Of a stretch of 64,000 nt of DNA, positions 1-64,000 are shown piece after piece; positions within the stretch are counted from its first letter, which is position 1; every line of letters begins with the position of its first letter. The translations under genes and the position numbers were made by a program. The stretch comes from Pleurostoma richardsiae. Its lineage: Eukaryota; Ascomycota; Sordariomycetes; Calosphaeriales; Pleurostomataceae. Location of the stretch: assembly GCA_030052745.1 (NCBI GenBank), contig JANBVO010000025.1, forward strand, positions 372,001 through 436,000, given 5' to 3'. A model generated the notes under the pieces. That model worked only from the letters and a program-made list of their open reading frames with translations. It had not been told where the DNA came from and searched no databases.

Positions 1-133
1 CTCTGTCGTTGGCTGCTCTAAGATCATCCTCACGGTCTTTAATGGCGTCAAGGTATGTGACGAGCCCGCCAACGACCTGTATTCCCAGAGATACGAATCC
101 GGTCACCGCGGTGGTGACGGATAGGGGATCCAT
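1..133 (-). CDS. N-terminal exon of a STAND/NLR-type or ankyrin protein, cut by the window edge
   Basis: An open frame runs leftward from an ATG at 133 to the window edge with no stop (44 residues). It begins MDPLSVTTAVTGFVSLG and continues as an amphipathic helix ending in a charged stretch (AIKDREDDLRAAND). This opening (MDPLS, small or hydrophobic residues, then GI.V..GL..Y) is the hallmark of the fungal N-terminal domain that precedes NACHT or ankyrin modules in ascomycete STAND proteins. Those proteins act in non-self recognition or remain uncharacterised. Only the N-terminus is visible, so the downstream domains and whether the gene is whole are unknown. No intron is seen in this piece. 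Confidence 0.6.
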   Translation of the reverse strand, partial: MDPLSVTTAVTGFVSLGIQVVGGLVTYLDAIKDREDDLRAANDR

Positions 134-564
134 GGCGCAGCCGTTTGGACCGCACCGCTGGAAAATGGCGCATTAGACCAAAGGGACAGAATGAGATGGA
201 GGTCTGACACGAAAGGAAGGATGGGCGCGTAATTATACGCGAATCCAGTAGGCGCGTACAAAGTCAGCCAGCCTTGCAGCCTGACCCCTCGTCTCCTCAC
301 ACAGCAACAACGCCCAGATGCATGACATTTTGCAAGCTATAGCACAGCCCCTTGGCTCAGCCACTGTTGACAATGCCGGCCAGTAATATTTTCACTCCCA
401 ACAGCCTGCGCTTCCGCTTGCTACAAAGCCTGAACGTGCCTTGCTAAGGTATCCGTGACTTGTCACAGTATAACTACAGCAGGCTGCAGGATAGGACCAG
501 GTTTAACCTCTTGGAGGACCGTCTCACTCTCAATGTCATCTGATCTTCAAGGGAGCCAAGTGAG
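134..564. other. Intergenic; no gene seen
   Basis: No coding frame with family resemblance is visible. The left part is the presumed promoter and leader of the leftward STAND-type gene. The right part may hold undetectable N-terminal remains of the esterase relic. Confidence 0.5.
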
Positions 565-1860
565 CGGCTGTCGGTCCTGGTCTGGATCTACGGCGGCGGT
601 TGTATACGGGCTCCACGGCGAATCCGTAGTATAACCTCTCCGATGCCGTCAAAGATAGCTAGGACATGGGCAGGCTCATCATTGACGCTGATATGAACTA
701 TCGCCTAAACATGGTACGGCTTCCTCGAAACGCCGCAGATCGTGGTCGAGGACTCCTCCACGCGGGCCTGCCGGTGCCAGCGAATGGCGCTGCGGTGGAT
801 TTAGGAGAACATAGCGGCCTCCGGCGGCGACCCGGAGCGGGTGGTCGTCTGGGGTGAGAGCGCAGGTGCCCAGAATATCGCGTACCACCTGTTCAGCGAC
901 GACGACGGCGATGACGGTCTGTTCCGCGGCGCCGTCTTGGTGAGCGGCGGTTCAACGAGGTGCCAGGCGCAAGACCTGGCGTACTACACCGCACCGCGCC
1001 CATCTCACTCGCGCGGTAGGGTGCTGGACCACCGACGACCAGCTTGCCTGCCTCCGCCCGGTCAGCCAGAAGGTACTCTTCGCGGCGCAGGCGGCGCAGC
1101 CGACGCAGGTCTAGAACCCGCTCGTGGACGGCGACTCCTTGACGAACTTCCCGAGCCAGCTGCTTCGTGAGGGCAAGCTCAACGGCGTGCCGCTGCTAAT
1201 TGACACCAACACTGATGAAGGCACGGGCTTTAGCCCCCCGGGCCCGAACACCCAGCAGGGTCTGTTCAATGACTTCCCCTCCTGGCGGTCATACGCGCTC
1301 TCGCCAACGACGATTCGCCCGCTCCTCCGGCTGTACCCGGATGACCCATGCAGCGAGCCGCCGGTGTCCATCGGCAACTGTTCCGTCTTCCCCTCCGAGG
1401 GCCTAGTCTGGCGGCGGGACGCGGCTATCGGCGGCAACATGGTGATGGACTCGGGCCGGCGCAGAATGTGCGAGACCTGGGCAGAGAGCGGGCAGACGGC
1501 GTACAGCTACCGGCTCGACACTCGGCTGTGGAACAAGACGGCGCTGCCGGGCGTGTAGCATTTTGACAACTTGGCCTTCAACTTTCAGGACATCACGGGA
1601 CTGCTGGGGCCGGGAGACACCGCGGGGGGGAGGGCGATTGCGGCGCTGGTGATGCCGGCGGGCGTGGCGTACGTGAGCTTTGCCCATGAGCTGCATCCGA
1701 ACGCCGCGCGAGAGACCGGACGCGGCGGTAGCGGGGCGGCCAAGGCGGCGATGCGGCGGCCGTACTGGCGGAGGTATGGCCTGCCGGCGCCGGCTAACAC
1801 GATGCTGAACGCGTCGGGGCCGTTTGTCGAACCGGACACGTGGAGGACGGAGGGCAGAGT
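565..1860 (+). pseudogene. Decayed type-B carboxylesterase/lipase
   Basis: Scattered frames on the plus strand spell an alpha/beta-hydrolase of the type-B carboxylesterase family. About 568-600 encodes the oxyanion-hole region (VLVWIYGGG). About 787-960 encodes MALRWI, then ENIAASGGDPERVVVWGE and the nucleophile elbow GESAGA. About 1124-1555 encodes DGDSLTNFPSQLLREGKL and the acid segment DTNTDEGTGF. The likely catalytic-His segment (HFDNLAFNF) begins at 1559. The frame is broken by in-frame TAG codons at 802-804 (between MALRWI and ENIAASG, where the family has QENI) and at 1556-1558, and by at least two frame changes in between. Both TAGs are one C-to-T change from CAG. The relic is a host gene, not a mobile element, and cannot make an active esterase. 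Confidence 0.8.
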
Positions 1861-3535
1861 GTGTATCTTAACAGCTACGGAGTCGCTAGGGAGCTCCTGG
1901 CGTGATGAGAGTAGGCCTGCGCCTGAGGACAATAGCGTACACGGTACGGAAGTACAGCAAACGGCCAAATCCTGTCACTTGGTAGTAGCTGGACATAGAT
2001 GCACCAAGCGGAATGGGCGTGAAATGCCTTTCAGCCCGGTCCGTGGGGTCCTGCGGCCCCTGACACATCCGCCGTGGATTCGTTGTGTACACGCCACTAG
2101 AATCACTAGGTTTCAATTAGTTGATAAGACACACCACCGACCTGACAGGAGATTCCCCACGAGGGCAATTCTGCAGTGATGCGTTAACCCGGCCATACGG
2201 CAGTACGTCGGTGCGCGTATGACCCCCAACACCAGCAGAGGAAGCCGGCCATCCGAGCCAGACGTCGAAGATGTCACCACCACCGTACCAGCCAAGCAGG
2301 AAAGGCCCGAGGCGGTGCCGGGTTATCCAGAACTTGGATGAAGGCTAAAGGCGGATGGATGTGCCTTGGCTGCTTGGCTGGCAGTGCTCAGTGCTGGATA
2401 TCTCGGATGATCGCGATCGAACTTGGCACGGGGGGCTGAATTGCTGGCTTGCTGGCTCCCACGCTGGGCTCCCACCCACCAGATGACGCCAGGAGGTGAT
2501 GTCAGGTACTAGGCATGTAGTGATACATGATGGAAATTGAGACTGTTAGCAAGCTGCGGACTGCTTGTAGGCCACCAGTATGGTGAGGGATCGTCAGCGC
2601 TAGCATTTAAGTGCCGAGTTCACGTAGACGATACTTCTGTGTGCCTCGGCGGGGGACGGACGAGGCTAAGCACGGCCGGTGACGTTTCGCTCCGGCTCCT
2701 GAGTGAGCAGCCAAGCCAAGCAACAAGGAGTTGCGCGTGTGCCTCAGCTCCCGCCTGAGTAAGGGATGATTGCTTCAGCTCCTCGACCCCTCGATGCTGC
2801 CGCCAGTTCTTTGTACTCTTCTCTGACAAACCTCACTTACATTAACAGGATATTCTGCATTCTCTCCTGCTCTCGTCTAGACAGACATCCTGACTGCCTG
2901 CCCTATTACAACAACAACTTAAGCCCTGCTGGGAACTTCTACCATTGTGTTACATGAATTCCTTGTATTCCTTTTGGCTGCCTCCTTAGACTCTGCCATT
3001 CCACAAACTCCGTCCAAGTGCGCCCCTCGCGACTCGGCGCGGCGTCTTTGCAATCCCCGATCAGGAGCATAAACAGGTCCGAAAGCCTCTGCAGTCCGTC
3101 GCTGAGCCTCTGCAGTCCGTCTCCACCGCCTTCCAGACTGTGCTCCACCCATTCCTTTACGTACTGTCGTCTCCACAGCTCGAGGTCGTTGATCCTAGCT
3201 GAGCTTCTCGAACTCGTCCCAACATTGATGACGTGCAGCCCTCACAGCTACCAGTCCCTCTTGCCGATATCTGAGCAACTGCGCAAAACACCGCCTCTTT
3301 CAGCCTGAATCCCGGCACAACAAACAATCCTAGACCCTGCTGATATCAACAGCAAAATCCTGTGTCGAACAGACGAAGCACGCCTGACTTCCCCTCTTCG
3401 AGACCGTCACACCGACCTCCCACAGCCTGTCCTTTCAAGCAACGCGGACACGACGGCGTAATTGTCCGTCCATCGAAGTGACCAGCGAACTGTTCAGAGG
3501 ATAATACTGCGGGCTTTGCCCTTGGATGAGCAGCC
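1861..3535. other. Intergenic and probable long 5' leader of the PSD2-type gene
   Basis: No gene is supported here. From about 2,750 the sequence is pyrimidine-rich (CTCC, CTTCC tracts), typical of fungal promoters and 5' leaders. A 17-bp direct repeat (AGCCTCTGCAGTCCGTC) occurs at 3084-3100 and 3105-3121. Confidence 0.4.
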
Positions 3536-6500
3536 ATGGTCCGAATCATTCCTGCTCGACTGAAGTCCGCTTCAAATGTCACCTCGGCGGCGAACAGTAG
3601 GAGTGCGAGCCCAATGAGGAGCAAAGGGGACTCCGCAAGCCCAGAGGGGCAGCACGACACCGGCCTTATTCTCAATATCGTCATTATCAAGGTACGGGCT
3701 CAGTTGCCTCGAACATTCGCCGTGCGCTCAGCTAACAAGGACTGACCAAACAATTAGGCCCGCAACTTGGCTGCCAAGGATAGGGGCGGGACGTCTGATC
3801 CGGTGAGTCTCCTTTCACTGACCGCCTTCACCTTGCCCAACGCTTCCAGGCTAATACGCTCTTCACAGTACCTTGTCTTAACTCTCGGTGAATCGAAACA
3901 CATCACCCATTCCGTGCCCAAATCCCTCCACCCAGAATGGAACGAATCGTGCCAGATGCCCGTCAATGGCATTGAACACTTGTTGCTGGACGTGTGCTGC
4001 TGGGATAAAGATCGCTTCGGGAAGGACTACCTGGGCGAATTCGAGCTCGCTCTGGAGGAGATCTTCGCCAACGGCAAGACAGAACAGGAGCCGAAATGGT
4101 ACCGATTGAAGAGCAAGAGGCCTGGAAAGAAGACGAGCGTTGTCTCCGGCGAGGTCCTGCTCCAGTTCACTCTGCTGGACACGACAAACAAGGACGCCAC
4201 GGACGGACAGATATTCGACAAATTCAATGCCATTATCCGTTCGGCCCCTGAGGCAGACATCCCGTCCCGGAACCCCACGCCCACTCTCACTCCTGTCTTG
4301 GCGCCGGCGAGGGGCAAGGCCGATGCTACTCCCTCTCCGCCTTTGCTCAGGCGCTCAACAACCGACTTGGACGAGGAAGATGATTACGATGTATATGAAG
4401 AGGAGACCCCAGAGGATGAGGACTCGAATAAGCCTGAAGCCATCGAGAAGCGGAAGAGGAGGCTTCGCATTAAGGGGCTGAAGCGTAAGAAGCGAGATAA
4501 TCCGTATGAGTTCTCAAATGCGACGAGCAACGACGTGGTTGGCATTATCTTCCTGGAGATCTGCAACATCAACGATCTCCCACCGGAGTCGAACTTCACC
4601 AAGACTAGTTTCGACATGGATCCTTTCGTCGTCGCGTCTCTGGGTAGGAAGACGTACCGTACAAAGGTCGTGCGTCACAACCTAGACCCGGTCTTCAACG
4701 AAAAGATGATATTTCAGGTCCTCAACCACGAGCAGAACTATTCTTTTGCCTTCACAGTCATCGACCGCGATCGGTACTCTGGAAATGACTTTATCGCGTC
4801 CACGTCTCTGCCCCTCAAGGAGCTCATAGAAAGGGCACCGAAGGCCGACCCGGAGACTGGCCTGTATGATCTCAAGGATCCACCAGAATATGTACCATCG
4901 CAACAGCGTTCCCGGTTTATGAGACTGGGGATGTCCCGATCGTCGTCTAGCCAGAGCCTTGCGAAGGCGGGCCGACCTCCCCTGAGCAAGAACCCTTCTG
5001 CGGTGTCTACCAAGTCGCAGGCACCTAGCTCTGTCGCAACACCCGCAACATCGTCCCTGGCCCCGTCCTCATTGTCACAGGCGCAGTCTCTCGCAGATGT
5101 CACTCCGGGTGCTGAAAAGCAGGCTGTACCCAGCTCTGGACTCGCTCCTTCGGCTGACAGCAGCCCCGGCAATGGAGGAGTTGACGCTCCCGTTGCCTCT
5201 GCCGCTGGAGATCTGCTGCCGGATACCGAGGATGCGGATTTTAACTCGATCCAGCTTCCATTGCAGATGAAGAATATCGAAAAGTGGGAAGCTAAACATA
5301 CGCCAGTGCTGTTCATTCGTGCCAAGTACCTGCCCTACGCGGCACTGAGACAGCAGTTCTGGCGAGCCATGCTCAAGCAATACGACACAGATGACAGTGG
5401 CCGCATAAGCAAGGTCGAGCTCACTACGATGCTTGACACTCTCGGCTCGACGCTGAAGGAGTCAACCATCGACAGATTCTTCCAGCGCTTCCCCCACAAG
5501 GCAGTAAGCAATGGCGACGAGATGAGCGATCTGACTATAGACGAAGCCGTTATCTGTCTCGAAGACCAGCTGCTTGCTGAATCTAAAGCGCCTACCGTCG
5601 CGGAAAAATTGAAGGGGATGCTTCCCGACATGGACAAGGCGAAGAGCCTCCTGACTGTTCCTGGACAGGAGACCACCAAGGAGCCCCCAAGTGATACTTC
5701 ATCACAGGTTCCGGGTCCATCTGACAGTCAGGTGTCGACATCCACTCTCGTCGTCCCCGAGCTTGAGTCACCTGGCGCTGAAGGAGAATACATTGACCGT
5801 GACGACCTCAATGATCGCAGTGAGGAGCACGTCGTGGAGATTCGCGAGTGCCCTATCTGCCACCAGCCGCGTCTCAATAAGAGATCAGACACGGATATCA
5901 TCACGCATATCGCGACTTGCGCGAGCCAGGACTGGCGCCAGGTCAACAATCTCGTGATGGGTGGCTTCGTCACTGCCAGCCAAGCTCAGCGCAAGTGGTA
6001 CTCCAAGGTCATCACCAAGATCTCGTACGGCGGCTACAAAATTGGCGCCAATTCGGCGAATATCCTGGTCCAGGACCGCATCACGGGCCAGATCAACGAG
6101 GAGAAGATGAGCGTCTATGTGCGTCTGGGCATCAGACTGTTGTACAAGGGTCTGAAGTCGAACAACATGGAGAACAAGAGAAGTAAGTCTCGTGCTGAAT
6201 GGCTGCACGGCACAGTAGGTTAACACGACCATAGTTCGGAAGCTGCTTAAAGGCCTTAGCATCAAGCAGGGCAGGAAGTACGACGACCCGGCATCCAGGT
6301 CCGAGATCCAAAAGTTCATTGACTTCCACCGCCTGGACATGTCGGAGGTCCTACGCCCCGTTGAGGAGTTCAAAAACTTCAACGAGTTCTTCTACCGCGC
6401 CCTGAAGCCTGACGCCCGCCCATGCTCGGCTCCGGACAACCCCAACATCGTTGTCTCACCGGCGGACTGTCGGTCCGTTGTCTTCAACCGCATCGACATC

Positions 6501-7274
6501 GCCCAGAAGATCTGGATCAAGGGCCGCGAATTCTCGATCAAGCACCTTATTGGCGCGGCCTACCCTGACGACGTCAAGCGGTACGAGAACGGAGCTCTGG
6601 GCATCTTCCGTCTCGCGCCCCAGGATTACCACCGGTTCCATATTCCCGTTGACGGCGTGCTGGGCAAACCCAAGCTCATCGAGGGCGAGTACTACACTGT
6701 GAATCCCATGGCCATCCGCTCGGCGCTCGATGTGTACGGCGAGAACGTGCGCGTCATCGTGCCTATCGACAGTGTCGTGCACGGCCGTGTCATGGTTGTC
6801 TGCGTCGGCGCCATGATGGTCGGTAGCACGGTCATCACGCGGAAGGAAGGGGAGCAGGTGAAGAGGGCGGAGGAGCTGGGCTACTTCAAGTTCGGAGGCA
6901 GCACGATCGTTCTGCTCTTCGAGGAGGGCAAGATGGTCTTCGATGACGACCTGGTCGAGAACTCGACCGGCGCGCTCGAGACTCTGGTAAGTATTGGCCG
7001 TCGCGATGCGGCTCCCGATCACCGATGTCGAAGGGGGAATAAGAACTTGGTTTTGCTAACTGTCTGAACGTAGATCCGCGCGGGTACCTCCGTCGGCCAC
7101 TCGCCCACCACGCCGCAGTGGACGCCCGACATGCGCAAGGACGAGAAGGACGTCACGGAGCAGGACAAGAAGGACGCCAAGCGGCGCATCGAGGGCAGCG
7201 CGGCGCTCGAGGAGTCGTCCGAGGACAGCGAGGAGTCGCCTCCTGCCAGTCAGCTGCCTCAGATCGTCATGTGA
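3536..7274 (+). CDS. psd2: Phosphatidylserine decarboxylase, PSD2 type (C2-C2-EF-hand)
   Basis: This enzyme decarboxylates phosphatidylserine to phosphatidylethanolamine on endosomal or Golgi membranes, and belongs to the large PSD2 class rather than the mitochondrial PSD1. Five exons are read: 3536-3691, 3758-3802, 3869-6182, 6235-6986 and 7074-7274, giving 1,155 residues. All four introns have GT/AG ends and keep the frame. Domains in order are a first C2 (about 45-165; HPEWNESCQMP, WDKDRFGKDYLG), an acidic/basic linker, a second C2 (about 295-425; MDPFVVASLGRKTYRTKV), a Ser/Pro-rich linker, an EF-hand loop (DTDDSGRISKVE, about 570), a Cys/His cluster (ECPICHQ...HIATC, about 725-755), and the decarboxylase core (about 860-1090) with FHIPVDG. 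The FGGST motif near 1058 is the site of autocatalytic cleavage to the pyruvoyl enzyme. The C-terminal tail is acidic. All key residues are present, so the gene looks functional. Confidence 0.95.
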
Positions 7275-9874
7275 GCGCGCAGGAATGGGAGGAGCTCGGA
7301 AGAGAGAAACGCGAAAAAGGGGGGCTGGGAGGGAGACGGGGGGTGTGGCTCTGTCAACCTCAGCCACGTCTGGACAGCCAGGAAGCAATCAGTCGGGCAG
7401 GCAAAACGGCCCGAGCCGGACTCTGGATGCTTCCCGGCTGGCCGTACTCCTGCGGGTTGTGATCGAGTGCCTGGTCCGTACACGCTTGGAACCGTCGTTG
7501 TCAGCTACGTTGGTACGCTGCCTTTGTACTTTGCATGCGCTTGTCTCTGGCTATGTCACTCGTTGAAAAGGGGGGAGTGGAGGGAGGCCGGACGATAGAC
7601 GAAGTCGTCGCCGGCTAGGGAATTCAACATACCGAAATATAAACCTACCACATGCAGTATATCGCGCGCTGACCATATGAATCGATGGCTGTGACACTGA
7701 CGACAATGCATATTGCGGTTTAGATGATGTAGCGCCTCTCGCTACCTCCTCTTCGGAAGTACCTGGCTATGTTAGTGGCTGCTTTTGTAGCATGTCTCCT
7801 AAGCGGCGGCGTCACTGTAAGCCGCATGGTGCTGCCAGACCGGTAGATGCTTCTCTACCTAGCGGTGAACTTGAGCACCCGTCCGCTCTCTCGGCACGGT
7901 GAGCCACTAGGCGCCAGACGTCGTCTCTTACCCTTTTGGTTACCGTACCAGCTGTCGAACGCCCTTCGGCGTCGCGTCGGCGGCAGGTCGGTGCTCGGCC
8001 CGAGCGCGGACCGGAGCAGGATCGGAGCAGCCGGCGGGGCGGTTCCAGCCTTTGGCCGGGCCGTTCGGAGGGGGTACCATACCCTAGCTGTGTTCCTCAG
8101 TTCGCTCTCTCTGTTAGAGCGGAATGAGAAGTAGGAATGACAGGACAGTGTCCGTCGAGAAGAGGAAGGACGAAGAGAGAGCGCGAAAAACAGAGTACGG
8201 AGGAAAAGAAGAAAAGAAGTGGAAAGGGGAACGGTTGGGAGTCGGAAGACCAAAAGAATCGCAAGGTGACAGGAAATGGCCTTTGTTTTCCAGATGGGAG
8301 GCAACACTATACAGTGATGAGTGCCGCGCTGTGTGGTTTTCCTAGTCCTGCTCCATTGGGATCTTTACTCCCCTTTTGACCTTATAAGGGGGCGTTGAAG
8401 TTGTGGTGAAAACAATGGTGGTAGTGACGCGCTTGATTTGATGCCCTCGTCGAGACATTCAACTTCTTGACGTCGGACATCCTCCGTATACTTGCACACC
8501 GAAACCTTACGTTTCATGTATTCAATGTGAGAGCGTCTGTCTACGTGTACATTTCATTTGAGTTCTAGCACCGATATTACTATGATCTTCGCCCGGAACG
8601 AATTAAGTCTACCTACATAACTATGTTGTGTCTGTGGGTTACTGGGCAGTGTTAGATGTGGCCACCAGACGGCGGGGTCAAAACAATCAACCCCTCGATA
8701 TGTCCCTTGTTGGGCAGTGACGTCTGTTTACTCCGTAGCTCCATCCACAACCCACGGATCTGCAGGAGTACGCATGCGCAGTACCTCTAGAGGCGCGACG
8801 CGCCCGGCGTCACCGCTCTTCGTTTGCCCCCCCCTCGGTCTGTTCCGTTGATCGTGCTACGATGGAGCACGTTATCACAGCATCGCACCACCCGGCTGGC
8901 GCTGGTTCCGGGCCCACGACGGGGGGCGTTGGGCAGGTCGCTGTGGGGTTCACCAGAGCTTATCGACTTGGGCTGAAATGGAGCTATTGAGGGGCGCTTG
9001 TGATGGAATTTGGGGGAGGGGACAGAAGGGGAAGACAGCAGTTTCAGTTCACAGGACATACATGGTAGCGACATGTGTAAGCTGGCACCTGGTAGCAGTC
9101 TTGAGCAAAGAAAGAAATGTGATTTCAGGGTATCAATTAAGCTGATGCTATTAAAAGTCTCTTCTCTCTCCCTGTGTCGTTGCAGAGCTGACGCAACGCG
9201 GCAAAACAATCGTCCCAGAGCCCCATCCATCCTCCCGTCTGAGCAAGATGCAGCTGAGAACCCCACCACTGCAGGAGGGCTTGGCCCCGCCGGTGGTTCG
9301 ATTAATTGTCCTCGGGCGCCAATTCTTCCTGCCGGGTTGGCCTCCCAAGTGTGCCCTTCCGTATCACTCCGTTATCTCAGACCGCATGCCGGCGGCCGGC
9401 CTTCGACACCGAGTTCCGGGTTGCTGGATGCGGAATAGGTGCTGTGGGGAAAGGGGGTGGGGGGCTCCCCTTTTGCCTGCCGGTTTCTGGCTGCAATGTG
9501 CCGCCCCTCTTCATTCGTCGTTTCGAGTTTCCGTTTTGCCAGAAAGCCCGCTTTCCTCCGTGCGCTGGTTGGGGCGTTTTTCTTCTGCCCACTGCTAGCC
9601 CGCGATTGCGACATGCCCAGATCAGATGGTGCACGATTGCGTGCCGGTCCAATAACCCCAACCCAGTGCAGCTTGGGCGGCCAACTGTGGGCAAAAATAA
9701 GCCTCGTACCGTTCCAAAGAGCCAAGGCAGTTCCGTTTCCCTCGTGATGCTTTCCCTGGCAATGTGTGCCGTATAGCAGTAAGATGCAATGCGTTTCAGT
9801 CTAGCAAAGTCGCTTTCCCAATGTCCTTCGTAAGCCATCGTCACTCTCCAATCCTCACCGGTCCGCGCAACCGT
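7275..9874. other. Intergenic, 2.6 kb; no gene seen
   Basis: This holds the 3' flank of the decarboxylase gene and then GC-variable sequence with homopurine runs near 8,155-8,245. Open frames on both strands are short, overlap one another, and lack family resemblance or splice-consistent extension. The right end is the 3' flank of the small leftward gene ending at 9875. Confidence 0.4.
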
Positions 9875-10171
9875 CTATCGGCCGCCGGACCGCCAGTTGG
9901 GACTGGAACTTGACGAAGAGCCGTTGCTGCTGGACTGACGCGACAGAGAGGGCGCCGACGAGGTGCTCTCGCCGCGGTCGCTGTCCATGGAGCGCTTCTC
10001 AGGTGACGAGGCCCGGTGGAAGTAAGAGGTGAGGTGGCTGGCGGAGGTCGGCGGAGAAGGCAGCGGGAGCGGGTGGTAGCTGTGCGGCTCCGGTGAAGTC
10101 TGACGCATCTCACGCCAGGAGGCAGCGATCTGCTTGCACAGGTGTGCGGACATGGTGTATGTTGGAGACAT
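9875..10171 (-). CDS. Small Ser/Pro-rich hypothetical protein (98 aa)
   Basis: An uninterrupted frame of 98 codons begins MSPTYTMSAHLCKQIAASW. A second Met at residue 7 is an alternative start. The N-terminal 25 residues look ordered (KQIAASWREMRQTSPEPHSY) and the rest is a Pro- then Ser-rich disordered tail (SRQSSSNGSSSSSSPNWRSGGR). I do not recognise a named family. The biased composition and low-complexity tail are typical of small conserved fungal proteins of unknown role rather than of random frames. An overlapping frame on the same strand is Arg-rich and looks like a shadow. Coding status is moderately supported only. Confidence 0.5.
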   Translation of the reverse strand: MSPTYTMSAHLCKQIAASWREMRQTSPEPHSYHPLPLPSPPTSASHLTSYFHRASSPEKRSMDSDRGESTSSAPSLSRQSSSNGSSSSSSPNWRSGGR

Positions 10172-11626
10172 TCTAGCGGTTGAACTTCCAAGACGATCTC
10201 GGTTCTCGGTTCGTTGCTTCTCTTGGTGTATTCTCCTGCTCTCGCGACAAGGTGAAGGATAAGGGAACAGTTTAGAGACTTTGTCTGGTTTAAATGGTTG
10301 TGGGCTGTAAGTTCGACGGAGATGTGCGCTGCTGTGGGGACTTTGTCTTGTAAGTGACAGGCGTAGGTGTTACTTTGGCGGGGGTCTGGCTCGATGGTGA
10401 GACGACGAGGTGAGAACCGTGGTTGTGAAGTGCGACCCAAGTGAGAAGCACACTTTGTCTGAGCCTTTGAAGACAGTGAAAACTATAACAGGAGGGAGTG
10501 AAGGGGATTCTGAATGCAGGGCAGCGGTTTAGTTTTAAAGGGCCAGAGGAGGAGGATTTGGCAGGCCGGTCAACCTGCCTAGCACGAACGCTTGCGCACC
10601 GTATTACCGCCAGCTGTGGGGAGTGGGCAGTGCCGGGTGAGCAGCAGAGCAACGCGTCGAGGCAGTCGAGGCCCGGTACGTACCGATTGTGGACAGACAG
10701 CGCGGAACAAACGACTGAGAGACCCTGCTGGGCAATTATGGCCAATCAGCGCGGGGCTATTCCTAAGCTGCACGGGGCGCGGCCGCCCAATCAGGGCAAG
10801 CTACGGTCTGCAGTGGCATGACAGGCCACCGAAATCGTTCGATTCTTCAGTGACAGTTGCCGGCGACACCCTCCTTCGCTCTCGCGCTGGCCGTCTTCTT
10901 CCTGCCTGTTTGCCCCTTCGGCCCCTCCCATCGCGAGCTATCTCTGCCCAACCGGGTCGCGAGAACGAGCGATGGGGTGCCCAACAGATAAACCGACCGT
11001 TCGATCTTGACATCTGCATCTCATCACCCACCGGGAAGACTAACCGCCGGGCGCAGACATCTCGAATGCTAATCGTATTATTAGATCTCGCCCGTTTCCG
11101 GTTTTTGCAGGGCGTTACCCCCTGCCGGGTGAGGTAAGTCAGCTGCGCGGCCGGCCCCTCTAGGCCCAGGGCAGCTCTACCCGAGAGCTGAGCAGCATGC
11201 CATCGGCAGCCGGGACATCGAATTCCGGACGGCGTGAGTCTTCATTATCAACTTATCTCCACGTGATAATTCTCAGACAGTACCTCCACGTGACCTTCCT
11301 GACTGGCCTCGATCCTTTAGCACTATACCACATTCTGGAACACACACAACGCACTCCTGCAGACTGCGACACTGAAATGACTATATAGGTGAGATTTTCA
11401 TATCATTGACAATACTTCAAGGAGACGCCTGGCTTGACTTCGCTTTGTAAAATAATTCTAAATAGATACGCTAAAGTTGTTTTTCTCTGTCCGGCGACCA
11501 GTCATGAAGCAGCATCATTATGATTCATTCTGCGTTATGCCCGATTTGGAATAAGGGGTGCGGCTTTGGCTCTGTACTTCGCATATAACGTAGACAACCT
11601 GCTCTCTCGACCTCTCTGCCGAAGGA
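10172..11626. other. Intergenic between divergent genes; no gene seen
   Basis: This separates the leftward 98-aa gene from the rightward MFS transporter and should hold both promoters. The left half is GC-rich with pyrimidine runs. The right half (11,200-11,600) is more AT-rich. No coding frame is supported. Confidence 0.4.
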
Positions 11627-11632
11627 TATAAG
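11627..11632 (+). promoter_or_regulatory. TATA box of the DHA2 transporter gene
   Basis: TATAAG lies 95 bp upstream of the chosen ATG at 11727, a normal spacing for a fungal TATA element. An in-frame ATG at 11637 is only 5 bp beyond it and therefore is unlikely to be in the transcript. Confidence 0.45.
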
Positions 11633-11726
11633 GAGCTTGCTACATTATTCTTTCTCCCTTCATGCTTCATTCATCACCAGTTTGTATCATGTTTTATCCC
11701 TAATCTTCAGACCTCTCAACTACACT

Positions 11727-13622
11727 ATGGCTTTAAACGACACAAACATGTTTGAGCTACACGACTCACCCATACGCGCACAGGAAAACAACCGAAGCGA
11801 TGTGTCTCCAGACATCGACGGCCCCGGGCCTCCAGCGGGCAAGCTGCGCACGTGGCGCTTTTGGGCAATTATTGTATCGCTCTCCATCACGGGACTGATG
11901 TCGGCAGTCGAGGGCACCATCATCACGAGTGCTCTGCCGACCATCTCCGCAGCTCTGGGCGGTGGTGATTTGTATATCTGGGTCCCCAACGCCTTCCTCC
12001 TTGCCCAGGTTGCTGTGCTGCCGCTCTTTGGCCAGGCCAGCAATGTTTTTGGCCGCCGCAACCTACTTCTTGGCGCCGTCGCGCTCTTTACGCTCGGAAG
12101 CGCTCTCAGCGGCGCGGCGTCCTCGATGAGGATGCTCATTGCAGCCCGCACGGTCCAGGGTCTCGGCGGCGGTGGAATCAACTTGCTTATCGAGACAGTC
12201 GTGACGGACATCGTTGCGCTGCGCGAGCGTGGCAAGTACATGGCCCTCGTCCAGATCGGCGCTACCATTGGGGCCACATTGGGTCCATTCCTGGGCGGCT
12301 TGATCACGGATCGTTCAACCTGGAGGTAGGATTTATCGCTTCTTAACCATTCCTTCTAAACTTTAGATAACGGCTACTAACATACGCTCGGTGATAAGGT
12401 GGTGCTTCTATCTTAATGTCCCTATCGGCGGTAGTAAGTGCTCTCTGTCCAGCTCGCCAAGGCTATGACAAGCGTCCCTAACAACGTGACAGCTGCCTTT
12501 GTGGCACTCTTCTTCTTCCTTCGAGTCACGTACGAACGAAACATGAGCTTGTCGCAACGGTTCAAGCGTGTCGACTTTTCCGGCAATCTTATCTTCATTG
12601 CCGCCATCGCTGCCGTCCTGATTGCACTCACGTGGGGCGGCACCATCTATGGCTGGGCCTCCTTTCACATCTTGGTTCCCCTCGTTCTCGGTCTGTTCGG
12701 TGTGCTACTGTTCACCGCCTTCGAGTGGACGCCGCGGCTCTGTCCTGAGCCGTCCTTCCCCCGGCAGATCGTGTCGAACCGCACTTCGGCCGCTGCCCTT
12801 GGCCTGACCTTCATTCATGCCATTGTCACTTATTGGACATACTACTTCCTACCTATCTACTTCCAGGCTGTGAAACGTCTGTCTCCCATGCGCTCCGGCG
12901 TGAACACGCTGCCCACATTCGCTGGCGGTCTTGGCTTCGCCGTGTTGGGAGGCGTTATGCTTTCCAAGGTTGGCCGTTACAAGCCGCTACAGCTTATCGG
13001 GTTTATTTCCGTTACTGTCACGTTCGGCCTGTTCAGCCTACTCGACGCACACTCAAGCGATGCTGCCTGGGTGTGCTATCAGCTGCTCTGCGCCATTGGC
13101 ACCGGCGGGCTCGTCGGCATCTTGCTGCCGGCTGTGCAGGCCCCGCTGGACGAGAAACTGGTCGCGACAGCGACTGGAGTCTGGAGCTTCGCTCGCTATT
13201 TCGGCTGCATCTGGGGGGTCACCATCCCGGCCGCCGTGTTCAACAACGAGTGCCGCCGCCTGGCGTCCACGATCAGCGATGTCGACACCGCCAGCGCCCT
13301 GCTGGGCGACCGTGCCTACCAGCATGCGACGAGCGCCTTCCTGGACAGCATCAAGGACGCGGCTCTGCGAGACCAGGTCGTCGGCGTCTTCACCGGCGCG
13401 CTGCGGACGTGCTGGCTTGTCGGGATTGCCTTCGCTGGAGTGGGGTTCTTGTTGACGTTTGTGGAAAAGGAAATTCATCTCCGCGAAGAACTGAATACCG
13501 AGTTCGGTATCGAGAAGGAGGAGAAGAAGAAAGAGGATGGTGCTACACTGACTGATGCAGCGGAGGCTGGACTTGCTCCGAAAACAGATTCGATTGCGGA
13601 GGACGAGATTTCTTCCTCGTGA
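11727..13622 (+). CDS. MFS multidrug/toxin efflux transporter, DHA2 (14-TM) family
   Basis: This is a proton-coupled exporter of the plasma membrane. Three exons are read: 11727-12325, 12399-12433 and 12493-13622, giving 587 residues. The tiny 35-bp middle exon encodes WCFYLNVPIGG, the conserved start of TM6 in this family, and both junctions restore it exactly. Visible family motifs include WVPNAFLLAQVAVLPLFGQ followed by the motif A-like FGRRN, RTVQGLGGGGINLL, and the antiporter motif C (GATIGATLGPFLGG). The soluble ends are a short N-tail and a Lys/Glu-rich C-tail. The ATG at 11727 is chosen because of the upstream TATA box. No biosynthetic backbone enzyme lies nearby, so the substrate cannot be inferred. 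Confidence 0.92.
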
Positions 13623-15131
13623 TGTTCAGATATTGTATGATTAAAAATATAGACGGATAGAAGTGGCAAAAGTTATGTGATACCTCTATTAGTTTCGTCA
13701 AGCTGCGCTCACGTTGAATACCTTGTCCGATCGTCGGGTACAAGAATGCAGCTGATGCCCTTTCGTATTAAGTTTCTTCATAAACAATAATAGTCATCAT
13801 CATACGCTACGACAATCCCCAGCTAGGGTTTGATAACTTATAGTCCCCGAACAAAATATCGCCGGCTCCTCGCTACGCTCCTGATTCCATAACTCTGGGA
13901 TAACTCTGGGATAAATGCTTGGGCCATGGTGAGAGGTAATGGTGTGAAAATATCAACCTGCTTCATTGGCTAGACCCATGGCTGATTCTTACACCTGCCA
14001 AATAATCCCCGACCACTTCACAATTGGCTGATGTGCTTATGCACCTGCTGCTAAACAAGATACTCCGCAAGGCTATCTAAGTTCTGTATGACTCTTATTC
14101 AGTGGCGGGTTCTTCAAGGGTAGAATTGTGTAGCTATGGTGGTTTTGGTGTGCCTATGCAATGACACCGGAGGTCTCCGACCTGTACTCAAGACTCTCGG
14201 CGCGTTGTTGGCGATGAGTTCCGGCCTCGAGCGTCACCTCGTCGAGTTGGCTGACTGTCGGTAAGCACGAAGCCAATTGATAGTAGCGCAGAACCATCGA
14301 GTCTTGATGTCTTATTCAGTTCCGGTTAATGTAGTTGACCATGATGAAGTCATGCCCATAGGCGACTACGACGGAACAGACCCGAACAACTGCAGGAGTT
14401 GTCATTGTCTTCGTCACAAAAAGGCCGCAGACACCAGCAAATGTGCAAAGCTAGTGAGTTCGCATCTAATAATACGTGCGTCTTCCACAGCTTTCATTAC
14501 TATATCTTGCGTCTTGTGTAGCATCAATTTACTTCATTTCTCGCCAGGTTATATTTCGATAGATGGCGGCGAGAGAGCTGTCGATTATCGGGAAGGACAA
14601 ATCAGAACAAGACGCTCAAACTCTCCAAGAGCTGAATACTTCTCTTCGCACAGTGATAGAGAGGTAAGGCGAGGTATCCAGGTATAAATTCTGGGGTTCC
14701 CTCAGCTAAGATGCGAGTCCTGGGCAACACGTGTGCAGCTAAACCCAAAAGGTTCCAGCGCTCGAGCACGCGATCCCGCCGATGCCATCACGAAATCTCC
14801 CCAGCAAAGCACGTCAGCGATAACAAGCCATTCTGCGCACCACTATGCGTAAAGATCGATCAGCTCTGGAGAGATAATAATCTCAATACCAATAACATGG
14901 ACTCTTGGATCCTTTGGGCTCCGCCGGGGCTCCGCCTGACGCGTCGCCTGTCCGGCGTCGGGCCGGCCGAGATGGCCATGTCTTTGGTTGTATAGATTGT
15001 AGTTACAGGGCATCCGCAATGTGATCGACAAGGCATTTTCTTTTCTCGCATCTCTTCGCAGTGCGAAATTCTAGAGTCGCAATTTTAATATTGCAACTTA
15101 GCACCTTGTGAACCTCAAAAGCACCCCCAAG
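13623..15131. other. Intergenic, 1.5 kb; no gene seen
   Basis: Small frames (for example 14277-14687) have no recognisable family and no supporting splice structure. A perfect tandem copy of an 11-bp unit (TAACTCTGGGA) occurs at 13890-13911. A GC-rich stretch with short inverted GCCGG/CCGGC elements lies at 14920-14975 in otherwise AT-rich DNA. Confidence 0.4.
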
Positions 15132-16923
15132 ATGGTGGCCACAGAAACTTATGCCAAAGAGGGTCGCAGCGATGCAGAGACAGTGGCTGCAAACATCGAT
15201 GAGACCACCTTGGCCGATTGGACTGAGGAAGAGGAGCTTCGGGTGCGAATGAAGTGGGCATTGGCTGGCGTTCTTGATCGGTGGTATTGAGGTGCTGACA
15301 GCCCCAGGCTCGACTTCATCCTGCTCCCAATCCTGGGCCTTGCATTCTTTGCCCTCCAGATGGACCGTGGAAACATATCCAATGCCCTAACCAGCACCAT
15401 TACCACCGACCTTGGAATCATCACGAATCAGATCAACGTCGGCAGCAGTCTGTTGTCTGCTGGAATCGTGCTTCTGGAGATCCCGTCCAATATCCTGCTC
15501 CAGAGGGTCGGGCCTCAGCGATGGTTAACATGCCAGATCATCGCATGGGGCCTGGTCGCCACGTTCCAGAACTTCATCACAAACTACGCCGGTTACCTGG
15601 TCACCCGAATCCTTCTCGGTCTCTGTGAAGCTGGCTTCATCCCTGGCTCGCTGTACACAATGTCGACGTGGTACAAGAAGTCCGAGACCAGCCTTCGGGT
15701 TTCCATCTTCTTCCTCGGAAACCTTCTGGCATCGGCGACCACCTCACTCATTGGTGCTGGGATTCTCAGCATGGGCAACAGATATGGTGTCGCAGGGTGG
15801 AGATGGCTCTTCATTGGTATCTCTCCCCAGTCATTCTCCTCTACATCCGCAGTGCCTCCGTACTGACATATGTATCCCCACGAACAGTGGAAGGCTGCAT
15901 AACTGTCGGAATTGGCATTATATTCGGTTTGCTCCTGCCTCCGCGCGTTGGAAACGGATCCCCATTCATAAGCTTCGGCCGCTGGTCGTACTTCAACCGA
16001 CGGGAGTCCTATATTCTGGTTCGCCGTGTCCTGCTCGACGATCCCGCCAAAACTACAAACCACCTGCGTATCACGGGCCAAGATGTTTGGACGACAGTGA
16101 AGAACCCCAGGATTCTCCTGCACTGCTTGATCACACTGACGGCGACAATTCCCGTCAATGCGATCAACACCTATGGACCATCTGTACGTCTGGCATAGGA
16201 GCCGCGAGCCCTTGACCCCAATCTGTGCCTTCCGCGAAAGTTCGAAGCTAGCCATCTGCTAACCCGGTCGTCACAGGTCATCAAGAGCCTGGGCTTTCAT
16301 ACCGTCCGCGCGAACGCCATGGCCAGCGTGGGTGCCTTCATCTCCGTCGTCGTGGTCATCATTTTGGGTTGGCTCTGCGATAAGACGAAGAGGCGAGGCC
16401 CGTGGATACTGCTCGAGACGTTCTGGAGCTTGATTGCCTTCACTTGTCTGAGGGAGAGTAAGAACTGGAGCTCAGGTAGGAGATACGCCGCTGTGGTTTT
16501 CTCAATGGCGACGAACTCCATCACCCACATTCTCAATGTGGGCTGGTTGTCTGTGAACTGTCAGCGACCACAGCAGCGAAGCATTGCCATGGCGTGAGTG
16601 GACAATCAACCCAAAGCTTTCTCTAGCCAGCTTCGCTAACTTGTTGTCCCAGGATGATTATCATGAGCGCCAACTCCGCCGGTATTGCTGGCAGTTATGT
16701 CTTTGAGACCCAGGATGCGCCCCTATACATCAATGCCTTCACAGCTTGCTTGGCACTTTCTGCGGCGGCGATTGCGGAGGTTGCAGTCCAGACTTTGTGG
16801 TACTTCACCAGCAACCGCAGGCTTGCCAAGCAACAGGACGCCCCTGTTGTAGTGGGTGAGACTGAGGACACAGCTGATGGGCACCGAGAAGAGCTGATCC
16901 AGAAATGGTGGTGGACATGGTAA
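15132..16923 (+). CDS. MFS anion:cation symporter (Dal5/allantoate-permease type)
   Basis: This is a plasma-membrane importer of the ACS family, whose members take up organic anions such as allantoate, nicotinate, pantothenate or tartrate. Five exons are read: 15132-15253, 15308-15816, 15888-16183, 16277-16593 and 16653-16923, giving 504 residues. All four introns (54-93 nt) are in frame and restore family motifs: VRMK/LDFILLP with FFALQMDRGNISNA, GWRWLFIV/EGCITVGIG, INTYGPS/VIKSLGF, and PQQRSIAMA/MIIMSAN. The ATG at 15132 is the first in frame. The C-terminus ends in TEDTADGHREELIQKWWW. It looks intact, and its substrate cannot be told from sequence alone. Confidence 0.9.
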
Positions 16924-17312
16924 AATGCTCTAGGCTAGTGGTATACGTCTCGCCCGTCGGATCTTGCCCAGCTATTGGAAAATATACTTGTGGTATGGTT
17001 CTCAGCTGGGCTCGACGACCAGAGCAGCCACCCGAATCCTGCTCCGCTTTTCCCAGACTGTCTGCCAAAGGCGCATACCAAATTCACATATGCCTAAAGA
17101 TGATTACATGATCGCATCAATGCTGCCTATGAATTCTACTGTTCAGCAACCTCCCGTTACCTACCGACCTGGCTTTGTGGGCGTCCTCCAGCAACATTTA
17201 AAACTTGTGATTCGAAGATTCAACGTCGCATTGATTGTTGTGTCTATGACTCTATTGAAGGAGTATTAATGGGCTCTCTATATCGAGTCTAGTTTCGTCT
17301 AGAACGGTTATG
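16924..17312. other. Intergenic between convergent genes
   Basis: Shared 3' flank of the rightward ACS transporter and the leftward dehydrogenase. No gene is seen. Confidence 0.4.
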
Positions 17313-18409
17313 TTACACTAAGGTAGAGCCGGTGATCCTCAAAAACTCTTCTTCTGTGTGTTTCCACAGCTTCTCAACCATGCCCTTCTGCCTGTATCCC
17401 GCCAGGAGTTCTTCGACCGCCGAGTCCGAGATCTCACCCTCATCATCAACAGAATACACCCCACTCCCCACCTTCCCGTCTATTCCTCTCGCAACGCGGA
17501 CTGATCCTGCAAGGGGTAACCCAGAAGCGGATGCATCATCCTCCCGAGGGGGATACTTCGAACTGGTGCATAGAAAAGTGTGCCGCTCGCCGCATTCCTT
17601 GAGGGGCATGCTCTTGAACAAGAGCATCACTTTGAACGCATATTTCATGACCTGCAGCATGAAGCCCTCGTCGCCTCGGATGAGGTTCGTATCGATGGCA
17701 CCGGGGTAGTTGTGGATGAAGGACACTGCTGGTGCTTTTTCGGATATCGCCTCGAGAGCCAGGGTCATCATCGTGCATGCGTGGCCGCGAATAGCGCTCA
17801 TGGGAAGCTTTCGACCCACGAAGTCATCATCAAACAGCCTTCCTTCCTTGCCTCCAGCTAGAACGGTGACGACGCGCCTGAGCGATGTCGCTTTTTGGAG
17901 AAGGGGTAGCAGATTCACAATGAAACGTATGCGGGAATAGTATGTAAGCCCCTGCGCGTAGGGCAGGCCTTCGCTTGTCTCTAATAGAGGATCGTGTTGG
18001 TATTAGTTTGAGTCCTCGTGGCTTGCGGGTAGTCAAAAGCGGTGGCCGACGAGAACATACCGCCAGGCTTCAGGGTTCCCTGGCTCAGGAAGATGACATT
18101 CACGGCGTTCTCCTTGCTCCGGATATCGCTGCAGACCTCATCGACATTCTTGAGAAGACTCGTGTCCGCCTTCACAAATACGTATTGACCTCCTGGATTC
18201 AAAGAGCACAGTTCAGCGGTGAGTCTTGTGCCGGCCTCCTGTGACCGTCCGATGAAGTAGATACGCGGCTGTAGGGCGGCCCGAGCAAATTCCTTGAGAG
18301 TGGTCTCTCCGATCCCTGCTGTCGCCCCTGCAAAGACGGCGACGAGCCCGGCAGGGAGCGTTTGGGCGACACGGCGGTTGGAAGCTTGGACCTCAGTGAG
18401 CGAGACCAT
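17313..18409 (-). CDS. Short-chain dehydrogenase-like protein with atypical active site
   Basis: Two exons, 18061-18409 and 17313-17980, are joined over an 80-nt intron that restores SQGTLKPG/ETSEGL (338 residues). The N-terminal Rossmann motif is GATAGIGETT (about 30-40) and an SDR-like IYFIGRS strand follows. The usual NNAG is replaced by FLSQGTL. The catalytic YxxxK position reads YYSRIRF, with Arg where Lys is expected. This variant is characteristic of a fungal SDR subfamily often found beside secondary-metabolism genes, and is what I see rather than damage, since the frame is intact throughout. The substrate is unknown. It lies tail to tail with the ACS transporter and upstream of a second SDR on the same strand. 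Confidence 0.85.
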
Positions 18410-19168
18410 TGCGTGTCAAGGGGGCTTATACTGTAGCGAGGGTTGTATTAGGAGGCACAGAAAAGAGAGGCTTGTCACTAAATCGCTGCGACGGGCATGA
18501 TGCACGTGGACCAGTCGCTCTGCGCACAATGAAGACATCTATCTTATCACATAGCTTAAAGGCGGTGGGTGACCAGCTTGATATAGTCTTGAGGGTCTGC
18601 GTCACAATATAAGTAATTCGGCTATGTCTTAATATCTCGTAGAAGAAGATGCTCCGTCTCCGAGGTTCAGGCTCACGGATATCCAGTGAAACGAGTTTGA
18701 ATACGAAATCTGGTTAGTTCGAATAGCAGGGTAGGATCTGAGGATCGAAGGTGGGACGACATCACGAACCAATCAGCGTGTCGTCAATACGTGCATTGAA
18801 GTTAATTAGTGTCTACCTACCGTAGAAGGCGGAATGGGTGTCGCTGAATTCTGTACCTCGAAAGTATCACCGCTCACTGTTATAACAGAGCTGTAAAAGC
18901 CACTTTCGTCTACACACACACACAAGGCTAGAGTACTCAATTACTGGGTATAGGATTCTAGCAAGACAGAATACATAGAGAATACTTCAGAAAATAGGCT
19001 GAGGAGCCTATTTTAATATCTAAATGTGTCTATCTTTTACTACACTATACTTATATTCGATCCTCCCAGCTCATCGCGTTACACCGTAGCACTCTAATTG
19101 AGCCAGCTGATTCTGTCTAGAACCGAAAAGGAACCGCTGCAAGAGTCTTGAGGGACGTACTGTCAGAC
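18410..19168. other. AT-rich intergenic region with a perfect hairpin and a microsatellite
   Basis: No gene is seen. Content includes a (CA)n microsatellite at about 18911-18924 and a perfect 10-bp inverted repeat at 18991-19014. Base composition is clearly AT-richer than the flanking coding DNA. Confidence 0.5.
18991..19014. repeat. Perfect 10-bp inverted repeat with 4-nt loop
   Basis: Arms AAAATAGGCT (18991-19000) and AGCCTATTTT (19005-19014) are exact reverse complements around GAGG. The element lies 3' of the leftward SDR gene ending at 19169 and could form a hairpin in its transcript, followed by a short T-rich run. It could equally be a dimeric protein-binding site. Confidence 0.7.
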
Positions 19169-20083
19169 TCAAATCACCACACGAAACTTGAGCAAGTTCC
19201 CTTGCAGGATGTCCTGCTTCTTCTGCTCCAGTTCCTCCATGTCCCAGCTCACAGAGACGAACCTGCCGGAGAGCCAGTCCCGTCGCTCACGAGAGAGCCA
19301 GACCAGCGTGTCGGCAGCCAGCTCCGGCGTATCGGTCAGGACACCTTGCCTCTCTGGAGGCATGTTCATGGATAACTCGGTCTTGATGGCACCCGGATGG
19401 ACTGAGATGGCGATTATACCCTGCTGATAATATTCCTTGTCTATGAACTCGGTGAGACGACAGAGAGCAAACTTGGTCGTCTGGTAGCCCGATGCGCCAG
19501 GGAACAAGACGTGGGCACCACCACTGCTGATATTGATGATTGTCTTGGTTGGTGACTTGAGCAGCAACGGCACAAAATAGCGGGCGGCGAGATAGGTGCC
19601 CTTGATATTGACCTCCCAAGTCCACCACCACTCACTTGGCTTGGACTCGACGATGGGTTTCCACTCCTCCAGATAGCCGGCATTGTTGATCAAGATGTCG
19701 AGGCTTCCGCCGAGCATGTCTGCAGCGGTCTCGGCGGCCACTCGCACCGAGTCCTCCGACGTTATATCGACCTTCATGGAATGCACCAGCGGCTGGGACC
19801 AGTTTGCCTTCTTGGCGGCATCCTTGACGGCTGTCTCAACATCAGTCATGTCAGAACGAGCGACGAGCAGGATTTTCGAGCAGCCCGCGGTAGCGAAGCT
19901 GATTGCGGTCGCCTTGCCGATGCCCTTGGAGGCGCCCGTGATTAAGACCGACTTGCCCGTCAGGTCGGCTTTGGCGGGATCAATAAAGGGGTAAGTATCC
20001 TTGCGCACCGAGACATAGCTAGCCACAGCAGGCCAGTTGGTCTCGCGCAGGGAAGGATCCTGGGCCGACATAGTGATTCTCAA
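19169..20083 (-). CDS. Classical NAD(P)-dependent short-chain dehydrogenase/reductase
   Basis: A single-exon frame of 304 codons (300 residues if the second Met at 20071, MSAQDPSLRETNW, is used). It carries the full classical SDR set: cofactor loop TGASKGIGKA (about 50-60), an acidic-turn region VARSDMTD, NNAGYLEEW, catalytic Ser in NISSGG, and the YxxxK pair in GYQTTKFAL, followed by VHPGAIKTE. The enzyme is therefore expected to be an active oxidoreductase, substrate unknown. A TATA element lies about 100 bp upstream. It is transcribed in the same direction as the neighbouring atypical SDR but is separated from it by 0.76 kb, so they are separate units. Confidence 0.92.
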   Translation of the reverse strand: MRITMSAQDPSLRETNWPAVASYVSVRKDTYPFIDPAKADLTGKSVLITGASKGIGKATAISFATAGCSKILLVARSDMTDVETAVKDAAKKANWSQPLVHSMKVDITSEDSVRVAAETAADMLGGSLDILINNAGYLEEWKPIVESKPSEWWWTWEVNIKGTYLAARYFVPLLLKSPTKTIINISSGGAHVLFPGASGYQTTKFALCRLTEFIDKEYYQQGIIAISVHPGAIKTELSMNMPPERQGVLTDTPELAADTLVWLSRERRDWLSGRFVSVSWDMEELEQKKQDILQGNLLKFRVVI

Positions 20084-20182
20084 GAAGAGCGTGAAGATGT
20101 AGAGTCGGGTAAGTGGATAAGGTGAGTGTTGGGTATGTTTCGTAGCTGTGTTTGTCCTATGCTGTGTTGCTCCATAGCTCCG

Positions 20183-20188
20183 ATATAT
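20183..20188 (-). promoter_or_regulatory. TATA box of the classical SDR gene
   Basis: TATATA reading on the minus strand, about 100-115 bp upstream of the two candidate starts at 20083 and 20071. Confidence 0.4.
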
Positions 20189-20394
20189 AAGGGCTAAGAA
20201 ATTGGAACTTGTGTCACTCTTTCCGGTCCTGAATCTGGCTACTAGGTGTGGCTGTCGGAATTAGTGGAGGTAGGAGTATATTCACGTTCCTCGGCGGAGA
20301 TTATTACATTTAACTCCATAGCTGATGCGTAAAATGGCGGCCTTGCAAGGAAAAGAGGAGTCACGTACTGGTCACATGATCCAGACCATGCAAC

Positions 20395-20690
20395 GATCGA
20401 GACCGACGAGACAGCCGATACGAGGTGAAGAAGAGCTTCGAGAAGAAATATGTGGTTCATGAGGGTTCGGATGACTTGAGACCACGCGAGCCCGAGTATG
20501 AAGATGACACTAGATGAGTGGCATCACAAGACTCAACCAGCTCTCGAGATACTGCGAGATCGCACGAGTCTAAGTACTTCACAACTATGACCTCGTCCGA
20601 CTTCTCTAGCTTATCCGGAGAGCACGAGTGCGCCAAGTGTCACCGAGCCTTTCCAACCGCTGAGGTGCTTTACGAGCACAAGGTAACGGA
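20395..20690 (+). pseudogene. C2H2-type zinc-finger fragment, broken
   Basis: One plus-strand frame reads coherently through about 98 codons: an Arg/Lys/Glu-rich segment (RYEVKKSFEKKYVVHEG), a Ser/Thr-rich segment, then a finger start [20 protein letters not shown] with C-x2-C spacing. The frame contains a TGA at 20515-20517 and is preceded by stops, so no intact start exists. The piece ends at about 20690, exactly where the oppositely oriented NACHT relic loses its similarity. It is a remnant of a larger protein whose identity I cannot tell. Confidence 0.45.
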
Positions 20691-22430
20691 AAAGTGGGCA
20701 AGATGTAGCTCTTTATTGGCGGCGTGGACAACTGTCACTAAGCTGGGACAGTAGTCCAAAACATCAGTCTCGCAAAGCAGTCGACGCTTAATGTCAAAAC
20801 CCCGTGACTCGTTTTCGATCTGCGTTGCTACTACTTCTTTGGCCTCAGCCAGCGTGAGAGGTCGCTTGGAGTGTGCTAGGAACTGTAGGAGGCGTATCGC
20901 GTCGTTTTTGAGCTCTGTTGGTATGCTTTCCATCATGTGCCGGTATGTCTCGTCTAGATTTAGTGGCAAAGATGCAAAAGCCTTCTCCATAGCTGCCTCG
21001 TGATGGTATCGAGTCAGGCTGTCTAACTGACAGTACGCCCACCTGAACCTAAGCAGAGCGTCAGCAAAACATCAGCACATCGATCGAAACTGAGATATCT
21101 CACATCCCGTCGGCCCCGTCGCCAACCTTCTTCCGGATCGCCTCGAGGAGATCCTGGGACAAGGGCTTTTCTTGAAAATCACGCCGATGAGAAAGTTGTG
21201 CTGTGACCCACAATCGGATATCGGCGTTGATAGCCTCCTTGTCAAGTGGTAGGTAGTTTTGCTCTCCTATCGAAAGGGGGATGTCGCACAGAAACTCGGA
21301 TTCGGGTCGACCGGTACAAAGTAGTATATGGCCCAGCTCTGACCTGGACACCACGTCCTTGATCCACCCGAGAAGAGCCTCTCTTGTTTTCGATTCATCC
21401 AAGGCGTCCAGAACGATTGAGACCTTCTTCTGGACTACGAGCATCTTGAGTACCACATCCTCGAGCGTCTTTGTTGCAGGTTGGTCGCTGCCATCTTGGT
21501 GTGCTTGGTATGAGGCGTCAAGAAGACCTGTAGAACCAATCCCACCTTGACAAAGTTGAAAAGCAAGCGACCGCAGCATGTCATCCAAGGTCCGTTTTGT
21601 CATGCTGCTGAAGTCAAAGAAAAAGCTGAGGATAAGACAGTCATTTCCGCTCGCGAGATGATCCAGCACAGTCGCACTGAGAACCGTCTTTCCACATCCC
21701 GCGAGCCCGTGCAGTCATACATATCGATGCGGCCCCGAGTGCCACGACTGGAAGACCGGATTTCCCAGGAGCCACGGGCCTGTCCCCTCATGGCGGAGCG
21801 TCCTCGTATGGTTGGCGTTTGAAGACGGATCCGGCCGACGAAGCCAGCGCTTGATCCTATCGGTACGAAGGTCAGACCTGACGGAATCAGTTGCAGCCTT
21901 CGTTGGAGTCGTCGTCTGCTGCACGCCATCGATCTTTTGCTAAACTACTCGGGTCAGGACGTATTCAAGTTTATATGTTATTTTGGTCGTCGTGTATTTG
22001 CTGGTCTGACCCCAGTGAACGAAACAAGAACTAACCCGACTGAAGCGCTTCCAATGCCCTCTTGGTCTCCTGGACCTCCGCGGCCGGCACGTAAGCCAGG
22101 AGTTCCTTGGCATACGCAGCGGCTGTGGCCGAGGCGTAGTGTTGCCATCGATCGTTCTTGTGGGAATCGGCGTAGTCGCAGATCCCTCGGATCACGAGAC
22201 AGGGAAAATGGTTCATCAGACCTGCGGCTTCCGTCTCAAAGCAGATGCAGTCCTCGCCGACATCAGCAAAAATGAGATCGCGCGCAGCGGCGTCTGTGAC
22301 AAGTGTGTTGCCGGATGCGATAATCCCGTAGTGAATATCGGGCCTGGTAGTGTCTCGAGGATCGCGTTGAACCTCGTCGGCCGTGTCACAGTTCTTTGAG
22401 GAACACCCACGTCCATAATAGTTAGACACT
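20670..22430 (-). pseudogene. PNP-NACHT receptor (fungal NLR) relic
   Basis: Read leftward, this is a fungal NLR-type gene with a nucleoside-phosphorylase-like domain followed by NACHT. The C-terminal part of the phosphorylase-like domain is at 22031-22430 (IHYGIIASGN, FETEAAGLMNHFPCLVIRG, ICDYADSHKNDRWQ). A NACHT preamble lies at about 21715-21900 (IKRWL, TLRHEGTG, NPVFQSWHSG), then Walker A HGLAGCGKTVLSATVLDHL near 21660-21705 and Walker B VSIVLDALDES. A 55-nt intron (21049-21103) joins GADG to [12 protein letters not shown], and the downstream helical segment ends in LHLAHFSV. The start of the phosphorylase-like domain and all C-terminal repeats (ankyrin, TPR or WD) are missing. A TGA interrupts the frame two codons before the Walker A loop. 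This is a truncated host gene that cannot encode a full receptor. Confidence 0.8.
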
Positions 22431-22856
22431 GGCTCAAAAGCGGAGCCGGAGTAGGCTGAGCGCTTGTTGTAGACCTGATGACCTCATAACTCACTGACCT
22501 GTGTTCCAGCGTGACTCGCATTCGCTTGCGCTAGGTGCCAGGCGGAACGATTACCCAGCCCGCCGGGTCATCTTCTGCTTACCTACATATGCTTGGCGAA
22601 ATTGACGCTTCGAGAAGCCTTTCTGCATGTTAAACTTCAATTGGAAGAAGACGGTGACTTATAAGCAACGTTCGCATCGCTGGACGGAGTAAGAAAAAGG
22701 TTTCCGAAATCAAGTCGTCACAGAGGTGTCAGAGCAGGAGAGTCACATTCAATCGCCGATTCTTTTATTTGCCTGTCTCTCGGTATAACTCGCCAACTGC
22801 AGGGTTCGCAGAACAGAAGTGCTCTTGAGATAGTGCCATCAACCTTTTCCTGCCAG
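22431..22856. other. Intergenic; no gene seen
   Basis: Between the NLR relic and the glutathione-transferase gene. No supported frame. The right half is the presumed promoter of the transferase. Confidence 0.4.
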
Positions 22857-23781
22857 ATGGCATCCGTGGATATGGCATCTTCCGAGCAACCCGAAATCAC
22901 GCTTTATTGGTGAGCTAGTCACACACGTCGGCTTGCGGTCTAACTCCTCACTAACCAGTCGCCAGGCTCAACAGTTCCCGCGCACAGCGCATCGTATGGC
23001 TACTCGAGGAACTAGAGCTCAAGTACGAAGTGGTGGTCTACCACCGCGAGAAGAGCATGCTCGCGCCGCCCGAGCTGGGGAAGATCCACCCGCTGGGGAA
23101 ATCTCCGGTGGTCACCATTAAGCGCGCCGGGTCGGCCAAGACCGTCGTCCTCGCAGAAAGCGGCTTCATCATGCAGTACCTCTGCGACCACTTTGGCCGG
23201 GGCAAGAGCATTGTGCCCAAGCGGTACACAGAGGGGCAGGAAGGGGTCGTCGGCGAGGAGACGGAGGAGTGGATGCGCTATCAGTACTTCCTGTACTATT
23301 CGGAGGGGAGCTTGATGCCGTACATGACAGTGGCGGTGATTCTGTCCAGTAAGCGGGACCCAATTTCTTCTTCAAATTTGAGCGGCTCCTGACTAGCATC
23401 ACAGTATTCAGAGGAGACAGGGTACCTCTACTTGTCCGCCCCATCACGTCGTTTATCGCCGGCAAGGTCTCCTCAACCTTCCTCTTCTCGGCCATGAAGA
23501 AGCATCTCGCATTCCTGGAGTCACAGATCGCCACGTCGCCAGGCGGTGGGAAATACCTGTGTGGCCAGCACCTTACGGCTGCGGACATCATCTTGCGGTA
23601 TCCTCTGCTTGCCGCACGCGAGAGGCTGTCAGCGATGGTGGTGGACGGGAAGAGCGTGACAGAAGCATATCCGCTGTTGTGGGCGTATTTAGACCGACTC
23701 GAGGAAGAGCCGGGCTATAAGAAGGCCGTAACGAGGATTGAGGAGGTGGAGGGGAAGAAGGACAAGGAGTTGATGGGTTAG
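22857..23781 (+). CDS. Glutathione S-transferase (Gtt1-like)
   Basis: Three exons, 22857-22909, 22966-23348 and 23405-23781, give 270 residues. Both 56-nt introns keep frame and rebuild conserved sequence (ITLYW/LNSSRAQRIVWLLEEL and VILSS/IFRGD, where the second junction splits an Ile codon). The N-terminal thioredoxin-like half has the glutathione-binding HPLGKSPV and ESGFIMQYLCDHFG (ES motif). The C-terminal helical half has KYLCGQHLTAADI, the conserved N-capping/hydrophobic-staple region. Lengths and motifs fit the fungal Gtt1 class, which conjugates glutathione to electrophiles and is often ER-associated. The start at 22857 is the first ATG in frame, and Met6 is an alternative. Confidence 0.93.
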
Positions 23782-24433
23782 GTAACATAATCGCAACGTT
23801 ATTCGAGTTGAAGATTTCGTCTAATAATAGTCTCTTCGCGAAGGGGGCACTCACATCGTAGCCGGGCTCTAAAGTGCAACGTCCTGTCCGCTGTTATATC
23901 ACCTTTCTCGCTTCCCACCTTCACATATAGATCACCTTAAGCTCACTCTAGACTGTCTGTGGTGGCGGGTGCCGAACACACTTCAGGTCAAACCCGGACA
24001 CTTGGTGGAGCAGTATATGGTGTGAACGTAGCCGATCGGAGGAAATCAATAATCGACAAGACGCAAGTTCAACTCCCGCACCGGAGAAAAACTACCTGAC
24101 GCAGGCAAGTCTTTCCGCGCCGCCCTCTCCCTCGAATAGGTGAGGCGTGCGAGCTTTTTGCTCCCCTATCTTTCTCTTTCCGCCTGTATCTTAGTTGCTG
24201 ATGGAAGCTGATGGCTTCTTTCAATCTAGGGGGATCTCAGATGTGTTGATTCCACACTTTCATGAACAAACTAGTCAACACGGGGTTGCACAGGTTAGGT
24301 TATCGTTCCTACATATAGGACATCCGTCTGCCTTGAGTTGTCCAATCTGGTACTATTCCCAAAGCGAAATTACGTTATGATTATCCAGTCTGGGTTACTG
24401 AAAACGCCACACACAACAGAATCGGCCCCTGAC
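23782..24433. other. Intergenic between convergent genes; no gene seen
   Basis: 3' flanks of the glutathione-transferase gene and the small leftward gene ending at 24434. No coding frame is supported. Confidence 0.4.
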
Positions 24434-24714
24434 TCATTTTTTCATGTGCAAAGCTTCCTTTGCCTTCTCAAGCATTGAGTTCATGTGACTCGTCTGTTTG
24501 GTGCTGCCGCCGGTATTGCTGCCCTCCATACCAGCCAGTTTCTTCGGCTGGGGAGCCTGAGCGGTGTCGGGTTGAGTCTGAGAGGTCAGTGCCAGCTGCC
24601 CACTGCTGGTTCCCGCGCGTCGCGGTGACGTACCACGGAGTCTTCCGACTCGACGCGTTCAAGGAAGTCGTGACCTTCGGAGACGACTTCGTCGGTTAGT
24701 CCTGGGCTGCTCAT
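24434..24714 (-). CDS. Two-exon small acidic/Lys-rich protein (74 aa)
   Basis: Exon 1 (24634-24714) encodes MSSPGLTDEVVSEGHDFLE and onward to ESEDSV. A 56-nt intron (24578-24633) has a GTACGT donor, a CACTGAC branch point and a CTCTCAG acceptor. Exon 2 (24434-24577) encodes TQPDTAQAPQPKKLAGMEG, a Gly/Ser linker, and a helical C-terminus MNSMLEKAKEALHMKK before TGA. Exon lengths of 81 and 144 nt keep phase 0. The C-terminal amphipathic helix and the overall build resemble small conserved ascomycete proteins of unknown function. Neither exon alone is long enough to stand out, and the continuous frame read through the intron gives a misleading C-terminus. Confidence 0.7.
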
Positions 24715-25797
24715 GATGATGTCTGTTTGCTCGGAAGTATATTTCTTCAGGTGATAGTAAGCGTTTCGATCGCCGTAGCACATGCGATTCGTAGCATTGG
24801 GAGGACCGAATGCTTCTTTATCTACCGATCGGGGGTAACCTGATCTCTTATAGCTGGGAGCTGCTCTTACGTCATCAATGTCATGATGGATGCTGTTGGC
24901 GAAGGCTGTTCCCTCCCTTTCGACGTCAGGGCTGACGATGGAGGCAGTTCTGGCCAAAGAGGATGCGATGCCACAGCGCCTCCCCCGCACTCACAACTTC
25001 TGGTGGAGGATCCGTACGACCTCCAATTGGCACGATCCGCACACGCTACGAGAAGCTCGGGAGCTTCTATTGTTTGGGTTCTGACTGACCATAAATCACC
25101 TGACGGGACATCATGAGCTTAGATGGGAGTGTGATCCCAGTTCCTAATAGACCACGCTTGATGTTGGTCATGACAGCACTTTGTAAGTGATAGCACAACT
25201 GAAGGAACCACGGTTTGTGAACCACGGGAGAAGGGACTCTGCCATATATTGCACGCAAATTTCACCACCTCCTCTTATCCATGCCTCGCGTGCAATACTT
25301 CAGAGGCAACTGAGTTGCTTAGCGGCGTTGTCGAGCTACAAGGGACTCGGTCTTGCCAAAACTTCGAACAGTGTTTCGAGTTGAATGTAATAAGTACCCA
25401 GCCGCTACCTAAAGTTCTGTCGAGGACCGAGTCCTTGCTTGACTATTACTTTATTTAACTTGAGCACGGGACCTGGTGGGTATCAGTGTGTCCAACCAGA
25501 CTACAAAGGGGCCTTGAAACGCTTTTCAAGCTCTTTAGGGCCAGTCAGTCTGTTATATTGACTTGCCTTCACATGCCTTATCAAGTAGAGTCATGTATCG
25601 TTGTGTACGAGTCTAGAAACATATGGCAAAGGAGTTATCTGATGCAGCTGACCTTCACGATTCGACAACAGCATATGTCCGCATGCTTTTACCAACGACC
25701 AATCTATTATTGCTTCTAACAATGTTTTGATTCTCTGTGGGAAAGTCTTCGATTAGAGCATATAGAATACACGATGTCTTTGTCTAATCAAAGGTTA
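24715..25797. other. Intergenic, 1.1 kb; no gene seen
   Basis: Left part is the presumed promoter of the 74-aa gene. The rest is AT-rich, with short unsupported frames on both strands, and leads into the 3' flank of qutG. Confidence 0.4.
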
Positions 25798-27166
25798 TCA
25801 AGCACCTGGCCTTGTGTAATCTAGCTCCCTTACTCTCTTCCACACTTCCCGGACAACACGCTCCTGAGTCTCTCGCCCGGTTTCGGTTTCAGATGGCCCT
25901 GCAGGTCTGGACCGGATGATCAGAAGCGTACTAATAGTTAGATGGTGGATACGCTTACCTTATGGCCAGGTACAGACGACTGCCCAGTCGGGCGTCCTCG
26001 ATCTTTGCCGTTGCTGGATCTTCCGGCGGATTTGCCGTGGTCACCAATCCACCTGCTTCCAACAGAATGGCGATGCCTGCGGCTACGTCCCTGTTGCGTT
26101 TCTTTGTGAGCCCCTGCCCCTGCCACACCACTGCAGCGCATACTCACCATTCCCAGCAGCCTCCTTCCCACCATATATCGAACGAGCCCATGGCCGTGTA
26201 CGCAAGGTCCAGCGTGGCACTAACAGTTCCATGTAATCAGCCTCACTTGCTCAGACCCTCCGGCTTGTTTCCTTACCTTCCCAGGCTCCGCACCCCGTGC
26301 ACCATCCCGCCCTTGCCCGACGGGTCCCCGATCTCCATCGCCATGTTCACGAAGCTCTCGACCTTCCGGCTCAGGTTCCCGCCCGGCGCGTGCCTCCGGT
26401 CCTTGCCCCACTCGCAGCTGAACAGGCACCCGAGCGGCGCCCGCGCCGGCATCGGCGGGACGGGGCTGCGCACCAGCGGCAGCCGCGTGGACTCGTTGAG
26501 CCAGGCGCCGCGCCCGGCGCACGAGCTGAAGAGCTGGCCGAGGAAGGGCGCGTAGATGACGCCGACGGCGGGGCGGCCGGCCACGACGAAGCCGATGGAG
26601 ACGCAGAACATGGGGAACAGGTGGGTGTAGTTGACGGTGCCGTCGAGAGGGTCGACGATCCAGGTCGGGGAGTCGTCGACGAGGTAGGTCCGGGACGAGC
26701 CCTTGGAGTATGTCTCTTCACCTAGGAATCTGGGAGAGGTAAGCTATGACTGCTCAAAGAGAAGAATGGCTGTTTCCATGTAGCGCAGAGTGTAGCGATG
26801 GCTAGAGAGGAGTCGAACCTACTTGTGGTCGGGATATTTCTGGGCAATTGAGGTCTTGATGAAAGCTTCGACGTCTGCCGACCGACAGCTGTCAGCAACT
26901 TCCCCCATCCAAGGCGAGCTTCTCCTACATGTTCAATTGGGGCAATTGAGATCTCTTATCGGGATTACCCCGCGATCATGCGTACCTTCGTCGGTCTTGG
27001 TCACGATATCGACTGCATTCTCCTTTTCTTCAGACCGCAGCTCCCCGCTCCCCTCATCGCCCATCCTGCCCCTCGCGCCGTCCATGAGCATCTTGCCGGC
27101 ATCTTTGCCGAGCTGGACGGCAAAGGCGTAGATTTCAGCCAGCTGCGCTTCCGATATCTCTGCCAT
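25798..27166 (-). CDS. qutG: QutG/QA-X inositol-monophosphatase-like protein of the quinate cluster
   Basis: Six exons are read on the minus strand: 26986-27166, 26823-26874, 26277-26729, 26148-26219, 25959-26090 and 25798-25906. The total is 999 nt (332 residues), close to the known QutG length. All five introns (52-111 nt) keep frame. Family motifs are the metal-binding DPLDGTVNYTH with an upstream GEETY, and the second signature WDVAAGIAILLEAGG, rebuilt across the fourth intron (EGGCWE/WDVAAG). The protein belongs to the Mg-dependent sugar-phosphatase fold. qutG/qa-x is a standing member of quinate clusters, but its exact reaction there is not settled. The gene is transcribed divergently from qutE through a 617-bp promoter containing a QUTA-type site. 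All metal-binding residues appear present. Confidence 0.93.
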
Positions 27167-27783
27167 AACGAAACGGGGGACAATTATCACTTCAAACAGA
27201 GCTTCTGGCAGATCTGGATGAGGAAGAGGGAGAATGGAAGCTCTCCCGTCCGGCAGGCAATCTCACAGCTCCCCGAAGCGCCGACCATGATGACAAGGCC
27301 GCAGAACCGCCGGAAACCGAGCGGCAGCTTTCCGCATCGGCGTGGAAGATGTCCACCCCCGACGGTTGTCGCCTGGAGACGCTATAAAGACCCGCTATAT
27401 CTAGATCTTACAGGCGGGGGCCTGCCTGACTACCCCGCGTATTATGGGCGTTTTGCCTCTGTATAAGGGGCGATCCCCACCGGGAAAGCACTTATCCAGG
27501 GATAACGACCTGTTCTGCTCGGATTTGCAATCGGACCTTGCCACGGCACAGTGACCGGAAGAAAGCCCGGGGCGCATCCCTCGGCATCAGATGCGCCATC
27601 TTCGGAGGTGCCGGAGGCGGAAGTTGGCATAGGCGAATGACCGGAGCAGTGTCAACAATGTAGTCTGCTCGTGAATGGCGTCACAGACACAATCCATAAG
27701 GCTTCTGAGAGTAACCAGCCCAGCCGTCTTCGTAACCTGTAAGCCTCTAATTGACCTATCTCTTCAACAATCACTACATCACC
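27167..27783. promoter_or_regulatory. Bidirectional promoter of qutG and qutE
   Basis: The 617-bp gap between divergent starts holds a near-perfect QUTA/QA-1F operator (27482-27497), a GGATAA half-site immediately beside it (27500-27505), and TATA-like sequences at 27383 (TATAAAG) and near 27463 (TATAAGG). No coding frame is supported. Confidence 0.6.
27482..27497. promoter_or_regulatory. QUTA/QA-1F activator binding site
   Basis: GGGAAAGCACTTATCC matches the published activator consensus GGRTAARYRYTTATCC at 15 of 16 positions (only position 4, T to A, differs). It lies between qutG and qutE, where the activator encoded at 34343-36670 would be expected to induce both genes. Confidence 0.75.
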
Positions 27784-28287
27784 ATGTCGCGCCGCATCCT
27801 CCTCATCAACGGGCCCAACCTGAACCTCCTCGGGACCCGTGAGCCTGCCATCTACGGCTCCACCACTCTCGCCGATGTGCTCTCCTCCGCCTCCGCCCAG
27901 GCCGCCCAGCTGGGCGTCGAGCTCGAGGTCTTCCAGTCTAACCACGAGGGCGCCATCGTCGACCGCATCCAGGAGGCAGGCGGGTTCGGGCACTTCATCA
28001 CCACTCCCAAGACCGGCGAGAAGAGGGAGAGGGTGGATGCGATCATCATCAACCCGGGCGCGTTCACGCACACGAGCGTGGCCTTGCGGGACGCGCTTCT
28101 GGGCGTCAGCGTGCCGTTCGTGGAGGTGCACGTCAGCAACCTCCATGCGAGGGAGCCGTGGCGGCACCACAGCTACTTCAGCGATAAGGCGGTCGCGGTG
28201 ATCGCCGGGCTGGGAGCGTTCGGATATACGGCGGCGATTGAGTTTGCGGCGAAGCATCTGAAGGTCAAGAAGGAGGAGCGGCTATGA
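27784..28287 (+). CDS. qutE: Catabolic type II 3-dehydroquinate dehydratase
   Basis: This single-exon gene encodes 167 residues. It converts 3-dehydroquinate to 3-dehydroshikimate, the second step of quinate catabolism. The type II signature is complete: [17 protein letters not shown] with the catalytic Tyr and flexible-loop Arg, [30 protein letters not shown], and [19 protein letters not shown] with the catalytic His and loop residues. It resembles QA-2/QutE and is unrelated to the type I domain of AROM. The ATG at 27784 is in a good context (ACCATGTCG) and places the NGPNLN motif at residue 9, as usual. Confidence 0.97.
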
Positions 28288-28490
28288 CGAAGGGGTCACG
28301 GCGGCGAAGGATTGTATGCATCACTTCACTAAAACGGGGGTACAAGTCATGCTCATGGTCATGAGAATCGCTTGCTATGTTCATACGCTGCTGTTCCCTT
28401 TCATAGGAGAGACGTAGCGATGTATATCCTCTGCAGAACAAAGAGATCCCAGTCCAACCAAGAAACGCCGTGCAAGGAGAGCTTCATGTC

Positions 28491-29558
28491 TTACAGGGAC
28501 GCCGATATCTTAACTGACGACGTCGGCGGTGCGACTTTGATGCCAACATCTCTAACTAGTCTCCTCCAAGAGTCGACACCTCGTCGAGCTAATTCCTCCG
28601 GTACCTCAGGGTCACTCTCCGACATCCGCCTGTTGAACAGCTCCAAGCTGGTCCAGCCCTCGTAGCCTAACCCGTTGAAGATCGCCCACGCGATCTCCCT
28701 GACGGGGAGGTATGCTCTTTCCTCGCCGTAGAACAATCTGCAGTTGCGCGACCAGCTCATCCGGCACGGCTGCGCCGCGTTGTAGTATTCATGGCCCTCA
28801 ATCAGGGGCTCCGCTAGCCTCTCTGCATCAACAACCTGCACGAGGAAGACCTTGTTCGGGTCGACCTCCGCTACCAGGCGAGCCATTGACTCAGACACAA
28901 CCTTCTCGGCGTCGGGATTTCTTCCGCTCGGGTGAGATGGGTCGGCGAAGATACGTCCCGCGATGTTGAACGTGTCTAGACACAGACCGAAGTTGGGCCT
29001 GTCGATGCGTTTAACAATCTCCCAACTCGTCTCCCACACGTCGACGTGTGTGCCCCAGCACAGGCTCTCATAGCAGAAGCGGATGGGCGGGTACGCTGCG
29101 GCACCAAAGTCGGCAGCCTCGCGCAGGTCTGCCGCGATCAAGTCCAGATCATCGGACAAGTGCTCGGCGGACAGGAAGTTGGACGGGACGAGTATCAGGT
29201 CGGTGCCCAGCTCATGACAGAGGGCGATCCAGAGCCGCAGCTCCGGGAGTCGTCTCGAATGTTCGGCACGGTCGAGAAGACCCTCATAGTTCATCAAGGG
29301 TTGCAGTGAGATGATATCTAGACCGCGGGCCCTGCACATGGAGCGGATTCTCTGGGCGGCGGACAGCTGGGCCTCAGGACTGGGATCCGCGAGTTGCGTG
29401 TCTCCCTGCAGCTTGAGGGCGAGGTCGGCGAGATCCTCGTGGAAGATCTCGACGCCACTGTAGCCGTACTTTTGCGCCATGTCGAGCTTGTGGGAGAGGG
29501 AGTGGCCGGCGAAGCAGCGTCCCAGGGACATGGAGCTGATGGCTAGCTTGGAAGGCAT
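28491..29558 (-). CDS. qutC: 3-dehydroshikimate dehydratase
   Basis: This single-exon gene encodes 355 residues. It dehydrates 3-dehydroshikimate to protocatechuate, the exit from the shared part of the pathway. The protein has the TIM-barrel of the AP-endonuclease-2/xylose-isomerase-like superfamily. Metal-ligand segments in order are GVEIFHEDLADLA, FCYESLCWGTHVD, GLCLDTFNIAGR, FLVQVVDAERL and TSLELFNRRM. The start at 29558 (MPSKLAISSMSLGRC) is preferred over an in-frame ATG 18 codons upstream, because the family begins right at this segment and the length then matches QA-4. It lies tail to tail with qutE (about 200 bp apart) and head to head with qutB. Confidence 0.95.
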   Translation of the reverse strand: MPSKLAISSMSLGRCFAGHSLSHKLDMAQKYGYSGVEIFHEDLADLALKLQGDTQLADPSPEAQLSAAQRIRSMCRARGLDIISLQPLMNYEGLLDRAEHSRRLPELRLWIALCHELGTDLILVPSNFLSAEHLSDDLDLIAADLREAADFGAAAYPPIRFCYESLCWGTHVDVWETSWEIVKRIDRPNFGLCLDTFNIAGRIFADPSHPSGRNPDAEKVVSESMARLVAEVDPNKVFLVQVVDAERLAEPLIEGHEYYNAAQPCRMSWSRNCRLFYGEERAYLPVREIAWAIFNGLGYEGWTSLELFNRRMSESDPEVPEELARRGVDSWRRLVRDVGIKVAPPTSSVKISASL

Positions 29559-30387
29559 CTTTGCTAGATTTGATGATAACTGATGAAGAACGACTCTAGC
29601 AGTATTCCTCACGGATAGGGCTGAGGTGAGATGTGTTGTACATAAGGAGAGGGCTCAGGGAGGCTACGGGTACAGCGTTCCAAGTAGATATGGGTCCGGA
29701 GGCTCCTTCTCTCAGATGAATCGAACGATGATGAGCGTCTACCTCCTGTCGCACCAGGGCAGCCTGCAACCGCAACTGGCTCAGTGAATTGCCAGCGTCC
29801 ACTCATGGTTCCAGAACGGCACTTCACTGCTCATTGGCTTCACTGCAGAAGGGTTTCCCGTAGAGATGCCGTGTGTAGCCGTTGTGGTAGTTGGGTATAT
29901 TTTCGTCCGGAGAGCAATAGCTGACGTATAGATGATGGCCTCGCCAGCCACTTACACGCCGGTATGTGCGGCGGGATAATGTTTACCAGAAGGTGGGCGT
30001 GGCACTTCACTGGATCCTCACCCCAGTTTCCGCTAATCCATATTCCCGTAGTGGCTGCGCCGACGGATCCGGTTCTCCGCAAACCCTGCAAAACACTTTT
30101 CCCGGGCCCTGTTCGCCCCCGAGCAAGTTGCGTCCGGCGTCCCGGCACGGTCGGTCGCTCTTCCGCGTGGTCTTGCAATGCCGAGACTCCTCCACATGTC
30201 TATCCAGCGTAACTTAGATATAGGGGCGTCTTTGTTGAGTTAGTTAAGGGGACCTTAAAGCGGATAGTCTCCGAAGGAAGCACTGCAAACATTACGGTGC
30301 ACAATAGTCGCTTTACAGTCTTTGATCCAGACCAGAAGTAAATCTGCGTATCCTTTCTTCCTCCAGCTTCAATTCGCATTCGTCACG
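29559..30387. promoter_or_regulatory. Divergent promoter region of qutC and qutB
   Basis: This gap of about 830 bp separates two divergently transcribed catabolic genes and should hold activator sites. I find no close match to GGRTAARYRYTTATCC. The best is GGGTATATTTTCGTCC near 29894 (12 of 16). No coding frame is supported. Confidence 0.4.
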
Positions 30388-31374
30388 ATGTTAGCCACAA
30401 TGAACATTGTCGACACGCTGGCCGACAGGCCGGTGGAAGCCACGGAGGCCGGCCACCCGCAAGTCTCCCACCTCGAGAAGCACAGCTACCTCTTCGGCCA
30501 GAAGCTCGCGGCCTCCATGTCTCCCTTCCTCCACGCAGTCGTCTACGCCAACCTGGGCCTGAACTGGGGCCAGGTCCGGCTAGACTCGACGGACATGGAC
30601 CTCTTCCTGCGGCTGATCCGCGACCCCGACTTCTACGGCGCCTCCGTCACCATGCCGCACAAGGTCTCCATCATCCGCCACCTCGACGACCTGACCCCCG
30701 AGTGCCGCGCCGTCGGCGCCTGCAACACCATCTTCCTGCGGACGGACCCCTCGACGGGCCGGCGGCTCCTGTGCGGGGCCAACACGGACGTCGTGGGCGT
30801 CAGGGACGCCTTTCTCGAAAACGTGGCTGACCCCTCGGCGCTGGCAGGCCGGCCAGGGCTGGTCATTGGGGGTGGCGGCGCGGCGAGGAGTGCCGTGTTC
30901 GCGCTGCACAGGTGGCTGGGCGCCACCGACATATACCTTGTGAACCGCGACGAGGACGAGGTCGCCGCCGTGATCGCCGAGTGCAAGTCGCGGGGCTTCG
31001 GCTCCGGCCTCATCCACGTCTCGTCCGTCGCTCAGGCCGAGGCACTGCCCGCGCCGGGCGCCATTGTCGCCTGCGTGCCGGACTTCCCTCCAAGGACAGC
31101 AAATGAGATCCTGGCGCGGCAGGTCACGGAGGCGTTTCTGGCGAAGGAGGATAAGGGCTCGATGCTGGAGATGTGCTACAACCCGTCGCCGTATACGGAA
31201 CTGGGGGCGCTGGCGGAGCAGCATGGGTGGCAGGTAATACTAGGCACGGAGGCGCTGATATACCAGGGGCTGGAGCAGGATCGCTACTGGACGGGCCGGG
31301 AGCTGGAGGAGCTGCCGGTTACTGAGGTGAAGGAGGCCATTGCGGCCCGGTTGGAGCAGGGATCGAAGCTATGA
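30388..31374 (+). CDS. qutB: Quinate/shikimate dehydrogenase, catabolic
   Basis: This single-exon gene encodes 328 residues. It oxidises quinate to 3-dehydroquinate (and shikimate to 3-dehydroshikimate) with NAD(P). Motifs of the shikimate-dehydrogenase fold are [17 protein letters not shown] (substrate Ser pair), [13 protein letters not shown] with the catalytic Lys, [20 protein letters not shown] with the substrate Asp, and the cofactor loop [17 protein letters not shown] followed by YLVNRDEDE. The acidic residue after the cofactor strand suggests NAD preference, as known for QutB/QA-3. The start at 30388 is chosen over an ATG 22 codons upstream because that extension is hydrophobic and not family-like. 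Another Met lies at residue 5. Confidence 0.95.
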
Positions 31375-31919
31375 GCAACTGTACATGATGATCTGTCTTA
31401 TAGATACCAGCGATATACATGAGATTTTGAAATACTTCTGAAGATGAGATTGGTCGTCAACACATGCTTGAGGATTTATATGATGCCCACTTGTATCTAA
31501 ATATTGACGAATACCCATGAACTCCGAAGTTCTTGCATATTATTAGTTCGCAACTAAATCTAACTGGTCCTTTGTAACGTTCGTTTCCCCGAGAACTAAG
31601 CGCGCAAATAAGACTCGTTGGGTTACGAATACAAGCAGGAACTGTTCCCGTCGTAGACGGTAGAACGGTTAAATCTACCTCAAAGTGAGAGCACATGGGC
31701 TCCCAAGGGTCTTAAATACTTCGAAAGCAAGCTTGCCCTTTGTTGCGTATTCCCAGTAATCCTACAGCGTTCACTTATCAAGTCGATAGAGTCTGGTAAA
31801 GACAATGATCTTCGCTAGAGAAACTATCCTATTCTTTCGATGGAAAGTCATATCCCTTGGGCTGGCCTTCATATTGACCGCGCTACAAAATTCCATCGCT
31901 GCAACCCATGGTAAACCAC
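31375..31919. other. Intergenic between convergent qutB and qutD
   Basis: Shared 3' flank, AT-rich, no gene seen. Confidence 0.4.
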
Positions 31920-33617
31920 TTAAACGCTGACCTTCCGCTCGAGCTCATTCACAACGGGTTTGTCATCATCCATGACCACACCCTCGACATTATGTCTGAA
32001 GTCCTCATCCTGGATCTTGAGATCCTCCATGACGGTCTTGTTCGCGTTCCAGACTGGCTTAACCTTGAACAAGCGGTCCATGGCCTCCAGCGGGATCGAC
32101 TTGGTCTCAGGGACCAAGAAGAAGACGAAGAAGATGGACAAAATCATCAGGCTTGCGAAGAAGAAGTATACACCGTAGCCCATCTTCAAGAACATCTGCG
32201 GCGTGAAGCGGCTGACGATGAAGTTCCAGAACCACTATTAAGAAGGGTATCAGCGACCGTACGTTTGCCTTAAAGGAAAGGATAGAGAGGACAGGAGGGT
32301 GAAAGGGTTACTCACGTTGTTCGCAGCGGCCGAAGCCTGGCCAAGTGACCGCGTGTTCTGGTCGAACATCTCGCTGTTGATGACCCACGGCGTGCCGTTC
32401 CACGATGGGGTGTACAGCGCCGTCCACAGGTAGAAGAAGAAGATAGCGGCGATGCCGCCGCTGGTCATCTTACCATCCTCAGCGGAGGCGCCCGCGATCT
32501 TGATGTATCCGCCAATGAACCACATGCACAGCGATCCACCGAAGGCGCCGATCATCAGCAGCTTGCGGCGGCCGACCTGGTCGATGAGGTACAGCAGCCA
32601 GACGAAGGTGATGACGGTCTTGACGACACCGAAGATACCCGTGGTCAAGAAGCCGGTGTTGGTACCCGTGATCCCGATGCTCTTGAACACGGTCGGGCTG
32701 TAGTAGTTGATGGCGTTGATGCCGGAGCCGTTCTGCCACAGGAACAGCATGCCGCCGAGGAAGAAGCGCCACTGCACCTTGCGCTGCTTGAGCGCCAGGA
32801 AAGGCTTCCAGAAGCCGGCGCCCACCTCGTGGCGGTACCGCTCCAAGTCCTCGTCGATGAAGCTGATCTCCTCGACCATGTAAATGTCCGTCGGTTCAAG
32901 CTTGCGCATCCAGCAGAGGACTTTGATCGCTTCGTCACGGCGGCCCTTAGAGAAGAGCCAGCGGGGCGACTCGGGGATCCAGATGGACCCAATGAGCAAC
33001 AGTCCACCCGGGATCAACTGAACGGCGAAGGGGATGAGCCACTGACTATGGGATGGCTCCATCGTCGTGTTGACTCCGTAGTTGATCCAGAAGCCGACAA
33101 GGCCGCCGATCTGCCATCCCAGCTCGTAGATGCCGACGAGTCTACCTCGGACAGCAGGAGGAGCCAGCTCGGAGATGTAGATCGGCACCATGTTGGATGC
33201 ACCTCCGACGCCAAGGCCGGCGAGGACACGTCCACCGTAGATCAGGCCGAGACCACGAGCGTGGTTCGCGCCCAGCATCAGGCCAGCGCCGAGTATGAAT
33301 ATCGTGACGAAGACCCATAGAGACTTGCGGCGACCGAGGAAGTAGCTGGTGACATAGGCGAAGAGGCTGCCAAAGAAAGCACCGGCCTGGTAGACGGAGA
33401 CGATGTTGGCCGAGATGAGCGCTTTTTTGCCTGCACTATAGTCGTCAAGGTTGAACTCATCCACGAACGACGGCAGAGCGAGCGTCGTGCCGATGAAGGC
33501 TGAGTCGTAGCCTATCATGCACGAGGCGAAGGAGGCGATGGCTGCGCAGGCATAGACGCGCCAGTTGTAGACCGCCTTCGGCGTCGGCCGATCCTCTTTG
33601 AGGGTTAACAATGTCAT
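31920..33617 (-). CDS. qutD: Quinate permease (sugar-porter MFS)
   Basis: Two exons, 32316-33617 and 31920-32234, joined over an 81-nt intron that rebuilds SLGQASAAANN/WFWNFIVSRFTP, give 538 residues, as in QA-Y/QutD. It imports quinate across the plasma membrane by proton symport. Sugar-porter signatures are GYDSAFIGTTLALPSF, FLGRRKSLW, GRVLAGLGVGGASNMVPIY, PPAVRGRLVG, IPESPRWL, QNGSGINAINYYSP and the closing VPETKSIPLEAMD. The tail is acidic with potential ubiquitin-target Lys. The start at 33617 (MTLLTLKEDRPTPKAVYNW) is family-like, and an upstream in-frame ATG is not. Its promoter region lies between it and qutA, which is transcribed in the same direction. Confidence 0.96.
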
Positions 33618-34342
33618 GTTGGAGGATTGACAACAAAGTTCAAGTGAGGGCAGAACTGAGACGGCGGTAACAGAGTTGAACCCTGGTCCCAACGTCCAAC
33701 GAAAGAGACTTGTCGAGAGATGAGGAACCAGTCGTTCGAAATGAGAGATGTGAGGATGTTCTCATATAAACCCTCAACAAGTGCCAGGATTCCCACGTTT
33801 TGGGATGGGTGGCCACAGAGCCCGGGGTAACGGGGGCTCTCCACAAGTTGCGACGCGATGGCTTGTCTAGGGGGTTCCCCGTTCAGCCGGCATTGGACAT
33901 TTCCAAGCGCCTTGTTCCCACCGGGAGAGGGTTTAGAGCAGTTAGGTCTTCCCGAGTCACAAGCCCTAAGCCAAGCGTGAATAATGAGTTGTCAGCAACT
34001 AGGGGTTGTCCTAGTCCGTTACCTTGCAAGTGGTCATTTGGCCAACCCCACACAACCCCAGATGCGGGGATGGCGTATTGAATGCGGGAAAGTCTTGTTG
34101 CCCCCCGTCTGTGGGGAAGAATACTTAGCCGGGGAACTTGAGTTGACGCGTTCAATCCGCGGAGATGCTTAGGTTTCGGGCTACAGAGCAAAGCGGATCT
34201 TCCATGGAACAACGGCCTGAAAGTTGTTGCGTTTGAGATGGAAGAGATGTTTCCCGAGTTCATTGCTGAGGTAAATGGGATTTCCGGGAGGTATGCTAGT
34301 CTAACGGATGAACAGATGCCCGCGATATCTTGAATTCCATCA
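33618..34342. other. Intergenic: qutD promoter and qutA 3' flank
   Basis: No gene is seen. A TTTATATG element on the minus strand near 33766 is a possible qutD TATA box about 150 bp upstream of the start. No good activator-site match was found by eye. Confidence 0.35.
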
Positions 34343-36670
34343 TCATACACCGCCAAACTCCCGCGCTAGAATCTCAGGTATATCACAGCCAGGCGCGAAC
34401 CCCAAGTTCGCCATGAACTGCGGCTCCATGTCCGCATCCACTCTGTCAGTGTAGTCTATGGACGCGAGGTCATCAAGAAGAGCATCGTAGTCCAACGACC
34501 CTCCACTGAAGCTTTGCCTCACAGGGCGTTGGAAGCCCAATGGTGGGCCTGGGCCACTGTGCATGCTGCTAGTTGGAGTCCCCAAGATACTCATTCCGCT
34601 GGGGACCGATGGTGCTGTGTCGGGACTGGTCGGCTTTGGCTGGGTGTAGTTCCCTACTATAAATGAAGTGTCCGCCACGGGGTAATGATGTTGGTGAGAA
34701 GTCAGAGGCCGAACCCCGAATGCCGCATGACTCCCGTAGCTGTCGGGCAGTGCAGGACTCGAGAATGCGAAGGACGGATTTGTAGGACCGTAAAGAATAG
34801 GAGCGGTTGGTGTCTGCGATGCCGCGGACCGAGGATGGCCTGTCCTCTTATCGTCGGCAAGTGTCCACACAGCAGAGAGGCTGTCGTTGAGCGCACGCCA
34901 TCTATCTTTATCATGCTGGTGCAGCCTGTCAAAACTCGGATGCTCCATTAACATGGCTAGACAAGGGGCTAAGAATGATGGAGCACCGCACGCCCCAAAG
35001 TGCGCGACAAACTGCTCTAATGATTCGATGAGTAGGTGGTAGGGGGCGTCGTCCATGGTGCAAAGGAGGGCGTTCGTCCAAAGGAAGATGAACTGAAGAA
35101 TGTACGCCGGCGGGACAGTCGCAGGGATGGAGTCCTCAGATGTCATGAAGGAGCTGAATGGTAATCCAGGCCTGACTACTTGATGCAATCGGACAACCAG
35201 TCGCCGAGGATCCTCTGGTCGCATGGCATCTGCAGACGCTCTGCTCGTCGTCATATTTCTCCGCAGGAACTTGAACACGTCGTGTAGTTGATTGAAGGAA
35301 GTGAGAGAATACGCGGGGGTTCGACTGGACGCCGCGGAAACATACTCATCCTGCCCGAACCCTTCACATGGTGTCCATGGCTGCCACTCGTCCAGCTCGT
35401 CCTCAGGGACACTCGAGTTATACGCATCGAGAAGTGCGAGACCATTACTAATGGATGATCTTCGTAGTGTGGAAATCATCGTCTCAAGGACCGAGCAACC
35501 GATTAAGACCGCATGGATCTTCCGTTGTTGTCGATCGTGTCCATGCGGTCGGTTAAGGCCACCGTCCGAGTCGAGAGCGATGTGCTTAGCAAGGCCAAGC
35601 AGTATCCATGCAGCGGTGTTGTTTCTCCTGCCGATATTGACCAGCGTGAGCAGAAGCAGAGCCCTGGCATGTTGGAACTGGAATGGGCCATCCTCGGACG
35701 GTATCAACCGCCTTGCAACGTCGTAGATCTCGTGTGGTAGCCGCGGAGAATAGTGAACCTCCTGTGGCGAGTTCTCGGAGAAGACCCGCGAGGATACACT
35801 CGGCTTTGAACTCGCAGAGTCCTGAAACGATGCAAGAGCCAGGACGCTCCACAGTTCGGCATGTGCAGCTGATGACAAGCTAGAAGGCGCGATGCCTTCG
35901 GTCCCGTACAAGTATACCGTCTTCAGCAGGTCCTGCTTCTCGAGTATGGGGAACCAGCAATGGGTATAGGAGAAGTAGATGTCCAGCAACCTCCAATGGT
36001 TAGGAGGAAGTTTCAACGGCATAGTCTCTCGAGCAGGGTAGTCTTCGTAGGTCAGTTGGGATGCGTTCGTAGTGCCGGACGGCGGCGCTGGCGACGCAGT
36101 ATCGCCAGCAGTGGGCCGGCCGTCACTGTTCCCATCGAGGCACAGTTCTGTCTCTGTGTCGTCACCGGACGAGGACTTTTCCGCCCGTTGGCGAGATGCC
36201 TCGCCGCTGTCAGTGGAGAGAATGCGATCGACTTCTTTGTGTACCCTGCTCTTCCTCCATCGCTTGTGCAATCGATTTGCCTTGTCTGACTCCTTCCCTC
36301 CGACTAGGAGGCGCCGCCCCTGCCCGCCGTCGTGGGTTATGAAGTTCTCAAGGGCCTTCTCGCAGCCGGGAACATGCTCGAAAAGCCAGGCGAGCGTCAG
36401 TTCCAATGTCCGGATGTAACCCGTCTGGACGCCTCTCTTCTTGGGATTGGCTTCGTAGGTACAGGGGCGGTTCTGTGATACGCAGGGAAAACACAACGGT
36501 TGTATGCCGTCACACTTCTCCCGTGCGGCTCGGCATTGGTCGCACGCCCTCGATACGCGCTGTCGCTTGGCTGGAGACACTGCGCGGTCGGCCGTGGAGT
36601 CGGCCGTCGCGACAGATGCACGGCGTTCGCCTTTGTTGCCAGCCTCCGCGGTCTTTCGCTTCGAAGGCAT
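34343..36670 (-). CDS. qutA: Zn2Cys6 activator of quinate utilisation
   Basis: This uninterrupted frame of 775 residues encodes the pathway-specific activator. The zinc cluster has Cys43, 46, 53, 60, 63 and 70 (spacing C-x2-C-x6-C-x6-C-x2-C-x6-C) within RVSRACDQCRAAREKCDG. It is followed by the linker PKKRGVQTGYIRTLELTLAW, which is nearly diagnostic for QutA/QA-1F. The middle (about 215-640) is the fungal-specific transcription-factor domain (LLDIYFSYTHCWFPILEK, ARALLLLTLVNIGRRNNTAAW). The C-terminal 130 residues are Ser/Pro-rich and end in an acidic segment, a likely activation region. It is expected to bind the operator at 27482-27497 and to be held inactive by QutR, whose gene is divergently transcribed 570 bp away. 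Confidence 0.95.
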   Translation of the reverse strand: MPSKRKTAEAGNKGERRASVATADSTADRAVSPAKRQRVSRACDQCRAAREKCDGIQPLCFPCVSQNRPCTYEANPKKRGVQTGYIRTLELTLAWLFEHVPGCEKALENFITHDGGQGRRLLVGGKESDKANRLHKRWRKSRVHKEVDRILSTDSGEASRQRAEKSSSGDDTETELCLDGNSDGRPTAGDTASPAPPSGTTNASQLTYEDYPARETMPLKLPPNHWRLLDIYFSYTHCWFPILEKQDLLKTVYLYGTEGIAPSSLSSAAHAELWSVLALASFQDSASSKPSVSSRVFSENSPQEVHYSPRLPHEIYDVARRLIPSEDGPFQFQHARALLLLTLVNIGRRNNTAAWILLGLAKHIALDSDGGLNRPHGHDRQQRKIHAVLIGCSVLETMISTLRRSSISNGLALLDAYNSSVPEDELDEWQPWTPCEGFGQDEYVSAASSRTPAYSLTSFNQLHDVFKFLRRNMTTSRASADAMRPEDPRRLVVRLHQVVRPGLPFSSFMTSEDSIPATVPPAYILQFIFLWTNALLCTMDDAPYHLLIESLEQFVAHFGACGAPSFLAPCLAMLMEHPSFDRLHQHDKDRWRALNDSLSAVWTLADDKRTGHPRSAASQTPTAPILYGPTNPSFAFSSPALPDSYGSHAAFGVRPLTSHQHHYPVADTSFIVGNYTQPKPTSPDTAPSVPSGMSILGTPTSSMHSGPGPPLGFQRPVRQSFSGGSLDYDALLDDLASIDYTDRVDADMEPQFMANLGFAPGCDIPEILAREFGGV

Positions 36671-37240
36671 TGCTCGTCTCTCCCACTTTGTATTATGGCA
36701 AAGCGATGGAAACGCATTTCAGAGAGGGATAATCTGGAAGGGGACGGTGACCACCGCTGGGGAGGATGAGGGGGCGTATCCGGTGCCGGGTAAGCTTGCT
36801 TCGTCACTTTCTCGTAACAAAGGCCAGCTTTGAGGTCTAGTTCTCGCTATGGTCCAACCGTCGTCGCAAGATTAATAACCCCACGATGCGGATTCCCCGC
36901 AGAGAGGTTGGGAAGCAAGGCCTACAGAGAATCTGGGGTAGCTGAAGCACCGGAAAACTGGGGGGACGTGAGTGCGGGGGTGGTAATGAGACAGGGGCGG
37001 ATAAACACTCTCCCCCCTTGCAGATCTCGGCTCTTGGTAGCGGGACGCCATTATCTCACCAGGAATGCTTAGCGATCTGGTCGGGCGGAGACTCACCATC
37101 ACCATCGCACGTGTCACGGAATTGACAATTCGGTGTGTGCGCTGAGTCTTTGCCGTCGATTTCAATATTGTCAATCGGCGTCTTGTCATCCAAGGTGTTG
37201 CCAACTACTGCAAGTGAAAACGTCGTCCCCTTTGGTCGCG
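36671..37240. promoter_or_regulatory. Divergent promoter of the qutA activator and qutR repressor genes
   Basis: This 570-bp shared region contains three CreA-type carbon-repression motifs (SYGGRG) on the plus strand at 36933-36938 (CTGGGG), 36959-36964 (CTGGGG) and 36974-36979 (GCGGGG). Clustering of such sites would fit glucose repression of the regulators, but single motifs are common by chance. No close QUTA site is seen. Confidence 0.4.
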
Positions 37241-40026
37241 ATGGCGTCCGTTGTGGCGGGAGTAAAGCGCCCCTTCTCCACGATGGCCGTCGGCTGGGAG
37301 GGGCGCAGCGAACAGGAGCCTAACCGAGGCAGCCCGTTCCCCAAAGAATACCAGCATAGACCGCGGGAATCGAATAGGCGATCTCTGGCATCGGGAGAGG
37401 TGTCCTCCTCAAGTCAAGGTTAGTAGAATACCATCTACAGTTGCGAGGGACCGTCACTCGGGCGAAGCTAGCTAACCAACGTATGCTTTGGGCAGCATCT
37501 CGGTCTACTGCGAGCTCTCCAGCTCCGTCTACCGAGCTTTCAGTGGTTAGGCTGTTTGAACACGATGCTTCGGTCATCCTCACCGGCATCAGGGGCGCGG
37601 GCAAGTCCACGCTCGCCGTCATTGCATCCACAGCGATGAAGAGGAGGGTAGTCGATGCTGAGAAAGTATTCCAAGAAGTCACTGGCCTGTCCAGTGCCTT
37701 GTACAAGAAAACGCATGGTACGGTCGAGTACAGTGGACGGCAGTCAGAGATCTTGCGGGATATCCTCCACCGTCACCGAAAAGGGGCCGTCATTGTCTGC
37801 TCGTGGATGGAGAGAAACATCCAGTCCCTGCTCGTGGAATTCAGTGCCACGAACCCGATCATCTACATTGCTCGAGATGCCAAAGCCATTCAGAAGCATC
37901 TCAGGGTCTGGGATGACGCCAGGATCCAAGATTTACTCGATGCCAGTGGGTCGGTGTTCCGAAAATGCACACACTTCGAGTTCTTCAATGTCTCCGAAGG
38001 CTCCTCGAAGTCGGACGGGTCTGACACCTCCAGCGGGAAAGAAGAACTAGACCAGAGAGCTCCGGCACCGTACCTAACACTGAAGAGAGCAGAGAGGCAT
38101 TTCCTCAAGTTTCTGTCCCTGATCCTGCCAAAGGGCACTATACCCTTCATTGAGTCTGCTTTTCCGCTGGCGTCGCTGCCCACGGAACGACGACACTTCA
38201 CCTATGCGATGTCAATTCGCCTGTCAACGCTTCGCACAAGGGACATTGATATCGAAGAGGTGGAAACCGGTGCCGACGCCATTGAAGTTGTAGTAGACGA
38301 CCTGATCATTGACGAAGGGAGGCAGAACAGTGAACGGTTCAATGAACATTTTACCCCGCAGGTTGCGAGCGAGACCAGTCGCATCATCAGCCATGTTCGG
38401 AGGAGCACCGTTGTCCCCATATTCTACCACGTCATATTTCCTGAGTCTGCTCTGACCAGCGATTCCTGGGCGTCGCTCTACCTGGCTTATGTGCTCCATG
38501 GCCTAAGACTTGCGCCCGAGTACGTCTCCGTGGATTTACGACTGGGAGACACCGATATCGCGCGTCTTCGGATGACAAAGGGTCGGTCCAAGCTAGTTGG
38601 CAATGTCAGTCTGACGACGACATCGCCACCCCCGTGGAATGATGCCATCTGGCTGTCCTACTACCGCAGGGCACGGAGCTTAGGCTGTGATCTTGTACGG
38701 TTCACTCGCAAAGCGGATCACTTCACGGACAACTTCGAAGTATCGCATCTGCACAGAGCTATCGAGACACTCGGCGAGCCTCGCATACCATTAATTGCAT
38801 ATAACACCGGCCGGAACGGAAGAAACTCGGCTTGCTTCAACCAGGTATTAACGTCTGTCCTTCCAGAGGATCTTGACGGCTCGCCGCTCGAAGATTCCGA
38901 CTCCGAAAGCCAGTATCCGCGGCCAGCCCTGACTGCCGTTGAGGCTACCCGCGCCCTCTACTCCTCCTTTGTGTATGAGCCGATGAAGATGTACGTCTTC
39001 GGAGCCAACGTCAGCTACAGCTTGTCTCCAGCGATGCACAACGCAGCTCTCGCCGCCTGTGGCATACCCCATCACTACAAACCTCACTCGACGACCTCCA
39101 TCCGGGGTATCCAGGAACTAGTCAGCGACCCGCAGTTTGCGGGCGCTTCGGTCGGTCTTCCGTTCAAGATCGAGGTGATCACCCTTACCCACTCCCTGAG
39201 CTCCCACGCCAAGGCTATTGGGGCAGTCAACACCCTGATACCAGTACGGCGACTGAACCCGGACGGGAGCGTCCCAGACGACTTTCTGCTGTTCCAGTGC
39301 CGCAACCAGTCTGGTCCCGTCAAAGCCCTGTACGGGGAGAACACCGACTGGATCGGCATCCGGGCGTGTCTCCGGCGGGGGCTCTCGCCAGCCAACGCCG
39401 TGAGGTCCACCAGCTGCGGCCTCATCGTCGGCGCCGGCGGCATGGCGCGGGCAGCCGTCTACGCGATGCTCCAGCTGGGCGTGAAGAACATCGTCATCTT
39501 CAACCGCACCGTCCACAACGCCGAGAAGCTCGTCGCGCACTTCACGCGGCTCCTCTCGCGGAACGACCTGCCGCTCATGAGCGCCGAGCCGGGGGTCGAG
39601 ACGCAGTTCCACGTCATCAGGTCTCGGCAGGATCCCTGGCCGGAGGCATTCCGGCTGCCCACCTTGATCGTCTCCTGTATACCCACGCACAGCATCGGGG
39701 ACAGCCCCGCGCCGGAGTTCACGCTCCCGCCGGCATGGCTCGGCAGCCCGACCGGCGGGGTTCTCGTCGAGCTCGCGTACAAGACGCTAAACACGCCGCT
39801 GCTGGAGCAGAGCCGGCGGGAGGCGCATCGCGGCTGGGTGACGATGGATGGGCTCGATCTCCTGCCGGAACAGGGGTTTGCGCAGTTCGAGTTGTTCACG
39901 GGGCGGCGTGCGCCACGGCGCCTGATGAGGCGCGAGGTGTTCAGGGCTTATCCAGATGATCAGGGGCGGTCTAATCTCCCCCAATTGCAGCCGCGGCTGG
40001 ATAACATTGTGGAACAGGAGCCTTGA
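37241..40026 (+). CDS. qutR: Quinate pathway repressor, AROM-derived
   Basis: Two exons, 37241-37418 and 37496-40026 (77-nt intron with GCTAACC branch point), give 902 residues. The protein copies the three C-terminal domains of pentafunctional AROM. The first is a shikimate-kinase-like domain with Walker [15 protein letters not shown] (about 88-100). The second is a type I dehydroquinase-like domain (about 255-480). The third is a shikimate-dehydrogenase-like domain (about 515-890; [58 protein letters not shown]). In QutR/QA-1S these domains sense intermediates and block the activator instead of catalysing. The start at 37241 is inferred from the splice. The second exon also opens in frame upstream of the acceptor, which would give a false N-terminus. 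The first exon is a disordered Ser/Arg-rich tail. Confidence 0.93.
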
Positions 40027-41093
40027 TCTGTCATGTTGGGAGCGGCTGGTGAATGATTGCATTTGGTTGGCTCTCTCTTTATGAAGGCCTGGTTGCATAC
40101 GGAGGCTCTCATTCTGACGTTAATTAGTGCTTCAACGACAAATACGAGCGAGCTTTTGGAGTTAAATCATCATATATACTTCTCATATACTGGAAAGCCG
40201 ATGAAATCATATGGATCTTAGCTGAGAAAAGACGAAGAGTTCAGAAAATGGTGTGGAATCAAGCCCTCCGTAAAGTGATGGTTTACAAGTCGTTAAGAAG
40301 TTACGCAAAAGAGAAACCGTACCCTGCCGTGATGCCGAGGCCATTGCCACCAGCGAGAGGTATCTTCTAGAGCGGCATAGCATGCTAGACCTCGAATGGC
40401 ACTTTTGGCCGGTGGTGTTTCCAATCAAGTTATAGTACTATAACAAAATTCGGTGGCGTGATCTTTAACCGCGAGACCGCTCATCATGGTCTTCACAAAC
40501 CTTAGACTCGGCAACTGAACTTACTTCACCTTGCCTCTGCCAATAGTAGCACAAAGTGATAGTGAATAGTATCACATTGCGCAAACTATTACTTAGATAC
40601 GCAACCCAAGTTCTGCCCCCCAGCGCCGGTGAGCCCTCAATTCCCAGTTGCAAACGTAAATCGGCTATTTGCCATTTAGCTATGATAGCCATTACTGCGT
40701 CTTCCTCAAGAACCACCACGGTCATTTCGCAACTGGGAAGACGTGTTACATTCCAAGTTGTTACCATATGTCCAGATTTCAGTTCCTATGCCACGTACGA
40801 AAGGCACCTCACAATAGAGCTTGGTCAGGAACTACTGTGAATCTATTTCTCTGCCGTGTTGATACGCCATCATGTTCTACCAAGGTATAGTTGCCTAAGC
40901 GAGTCGCTTAATGAGAATGAGGTTGAATCATCTGCCCGCAACTCCCACTACACCACAACCCCTTTTGACCCTTTCTAGTACTCCCTAAGCCGTGTACATG
41001 AAGACTACGCTGAAGATCAGGCCATCTTTCTTGTCCTTCCTTCTTCATTGTTCTCTAATCTTGGTCTCTCCCAATCTTGTGATGCCGAGCTCT
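40027..41093. other. Intergenic between convergent qutR and the A-T-R-R gene
   Basis: AT-rich 3' flanks of both genes, no coding frame supported. Confidence 0.4.
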
Positions 41094-44000
41094 TCAAATT
41101 GGTTCATCCCTCGGCTCGATAAGCACCTCGTTAACGGCCACATACCCCGGCTGCCGCAGCGCATACACGATCGCCCCCGCCACGTCCTCCGGGTCCAGCA
41201 CCTTGGCGCCCGACGGCTCGCCGTACTTCTTGACCGCCTCCGTGTCCGTCGACATGCCCAGCAGCTCCGTGGCCGTGTTGCCCGGCTGCACCGACGTGAC
41301 CCGCAGGCCCGACCCGGCCGTCTCGAGCCGCAGCGTCTGCAGCGCCGCCTCGACGAAGAACTTGCTCGCCGAGTACACGCCCAGCCCCGGGAACACCTTG
41401 CGCCCGGCGTCGGACGAGATGGCCACGATGTGCCCCGCGCCGCGGGCCAGCATCCCCGGCACCGTCGAGGACAGGCAGTGCAGCAGCCCCTTGCAGTTGA
41501 CGTCGACGGTGCGCTCCCAGTCGTCGGTCCGCACGTTGGCCATCAGGGTGTAGTACATGACTCCAGCGCACGCGACGAGGATGTCGACGGGGCCGAGCGC
41601 CTCGGTGGCAGCGTGCATGAGCGACTCGACCTGGGCCCGGTCCGTGACGTCGGTCTTGTGGACAATGACTTTGACTCCGTGCGTGGCGAGCTTGCCCTTG
41701 AGTGACTCTAGGGCCTCCGTGCGGCGAGCGGCGAGCGCGACGTGTGTCCCCTCTCGGGCTAGAGCTGCAGCGACTGCAGCGCCTATGCCGGACGAGGCGC
41801 CGGTCACGACGGCCACACGGCCAGTTAGCGGCCCGGCCTTCTTCGGCGCCGTGGCTGTGCTCGGCTCTTCCCGGCGCGGCGGCTTCGAGAGCCAGCCACG
41901 AGCGTAGAAGTGGCGAGTGTACGTCCGGAGCAGCTTCATGTCAGTCTCAGGGCGCTGTAGTCCATATAGACTCAGCACGGGCTTCGTCGCAGCGTCGTTG
42001 AGAACAATCACGGATGTCAGGAATTCCGGGCTTGGCATACCGCCGCGCAGGATGTCCACCGTAAATATGTCCTGGCCAGCTTTCGCGGAGCCTCTCTTCT
42101 CATTCCACAAGGCGACCCAGTCGTCCCATTTCAGAGGCTCGGTCGGGTAGCCGAGCTTAGCCAAGTCGTTGAAGAGGGATGGAGCAGCCACGGGTTTGGC
42201 ATCGCCGAGATGGAAGACGAGCTGGCCCGGGCTGGTGTGACCGGCAAGAGCCACTATGGCTTTGCTGACGAAGTCGACGGCAGTCATCTCCATGAACCAG
42301 TCGGGAACATCTGGCGCATATCCGAGATGGAGTGACTCGACAATCAGCGCTGTGAGGAGATCGTACGTATTCGTAGAGCCGGATGTCGTTGAGCCGCTCA
42401 GGGTGCCAGGACGATATATCCTGACCGGCAAACCACGACGGTTGGCTTCCTGGACCAGCTGCTCAGCAACCCACTTCGTCTGGCCGTACCCATCCATAAG
42501 TTTCGTTGGTACGTCGTCAATGCCGATCATCGCGTCTTCCGGCCAGCCCTCCTTCGAGGGCGGCAACACGCCGTTGGTGGAGATATGATGGACAGTTGCG
42601 CCGCTTCGGCACGCGAGACGCAGAACCTCCCTCGTGCCGCCCACATTAGGGTTCCGCAGCGCTGCGTAAGGATAGACAAGGTTGACTGTGGCACCAGCGT
42701 GAATGATGACCTGCACATGAGCAGCGAGCTCCTCGAATGCATCAGGGGAAAGGCCGAGTCGTTTCCGCGCAAGGTTTCCGGGGAGGACTTCGACGCGGTC
42801 GAGTATCGAGTCGTCCCACAGACCAACATCGACGAGATTCTTTCGAAGTCTCGCCATCCCTGCCGGACGATCATTTTCTGACGGCTCAGCGAAGCGAACA
42901 AGGCAGATAATGTTAGCCGCCGTCCTTTCTAATATATCACGGAGCAGGAAGGCCCCCAAAAAGCCAGTCACACCGGTGAGAAGGACGTTGCTAGCGTCCG
43001 CGAGAGAGCAGATCGTTGCGTTCGGCGGCGGTCGGATGTCATCGGCGAGTTCAGAATCTGCACGCAGGACGGCAGGCAGGTCAGCTTGCACTGCTGCGGT
43101 ATGGCCGTCGCGAGCGTCGCGGACAACCTCCAAATGACCTTCAAGGGTAGGGGCTCCAGCAAGGCGGGTTACAGGCACGGGGAACCCGAACGTCGCGGAC
43201 AACCGACGAGCCAGGTCCGCGAGAGCCAAGGAGTGCCCACCCAAGTCAAAGAAGTCGTGCTTCTGCGTCACGGCGCTCAGTGGCACGTTGAGACAGGCGG
43301 CCCACAGCTTTGCAATGGCCTCCACCGTGATTTGTATGTTCCGGTCGTCCTTCTTTCCGTTCACGGCAGGTGGCGCTGGTGCCTTCACGGTTGGGGGCGG
43401 CAGCCGCTTGAGGTCGGCTTTGCCGGAAACCTCATGTGTTGGCAGCTCTTCCATTTCCACCCAGAGCGCCGGAATCATGTAATGCGCGAGATGGTCCGTT
43501 AGCACCCGTCGTGCGACCGGGCTGTAGCCGGACTCGTCGATCAAGGGGATTGGACGATCTCCAGGCTCCTTATCACGCACTATATATGCAACGAGTTGCC
43601 GCTCCAGACCGTCGCCATGCGCTATTACCGCACAGTGTCTCACGGCCAGGTTCTTGACGATCGCGTTCTCAACAGCACCAGGCTGGACACTGTAGCCTCG
43701 GACCTTGATCATGGCCCCAACCCGCCCAGTGATCTCTAAGAGGCCGGATGGAAGAAGTCTTGCGAGGTCTCCTGTTCGGTACATCCTGGCTCCTGAAGTG
43801 CTGTCGAAGGGATCGGGTAAGAATGATTTTGCCGTGGTCTCTGGCAAGTTGAGGTAGCCGACGGCCAAGAGACCACCGCCCACGAACAGCTCTCCGCTGA
43901 CGCCGTCGGGGACTTTGTTTCCCTGCTCGTTGAGGATATATGTGTGCTTGGAGTCCATTGGTGGTCCGACAGGGCAGACAGTGCACCCTTCCTCAACCTC

Positions 44001-44996
44001 AAGCATCTCTTTGATGTCACCACAGGCAATCTCGTGGGTCTCGCTGGCACTATAGCAGTTAAGCAGTCGCACCTGCGGAAGCGCCTTGAGCGCTCGACGG
44101 GCTAAGTCGATGGTCACAACCTCGCCGTTGAGCCACAGGGTTCGAAGCTCAGGAAGCCGCGCGCCAAGGTTGGAGTGCCGAGAGAGGATAGTCGCCAAGA
44201 GGGTAGGAGTCATGAGCGTTTCGGTTATGTGCCGCGCGGCGAGAAGCTCGACGAGAGCAACAGGGTCGTAGCTCGAGTCGTCCGGGACAGCGTACACCGT
44301 CGCGCCCCGAATCAGCGGCCGCAGGATCTCCCAGATGAAGAAGACATTGCATGCCACCCTGTCGCCGTGGCGGAGATCACTGAGAGCAAACCTCAGGTCG
44401 TAAGACCGCACAGGGGCGCTGTGAGGGTTCGCGATGCCCTTGGGGCGGCCAGTGGTACCCGAGGAATACGAGACGAAGGCCAGCCGCTCGAGATCGTCAT
44501 CGGCAGGCAGAGGCTTCTTCGCAGCCCCGTTCGGCTGCGCGGATCCGTTGGCAGCATCCTCCGGCTTGTCGACAACAATGAGTGGAACCTTTGCCTTAAC
44601 CTGGCCGGCATGTGCCGCCTGGGTGAGGACAACGACGGGCCTCGCATCCTCAATGACATCGGCGAGCAGTCCAGGAGGGTATGCGAGTTCGAGGACGAGG
44701 AAGGCGCCGCCGGCCCGGAGTGCAGCGAGGCACGCGATCACATACGCGGCGCTGCGGCTCATGAGCACGCCGACGAGGTCATTGCGGCCGACGCCAAACC
44801 GGCGGAGGCGGTCAGCAAGGGCGCCGGTTTCGCGGTCGAGCTCGGCGTAGGTCCACTTCCCCGTCTCATCCTCCAGGGCGACGGCATCGGGAGTGGCCCG
44901 GACTTGGCCGGCGAATAGCGCCGACAAGTCCTTGGAGGTGTCGATAACAGGCATCTTCCGAGATGTGGTACTCCGCTTGTTGAGCAGGTGCGGCAT
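41094..44996 (-). CDS. ATRR: NRPS-like A-T-R-R carboxylate reductase, glycine betaine reductase type
   Basis: One uninterrupted frame encodes about 1,300 residues. The adenylation domain (about 20-530) has VSYSSGTTGRPKGIANPHS, NCYSASETHE, YRTGDLARLLPSG and a closing SGKADLKRL with the catalytic Lys. A carrier domain follows (DFFDLGGHSLALADL, about 575-590, Ser for phosphopantetheine). Next is a thioester-reductase domain (R1; NVLLTGVTGFLGAFLLRDIL at about 670, YGQTK at about 835). The last is a classical SDR domain (R2; VAVVTGASSGIGAA at about 1060, YSASK at about 1205). This exact order is that of fungal ATRR, which reduces glycine betaine through the aldehyde to choline. The region where amino-acid-activating domains have an Asp reads ACNVFFIWEI, consistent with a substrate lacking a free amine. 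The start is uncertain: ATGs lie at 45068, 44996 and 44954. It sits tail to tail with qutR. Confidence 0.88.
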   Translation of the reverse strand: MPHLLNKRSTTSRKMPVIDTSKDLSALFAGQVRATPDAVALEDETGKWTYAELDRETGALADRLRRFGVGRNDLVGVLMSRSAAYVIACLAALRAGGAFLVLELAYPPGLLADVIEDARPVVVLTQAAHAGQVKAKVPLIVVDKPEDAANGSAQPNGAAKKPLPADDDLERLAFVSYSSGTTGRPKGIANPHSAPVRSYDLRFALSDLRHGDRVACNVFFIWEILRPLIRGATVYAVPDDSSYDPVALVELLAARHITETLMTPTLLATILSRHSNLGARLPELRTLWLNGEVVTIDLARRALKALPQVRLLNCYSASETHEIACGDIKEMLEVEEGCTVCPVGPPMDSKHTYILNEQGNKVPDGVSGELFVGGGLLAVGYLNLPETTAKSFLPDPFDSTSGARMYRTGDLARLLPSGLLEITGRVGAMIKVRGYSVQPGAVENAIVKNLAVRHCAVIAHGDGLERQLVAYIVRDKEPGDRPIPLIDESGYSPVARRVLTDHLAHYMIPALWVEMEELPTHEVSGKADLKRLPPPTVKAPAPPAVNGKKDDRNIQITVEAIAKLWAACLNVPLSAVTQKHDFFDLGGHSLALADLARRLSATFGFPVPVTRLAGAPTLEGHLEVVRDARDGHTAAVQADLPAVLRADSELADDIRPPPNATICSLADASNVLLTGVTGFLGAFLLRDILERTAANIICLVRFAEPSENDRPAGMARLRKNLVDVGLWDDSILDRVEVLPGNLARKRLGLSPDAFEELAAHVQVIIHAGATVNLVYPYAALRNPNVGGTREVLRLACRSGATVHHISTNGVLPPSKEGWPEDAMIGIDDVPTKLMDGYGQTKWVAEQLVQEANRRGLPVRIYRPGTLSGSTTSGSTNTYDLLTALIVESLHLGYAPDVPDWFMEMTAVDFVSKAIVALAGHTSPGQLVFHLGDAKPVAAPSLFNDLAKLGYPTEPLKWDDWVALWNEKRGSAKAGQDIFTVDILRGGMPSPEFLTSVIVLNDAATKPVLSLYGLQRPETDMKLLRTYTRHFYARGWLSKPPRREEPSTATAPKKAGPLTGRVAVVTGASSGIGAAVAAALAREGTHVALAARRTEALESLKGKLATHGVKVIVHKTDVTDRAQVESLMHAATEALGPVDILVACAGVMYYTLMANVRTDDWERTVDVNCKGLLHCLSSTVPGMLARGAGHIVAISSDAGRKVFPGLGVYSASKFFVEAALQTLRLETAGSGLRVTSVQPGNTATELLGMSTDTEAVKKYGEPSGAKVLDPEDVAGAIVYALRQPGYVAVNEVLIEPRDEPI

Positions 44997-47223
44997 TTGC
45001 TGCAAGTACCTACTGCGTAGTGTCAGAGCGAGTCCCACCGACCTCGGGACGGTCAATGGTATATCCAATCCGTACTAACGCGGTACTAGCACACAAAATG
45101 GAAATGATGTCATAGCGAATAGCAGGGCAAATCTCTGCAAATCATTGCATAAATTTTAAGACGCCTGTTCAGGCGTGCTGTATGTAGGGAGTAGAAGAAG
45201 TGGGAAGTTTCTCTCCAACTATATCGTAGTAATCGAGAAAGTTGAGAATCCGAGTAGCAAGGCAAAAAGGGGATGGGCTTGGCGACAGACCGATGAGACA
45301 TAGGCTTTGTTTCTTTCACAATCCCTTCCGCTGAAATGAACAGTCTGGCCTCTATGGAATCACCACGAGTGCTCTTCACGCCTTTCTCTTCCTGAAGGGC
45401 GATATTCCTAGAGTCCCACGAGTAGGGAAAGTGTACTTATTCGGGTAATAGTAGATCGGGGCGTTGCGGAGATCGGCTTTGGTCTCCTTACAACTACTCC
45501 GGTAAATTGGCTCCGTCAGCACGCAAGGTTTCACACAACTCGGTAACAGACCATCCCTCGTAACTTTGCAATACGTCTAGATAATCGGCGGTCTTCAGCA
45601 TTGCAAGCTACCATCAATCAACGGCATCGAGTGAAGTATATCCAACAAGACTCAGCTCTATACGTAGGGTTACCAGTTCTTCTTCCATGCTTACTAGAGG
45701 TAGGTGAACAAGCTAAACCTTCTATAATTACTCTGAATCTTACAATGTCATCTTCTGCGCATTTTCTTGCCCATTTTCAGATTATAATTCCCACTTCTCC
45801 CCTGCTGGGCACCATACAGTGCCCTGGGGGAAGATAGCCTGCTTCCTAGGCGGCACAGTCAGCTGTATCATGCTACAGGAGCCTTACGGTGGCCCGCTCA
45901 TTCATTCTATTCAACACAGCTACTGGTATCCATGAGTGCATAGGGTGAACTCGGGCCTTTCTCAGGATGGACTCGAGGGCCAAGGTTATTGCTCAGCTTG
46001 GCACCTTCCACCAAGAGGATAACACGTCAGCCAAGGCGAGCAACCACGTATCATACATCTTGCCTCCCTTCCCTTGCGAGGTACAGCACCTCATTGAATA
46101 GAGCGAGCAAAGCCCAGCAACTTGGCGCCCGAAGATTACAAATTGAGTCGCAATACCATATCTACCCGGACATATATGGTATGCATCCTCCCAGCTCGAA
46201 TAATGACAAGGCCCCTCCCGAACGCCTCGACACTCCGGCTACGCATCGACAACGAAGATCTGCGATATATTCATCGCCTTCTTCTATCCTGCCGAAAAAC
46301 CGGGTAATGGTCCAATAAGTCATCGAAAACCCGGACCGGCTCGTTCCTCACTTCATCCGGCGCTCATATCGGAAGCAGCCGTTCCGTGCCCTCTCTTAGG
46401 CGATAGCCTTCCCGATGACCCGGAGTGAAGAAGGGATTTGATGTCAATCTTCACCCGCGAGTATATTAACAGCAGGGCTATGAGTTTCTCCAAGTGGTTC
46501 GGGGAGAGAGCACTCCGCATGAGGTGCGGGTCGGCCCATACCCGAGGGTTCGGATCCTGAATCCTTGGCCAGGGCATGGAGAAGACCAAGCTTACTTATA
46601 AGCCACTGGGACTCCCCCCCAGACATGCGCCAAATCAGTTACACAGGCCTACGGCTCTCTTCACCAGTTCGACGGAGTTTGTTATACAGTGAGTTTATAT
46701 TTATCATTACGATTTCTCTACAAGAACACATAGCGGCCCATGCCGCCGCCCTCGAGTTCCTGTCCTGATTCGTCCCATTCACGACAACACAACTCCTGCC
46801 CCAGCCGAAATGTCCAGACCCTCTTTCATAGAGGCGGAATCCAGGTCGACGGGCCCAACAAAGAAAGTGAAATAAAGTCAAGGTCCCTTTGTACTCCAGT
46901 CCATGCTCTTAGTATATGGTGTATGATGTGACGGGAAATGTACAGACGTCGTCGTCGAAGCAGTTCCGAAAAACATATCACCTGTCTGTTCTCTCAACGC
47001 CCCTTCGTCCCGTTCGTTTGCTCTCAGACCGTCCAAATAAGGGGTCTGCCGCCCTCAAAAAGATTTTCTCGCAGATGCCGCCGAACGAAAAAGAGCGCAA
47101 AGTGATGCCTGGGAAGCTTCAAAAAGAGGCAACCAGTCGTCCCTTCCCCCGAGGAGTTTCTCTTCCTCGACATATTAAACCCCACTACGGAGGGGACATC
47201 TAAGGGGACCCGGTCGTCGTCGC
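44997..47223. other. Intergenic, 2.2 kb; no gene seen
   Basis: Promoter side of the A-T-R-R gene on the left and 3' flank of the GT2 gene on the right. Frames are short, overlapping and unlike any family. No clear repeat was found. Confidence 0.4.
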
Positions 47224-49772
47224 TTAGAAAAGGAAGGGGAGGAACGTCATCACGAAGATGAGCACCGTGTACAGGGTGGTGGCCGTGTACTCGAACTCGA
47301 ACCACGCGGCCTGGCCGCCGAAGGCGATGCGCTTGCTCGCCGCGTTAGGGTGGGCCACGCCCGTCTTGGGGTCGCGGACCAGCAGCTCCTCACGGTCGGG
47401 CATGTCGGGCGGGTCGATGGCGTACGAGATGGGCGTCCACATGGAGCTGCAGATGAAGATGAAGGTCAGCGGCGGCCAGAAGGCGTGCGTGACCAGGCAG
47501 CGCAGCACGCCCTTGGCGGTGGTGTCCTGGTAGAAGCAGCGGTACGAGGAGAGCACCACGCCGACGAGGGTCACGTAGACGAAGGCGAGGTGGAAGACCG
47601 CCATGAAGTTGAAGAGCACGCCCCACAGCCGGCGGAACATGTTCTTGCGCGTCTTGGGGTCGCGCTCGTTGAGCGCCGAGCCGAGCGAGCCGGTGGGCTT
47701 GAAAGCCTGCGCCTGTCCGCCCAGCCAGCGGGGCAGAATGAAGGACCGGATCAGGCACAGCGCGATGTACGGCGACATCCACAACTGGTAGCGGGACCCG
47801 CGCTGGCCGGTGTGATAGCCGGCGGGAATGAAGAGGGCGAACTCGCACAGGCGGTTGGAGATGGTGGCGGCGAAGCAGGCGCGCACGAGCCAGCGGAGCT
47901 GGTCCTCGTTGGCATAGGCCACCAGCGGCTTGCCCATGATGAGGATGATGGGGATGGCGAAGAGCGAGATGGTCAGCAGGATGGTGTACATGGACAACGA
48001 CGCGTACAGGAAGCCCGAGAACCGCTGCGCCGCCGTCATCTGCCGCACCTTGTCGCCGAACAGGCAAAAGTTGAGCTTGAAGGACGTGTCGACCGTGCCG
48101 ATGGCCCAGCGCGTCCGCTGCTTCAGATGGCCGCCATAGTCCTCAGGGACCGTACCGAACTGCAGGGGCTCGTGCACGTACGCCGTCTTCCAGCCCTTTC
48201 CGAGCATGAGCGTCGACGTCGCGACGTCCTCGGCAAGAGAGCCCAGCGGAAAGTTGCCGATTTGGTCGAGGGCCTCGCGACGCGCGACGTAGCCCGATCC
48301 GGTGCACCACGCGACACCCATCGTGTCCTTAATGGGCTCGATGACGTGCACGAAGAAGTCCAAGCTCTGGGCAAGGGGATCAGAGGGAGGCGTGTTGTAG
48401 AACAGCTGAGGCGGGCAGGCCAGGGCCACCTTGGGATCCACAACCAGATGGGGAAGGACGGCGCGGAGCCACTGTTTCTCGGGAATCTGGGAGACGCGTT
48501 AGGTAAGAGCCATTCGGGTACACCGGCAAGGGCAAACGCTTACCATATCGGCATCCAGGGCAGCCATGAACTGGCCGGCACCACCGGGGAATTTGTGAAC
48601 GGCGTCAAGGCCGTAGTTGAGGTTACCGGCCTTGAAGTGATGGGGGACACCGGGGTACTTGGGCCGCGCGATGTAGTAGAGGTTGGGGTACGTCATGGCC
48701 AGGTTCTCGACAGCCTTCTCCAGGCTCTCTACCTTGCCGTCGTCGAGCACAATCACTCGGAACCTATCGCGGGGGTAGTCTAGGTCGCAGGCTCCCCGGA
48801 CGGTGTCCAGAACCACATCATCGTCCTCCTTGCAGCAGGTGATGAACACGTCGACGGTTGGGACGTCCTCACCGGTCAGCCGCAGCTTAGGCCGGTTCCT
48901 CTTCCGCATGGACATCATGGTCCAGCTATTGTGCATCAGGGACGGGATAGCCGTCGCGACCTCAACAGCTATGAAGAGCCACGCCGCGGCGTACGTGGTG
49001 TGCATCTTCTGCTGGGCGAAGATAACGCAAGCAATACGGAAGCCGAGGTACAGGAGGTACAGGCCCATGTTGAGGATGGTCAGGATGGGCACAAAGCGGA
49101 ACACCCATCGCTTCCAACCCTTCCATATGTCGGAGTCGTCTCGATCATGCAGCCGTGCTACTGTGCCGGGCACCACCCAGTCTTTGTCGAGGATTGGATC
49201 GGGGGCCTGGCCCAGGAGTCCCGTGAGACTGAGGTGGCTCTGATTCTGCTCAATGGGAATCAATTGTCAGCGGACAGACATGGGGGACGCGAAGAAAGCC
49301 GCCTGATGGGCGTGAGGCAACGTACCATGGGTGTTGTTGGCCTCGAGTCCGTGATTGAGGAGATTGGCCTAGGAGGATGGAGGTGTGGCAGGTCACCTGG
49401 AGTTGCCTGGCCGCTGCTCCTCAGGGACGGCGTGCTGGAGCGAGACTCATAGTAGTGAGAGTCTGTCAGGAAGTGTCCGCTCATCCTCGCGCCGGCACCG
49501 GGTGACGGTGCCCAGCCGGGTGACGACACATAATCGTCGGAGTGGACGGGGTGGTGAAGGGGAGTTGGGAAGGGCCTCATCGGTCTGGAATAGTCGGGGA
49601 TGGCTCGCCCGCGGTACTCCTCGGGATAGGAGTAGGCATTGGCGTCGCCGGTGAGGTTGCTGGAGCTCCCGTTGTTGTTGCGATTTCGAAGGACATCGAT
49701 TTCGACCATTTCCCCATAGTCCTCCTCGGGATTGCCCTTCATGCTGAAGGAGTGATTGTCGTGCCGCCACAT
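47224..49772 (-). CDS. GT2: Type 2 glycosyltransferase (fungal GT2, cellulose/hyaluronan-synthase-like)
   Basis: Three exons, 49326-49772, 48544-49248 and 47224-48486, with introns of 77 and 57 nt, give 804 residues. The N-terminal 150 residues are disordered (Ser/Pro/Tyr-rich). Two membrane spans follow (PILTILNMGLYLLYLGFRIA, AAAWLFIAVEVATAIPSL). The cytoplasmic catalytic core has VDVFITCCKEDDDVVLDT, DDGK, the LDADM motif split from IPEKQW by intron 2, TGSGYVARREAL, the acceptor-base motif LAEDVATS, and QRTRWAIGT (QxxRW). Several C-terminal membrane spans end in LIFVMTFLPFLF. This matches the ascomycete GT2 family shown in Zymoseptoria and Fusarium to be needed for hyphal extension on solid surfaces and for plant infection. 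The polysaccharide product is not established. All catalytic motifs are present. Confidence 0.93.
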
Positions 49773-51988
49773 ACACCGGTCTCTAGAGCGAATGAATGGG
49801 TGTATATGAGGCGAGAGGAGGGGGGGAGCTCTTCAAGTAACAGGAGCGAGAGAGCTGTTACTTGGGAGCGGTTGTTTTTGTTCGCGTGGGCTGCTAGCGA
49901 GCGTTGGAGGTGAACGAGTGTAGCCAGCAGAGTTCGTGCTGGGCAGACGCAAGGTGAGTTGACGAGTGACGAGAGGACGAAAAGGAGCCACACGGAGAAA
50001 CGAGACAGCAGCAGAGGGGGGGGCGGAGGGTCTTTGGTGAGTGCGTGCCCACACTGTGGACTGCTCGAACAGCCTGGAAACAGTCGAAAAGAGAGACACC
50101 GAGAGGTAGACGAAGCGCGGCTCCCCCGGATGGCCGTTATCAGGCGTCACATGCTATTGGGCGGAGGGGGCCCCTGACCGTTCAGATTTCAACGTCCCAG
50201 TCGCGCCGGAGCCTCAGAGGAGTCCGCCCGACCGTGTGCACACTGTATACGGGGCATTGTAGGGGCAATACGATACGATGGGCACACCGGGGGGCCCACG
50301 ATGCGTGCTTGGCAACACGAGCTTGACGTGTTAGCGTCGGGTGCTTGGGGTTGCATTGCGAAGGGTCCCGACCGCATATCCCTGGCGATACGCGCCTCGG
50401 GGGCCTGGCTAAGCTGCTGCTAATCACCTAATCAACTGCAGCCAGGGACTGGCAGCTCGGCAAGGTGTGGATGGGCTGACCCCCACACGTTCTCTTGCTG
50501 CTAGTTACGGTGCGAGTCCGCTGGCCGCCTCTGCCTTGCTGCCTTGCTCCGGCGGCGGCTGGTCAGGTAAGATGGCTGGATGGGCAACTCTGCCACTCTA
50601 TTTTTGCCCCTTTTTTTCGTGTTGGAGCACAAGATCTCCAGGGCCCACACCACACCACAGCAAAATACGGGCAGCCGAACCAGGTACATTCTTCACCCGC
50701 CAGAAAGGGGCGAAGGGCTCAGTACCCTCCGTCCTGACTAACGTTAGAGTACTCTTCCTAAGGTGCCTAGATTGGTAGAGTTGAAGGTTCCCGTTGACAA
50801 AGGGGAAAACGGTGGCTCTAAACTAGCTAGGCTGGTTGTTATTTTTTTTCTTCCTCTTCTCGCCCCTGATGACGCAGTTGTCAAACAAGTCTTGATGGGG
50901 GAAAAGGAGGAGGCAAGGAGGCAGGAGGCATGCGGAATGTTGCAGCGCCCGTGGGCAGCTGGGAATCTGCGTTCGCGTCTTGTTTTTCCCTGTTTTCTTT
51001 GTTGCCATTGCCGCTGCTCATCGCGCTCGGATACTGTTTCCGGCAAATCAACGGAATTCGTACCTGAGCTGATCTGCTGCGGCTGTGCAAGATCCATCCT
51101 CCCAAATTATCCAGTCCAGTCCAATTCCAGGTTCCAGGTTCCAGTCCAGGACTCCAGGTACGAGATCGGTTGTACCTCAGGGAGGTTGTTCCGTGCGCCA
51201 TTACACGCAGATCGCGATGCGGAAGTACCTCCGTTCACGTATCTTGCCCTGCACTTATGCTTGATTTTTCTCTTCCTTTTTTTCGTCTCCGTCTTTTAAT
51301 TCGGCGTCCGGATCTCCATCGTAATTACCGTAAGCCCCACCCGATTGGCCGTCTGCCCGCCACGGCGCTGCGGGCGCTGCCTGTCTCGGTGCTGCTGGCG
51401 GCCGTCTGTTGTGCCTGTGCCTGTGCCTTGTCCACACAGTTGCCCACACTGTCTGCTCAGGGCTACGAAAAGGGGGCCGCCGGTCCGATTTGCATGATCC
51501 GCCTCTCATTCACTGACTGACTCTCGTCTCAGCTAACTGACAAGCGCCCTGCCACTCGCTGTCTGAGGCACCGGCTCGCCAGGGGCAGAAAATGTTTTCC
51601 GGAGGCTTTTACTGAGTAGCACGACGTGCTAAGTTAACTAACCATCACAGTACAACGTATCGGCCATCACTGTCACCGATCCCGTCTTGACCTAGAGGGC
51701 CGCCCGCTGAGGAGAGACAGGAGGGACAATTGCTCCGAGAAGCAACACGCCGGCTCACTTTCGTTCGACCATCGACGCTCGCTCGCTTTCCACTGCCGCC
51801 GCCTGCCGCTCTCTGCGTGCTCACTCACCTACGCACCGTTCCTTCCAGCGTTACTCACCTTTTCCTGCTGCTCCTGTGCGAACGAGAGACGATAATACAT
51901 GACACCAGGCCCATAGATCTGGTTTTCCACCTGCCTTTCTTTCACTGCCTGCTGTTGATTGAGGCCGCGGACGGCTCGCATCACCACC
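49773..51988. other. Divergent promoter region of GT2 and the GH12 gene, 2.2 kb
   Basis: No gene is supported. The region has poly-T/poly-C pyrimidine tracts (for example around 50,590-50,620 and 50,840-50,860) and a short iterated TTCCAGGTTCCAG motif near 51,125. Its length suggests extended upstream regulation or long 5' leaders for the two flanking genes. Confidence 0.4.
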
Positions 51989-53578
51989 ATGGGCCTCTTC
52001 AACATCCGGTTCCTCGTCAACTTCGCCCTGCTGGCCATCCCAATCGGCGTTACCCTGGGCATCCTGCTCGGCATCGACTCCCACCGCCAGGCCACCGGAC
52101 AGGCACCCCTCTACTCCCCTCCCGCCAGCACTGGCGGCAGCGGCAGCGGCAGCGGCGGTGATTCACCCAAGAACAACGGTGTCACCAAGACGCAGTACTG
52201 CCAGAAGTCTTTCGGTATAACGCCCAAGTCCAAGGGACAGGAATACACACGTGAGTCGATACCTTTCTGCTCCGCGGTCCCCGTGCTCCCCCTGTTCCGG
52301 CGGGGCAGAGGCATCAGCAGCGTCGCCATCTGGCGCCGGTCTGTTGTCAGCTGCCCCCCACTGGCTCACCTTTCCTGATCAACCCTTTCCGTCACTCTGG
52401 CTTACTCAGCCATCGCATCCCTGCTCCCGTCCAACATCATCACGCCTCACTCCCCTACCCTACGTGTCGCCATACTGACATCTTGTTCTACAGTCAATCC
52501 CAATCAGTGGGGTTGGGACGAAAGCGACGGAGGCGGTCTGTGTATGAACGTAAGCGTCAACGAGGCCAAGACCTCATTCCGATTCCTTTTGTCTCTCCCT
52601 CTTCCCGCCCCCGGCGGATTACGTAGCTCTCATTCCACACGAACAATGAGAGCCTCAACATTGTGTCTCGCTTACGTTTCTGGGCACGGCAAGCGCTCGC
52701 CTCACGAAACGCCCAGCTGGCCTAGTGCTGCTGCAGCGGAGGAGGCCCAGCTGAGCCAGAGTCGATCTGGACTTGCGATGAGAATGCTCCCACAGAACGG
52801 GGAAGACGATGGAGGGCGAAGATGAGGCGAGGCAGTCACTGACCCGTTGCACAGGTCACCACCTACAACAACGCGACTTACCCTACCAACACTACAGCGC
52901 CCGCCTGGTCCATAACGTGGGAGTACCCCCAGGGTCCTGAGACGCAACCCGTGCACGCCTTCCCCAACATCAAGGTCGACGGCGGCGTCTTCCCAGCCAC
53001 GATTGAGACCCTCTCACAGGTCGATGTCGACGTCGAGTGGTATTATGCCGTCGGCAACGACTCTGCGACCGCCACTGACGAGACGACGCTCACGTCGAGC
53101 TCCGTCAACGCCAACGTCGCCATCGACATGTTCTTAGACAGCGACAGCGACAATGCCCAGGACTCTGAGAAGGCCACCTACGAAGTCATGGTGTGGTTCG
53201 CGGACTTTGGGTCCGCGACGCAGCCCATCGGTCTCTCGGACGGAGCCAAAGCGACACAAGTGCTGGACGGCACGACCTTGTCAGTTCAATTTCCCCCTCC
53301 TTACCATTCCGTAACTCTGACAAGTGAAAAGCTCCCTATACGTCGGTCAGAACAGCCTGGACCAGAACGTCCTGACCTGGGTGGCGTCCACCACGACAGA
53401 CACGTTCAACGGCGACATCCTGCCGCTCATCTCTGCGCTCCTGACGCTTGACGGCACCAGCTACCCCTCGAAGACCGACTACCTCGGCTATATGGCCTTC
53501 GGCTCTGAGGCCTACTGGTCGCAGGACTACGTCACCTTCTCCGTGCCCACTCTGTCCATCGACGTGCGCACGTCCTGA
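51989..53578 (+). CDS. GH12 endo-beta-1,4-glucanase/xyloglucanase with N-terminal membrane anchor
   Basis: Four exons, 51989-52250, 52494-52549, 52855-53279 and 53332-53578, give 329 residues. Introns 1 and 2 are unusually long for this window (243 and 305 nt). Residues about 6-30 form a hydrophobic span (FLVNFALLAIPIGVTLGILL) followed by a Gly/Ser linker (GGSGSGSGG). There is no obvious signal-peptidase site, so a type II membrane-anchored form is likely. The GH12 core has QWGWDESDGGGLCMN, WEYP, the nucleophile segment YEVMVWFADFG and the acid/base segment GYMAFGSEAYW. The last junction rebuilds GTTF/SLYVGQ. GH12 enzymes cut beta-1,4-glucans or xyloglucan of plant walls. The ATG context (CACCATGGG) is good. 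Confidence 0.9.
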
Positions 53579-55767
53579 GGGGCCGTCGAAGCCTCGTGTA
53601 CATTGTATGTAGTAATGTGTGCTTTCCTTGTTTTCGATGGTCTGGGTAATCTGGGGCGTCAACTGGGTACGGCGGCGCGGCATACTTGTTGGTTTACAAT
53701 TTGGCTCGTCCATGTGGCATTGGGAAAGAAATGCCACCGTCATAGAGGGGCTCGGAGCGAATGTCTAATGAGAAGAAGTACATCTGACTGCTTGCCGTTC
53801 TGATCTTGAGTCTGAATGCTCGAATCTTGCTTTCTCGCGGAACAGTCTAACAACTCCGCTGGTCACTGTTGCTCTCTCGCTGGAGTCTGAGCCCATAAAC
53901 TATGGGAAGTCGCGTCGTCTTAAGAGATGTATTGGCTCTCTCAAGACCATTTCAAACTATGCATCAGGTATATACGGCTGCTGGTGACATTCTAAGAACC
54001 CATAACCTGTTCTGTTCAGCAACATGCTATGAGTTACGGGTACTTTGACGCATTCACTCTCCGAGAGTTGTGCCTGACAACATTACAACTTCGCCTAAGT
54101 TTCCTGAGGTGTGCGGTCTTAAGCTACGACTTCTTGTAGCTGAAAGCACCAGACAGTCTACTCCTGACAGCTACTAGCCTCCCTTTACTTGGCTCCTTTT
54201 ATGGGTATGTGGCGACGCGGACCATAGAGGCAAAACAGCGGTTGACAAGGAGTTTACAAGCATTACTTGGAGTATATCTTCCATCAAACTTGCCGAATTT
54301 TCACTTAATATCGCAATGCGCGTGCAACTCTTCCCTATCCTCAAAAGCCTCTCGTAAGGCTGCTATCATGATGGTTCTCCAAAGCTGGTGGAAGCTTGCG
54401 TATGATTCTTGACTACATCCTCGATGCCCAACGTCCTTGTTAACAGTATGGTGGCATCTCGCATGCCGGCTTGCCAGAAAGGAAATCTGTCAAGCCCACG
54501 GCTGACAATCTCGGGCTCAACAGATCAACATCTGAAGCAGAATGCCCCCGTTGTACGAGTCCGACACTGTTTTCGGGATAGGATTTCCGATATGGAAGAC
54601 TCTAAACCATATAGCTAGGCGACGAAGCATGGGTATATGTTGAATCGCTTGACAAGGATACTGAGATGTCTCTAGGGATTGATCATATATATGGCTTGGT
54701 TCTAGTTGTGACTTCGGTTGCCATCACTGGACATCATTAAATTTCCTTTGTCAAAGTCCCCCTCCCATATGATTTCATTCGAGAGCCCTGGTGAGTAAAA
54801 TGCTGATAGATGGTCACCACTTCTGATGAGGGATGTCGCAACGGGAACTTGAACATCGAGGCGCTCAGATATTCCTGCTACTTCAATTTCACGGAGGCAA
54901 AGATCGAAAAGGTCAGTTTTGTCGCAATGAACGGTTTGACGGATTTGGAAACAGTTGCGAGAGTTAGGGATTGCTCATCGCAACGTGCTTACGCCACTTC
55001 CCTGGCGAGATTCAACATCTGCGTCAGCACAGCTTATAGACTCCTCACATCAAGTCCGTCAAACCATGAAATGGAGGGACTGTCAACGTTACGAGCCTCG
55101 CTGGTACAGTCAGAAGGTGCAGTCAGAACCTTACAGTATATCAGTCATCACTCTGGGGGTTTGTCAGGGGAGCGGCGCCGATAAGTTGGGCGTAAGCAGG
55201 TTGCATGGCAGAATCGCCCTCTGACTTACACGCACAGGTCTGTCCAATTAAAAGCAGGTGTCCCCCGGGTTCTTTTTGCCGCTGGGAGTTAACGACGCGT
55301 CTTGCCCCAAAGACCGGAGGAAACCACCGGAACATCATTAGCTGGGAGATGGATGTTGCGAAACGATCAACCGTATTCAGCAGCACCTCTGAATGAGGAG
55401 CATGTCCAGGGCCTTGCTCTCGACGAGAAATACGGCCACGGGATTGAAATTGATCTTGTTGGCTGTCGCAACTTGACTTTCGGGATCCCAAACTTCTGTA
55501 CGGTCATGTGTTCCTGGGCTTGCTCTTATACCCCTAGGTCACATTGTCTATAGTCCCTATGACGCAAATTGTCAATGAGGGCACTCCAGAAGGAGCAAAA
55601 TACTGATGATGGTATCAAGATATCGATCGAGGCTTGATTAGACATCCACACGAAAATGCGAGCGCCGTATCTCTAGGTTCCCCCGGGGATCACTCTATAT
55701 GCTATCTGTAGCCATATCCTCACTCCCAACTCCGCCCTCCACACATGCCTGATGCGTTGTCTGTCCC
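53579..55767. other. Intergenic, 2.2 kb; no gene seen
   Basis: 3' flanks of the GH12 and ADH6 genes with AT-rich sequence between. Short frames around 54,810-55,230 carry an HRN-like peptide, but too little to call a kinase relic. Nothing else is supported. Confidence 0.35.
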
Positions 55768-56932
55768 TTATGCCGACGCATGCTTCTCGTTTACCAACAC
55801 ATACCGATACCTCGCCTTGCCTGCCTCCATGTCGATCACGGCCTGGTTAGCCTCCTTCAGCGGCCGCGTCTGCACCCAGGGGCGGACCTTCTTGTCCGCA
55901 GCGAACTGCAGCATCTCCCGGATCTCCTCGGGCGAGCCAATGGCACTGCCACCAATCTTGATCCCGTTGCCGATCAGGGTGAAGGCGTTCACGGGGGGCA
56001 GGTTGCCGCCGTCGGGGGCGCCGACCTGGATGAAGGAGCCCCCGACCTTCAGCAGGGACAGGTACTCGGTGAGCGGCATGTTGGGGCTCGAAACGGTGGA
56101 GACGATCAGGTCGAGCGTGCGCGCGTTGTCGGCGTACCAGTGCTTGTCGTCGTCGGTGGCGATGTACTGGTCCGCGCCCAGCTTCAGCACCTCCTCCTTC
56201 TTCGAGGCCTTGCGCGAGATGCCCACGACCTTGTCGGCGCCCAGCGCCTTGGCCCACAGGACGGCGAAGTGGCCGAGCCCGCCAACGCCGACGATGCCTA
56301 CCGTCTTGCCGGGCCCGCACCCGTTCTGCTTCAGCGGCGAGAACACCGTGATGCCGCCGCACAGCATGGGCGCGGCGTCCTCGGACGACAGGCCCTCGGG
56401 GATCTGGAAGACGAAGTGGCCGTTGGTCCGGTTGTAGTCCGCGTACCCGCCGTAGGACTTGCCCTCGTCGTTGGGGTAGACGGAGCCGTAGGTGTTGACG
56501 TTGCCCCTGGCGCAGTGGTTCTCGAGGCCGTGCGTGCACTCGTAGCAGTCCGGCTGCAGGCAGCTGCGGGCCTGGGCACCGACGCCGACGCGGTCGCCGA
56601 CCTTGACGTGTTTGACGTTGCTTCCGACCTTGACGGCCTTGCCGACAATCTCGTGACCTACGCAGCAGGCTTTACGTTATCAAGTTAGCGTGATGTTCAA
56701 GAAAAAGCCTCAAGAGAGGGGGCGCCAAGGTGAGAGGCGTACGATAGGGAGTCGGTCCCCATCCGGACCGCAGCATGTGCAAGTCAGAACCACAGATGCC
56801 GCAGTGGGTGACCTGGATATCGACGTCGTCCTCCGTCCACTTCTTGGGCTCGAAGGGGCCCCATTCCATCTTCCCCTTGATGGACTCCGGAGAGTGGCCC
56901 AGCCAGCCCTCAAACTTATAATCGGTAGCCAT
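55768..56932 (-). CDS. NADP-dependent zinc alcohol dehydrogenase (ADH6/cinnamyl type)
   Basis: Two exons, 56743-56932 and 55768-56669, over a 73-nt intron that rebuilds GPTPYP/CCVGHEIVG, give 363 residues. Catalytic zinc ligands are in THCGICGSDLHML and VGHEIVG, with the third Cys in PMLCGGITVFSP. The structural zinc Cys cluster is CLQPDCYECTHGLENHC. The Rossmann loop is GIVGVGGLGHFAV, followed by SRKASKKEE, where Ser/Arg/Lys favour NADP. The class (yeast Adh6/Adh7) reduces aromatic and branched aldehydes in the cytosol, for example during lignin-aldehyde or fusel-aldehyde detoxification. A TATA-like run lies about 135 bp upstream. It looks intact. Confidence 0.95.
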
Positions 56933-57999
56933 CGCGTTCTTGGAGAAGTCTTATCTGTGTGAAGAGTGGTTGTGTCGGACGTCGTATAGAACTGTGGGGT
57001 TTGCCCTTTGGTGAGGCAGATTGTGTAGTTACACTCAAGTCCAGGCGCAAGGCACCATTGTTCCAATATATATATGCATGGAACCTCCGCCCAAAGCGCT
57101 ATGCAAGACTGGCCACGTTTTAGCATTACGTCAATCATCGGTGATAGAGACGCAGGGAGGTATGTCCGATTTTCTGGAAGTCCGCATGGCTATCGCCATT
57201 CTGCGCGCCACGGCCGATGCGATAGGCCCGGCTCCGAAGGAGATCGAGATAAGGAGGTACAATGCTAGAGAGTGAGGAGTCCTCCAAGTGGGAGCGATTT
57301 CAACAGCTGGCCAAGTTCCGGCCTATCTCGCCTAGCTGCCGTGACTCGAGCACACCGGCACTTGAATTCCGCCGTCCCACACGCTGAATCGGATCGATGA
57401 TCGCTGCATTGTGAGGCGACTCGGGTCACTCTCCATCAGCGAACCGGTACAACCTGCCCAGGTGATTACAAAACGAAAACACAATTCTCCAATGTTCCTG
57501 TACCTCGGGCGTGCTAAGGGACGTGCGCGGCGCTGGTCATTTCGGCGATCTGGGACGAGGTCCGCGTTACGTATGAGGCTGGCGGCCGAGCTCTCCTGCA
57601 CCCAGCTAGCTCGTTACCAGCTAAGATAAGGTAATCGGGAGCGCTAATGCAGCCTGCTTATGGTCCACATTCGAGTCCGGGTCGGTGACAATGCGGCCAC
57701 CTGTCACTCGAGCTGACGACGGCTTCAGGAGCTTGTCTCCGAACCCGCACCATGGCGCAAGTTCGCTGAAGGATATCTTATGCGGCCAGGTCCACCTCAC
57801 GTATTGTCAGCAGGATACAGGACAATGTGCAAAATGGAGCATTCTCGAAAGTTTCTTCCATCGGGGATAATGCGGGAGATCGGCCGGCCGGCATTAAGAA
57901 GCGCGTCCTCACCCGGTTTTGCTGCTGATGGTGTATCATGTATGTGACCACCTCATTGCTCTACAAACACTCCTTTTTGCGATAATGCCCTCTTTAGTA
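56933..57999. other. Intergenic, 1.1 kb; no gene seen
   Basis: Left end is the promoter of the ADH6-type gene, with a possible TATA element (ATATATATAT, 57066-57075). The rest has only short unsupported frames. Confidence 0.4.
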
Positions 58000-59200
58000 T
58001 TCTGAGGAAGAACTTCATTACTCGCCGGGTCGCATCCTGGTGATGTGGTACGATGACAATGTCCCCAAGAACCAGTTGGACTGACCCGTTTGGAGGAGGT
58101 GTTCCATCCACCTTTACATCAACGCCGAGACCCTCGCCGATTGAACATCCTCATCTATCTCCACGTCAGCGGTGCCAGACATGATGAAAATATGCGGAGG
58201 TTTCACCCGTCATCGCTCCCCTGGGTCTCGGCCTCCTCATGCTTGGTTACGACGCAGGTCCCCTCGTCTTCAGCCCTCCGTCTGAGGGTGCCGCGGTCGG
58301 GCGCAAATCCATCTATGTTGTGATGCTGTCCCTGTCTGTCATCCTGTCGATCTATAGCGAGTTGCTGGACAGCATCCCAATTTCATGGTGCCGGGTTTCC
58401 CGTGGCTTCTTCGGCTCAGCGGGCTCGGCGAACAGGCGAACAGGCGAACAGGCGAACAGAGGTGGCTCCATCGACGAGATCGCATCACCGCGTGCCATGT
58501 CATACATCTTCCATCTCTGGCATCTTTGAAATCAAAAGCCCACTGCCAGGGGCGATGATTGTGGGAATCAGCGTCGCTGCGGAAACTGGCGATTACCGGG
58601 ACTACGTGGATATACAGGTTCTCACTGGCCAACATCGCAAGCCTAAGCAGACACGACCGAAGCGCGACCGCTTCCGCACCTTGACCAACAACCTGGCCTT
58701 CGATCACGATTCAATATTGTCCAGCAACGCCTCTCCCCGGTGATCCTCGCCGCAGCTTGCTCCTGACCCTTGTGATGACCAATTGCTTAGACCGATCCGT
58801 CCGCTTCACGAGCCTGTACTGCGGTCTTCCTACGCCATATTCTCGTCAACTGACCGAGGTCCTGCGTCTCGTGTATATTGACGTCTTTGGCGTGAATTGA
58901 AGCGACAGAGGGCTCGTCTTCCTGGTCATGTTGATCGCCGTGATCGTGTTCAGGGGTGCCTTCCCGGCGTTCTTGCATCTCGTCATTCACAAGGCGCTGC
59001 GTGACGACTGCCAGCTCTAGCAGGAGTTCCATCTCATATGCAGAATCACTGCGAGTTCGTGAGGTATCCCTGGCCTCTTCCCGTTGGCTTGGACGGCTAA
59101 GGCTGATGTCAACTGGATTATATCCGTCGCCAGGACGATGCTTGCCGGTGCTTGCCGGTGGTAGCGCCTCTATCCATCTAACCCTCGCGTATCTGTAGTA
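58000..59200 (+). pseudogene. Decayed MFS transporter, polyamine/fluconazole-resistance (DHA1) type
   Basis: Scattered plus-strand frames resemble a DHA1 transporter of the Tpo1/Flu1 kind. Near 58,040 is MWYDDNVPKNQLD (family: WYxxDDPENPxNW). At 58,203-58,390 is SPVIAPLGLGLLMLGYDAGP, LVFSPPSEGAAVGRKSIYV and LSVILSIYSELLDSIP. At 58,830-58,960 are LVYIDVFGVN and RGLVFLVMLIAVIV. At 59,080-59,130 is PLAWTAKADVNWIIS. The frame is broken by several stops and by an 8-bp tandem repeat. Some stops (for example TGA after NQLD, where Trp is expected) are single transitions. This is a host-gene relic without function as a transporter. An antisense frame over 58787-59263 is its shadow. Confidence 0.7.
58428..58459. 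repeat. Tandem 8-bp repeat (GCGAACAG), four copies
   Basis: Four perfect head-to-tail copies lie inside the MFS relic. As 8 is not a multiple of 3, copy changes shift the reading frame, which fits the loss of similarity to the family just after this point. Confidence 0.8.
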
Positions 59201-60143
59201 TGCCGTCGGTTTGTTCGGCTCAACCAACTTCTGCCCGCCGCTACGGCACTCGCTGCGGTACAATGGGGTGTGCCTGTGTAAGGGTGTGAGGAATTGTCGC
59301 CAGACGTCCGAACCTTCTGGGCAGACAGTGCGCCGGCTGTATCATTGTGATGGCTCTTTTTCATTAGAAGGATTGGGTACATGAAAGAAGAGTTGTCTCG
59401 CGGGTCCAGGCTCTGGCAGCTGAGAATAACCGTTGCGGAGGGTGTCTCTGCCGTCGGCATGTCGTGGTACAAAAGAATAGCGGACTGTAAGTTGGAAACG
59501 AAACTACCTAAACGCAACTAGCCCGGACAAAGGAATGGCCAGCGTCGGCCGGGCTAAGTGATCGTGTCTGGAGTTCGTCAGGCAACGTATAACGGAGTTG
59601 GACACGAGGCGCTGGAGCAGGTCCTTGCGACCCTTGCATCATCAGATAAGTATTCGGGAGTAAACCAGAGCGGTTTGAGATGAATCGTCCGGCATGATGA
59701 TAGTGTATCCAATACAGTACCTGTTGGGGCCAAATTCAGGGTCATCAAACAATCGAGCCTACCTCCTGACCACTCGCGCAGGTAGGAGGTCTTGATGCAG
59801 CTTCTACTCCGCCGTATTGAACCAACTGTTCCCTGCCTCATCCAACTATGGTAGCCGGAGGTGCCTGTCCAATCTACGTCGTCCGCTGGACAATTATCCA
59901 TTTTCTGAACGTATGTGGTACTGAAATTACTTGTCCCATGGTAGAAGTCTCTTCCTGAACTTAAGGGATCGATTGAACTTTAATAAGATCACTTCAAGTA
60001 TAAAACTCACATTCATCTCCAAAATTCAGGGTTTTTCTCAGCTACACTCCAATCAGCCAATATTCAGAAGAAGAAAAAGTGTTGGGCCACCGCGCACTTC
60101 AGCAAACACACACCCACCCATACGAATACTCAAGCTATTTGAG
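59201..60143. other. Intergenic; no gene seen
   Basis: Possible undetectable tail of the MFS relic, then AT-rich sequence. A 10-bp direct duplication (CTTGCCGGTG) lies just before this stretch at about 59,142-59,161. No coding frame is supported. Confidence 0.35.
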
Positions 60144-60503
60144 ATGAGTTCATCTCTTTCAAGACGCCGAGTCCACGAAAAGCCCGGACGTAAGAAACAC
60201 GCCAAAGTCACACCAGTCCGTGATGCTCGCATCACTATTCGTATCCTTACATTAATGGTCATCTTTTTAAGTCTGGTCTCAATAGATCCCGGCTTACCGG
60301 GAGAGATCTTCCTTTGTCTGTGGCAGCCATCCAACACGGCTCTCTGGATGATAATCACCATGTCAAATACTGTCATCCTGTATTTCCTAGTCTACGTCTT
60401 CTGGCAAGATATCACAGCCAATCTTCGGACTAGGCTAGGTACTGTCATCGGCATTTACCAGCATCCTAGCCAACGTCTTGAACAGCTGCGGCAAGAGAGT
60501 TGA
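60144..60503 (+). CDS. Unrecognised small membrane protein (119 aa)
   Basis: The frame opens further upstream, but the upstream part is AT-rich and unlike coding sequence. From the ATG at 60144 it reads MSSSLSRRRVHEKPGRKKHA, a basic N-terminus, then two hydrophobic segments (IRILTLMVIFLSLVSI; ALWMIITMSNTVILYFLVYVF) separated by a short loop, and a charged tail ending LEQLRQES. The basic-then-two-span layout is a plausible small membrane protein with both ends cytosolic. I recognise no family. GC is lower than in the core genes, and no intron is seen. The call is tentative. Confidence 0.4.
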   Translation: MSSSLSRRRVHEKPGRKKHAKVTPVRDARITIRILTLMVIFLSLVSIDPGLPGEIFLCLWQPSNTALWMIITMSNTVILYFLVYVFWQDITANLRTRLGTVIGIYQHPSQRLEQLRQES

Positions 60504-61392
60504 CAACACATCGCTCCCATGACAAATCACCTCTCTGGATCAGTCGAGAATCCATCTTCGCTCGTCAAAGGACATTGCATGAACGAGGATACAACGTAAC
60601 GGCTGTGTGTGCAGATTTCATGCTCGGAGATGTGCTGAGGAAAAGGTTTGAACGAGATCGGATACCTACGTAATCACGTTCCTATAGGTAGCTTACATCG
60701 GCATTTTTGAACCACCTATTAGTATCCTTTCTTCAGCGCTTGTCGTTCTGCATTATGTATTACTGTGTCTTGGCAGCGAGTCTGCCATATCACTCAGATA
60801 TGTAAGAATCTGGGCGACATGACAGCAAGTGACGGTCGTTCCAATGGAGTACAGCCGAGGGTTCGGGAAAGAAACTGGAATGTGTCGAGACGCTCTGATA
60901 ATCTTTGAAGACCTTGATATATGATATATTCCATGATTTTGGAATTTGCTTTGTTCTCTTCTCTGATTTAAGTTGTCTCAGCAAGAAGAACGCCCCAATC
61001 TCAAGCATCGCCATTCTATATCATCTCTTGAGTTGAACATGATGATGTTCCACTTACTCTGGCTCTTTTTCCTGCTCACAGCAGCTTTTCTCATCAAGGC
61101 CTTGCCTCAGATGTTTCCGGAACTCCTCATTCCAGACCGTGCGGGACATGAAGACGTCGTCACCTCGATTACACTTACCAGTATGAGCCCGCTCTGTGTT
61201 CCTATTGGCCTCTTAGCCTACGCCCATGCAACTCTACCTTAGGAATACCAGGAGGTCGTGGTAGCTGCGACCATAAAACCCGGTCTCCTCTACATTGCCG
61301 CTTCAGAGATATGTCGTGCAATGTCCATACAAGGGGATGATGATTATGTCCACGAGCAGTGCCAAGACTGAGACGTCGTTGTTGGATTAGGG
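60504..61392. other. Gene-poor stretch with one doubtful short frame
   Basis: A frame from an internal ATG near 61,039 to 61,242 encodes about 67 residues with two hydrophobic segments (FHLLWLFFLLTAAFLI; LCVPIGLLAYAHATLP). It could be a small membrane protein or a 5' exon of the following frame, but I find no convincing donor linking them. Confidence 0.25.
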
Positions 61393-62034
61393 ATGGCAGC
61401 GCGTGTTTTCATGCTTACTGTTCCAGAATTTGAGAACATCACTGTTGGAACGGACTCCATAGATTGGTGTGGCAACTGCCCCTTATGCAAGATCGACGCG
61501 GAACATGTGTGTTTGGCTGAATTATCCCAGACCAATAACGATAACTCACTCGATGACTACCAGCACTCTAACTCTGACGACACACCCACACTTTCGGGCC
61601 GTCCTCTCGGCAAGACAGGCATCAATGAACCTATTGAGTGTCTTCATGTTCCCATCGGAGATCGCTTGACCATAGATTATCGGATGGTTCAGCACAACGA
61701 CACAAGGGGCTATACAACGATTAACGTTCTCGCCTCTTCCAGGAGGCGAGAACGCAGTGCAATGCCATTGGGACCCGGCATTAGAGTCACTCATAGGGTT
61801 CTCAATTTCAACAGTCCTATGAGAAAGCTGGAAATGGGTGCCTTGCAAGACTTAGCCTATGAGATTGGCCAAGATTGGGAGCCGCGGATGAACAACAATG
61901 ATTTTTACTCTACGTATATTGCTACGGTGGTCTTCGGATCAGACCTGGTAATTGCGTATCGACTCATTCCTCAAATGAGCAGCTTCGACGATACCTATGA
62001 TGATATCGATTTCTGTGGTGTACTGGTAGCTTGA
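61393..62034 (+). CDS. Unrecognised protein (213 aa) with a Cys motif
   Basis: A frame of 213 codons without stops in AT-richer DNA. The first third has WCGNCPLCKIDAEHVC (Cys-rich), and the middle is Asn/Asp/Ser-rich (SQTNNDNSLDDYQHSNSDDT). The last 120 residues alternate hydrophobic and polar residues (IGDRLTIDYRMV, FYSTYIATVVFGSDLVIAY) and suggest a beta-rich fold. No signal peptide or membrane span is clear. I do not recognise a family. The length of the open frame at this base composition favours a real or recently real gene over chance. Confidence 0.4.
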   Translation: MAARVFMLTVPEFENITVGTDSIDWCGNCPLCKIDAEHVCLAELSQTNNDNSLDDYQHSNSDDTPTLSGRPLGKTGINEPIECLHVPIGDRLTIDYRMVQHNDTRGYTTINVLASSRRRERSAMPLGPGIRVTHRVLNFNSPMRKLEMGALQDLAYEIGQDWEPRMNNNDFYSTYIATVVFGSDLVIAYRLIPQMSSFDDTYDDIDFCGVLVA

Positions 62035-64000
62035 GGGATCATGATTACTTAGCCTTCGCGAGTAAACCACCAAGATTCCAGAACTCCAGTTTCTTCAATT
62101 TGTCATGCAACTGTTGTTTCGTCCAATCCTGCCCCAGCATCTTGCTTCAAGAAAAGCAGAGTTCCCATTCTATTCAATGGAATCAATCGGTCCCTCAGGC
62201 GAGCCGCTTCTGATAATACCCATCCATCCGCTGAGGGTACTAAAGACCCGAACCACGGGGAGCTCATTGAGGATGGCTGCAGGCCGGTTCCAAATGGGAG
62301 GATAAATGGAAGAGGGACTCGGGAAAGACGACGTGGGACCTGTCTGTTGCCCGAGTCGTCTCCACCGTTTCTAGCAGGAGCAGTTCTTTCAGTCTGTGAT
62401 GCAATTGACCACTTCTCGCCAGTGGGATCAGCCTTGGTGAACCCGTGCTCGAATGCCTTGGTCTCCTAGTAGTCGTCCCTGACCCTCCTATGCCTAACGA
62501 CGCGGCTCCCGAATCAGCGGAACGCAGATTGTACAGTGACGATGAGGCCTCCTTGTTCGTCCTGAACCCAGATGACAGGATCCTACCGTTGTATGGGAAT
62601 ATCCTTTTCCGCAGGTTCGAGCACCTTCAGGCACTTCCCACTTATCACAAAGGGTTTTTCTCCATTGCTGGGAAATATGGAGGTCCTGCATCGTTCGTAG
62701 AGCCTTAGACGTCGATTCGGGTTGGAGCGAGCTTCTCTCTGGGGAGGAGATGATGCCTGTGACAACATCTTGGACGGCGCGCTAGGATCGCGCTCTCTTC
62801 GAGTTATGAGTCCCGCCGATCAGTCTTGTAGAGGTATCGAAACCAGCGGCCTGGGTGGACCGGGGGCGCTTTCTGACGATCCGCACTCCATGGCAGCATC
62901 CTGTCAACTTTGAAACACGTCGCGCTACGGCGGCTATTTCGAATGGGGCAGATTGATGGAGCATCATTCATGGCCTCAATATATTTGACTCGAGGAAACA
63001 GGAGAAGCAAGATTCAGTGCTGCCTAAGACCCAATCTCAAGGCAGACGCAACCTTGGCTCCCAACAGAAATCATGTGACTGTAACAACCAGTATGAGTAT
63101 AACCTGAGAAACTTTCTCATTTCTAGAGGGTAGGAAGAAGACCGTATTCAATATCGCACTTCCGATTTGGAACTGGGCATGGGACTATGTGTAGCAAAGG
63201 TGATTGGAGCTATGCTTCACATTATTAGCACCAAGATGAAGGATTTCGATATACGTTTGAAAGGATGTTCGTGACAAGGAAAAGTACGCGGCAAGAAGAT
63301 TAGGACAGTAAGAGAATAATTTTTAGGTTGTCTGGTCGGGATACCGCCAGCACCTGTCGTTCTGACGTCGTCTCACGACGAGCAGAGGAAACCACGCCAG
63401 AGACTGTTCTGATGAGAAACACGCATCATTTTTTTGACACCGAGACCATAATGATGCCTCGAAGGGTTAAGGAATTTAAAAGGAGCTTTATAAAGATGAC
63501 TCCGCATCACCACTGCGGGACTTTCAGCTTCGCTAACATTTTGGAGCAGCCCTTCAGACTGACAGCTTACTACAACCTCTTGGCATCAGCCACAACTGAG
63601 CTTGCTTGAACTCCACGGGATTGCCCTTTTGGCGGGACGCATTTGGACTGATAATGCAAGACTGACATGCAGAGTTGAAGATGGTTCTGAACAGAGCATG
63701 GCTAGGAAATGGGCTACCTGAGTACTTCGGTTGATGATCCTCTTCACTAGCCGGCCCCAGGACCCTGGGCATGACTCAAACCCAAGAGACAGCCCACCAT
63801 GGGCAACCCCATGGTACGAGGGAGCAAAAGAGCACAATGGGGACTGCGGAGTCGTCTGAGGAGTTGCGTGTGGGGGAAGCACACAGAAGGGCCGAGTACG
63901 TGAGAGCTATACGCCCGAGCTATGGCCGTTTCCCGGGTGGACCGAAACCCCTGAACAGTTGGAGACCGTATGGGCCGAGCTCTCATGCATTTGGGAATAT
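62035..64000. other. Gene-poor right end; no gene supported
   Basis: Several short frames occur (about 62,445-62,708 and 63,328-63,609, plus strand; about 63,586-63,882, minus strand). None has a recognisable motif, splice-supported extension or clear codon bias. Confidence 0.35.

Follow-up and report, generated by a model that had tools for sequence, protein, structure and literature searches.

Why should the gene for an enzyme of the glycine betaine reductase type stand beside a quinate catabolic cluster? The question is raised by a stretch of 64,000 nucleotides from the ascomycete Pleurostoma richardsiae (the window), in which ATRR, encoding an enzyme of the order A-T-R1-R2, adjoins the qa/qut genes. 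An earlier note had put forward three explanations, namely chance, co-regulation, and a changed substrate. Here, we argue with a probability of roughly 0.93 that ATRR is the genome's single glycine betaine reductase and that chance has placed it, tail to tail, next to a complete qa/qut cluster of the ordinary kind, the two having neither regulation nor chemistry in common. The domains, the catalytic motifs, the identity of the pocket, the family, the single copy, and the distribution of activator sites are observed, whereas substrate, reaction, and independent regulation are inferred.

The quinate cluster and its neighbor

Seven qa/qut genes, assigned at the family level by Pfam, lie together: three enzymes, a permease, an activator, a repressor, and qutG. 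The quinate cluster beside the A-T-R-R gene is thus complete, as had been proposed.

25798-27166, minus strand: qutG/qa-x, inositol-monophosphatase-like, interrupted by introns (PF00459 on one 150-residue exon piece; ends read by eye)
27784-28287, plus strand: qutE/qa-2, class II 3-dehydroquinase (PF01220)
28491-29558, minus strand: qutC/qa-4, 3-dehydroshikimate dehydratase type (PF01261, xylose-isomerase-like TIM barrel)
30388-31374, plus strand: qutB/qa-3, quinate/shikimate dehydrogenase type (PF08501, shikimate dehydrogenase N domain)
31920-33617, minus strand: qutD/qa-y permease, gene model with one 81-base intron at 32235-32315 (PF00083, sugar transporter, first exon scanned)
34343-36670, minus strand: qutA/qa-1F type Zn2Cys6 activator (PF00172 and PF04082, fungal TF domain)
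37241-40026, plus strand: qutR/qa-1S type repressor (PF01202, PF01487, and PF08501; 5' end uncertain)

In qutR, a single frame encodes a shikimate kinase domain, a DHquinase I domain, and a shikimate dehydrogenase domain; its 5' end lies either at ATG 37241, with an unconvincing intron, or at the in-frame ATG 37483. For qutC, a 52% paralogue is found elsewhere. As for the downstream quinate route, lactonase-family matches are present, and the best of the intradiol dioxygenase matches, the one compared with solved structures, is closer to catechol/hydroxyquinol dioxygenases than to protocatechuate 3,4-dioxygenase. A bacterial-code search of the window found no tRNA.

Like the qa cluster of Neurospora crassa and the qut cluster of Aspergillus nidulans, this one holds all seven qa gene types (qutH being outside the comparison) and has QA-1F-type palindromes in its promoter regions; it differs in the ATRR gene adjoining qutR. 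The two genes run toward each other on opposite strands, with their ends at 40026 (qutR) and 41094 (ATRR), and the 1,067 bases between them contain no complete frame of at least 150 aa. The A-T-R-R gene does therefore lie directly beside qutR, tail to tail and with no gene between. As far as the available literature text goes, the listed quinate clusters of N. crassa, A. nidulans, and A. niger are without an ATRR gene. A literature search for quinate clusters with NRPS-like or betaine genes gave as its nearest match, by title, a bacterial genome report.

Domains, pocket, and family of ATRR

The AMP-binding, PP-binding, NAD_binding_4, and adh_short domains follow one another in one chain within a stop-to-stop frame of 1,326 codons (41094-45074, minus strand). 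In the database, the protein of this window is entered with 1,286 aa, which places its start at Met41, window position 44954. The earlier note had drawn the end at 44996, which corresponds to an upstream Met (residue 27); it was right that the full A-T-R1-R2 gene is there, and only this end has to be moved to the database start.

41094-44954, minus strand: ATRR (NPS10-type), A-T-R1-R2, predicted glycine betaine reductase, 1,286 aa (frame, database entry, and Pfam order)
43851-44909, minus strand: A domain, AMP-binding (Pfam stretch)
43140-43319, minus strand: T domain, FFDLGGHSL motif, phosphopantetheine Ser615 (Pfam and motif comparison)
42255-42980, minus strand: R1 thioester-reductase domain, Tyr863-x3-Lys867 (Pfam and motif comparison)
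41244-41819, minus strand: R2 short-chain reductase domain, Tyr1234-x3-Lys1238 (Pfam and motif comparison)

The phosphopantetheine Ser and the Tyr-x3-Lys motifs of both R1 and R2 are all retained. The substrate pocket of the A domain reads VFWLWNCEIK, at residues 244, 245, 248, 287, 314, 316, 340, 348, 349, and 552 of P0001 (the ATRR protein), with the final Lys (552) falling outside the Pfam AMP-binding stretch. We placed it on GrsA positions via what we take to be the GrsA motifs, and the alignment to the solved A domain LgrA is so loose at the D235 loop that it contributes nothing further to the reading. The same ten residues recur in 162 of the 221 other homologues, and the V, F, W, and L as well as the acidic E are invariant across all 222 sequences. 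The proposed check against Aspergillus turned out in favor of an unchanged pocket, since 32 of the 34 homologues under an Aspergillus name agree with it at all ten positions (a set that excludes the A. nidulans protein itself). In the available part of PMC7496086, ATRR-A is described as having a shorter hydrophobic loop in place of the D235 loop and an acidic residue where the cationic group would sit. Judged in this way, our pocket is without the amino-acid Asp and has hydrophobic/aromatic residues together with an acidic one.

The 221 full-length homologues are 66.6-75.0% identical to ATRR (median 70.6); by source name, one is a glycine betaine reductase ATRR (Exophiala, P0049) and six are nonribosomal peptide synthetase 10. 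The fungal ATRR glycine betaine reductase was reportedly described by Hai et al. 2019, and should not be confused with the enzyme of anaerobes that goes by the same name. Ours resembles the fungal enzyme in the A-T-R1-R2 arrangement of its domains, in length, in its pocket residues and catalytic motifs, and in being roughly 70% identical to homologues. We saw no difference at the protein level; only the genomic neighbor differs. The likening of this gene to the Aspergillus betaine reductase is thus backed by domain order, pocket, and motifs alike. Glycine betaine would thus be adenylated by the A domain and passed to the T domain, from which R1 would set free betaine aldehyde for reduction to choline by R2.

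The fungal enzyme is covered in the accessible parts of PMC11050029, PMC7496086, and PMC8403587, the last of which assigns a conserved A-T-R-R gene, found in 14/14 genomes of Hypoxylaceae/Xylaria, to primary metabolism. Likewise, the NPS10/NRPS10 subfamily of fungal NRPS-like proteins, as far as PMC2823734 could be consulted, has the same A-T-R-dehydrogenase architecture, without any difference seen, and lends its name to the six homologues. The same text gives the family a discontinuous distribution, and it is therefore not strictly housekeeping.

Only one full-length ATRR was found in the 39.4 Mb genome, the next best match reaching 32% over residues 61-889 (35 of 178 candidates scored); we therefore reject a duplicate freed for a new role. 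In a tree of 31 sequences, comprising neither basidiomycetes nor nematodes, the protein falls within the ATRR clade and, there, inside the ascomycete clade on a branch of 0.21, where tips range from 0.04 to 0.32. A search of viral contigs gave no match.

Chance, shared regulation, or new chemistry

Whether the cluster's activator could also act on ATRR was judged from QutA/QA-1F-type sites, which occur in 4/4 qut promoter regions with 1-3 mismatches, two of them being only modest (12/300 shuffles).

27482-27497, unstranded: QutA/QA-1F-type site, qutG-qutE interval, 1 mismatch (0/300 shuffles as good)
36999-37014, unstranded: QutA/QA-1F-type site, qutA-qutR interval, 2 mismatches (1/300 shuffles as good)
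29973-29988, unstranded: possible QutA site, qutC-qutB interval, 3 mismatches (12/300 shuffles as good)
34115-34130, unstranded: possible QutA site, 5' of qutD, 3 mismatches (12/300 shuffles as good)

The best sequence upstream of ATRR has 4 mismatches (238/300 shuffles as good) and the best between qutR and ATRR has 5 (297/300). A looser pattern matches five times in the window against 0.99 expected (1/100 shuffles), with four matches in qut promoter regions and none near ATRR. The stricter pattern GGRTAANNNNTTAYCC is absent from the whole window, and consensus sites with at most 3 mismatches number 7 window-wide versus 3.97 expected, which is not above chance (11/100 shuffles). The regulatory argument therefore rests on position.

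ATRR might still act on betaine and yet have been drawn into the lineage's quinate regulon, two plant-derived nutrients being used together. It does adjoin a complete cluster, and in A. niger, according to the available part of PMC12610400, induction also reaches a quinate gene located outside the cluster, so regulation needs no textbook cluster layout; ATRR may respond to quinate via a distal site or indirectly. We nevertheless regard this as quite improbable. Because qutR and ATRR converge, they have no promoter in common, and such sharing is impossible in a tail-to-tail order. Neither the 2,269 bases on the 5' side of ATRR nor the interval between the two genes holds an activator-like site, whereas every qut promoter region has one, a distribution of predicted sites that speaks against co-regulation. 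Moreover, N. crassa, the very organism of the qa cluster, is listed without an NPS10/ATRR gene in Table 1 of PMC2823734.

Hardly credible, in our view, is a new quinate branch whose A domain has switched to a carboxylate from that pathway, be it protocatechuate, quinate, or shikimate, for reduction to an alcohol by R1 and R2. Both reductase domains look intact, and beyond that only the adjacency speaks for it. The pocket shared with nearly all Aspergillus homologues leads us to reject such a switch; with a single ATRR copy, it would mean that the betaine function had been lost, and the tree has no long ATRR branch. In addition, the acidic pocket residue would suit a cation, and the proposed acids are not cationic. 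The changed-substrate option is contradicted on all these counts, and chance fits best, given the unchanged pocket, the single copy, the unremarkable branch, and surroundings of ATRR that hold no QutA-type site.

Bacterial relatives and what the locus means

Bacterial A-T-R1 enzymes (Rubrobacter relatives, Mangrovihabitans, and Desulfobacterota) have their pocket in common with fungal ATRR, reading (V/I)FWLWN(V/L/T)(E/D)(I/V)K wherever the pocket region is complete (nine loci). Unlike in the window's ATRR, R2 is mostly separate or absent (fused in only two of 11 loci, the rest having a separate R2 gene or none), and transporter genes lie beside some of them. Among 30 bacterial loci, a BCCT (betaine/carnitine/choline transporter) gene adjoins in eight and ProVWX-type importer genes in one, and homologues of qutB, C, D, and E in none, which supports betaine as the ATRR substrate.

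Bacteria usually run this chemistry in the direction opposite to the reduction of glycine betaine toward choline. Tentatively, and at somewhat less than even odds, we suggest that some bacteria, above all Rubrobacter relatives, possess a betaine import-and-reduction operon (BCCT, A-T-R1, and often a separate R2) leading from betaine toward choline, and that fungal ATRR shares descent with the fused actinobacterial form.

For the fungus, a false lead is removed, as the locus is explained without a new quinate branch. For the family, the bacterial gene neighborhoods provide an independent argument for an ATRR pocket shaped to take betaine or a closely similar quaternary amine. Should the operon reading be true, reductive choline formation would extend to bacteria.

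The ATRR gene and its neighbors

The genome containing the window measures 39.4 Mb, and its homologs indicate a fungal origin. The ATRR frame spans 1,326 codons and encodes, in order, AMP-binding, PP-binding, NAD_binding_4, and adh_short domains; in its own database entry, the protein starts at Met41 (window 44954). Seven genes of the qa/qut set, recognized by Pfam matches, lie to its left. The nearest of them, qutR, is convergent with ATRR, with 1,067 bases separating their ends. The A-T-R1-R2 enzyme tail to tail with qutR that the earlier note had described is indeed present.

Window 41094-45074, minus strand: ATRR frame
Window 47227-49263: frames of a family 2 glycosyltransferase (cellulose-synthase-like), neighbor on the 5' side of ATRR

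About 34 kb from ATRR, frames at window 3758-7067 carry C2 domains and a phosphatidylserine decarboxylase domain (phospholipid synthesis) and are probably unrelated to it. A NACHT-type NTPase fragment (NPHP3_N, NACHT) is located at window 21103-21714. Finally, a second 3-dehydroshikimate-dehydratase-like gene (G000:C45:182738-183736, 52% to qutC) has a match to intradiol dioxygenases ~4.5 kb away (G000:C45:188196-188582), and the two possibly represent a second protocatechuate route.

Homologs and A-domain pocket of the enzyme

Among the best 120 of 1,476 homologs, the closest named ones are full-length A-T-R-R proteins of Sordariomycetes with 72-74% identity; the source names include one glycine betaine reductase ATRR and six nonribosomal peptide synthetases 10. 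Identity of the 221 full-length homologs to the window's ATRR is 66.6-75.0% over aligned residues. Within its own genome (35 of 178 candidates scored), the protein has no second match over more than two thirds of its length; the runner-up covers residues 61-889 at 32% identity. A maximum-likelihood tree of 31 sequences (21 of them ascomycete, none from basidiomycetes or nematodes) gives ATRR a branch length of 0.21 and groups it loosely with Pseudomassariella and Pyricularia (support 91.6/63), inside a fully supported ascomycete clade.

The ten A-domain pocket positions, placed by means of the GrsA motifs, read V F W L W N C E I K. They were compared across 222 full-length homologs, the window's included, after removal of P0002, a duplicate of the window's protein. 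The same ten residues recur in 162 of the 221 others. V, F, W, L, and E are invariant; position seven varies (C, V, or L), as does position nine (I, V, T, A, or S), whereas positions five, six, and ten are each different or gapped in one sequence. The earlier note had likened the architecture of the enzyme to that of the Aspergillus betaine reductase and proposed a pocket comparison: the code agrees at all ten positions with 32 of the 34 homologs named Aspergillus, the other two having a V for I and a gap at the last position, respectively. Together with the full-length named homologs and the retained phosphopantetheine serine and Tyr-x3-Lys motifs of both reductase domains, this supports the comparison.

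According to PMC7496086, the betaine-activating ATRR-A is without a D235 loop, and one of its residues is acidic and positioned for a positive charge; the window's ATRR fits both features. The fungal enzyme is described as a glycine betaine reductase in PMC11050029, where some pocket sites are said to differ between fungi and a nematode relative with five differing sites is reported to have relieved betaine inhibition in yeast. By its predicted activity, the window's ATRR is a known kind of betaine reductase.

Candidate activator sites and the adjacency to the quinate cluster

Ten regions were scanned for the palindromic form of the QF consensus GGRTAARYRYTTATCC (as printed in an excerpt of PMC12941744), with 300 dinucleotide shuffles per region. 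Candidate sites appear in four: the promoters of qutG/qutE (1 mismatch; 0/300 shuffles equally good), qutA/qutR (2; 1/300), and qutC/qutB (3; 12/300), and the qutD 5' region (3; 12/300). The best match is no better than expected in the 2,269 bases 5' of ATRR (4 mismatches; 238/300), the qutR/ATRR gap (5; 297/300), the ATRR frame (300/300), the region left of qutG (297/300), and the tail regions of qutE/qutC (142/300) and qutB/qutD (300/300). When GGRWAANNNNTTWYCC, a looser pattern, is allowed one mismatch, it matches five times in the window versus 0.99 expected (1/100 shuffles with as many): four times in qut promoter regions, once at 62595, and nowhere near ATRR. Two results count against the regulatory argument: exact matches to GGRTAANNNNTTAYCC number five genome-wide, all of them outside the window, and the window-wide count of the QF consensus with up to three mismatches is not above chance. 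The case made by these putative sites is positional.

No published link between the quinate cluster and the ATRR locus was found by title or abstract. N. crassa is, according to PMC12610400, the organism in which the qa cluster was described; an ATRR-type gene is absent from that paper's cluster gene list for N. crassa, A. nidulans, and A. niger and from its table of quinate-regulated candidates (section 12). Table 1 of PMC2823734, as excerpted, counts one NPS10 in A. nidulans, A. fumigatus, C. heterostrophus, F. graminearum, M. oryzae, and T. reesei and none in N. crassa, P. anserina, B. cinerea, and C. immitis. Extracts of PMC8403587 report a conserved A-T-R-R gene in 14/14 genomes, assigned to primary metabolism, and those of PMC3694855 report F. 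fujikuroi NRPS10 expression in one of four nitrogen/pH conditions, quinate not being among them.

Coincidence is the best reading of the adjacency. Co-regulation of ATRR with the quinate genes, for which their proximity might speak, is quite improbable: activator-like sites lie in four qut promoter regions but not near ATRR, and since ATRR and qutR converge, they have no promoter in common. That ATRR serves a new branch of quinate metabolism is far less credible still, almost to the point of dismissal. The earlier note was right in its observation at the locus; the quinate branch that it offered as one of three readings is not supported.

Bacterial relatives and their gene neighborhoods

Scanning bacterial and archaeal genomes with ATRR gave 12 loci, 11 of them related across much of the enzyme; the other, L038, is a short-chain reductase only. 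The pocket code is (V/I)FWLWN(V/L/T)(E/D)(I/V)K in the nine loci with a complete pocket region (L034 and L037 are incomplete there). Mangrovihabitans (L027) and an actinobacterial MAG encode fused A-T-R-R enzymes (66% and 57% identity), and the other relatives A-T-R1 or part of it. Of the 10 genomes searched in full (all but that of L032), 5 have an R2-like match (61-68% identity) directly after A-T-R1. Matches occur in 24/39 genomes of the class of Rubrobacter marinus (E up to 1e-150) and, with two candidates scored per genome, in 4/291 of the class of one Desulfobacteraceae MAG at 1e-120, two of these sitting inside much longer frames. In the order of Mangrovihabitans, 1/150 genomes matches at 1e-150 (four candidates scored per genome), namely Mangrovihabitans itself; the fused form is accordingly a rarity in this order.

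In the 31-sequence tree, the fused actinobacterial enzymes (L027, L036) are the nearest outgroups, sister to all 21 ascomycete sequences. Cross-kingdom transfer of the fused gene, in either direction, is likely; given the fused form in only 1/150 genomes of the order of Mangrovihabitans, descent of the fungal ATRR from actinobacteria is just one of the two possible directions.

The genomic surroundings of each of the 24 matches in the Rubrobacter class, together with six earlier loci, were searched (tblastn, 1e-10) with the L027 BCCT protein, L032 ProV and ProX, and four qut proteins; many stretches end at contig ends, and the counts are lower bounds. Homologs of qutB, qutC, qutD, and qutE occur in 0/30 loci, and neither a BCCT nor a ProV/ProX-type importer was seen in the available stretch of 21/30. 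An R2-like gene (at least 60% identity) follows the enzyme in at least 10/24 Rubrobacter-class loci. An Nramp-family metal transporter lies near the enzyme in two actinobacterial loci (L028:2508-3830 and L037:7192-8694), and a 26% ProV match in L064, a generic ABC ATPase, was left uncounted.

A BCCT gene stands beside the A-T-R enzyme in at least 8/30 loci. In seven Rubrobacter-class loci (L056, L059, L061, L062, L065, L066, and L074), several of them closely related and one with a partial match of just 155 aa where its contig ends, it immediately precedes the enzyme gene on the same strand; in Mangrovihabitans, it lies tail to tail with that gene. Six of the transporter proteins (all but those of L059 and L074) were scanned with Pfam, which confirmed BCCT in each. 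ProV and ProX adjoin the enzyme in one of the 30 loci, the Desulfobacterota locus from which these queries came; NCBIfam identifies ProV and ProX, as well as ProW with a score below its cut-off.

L032:5946-12973: A-T-R gene divergent from ProV-, ProW-, and ProX-type glycine betaine importer genes

A reading of these loci as a bacterial betaine-reducing operon is somewhat less likely than not. The neighborhoods of the bacterial relatives offer an independent test of the enzyme's substrate.
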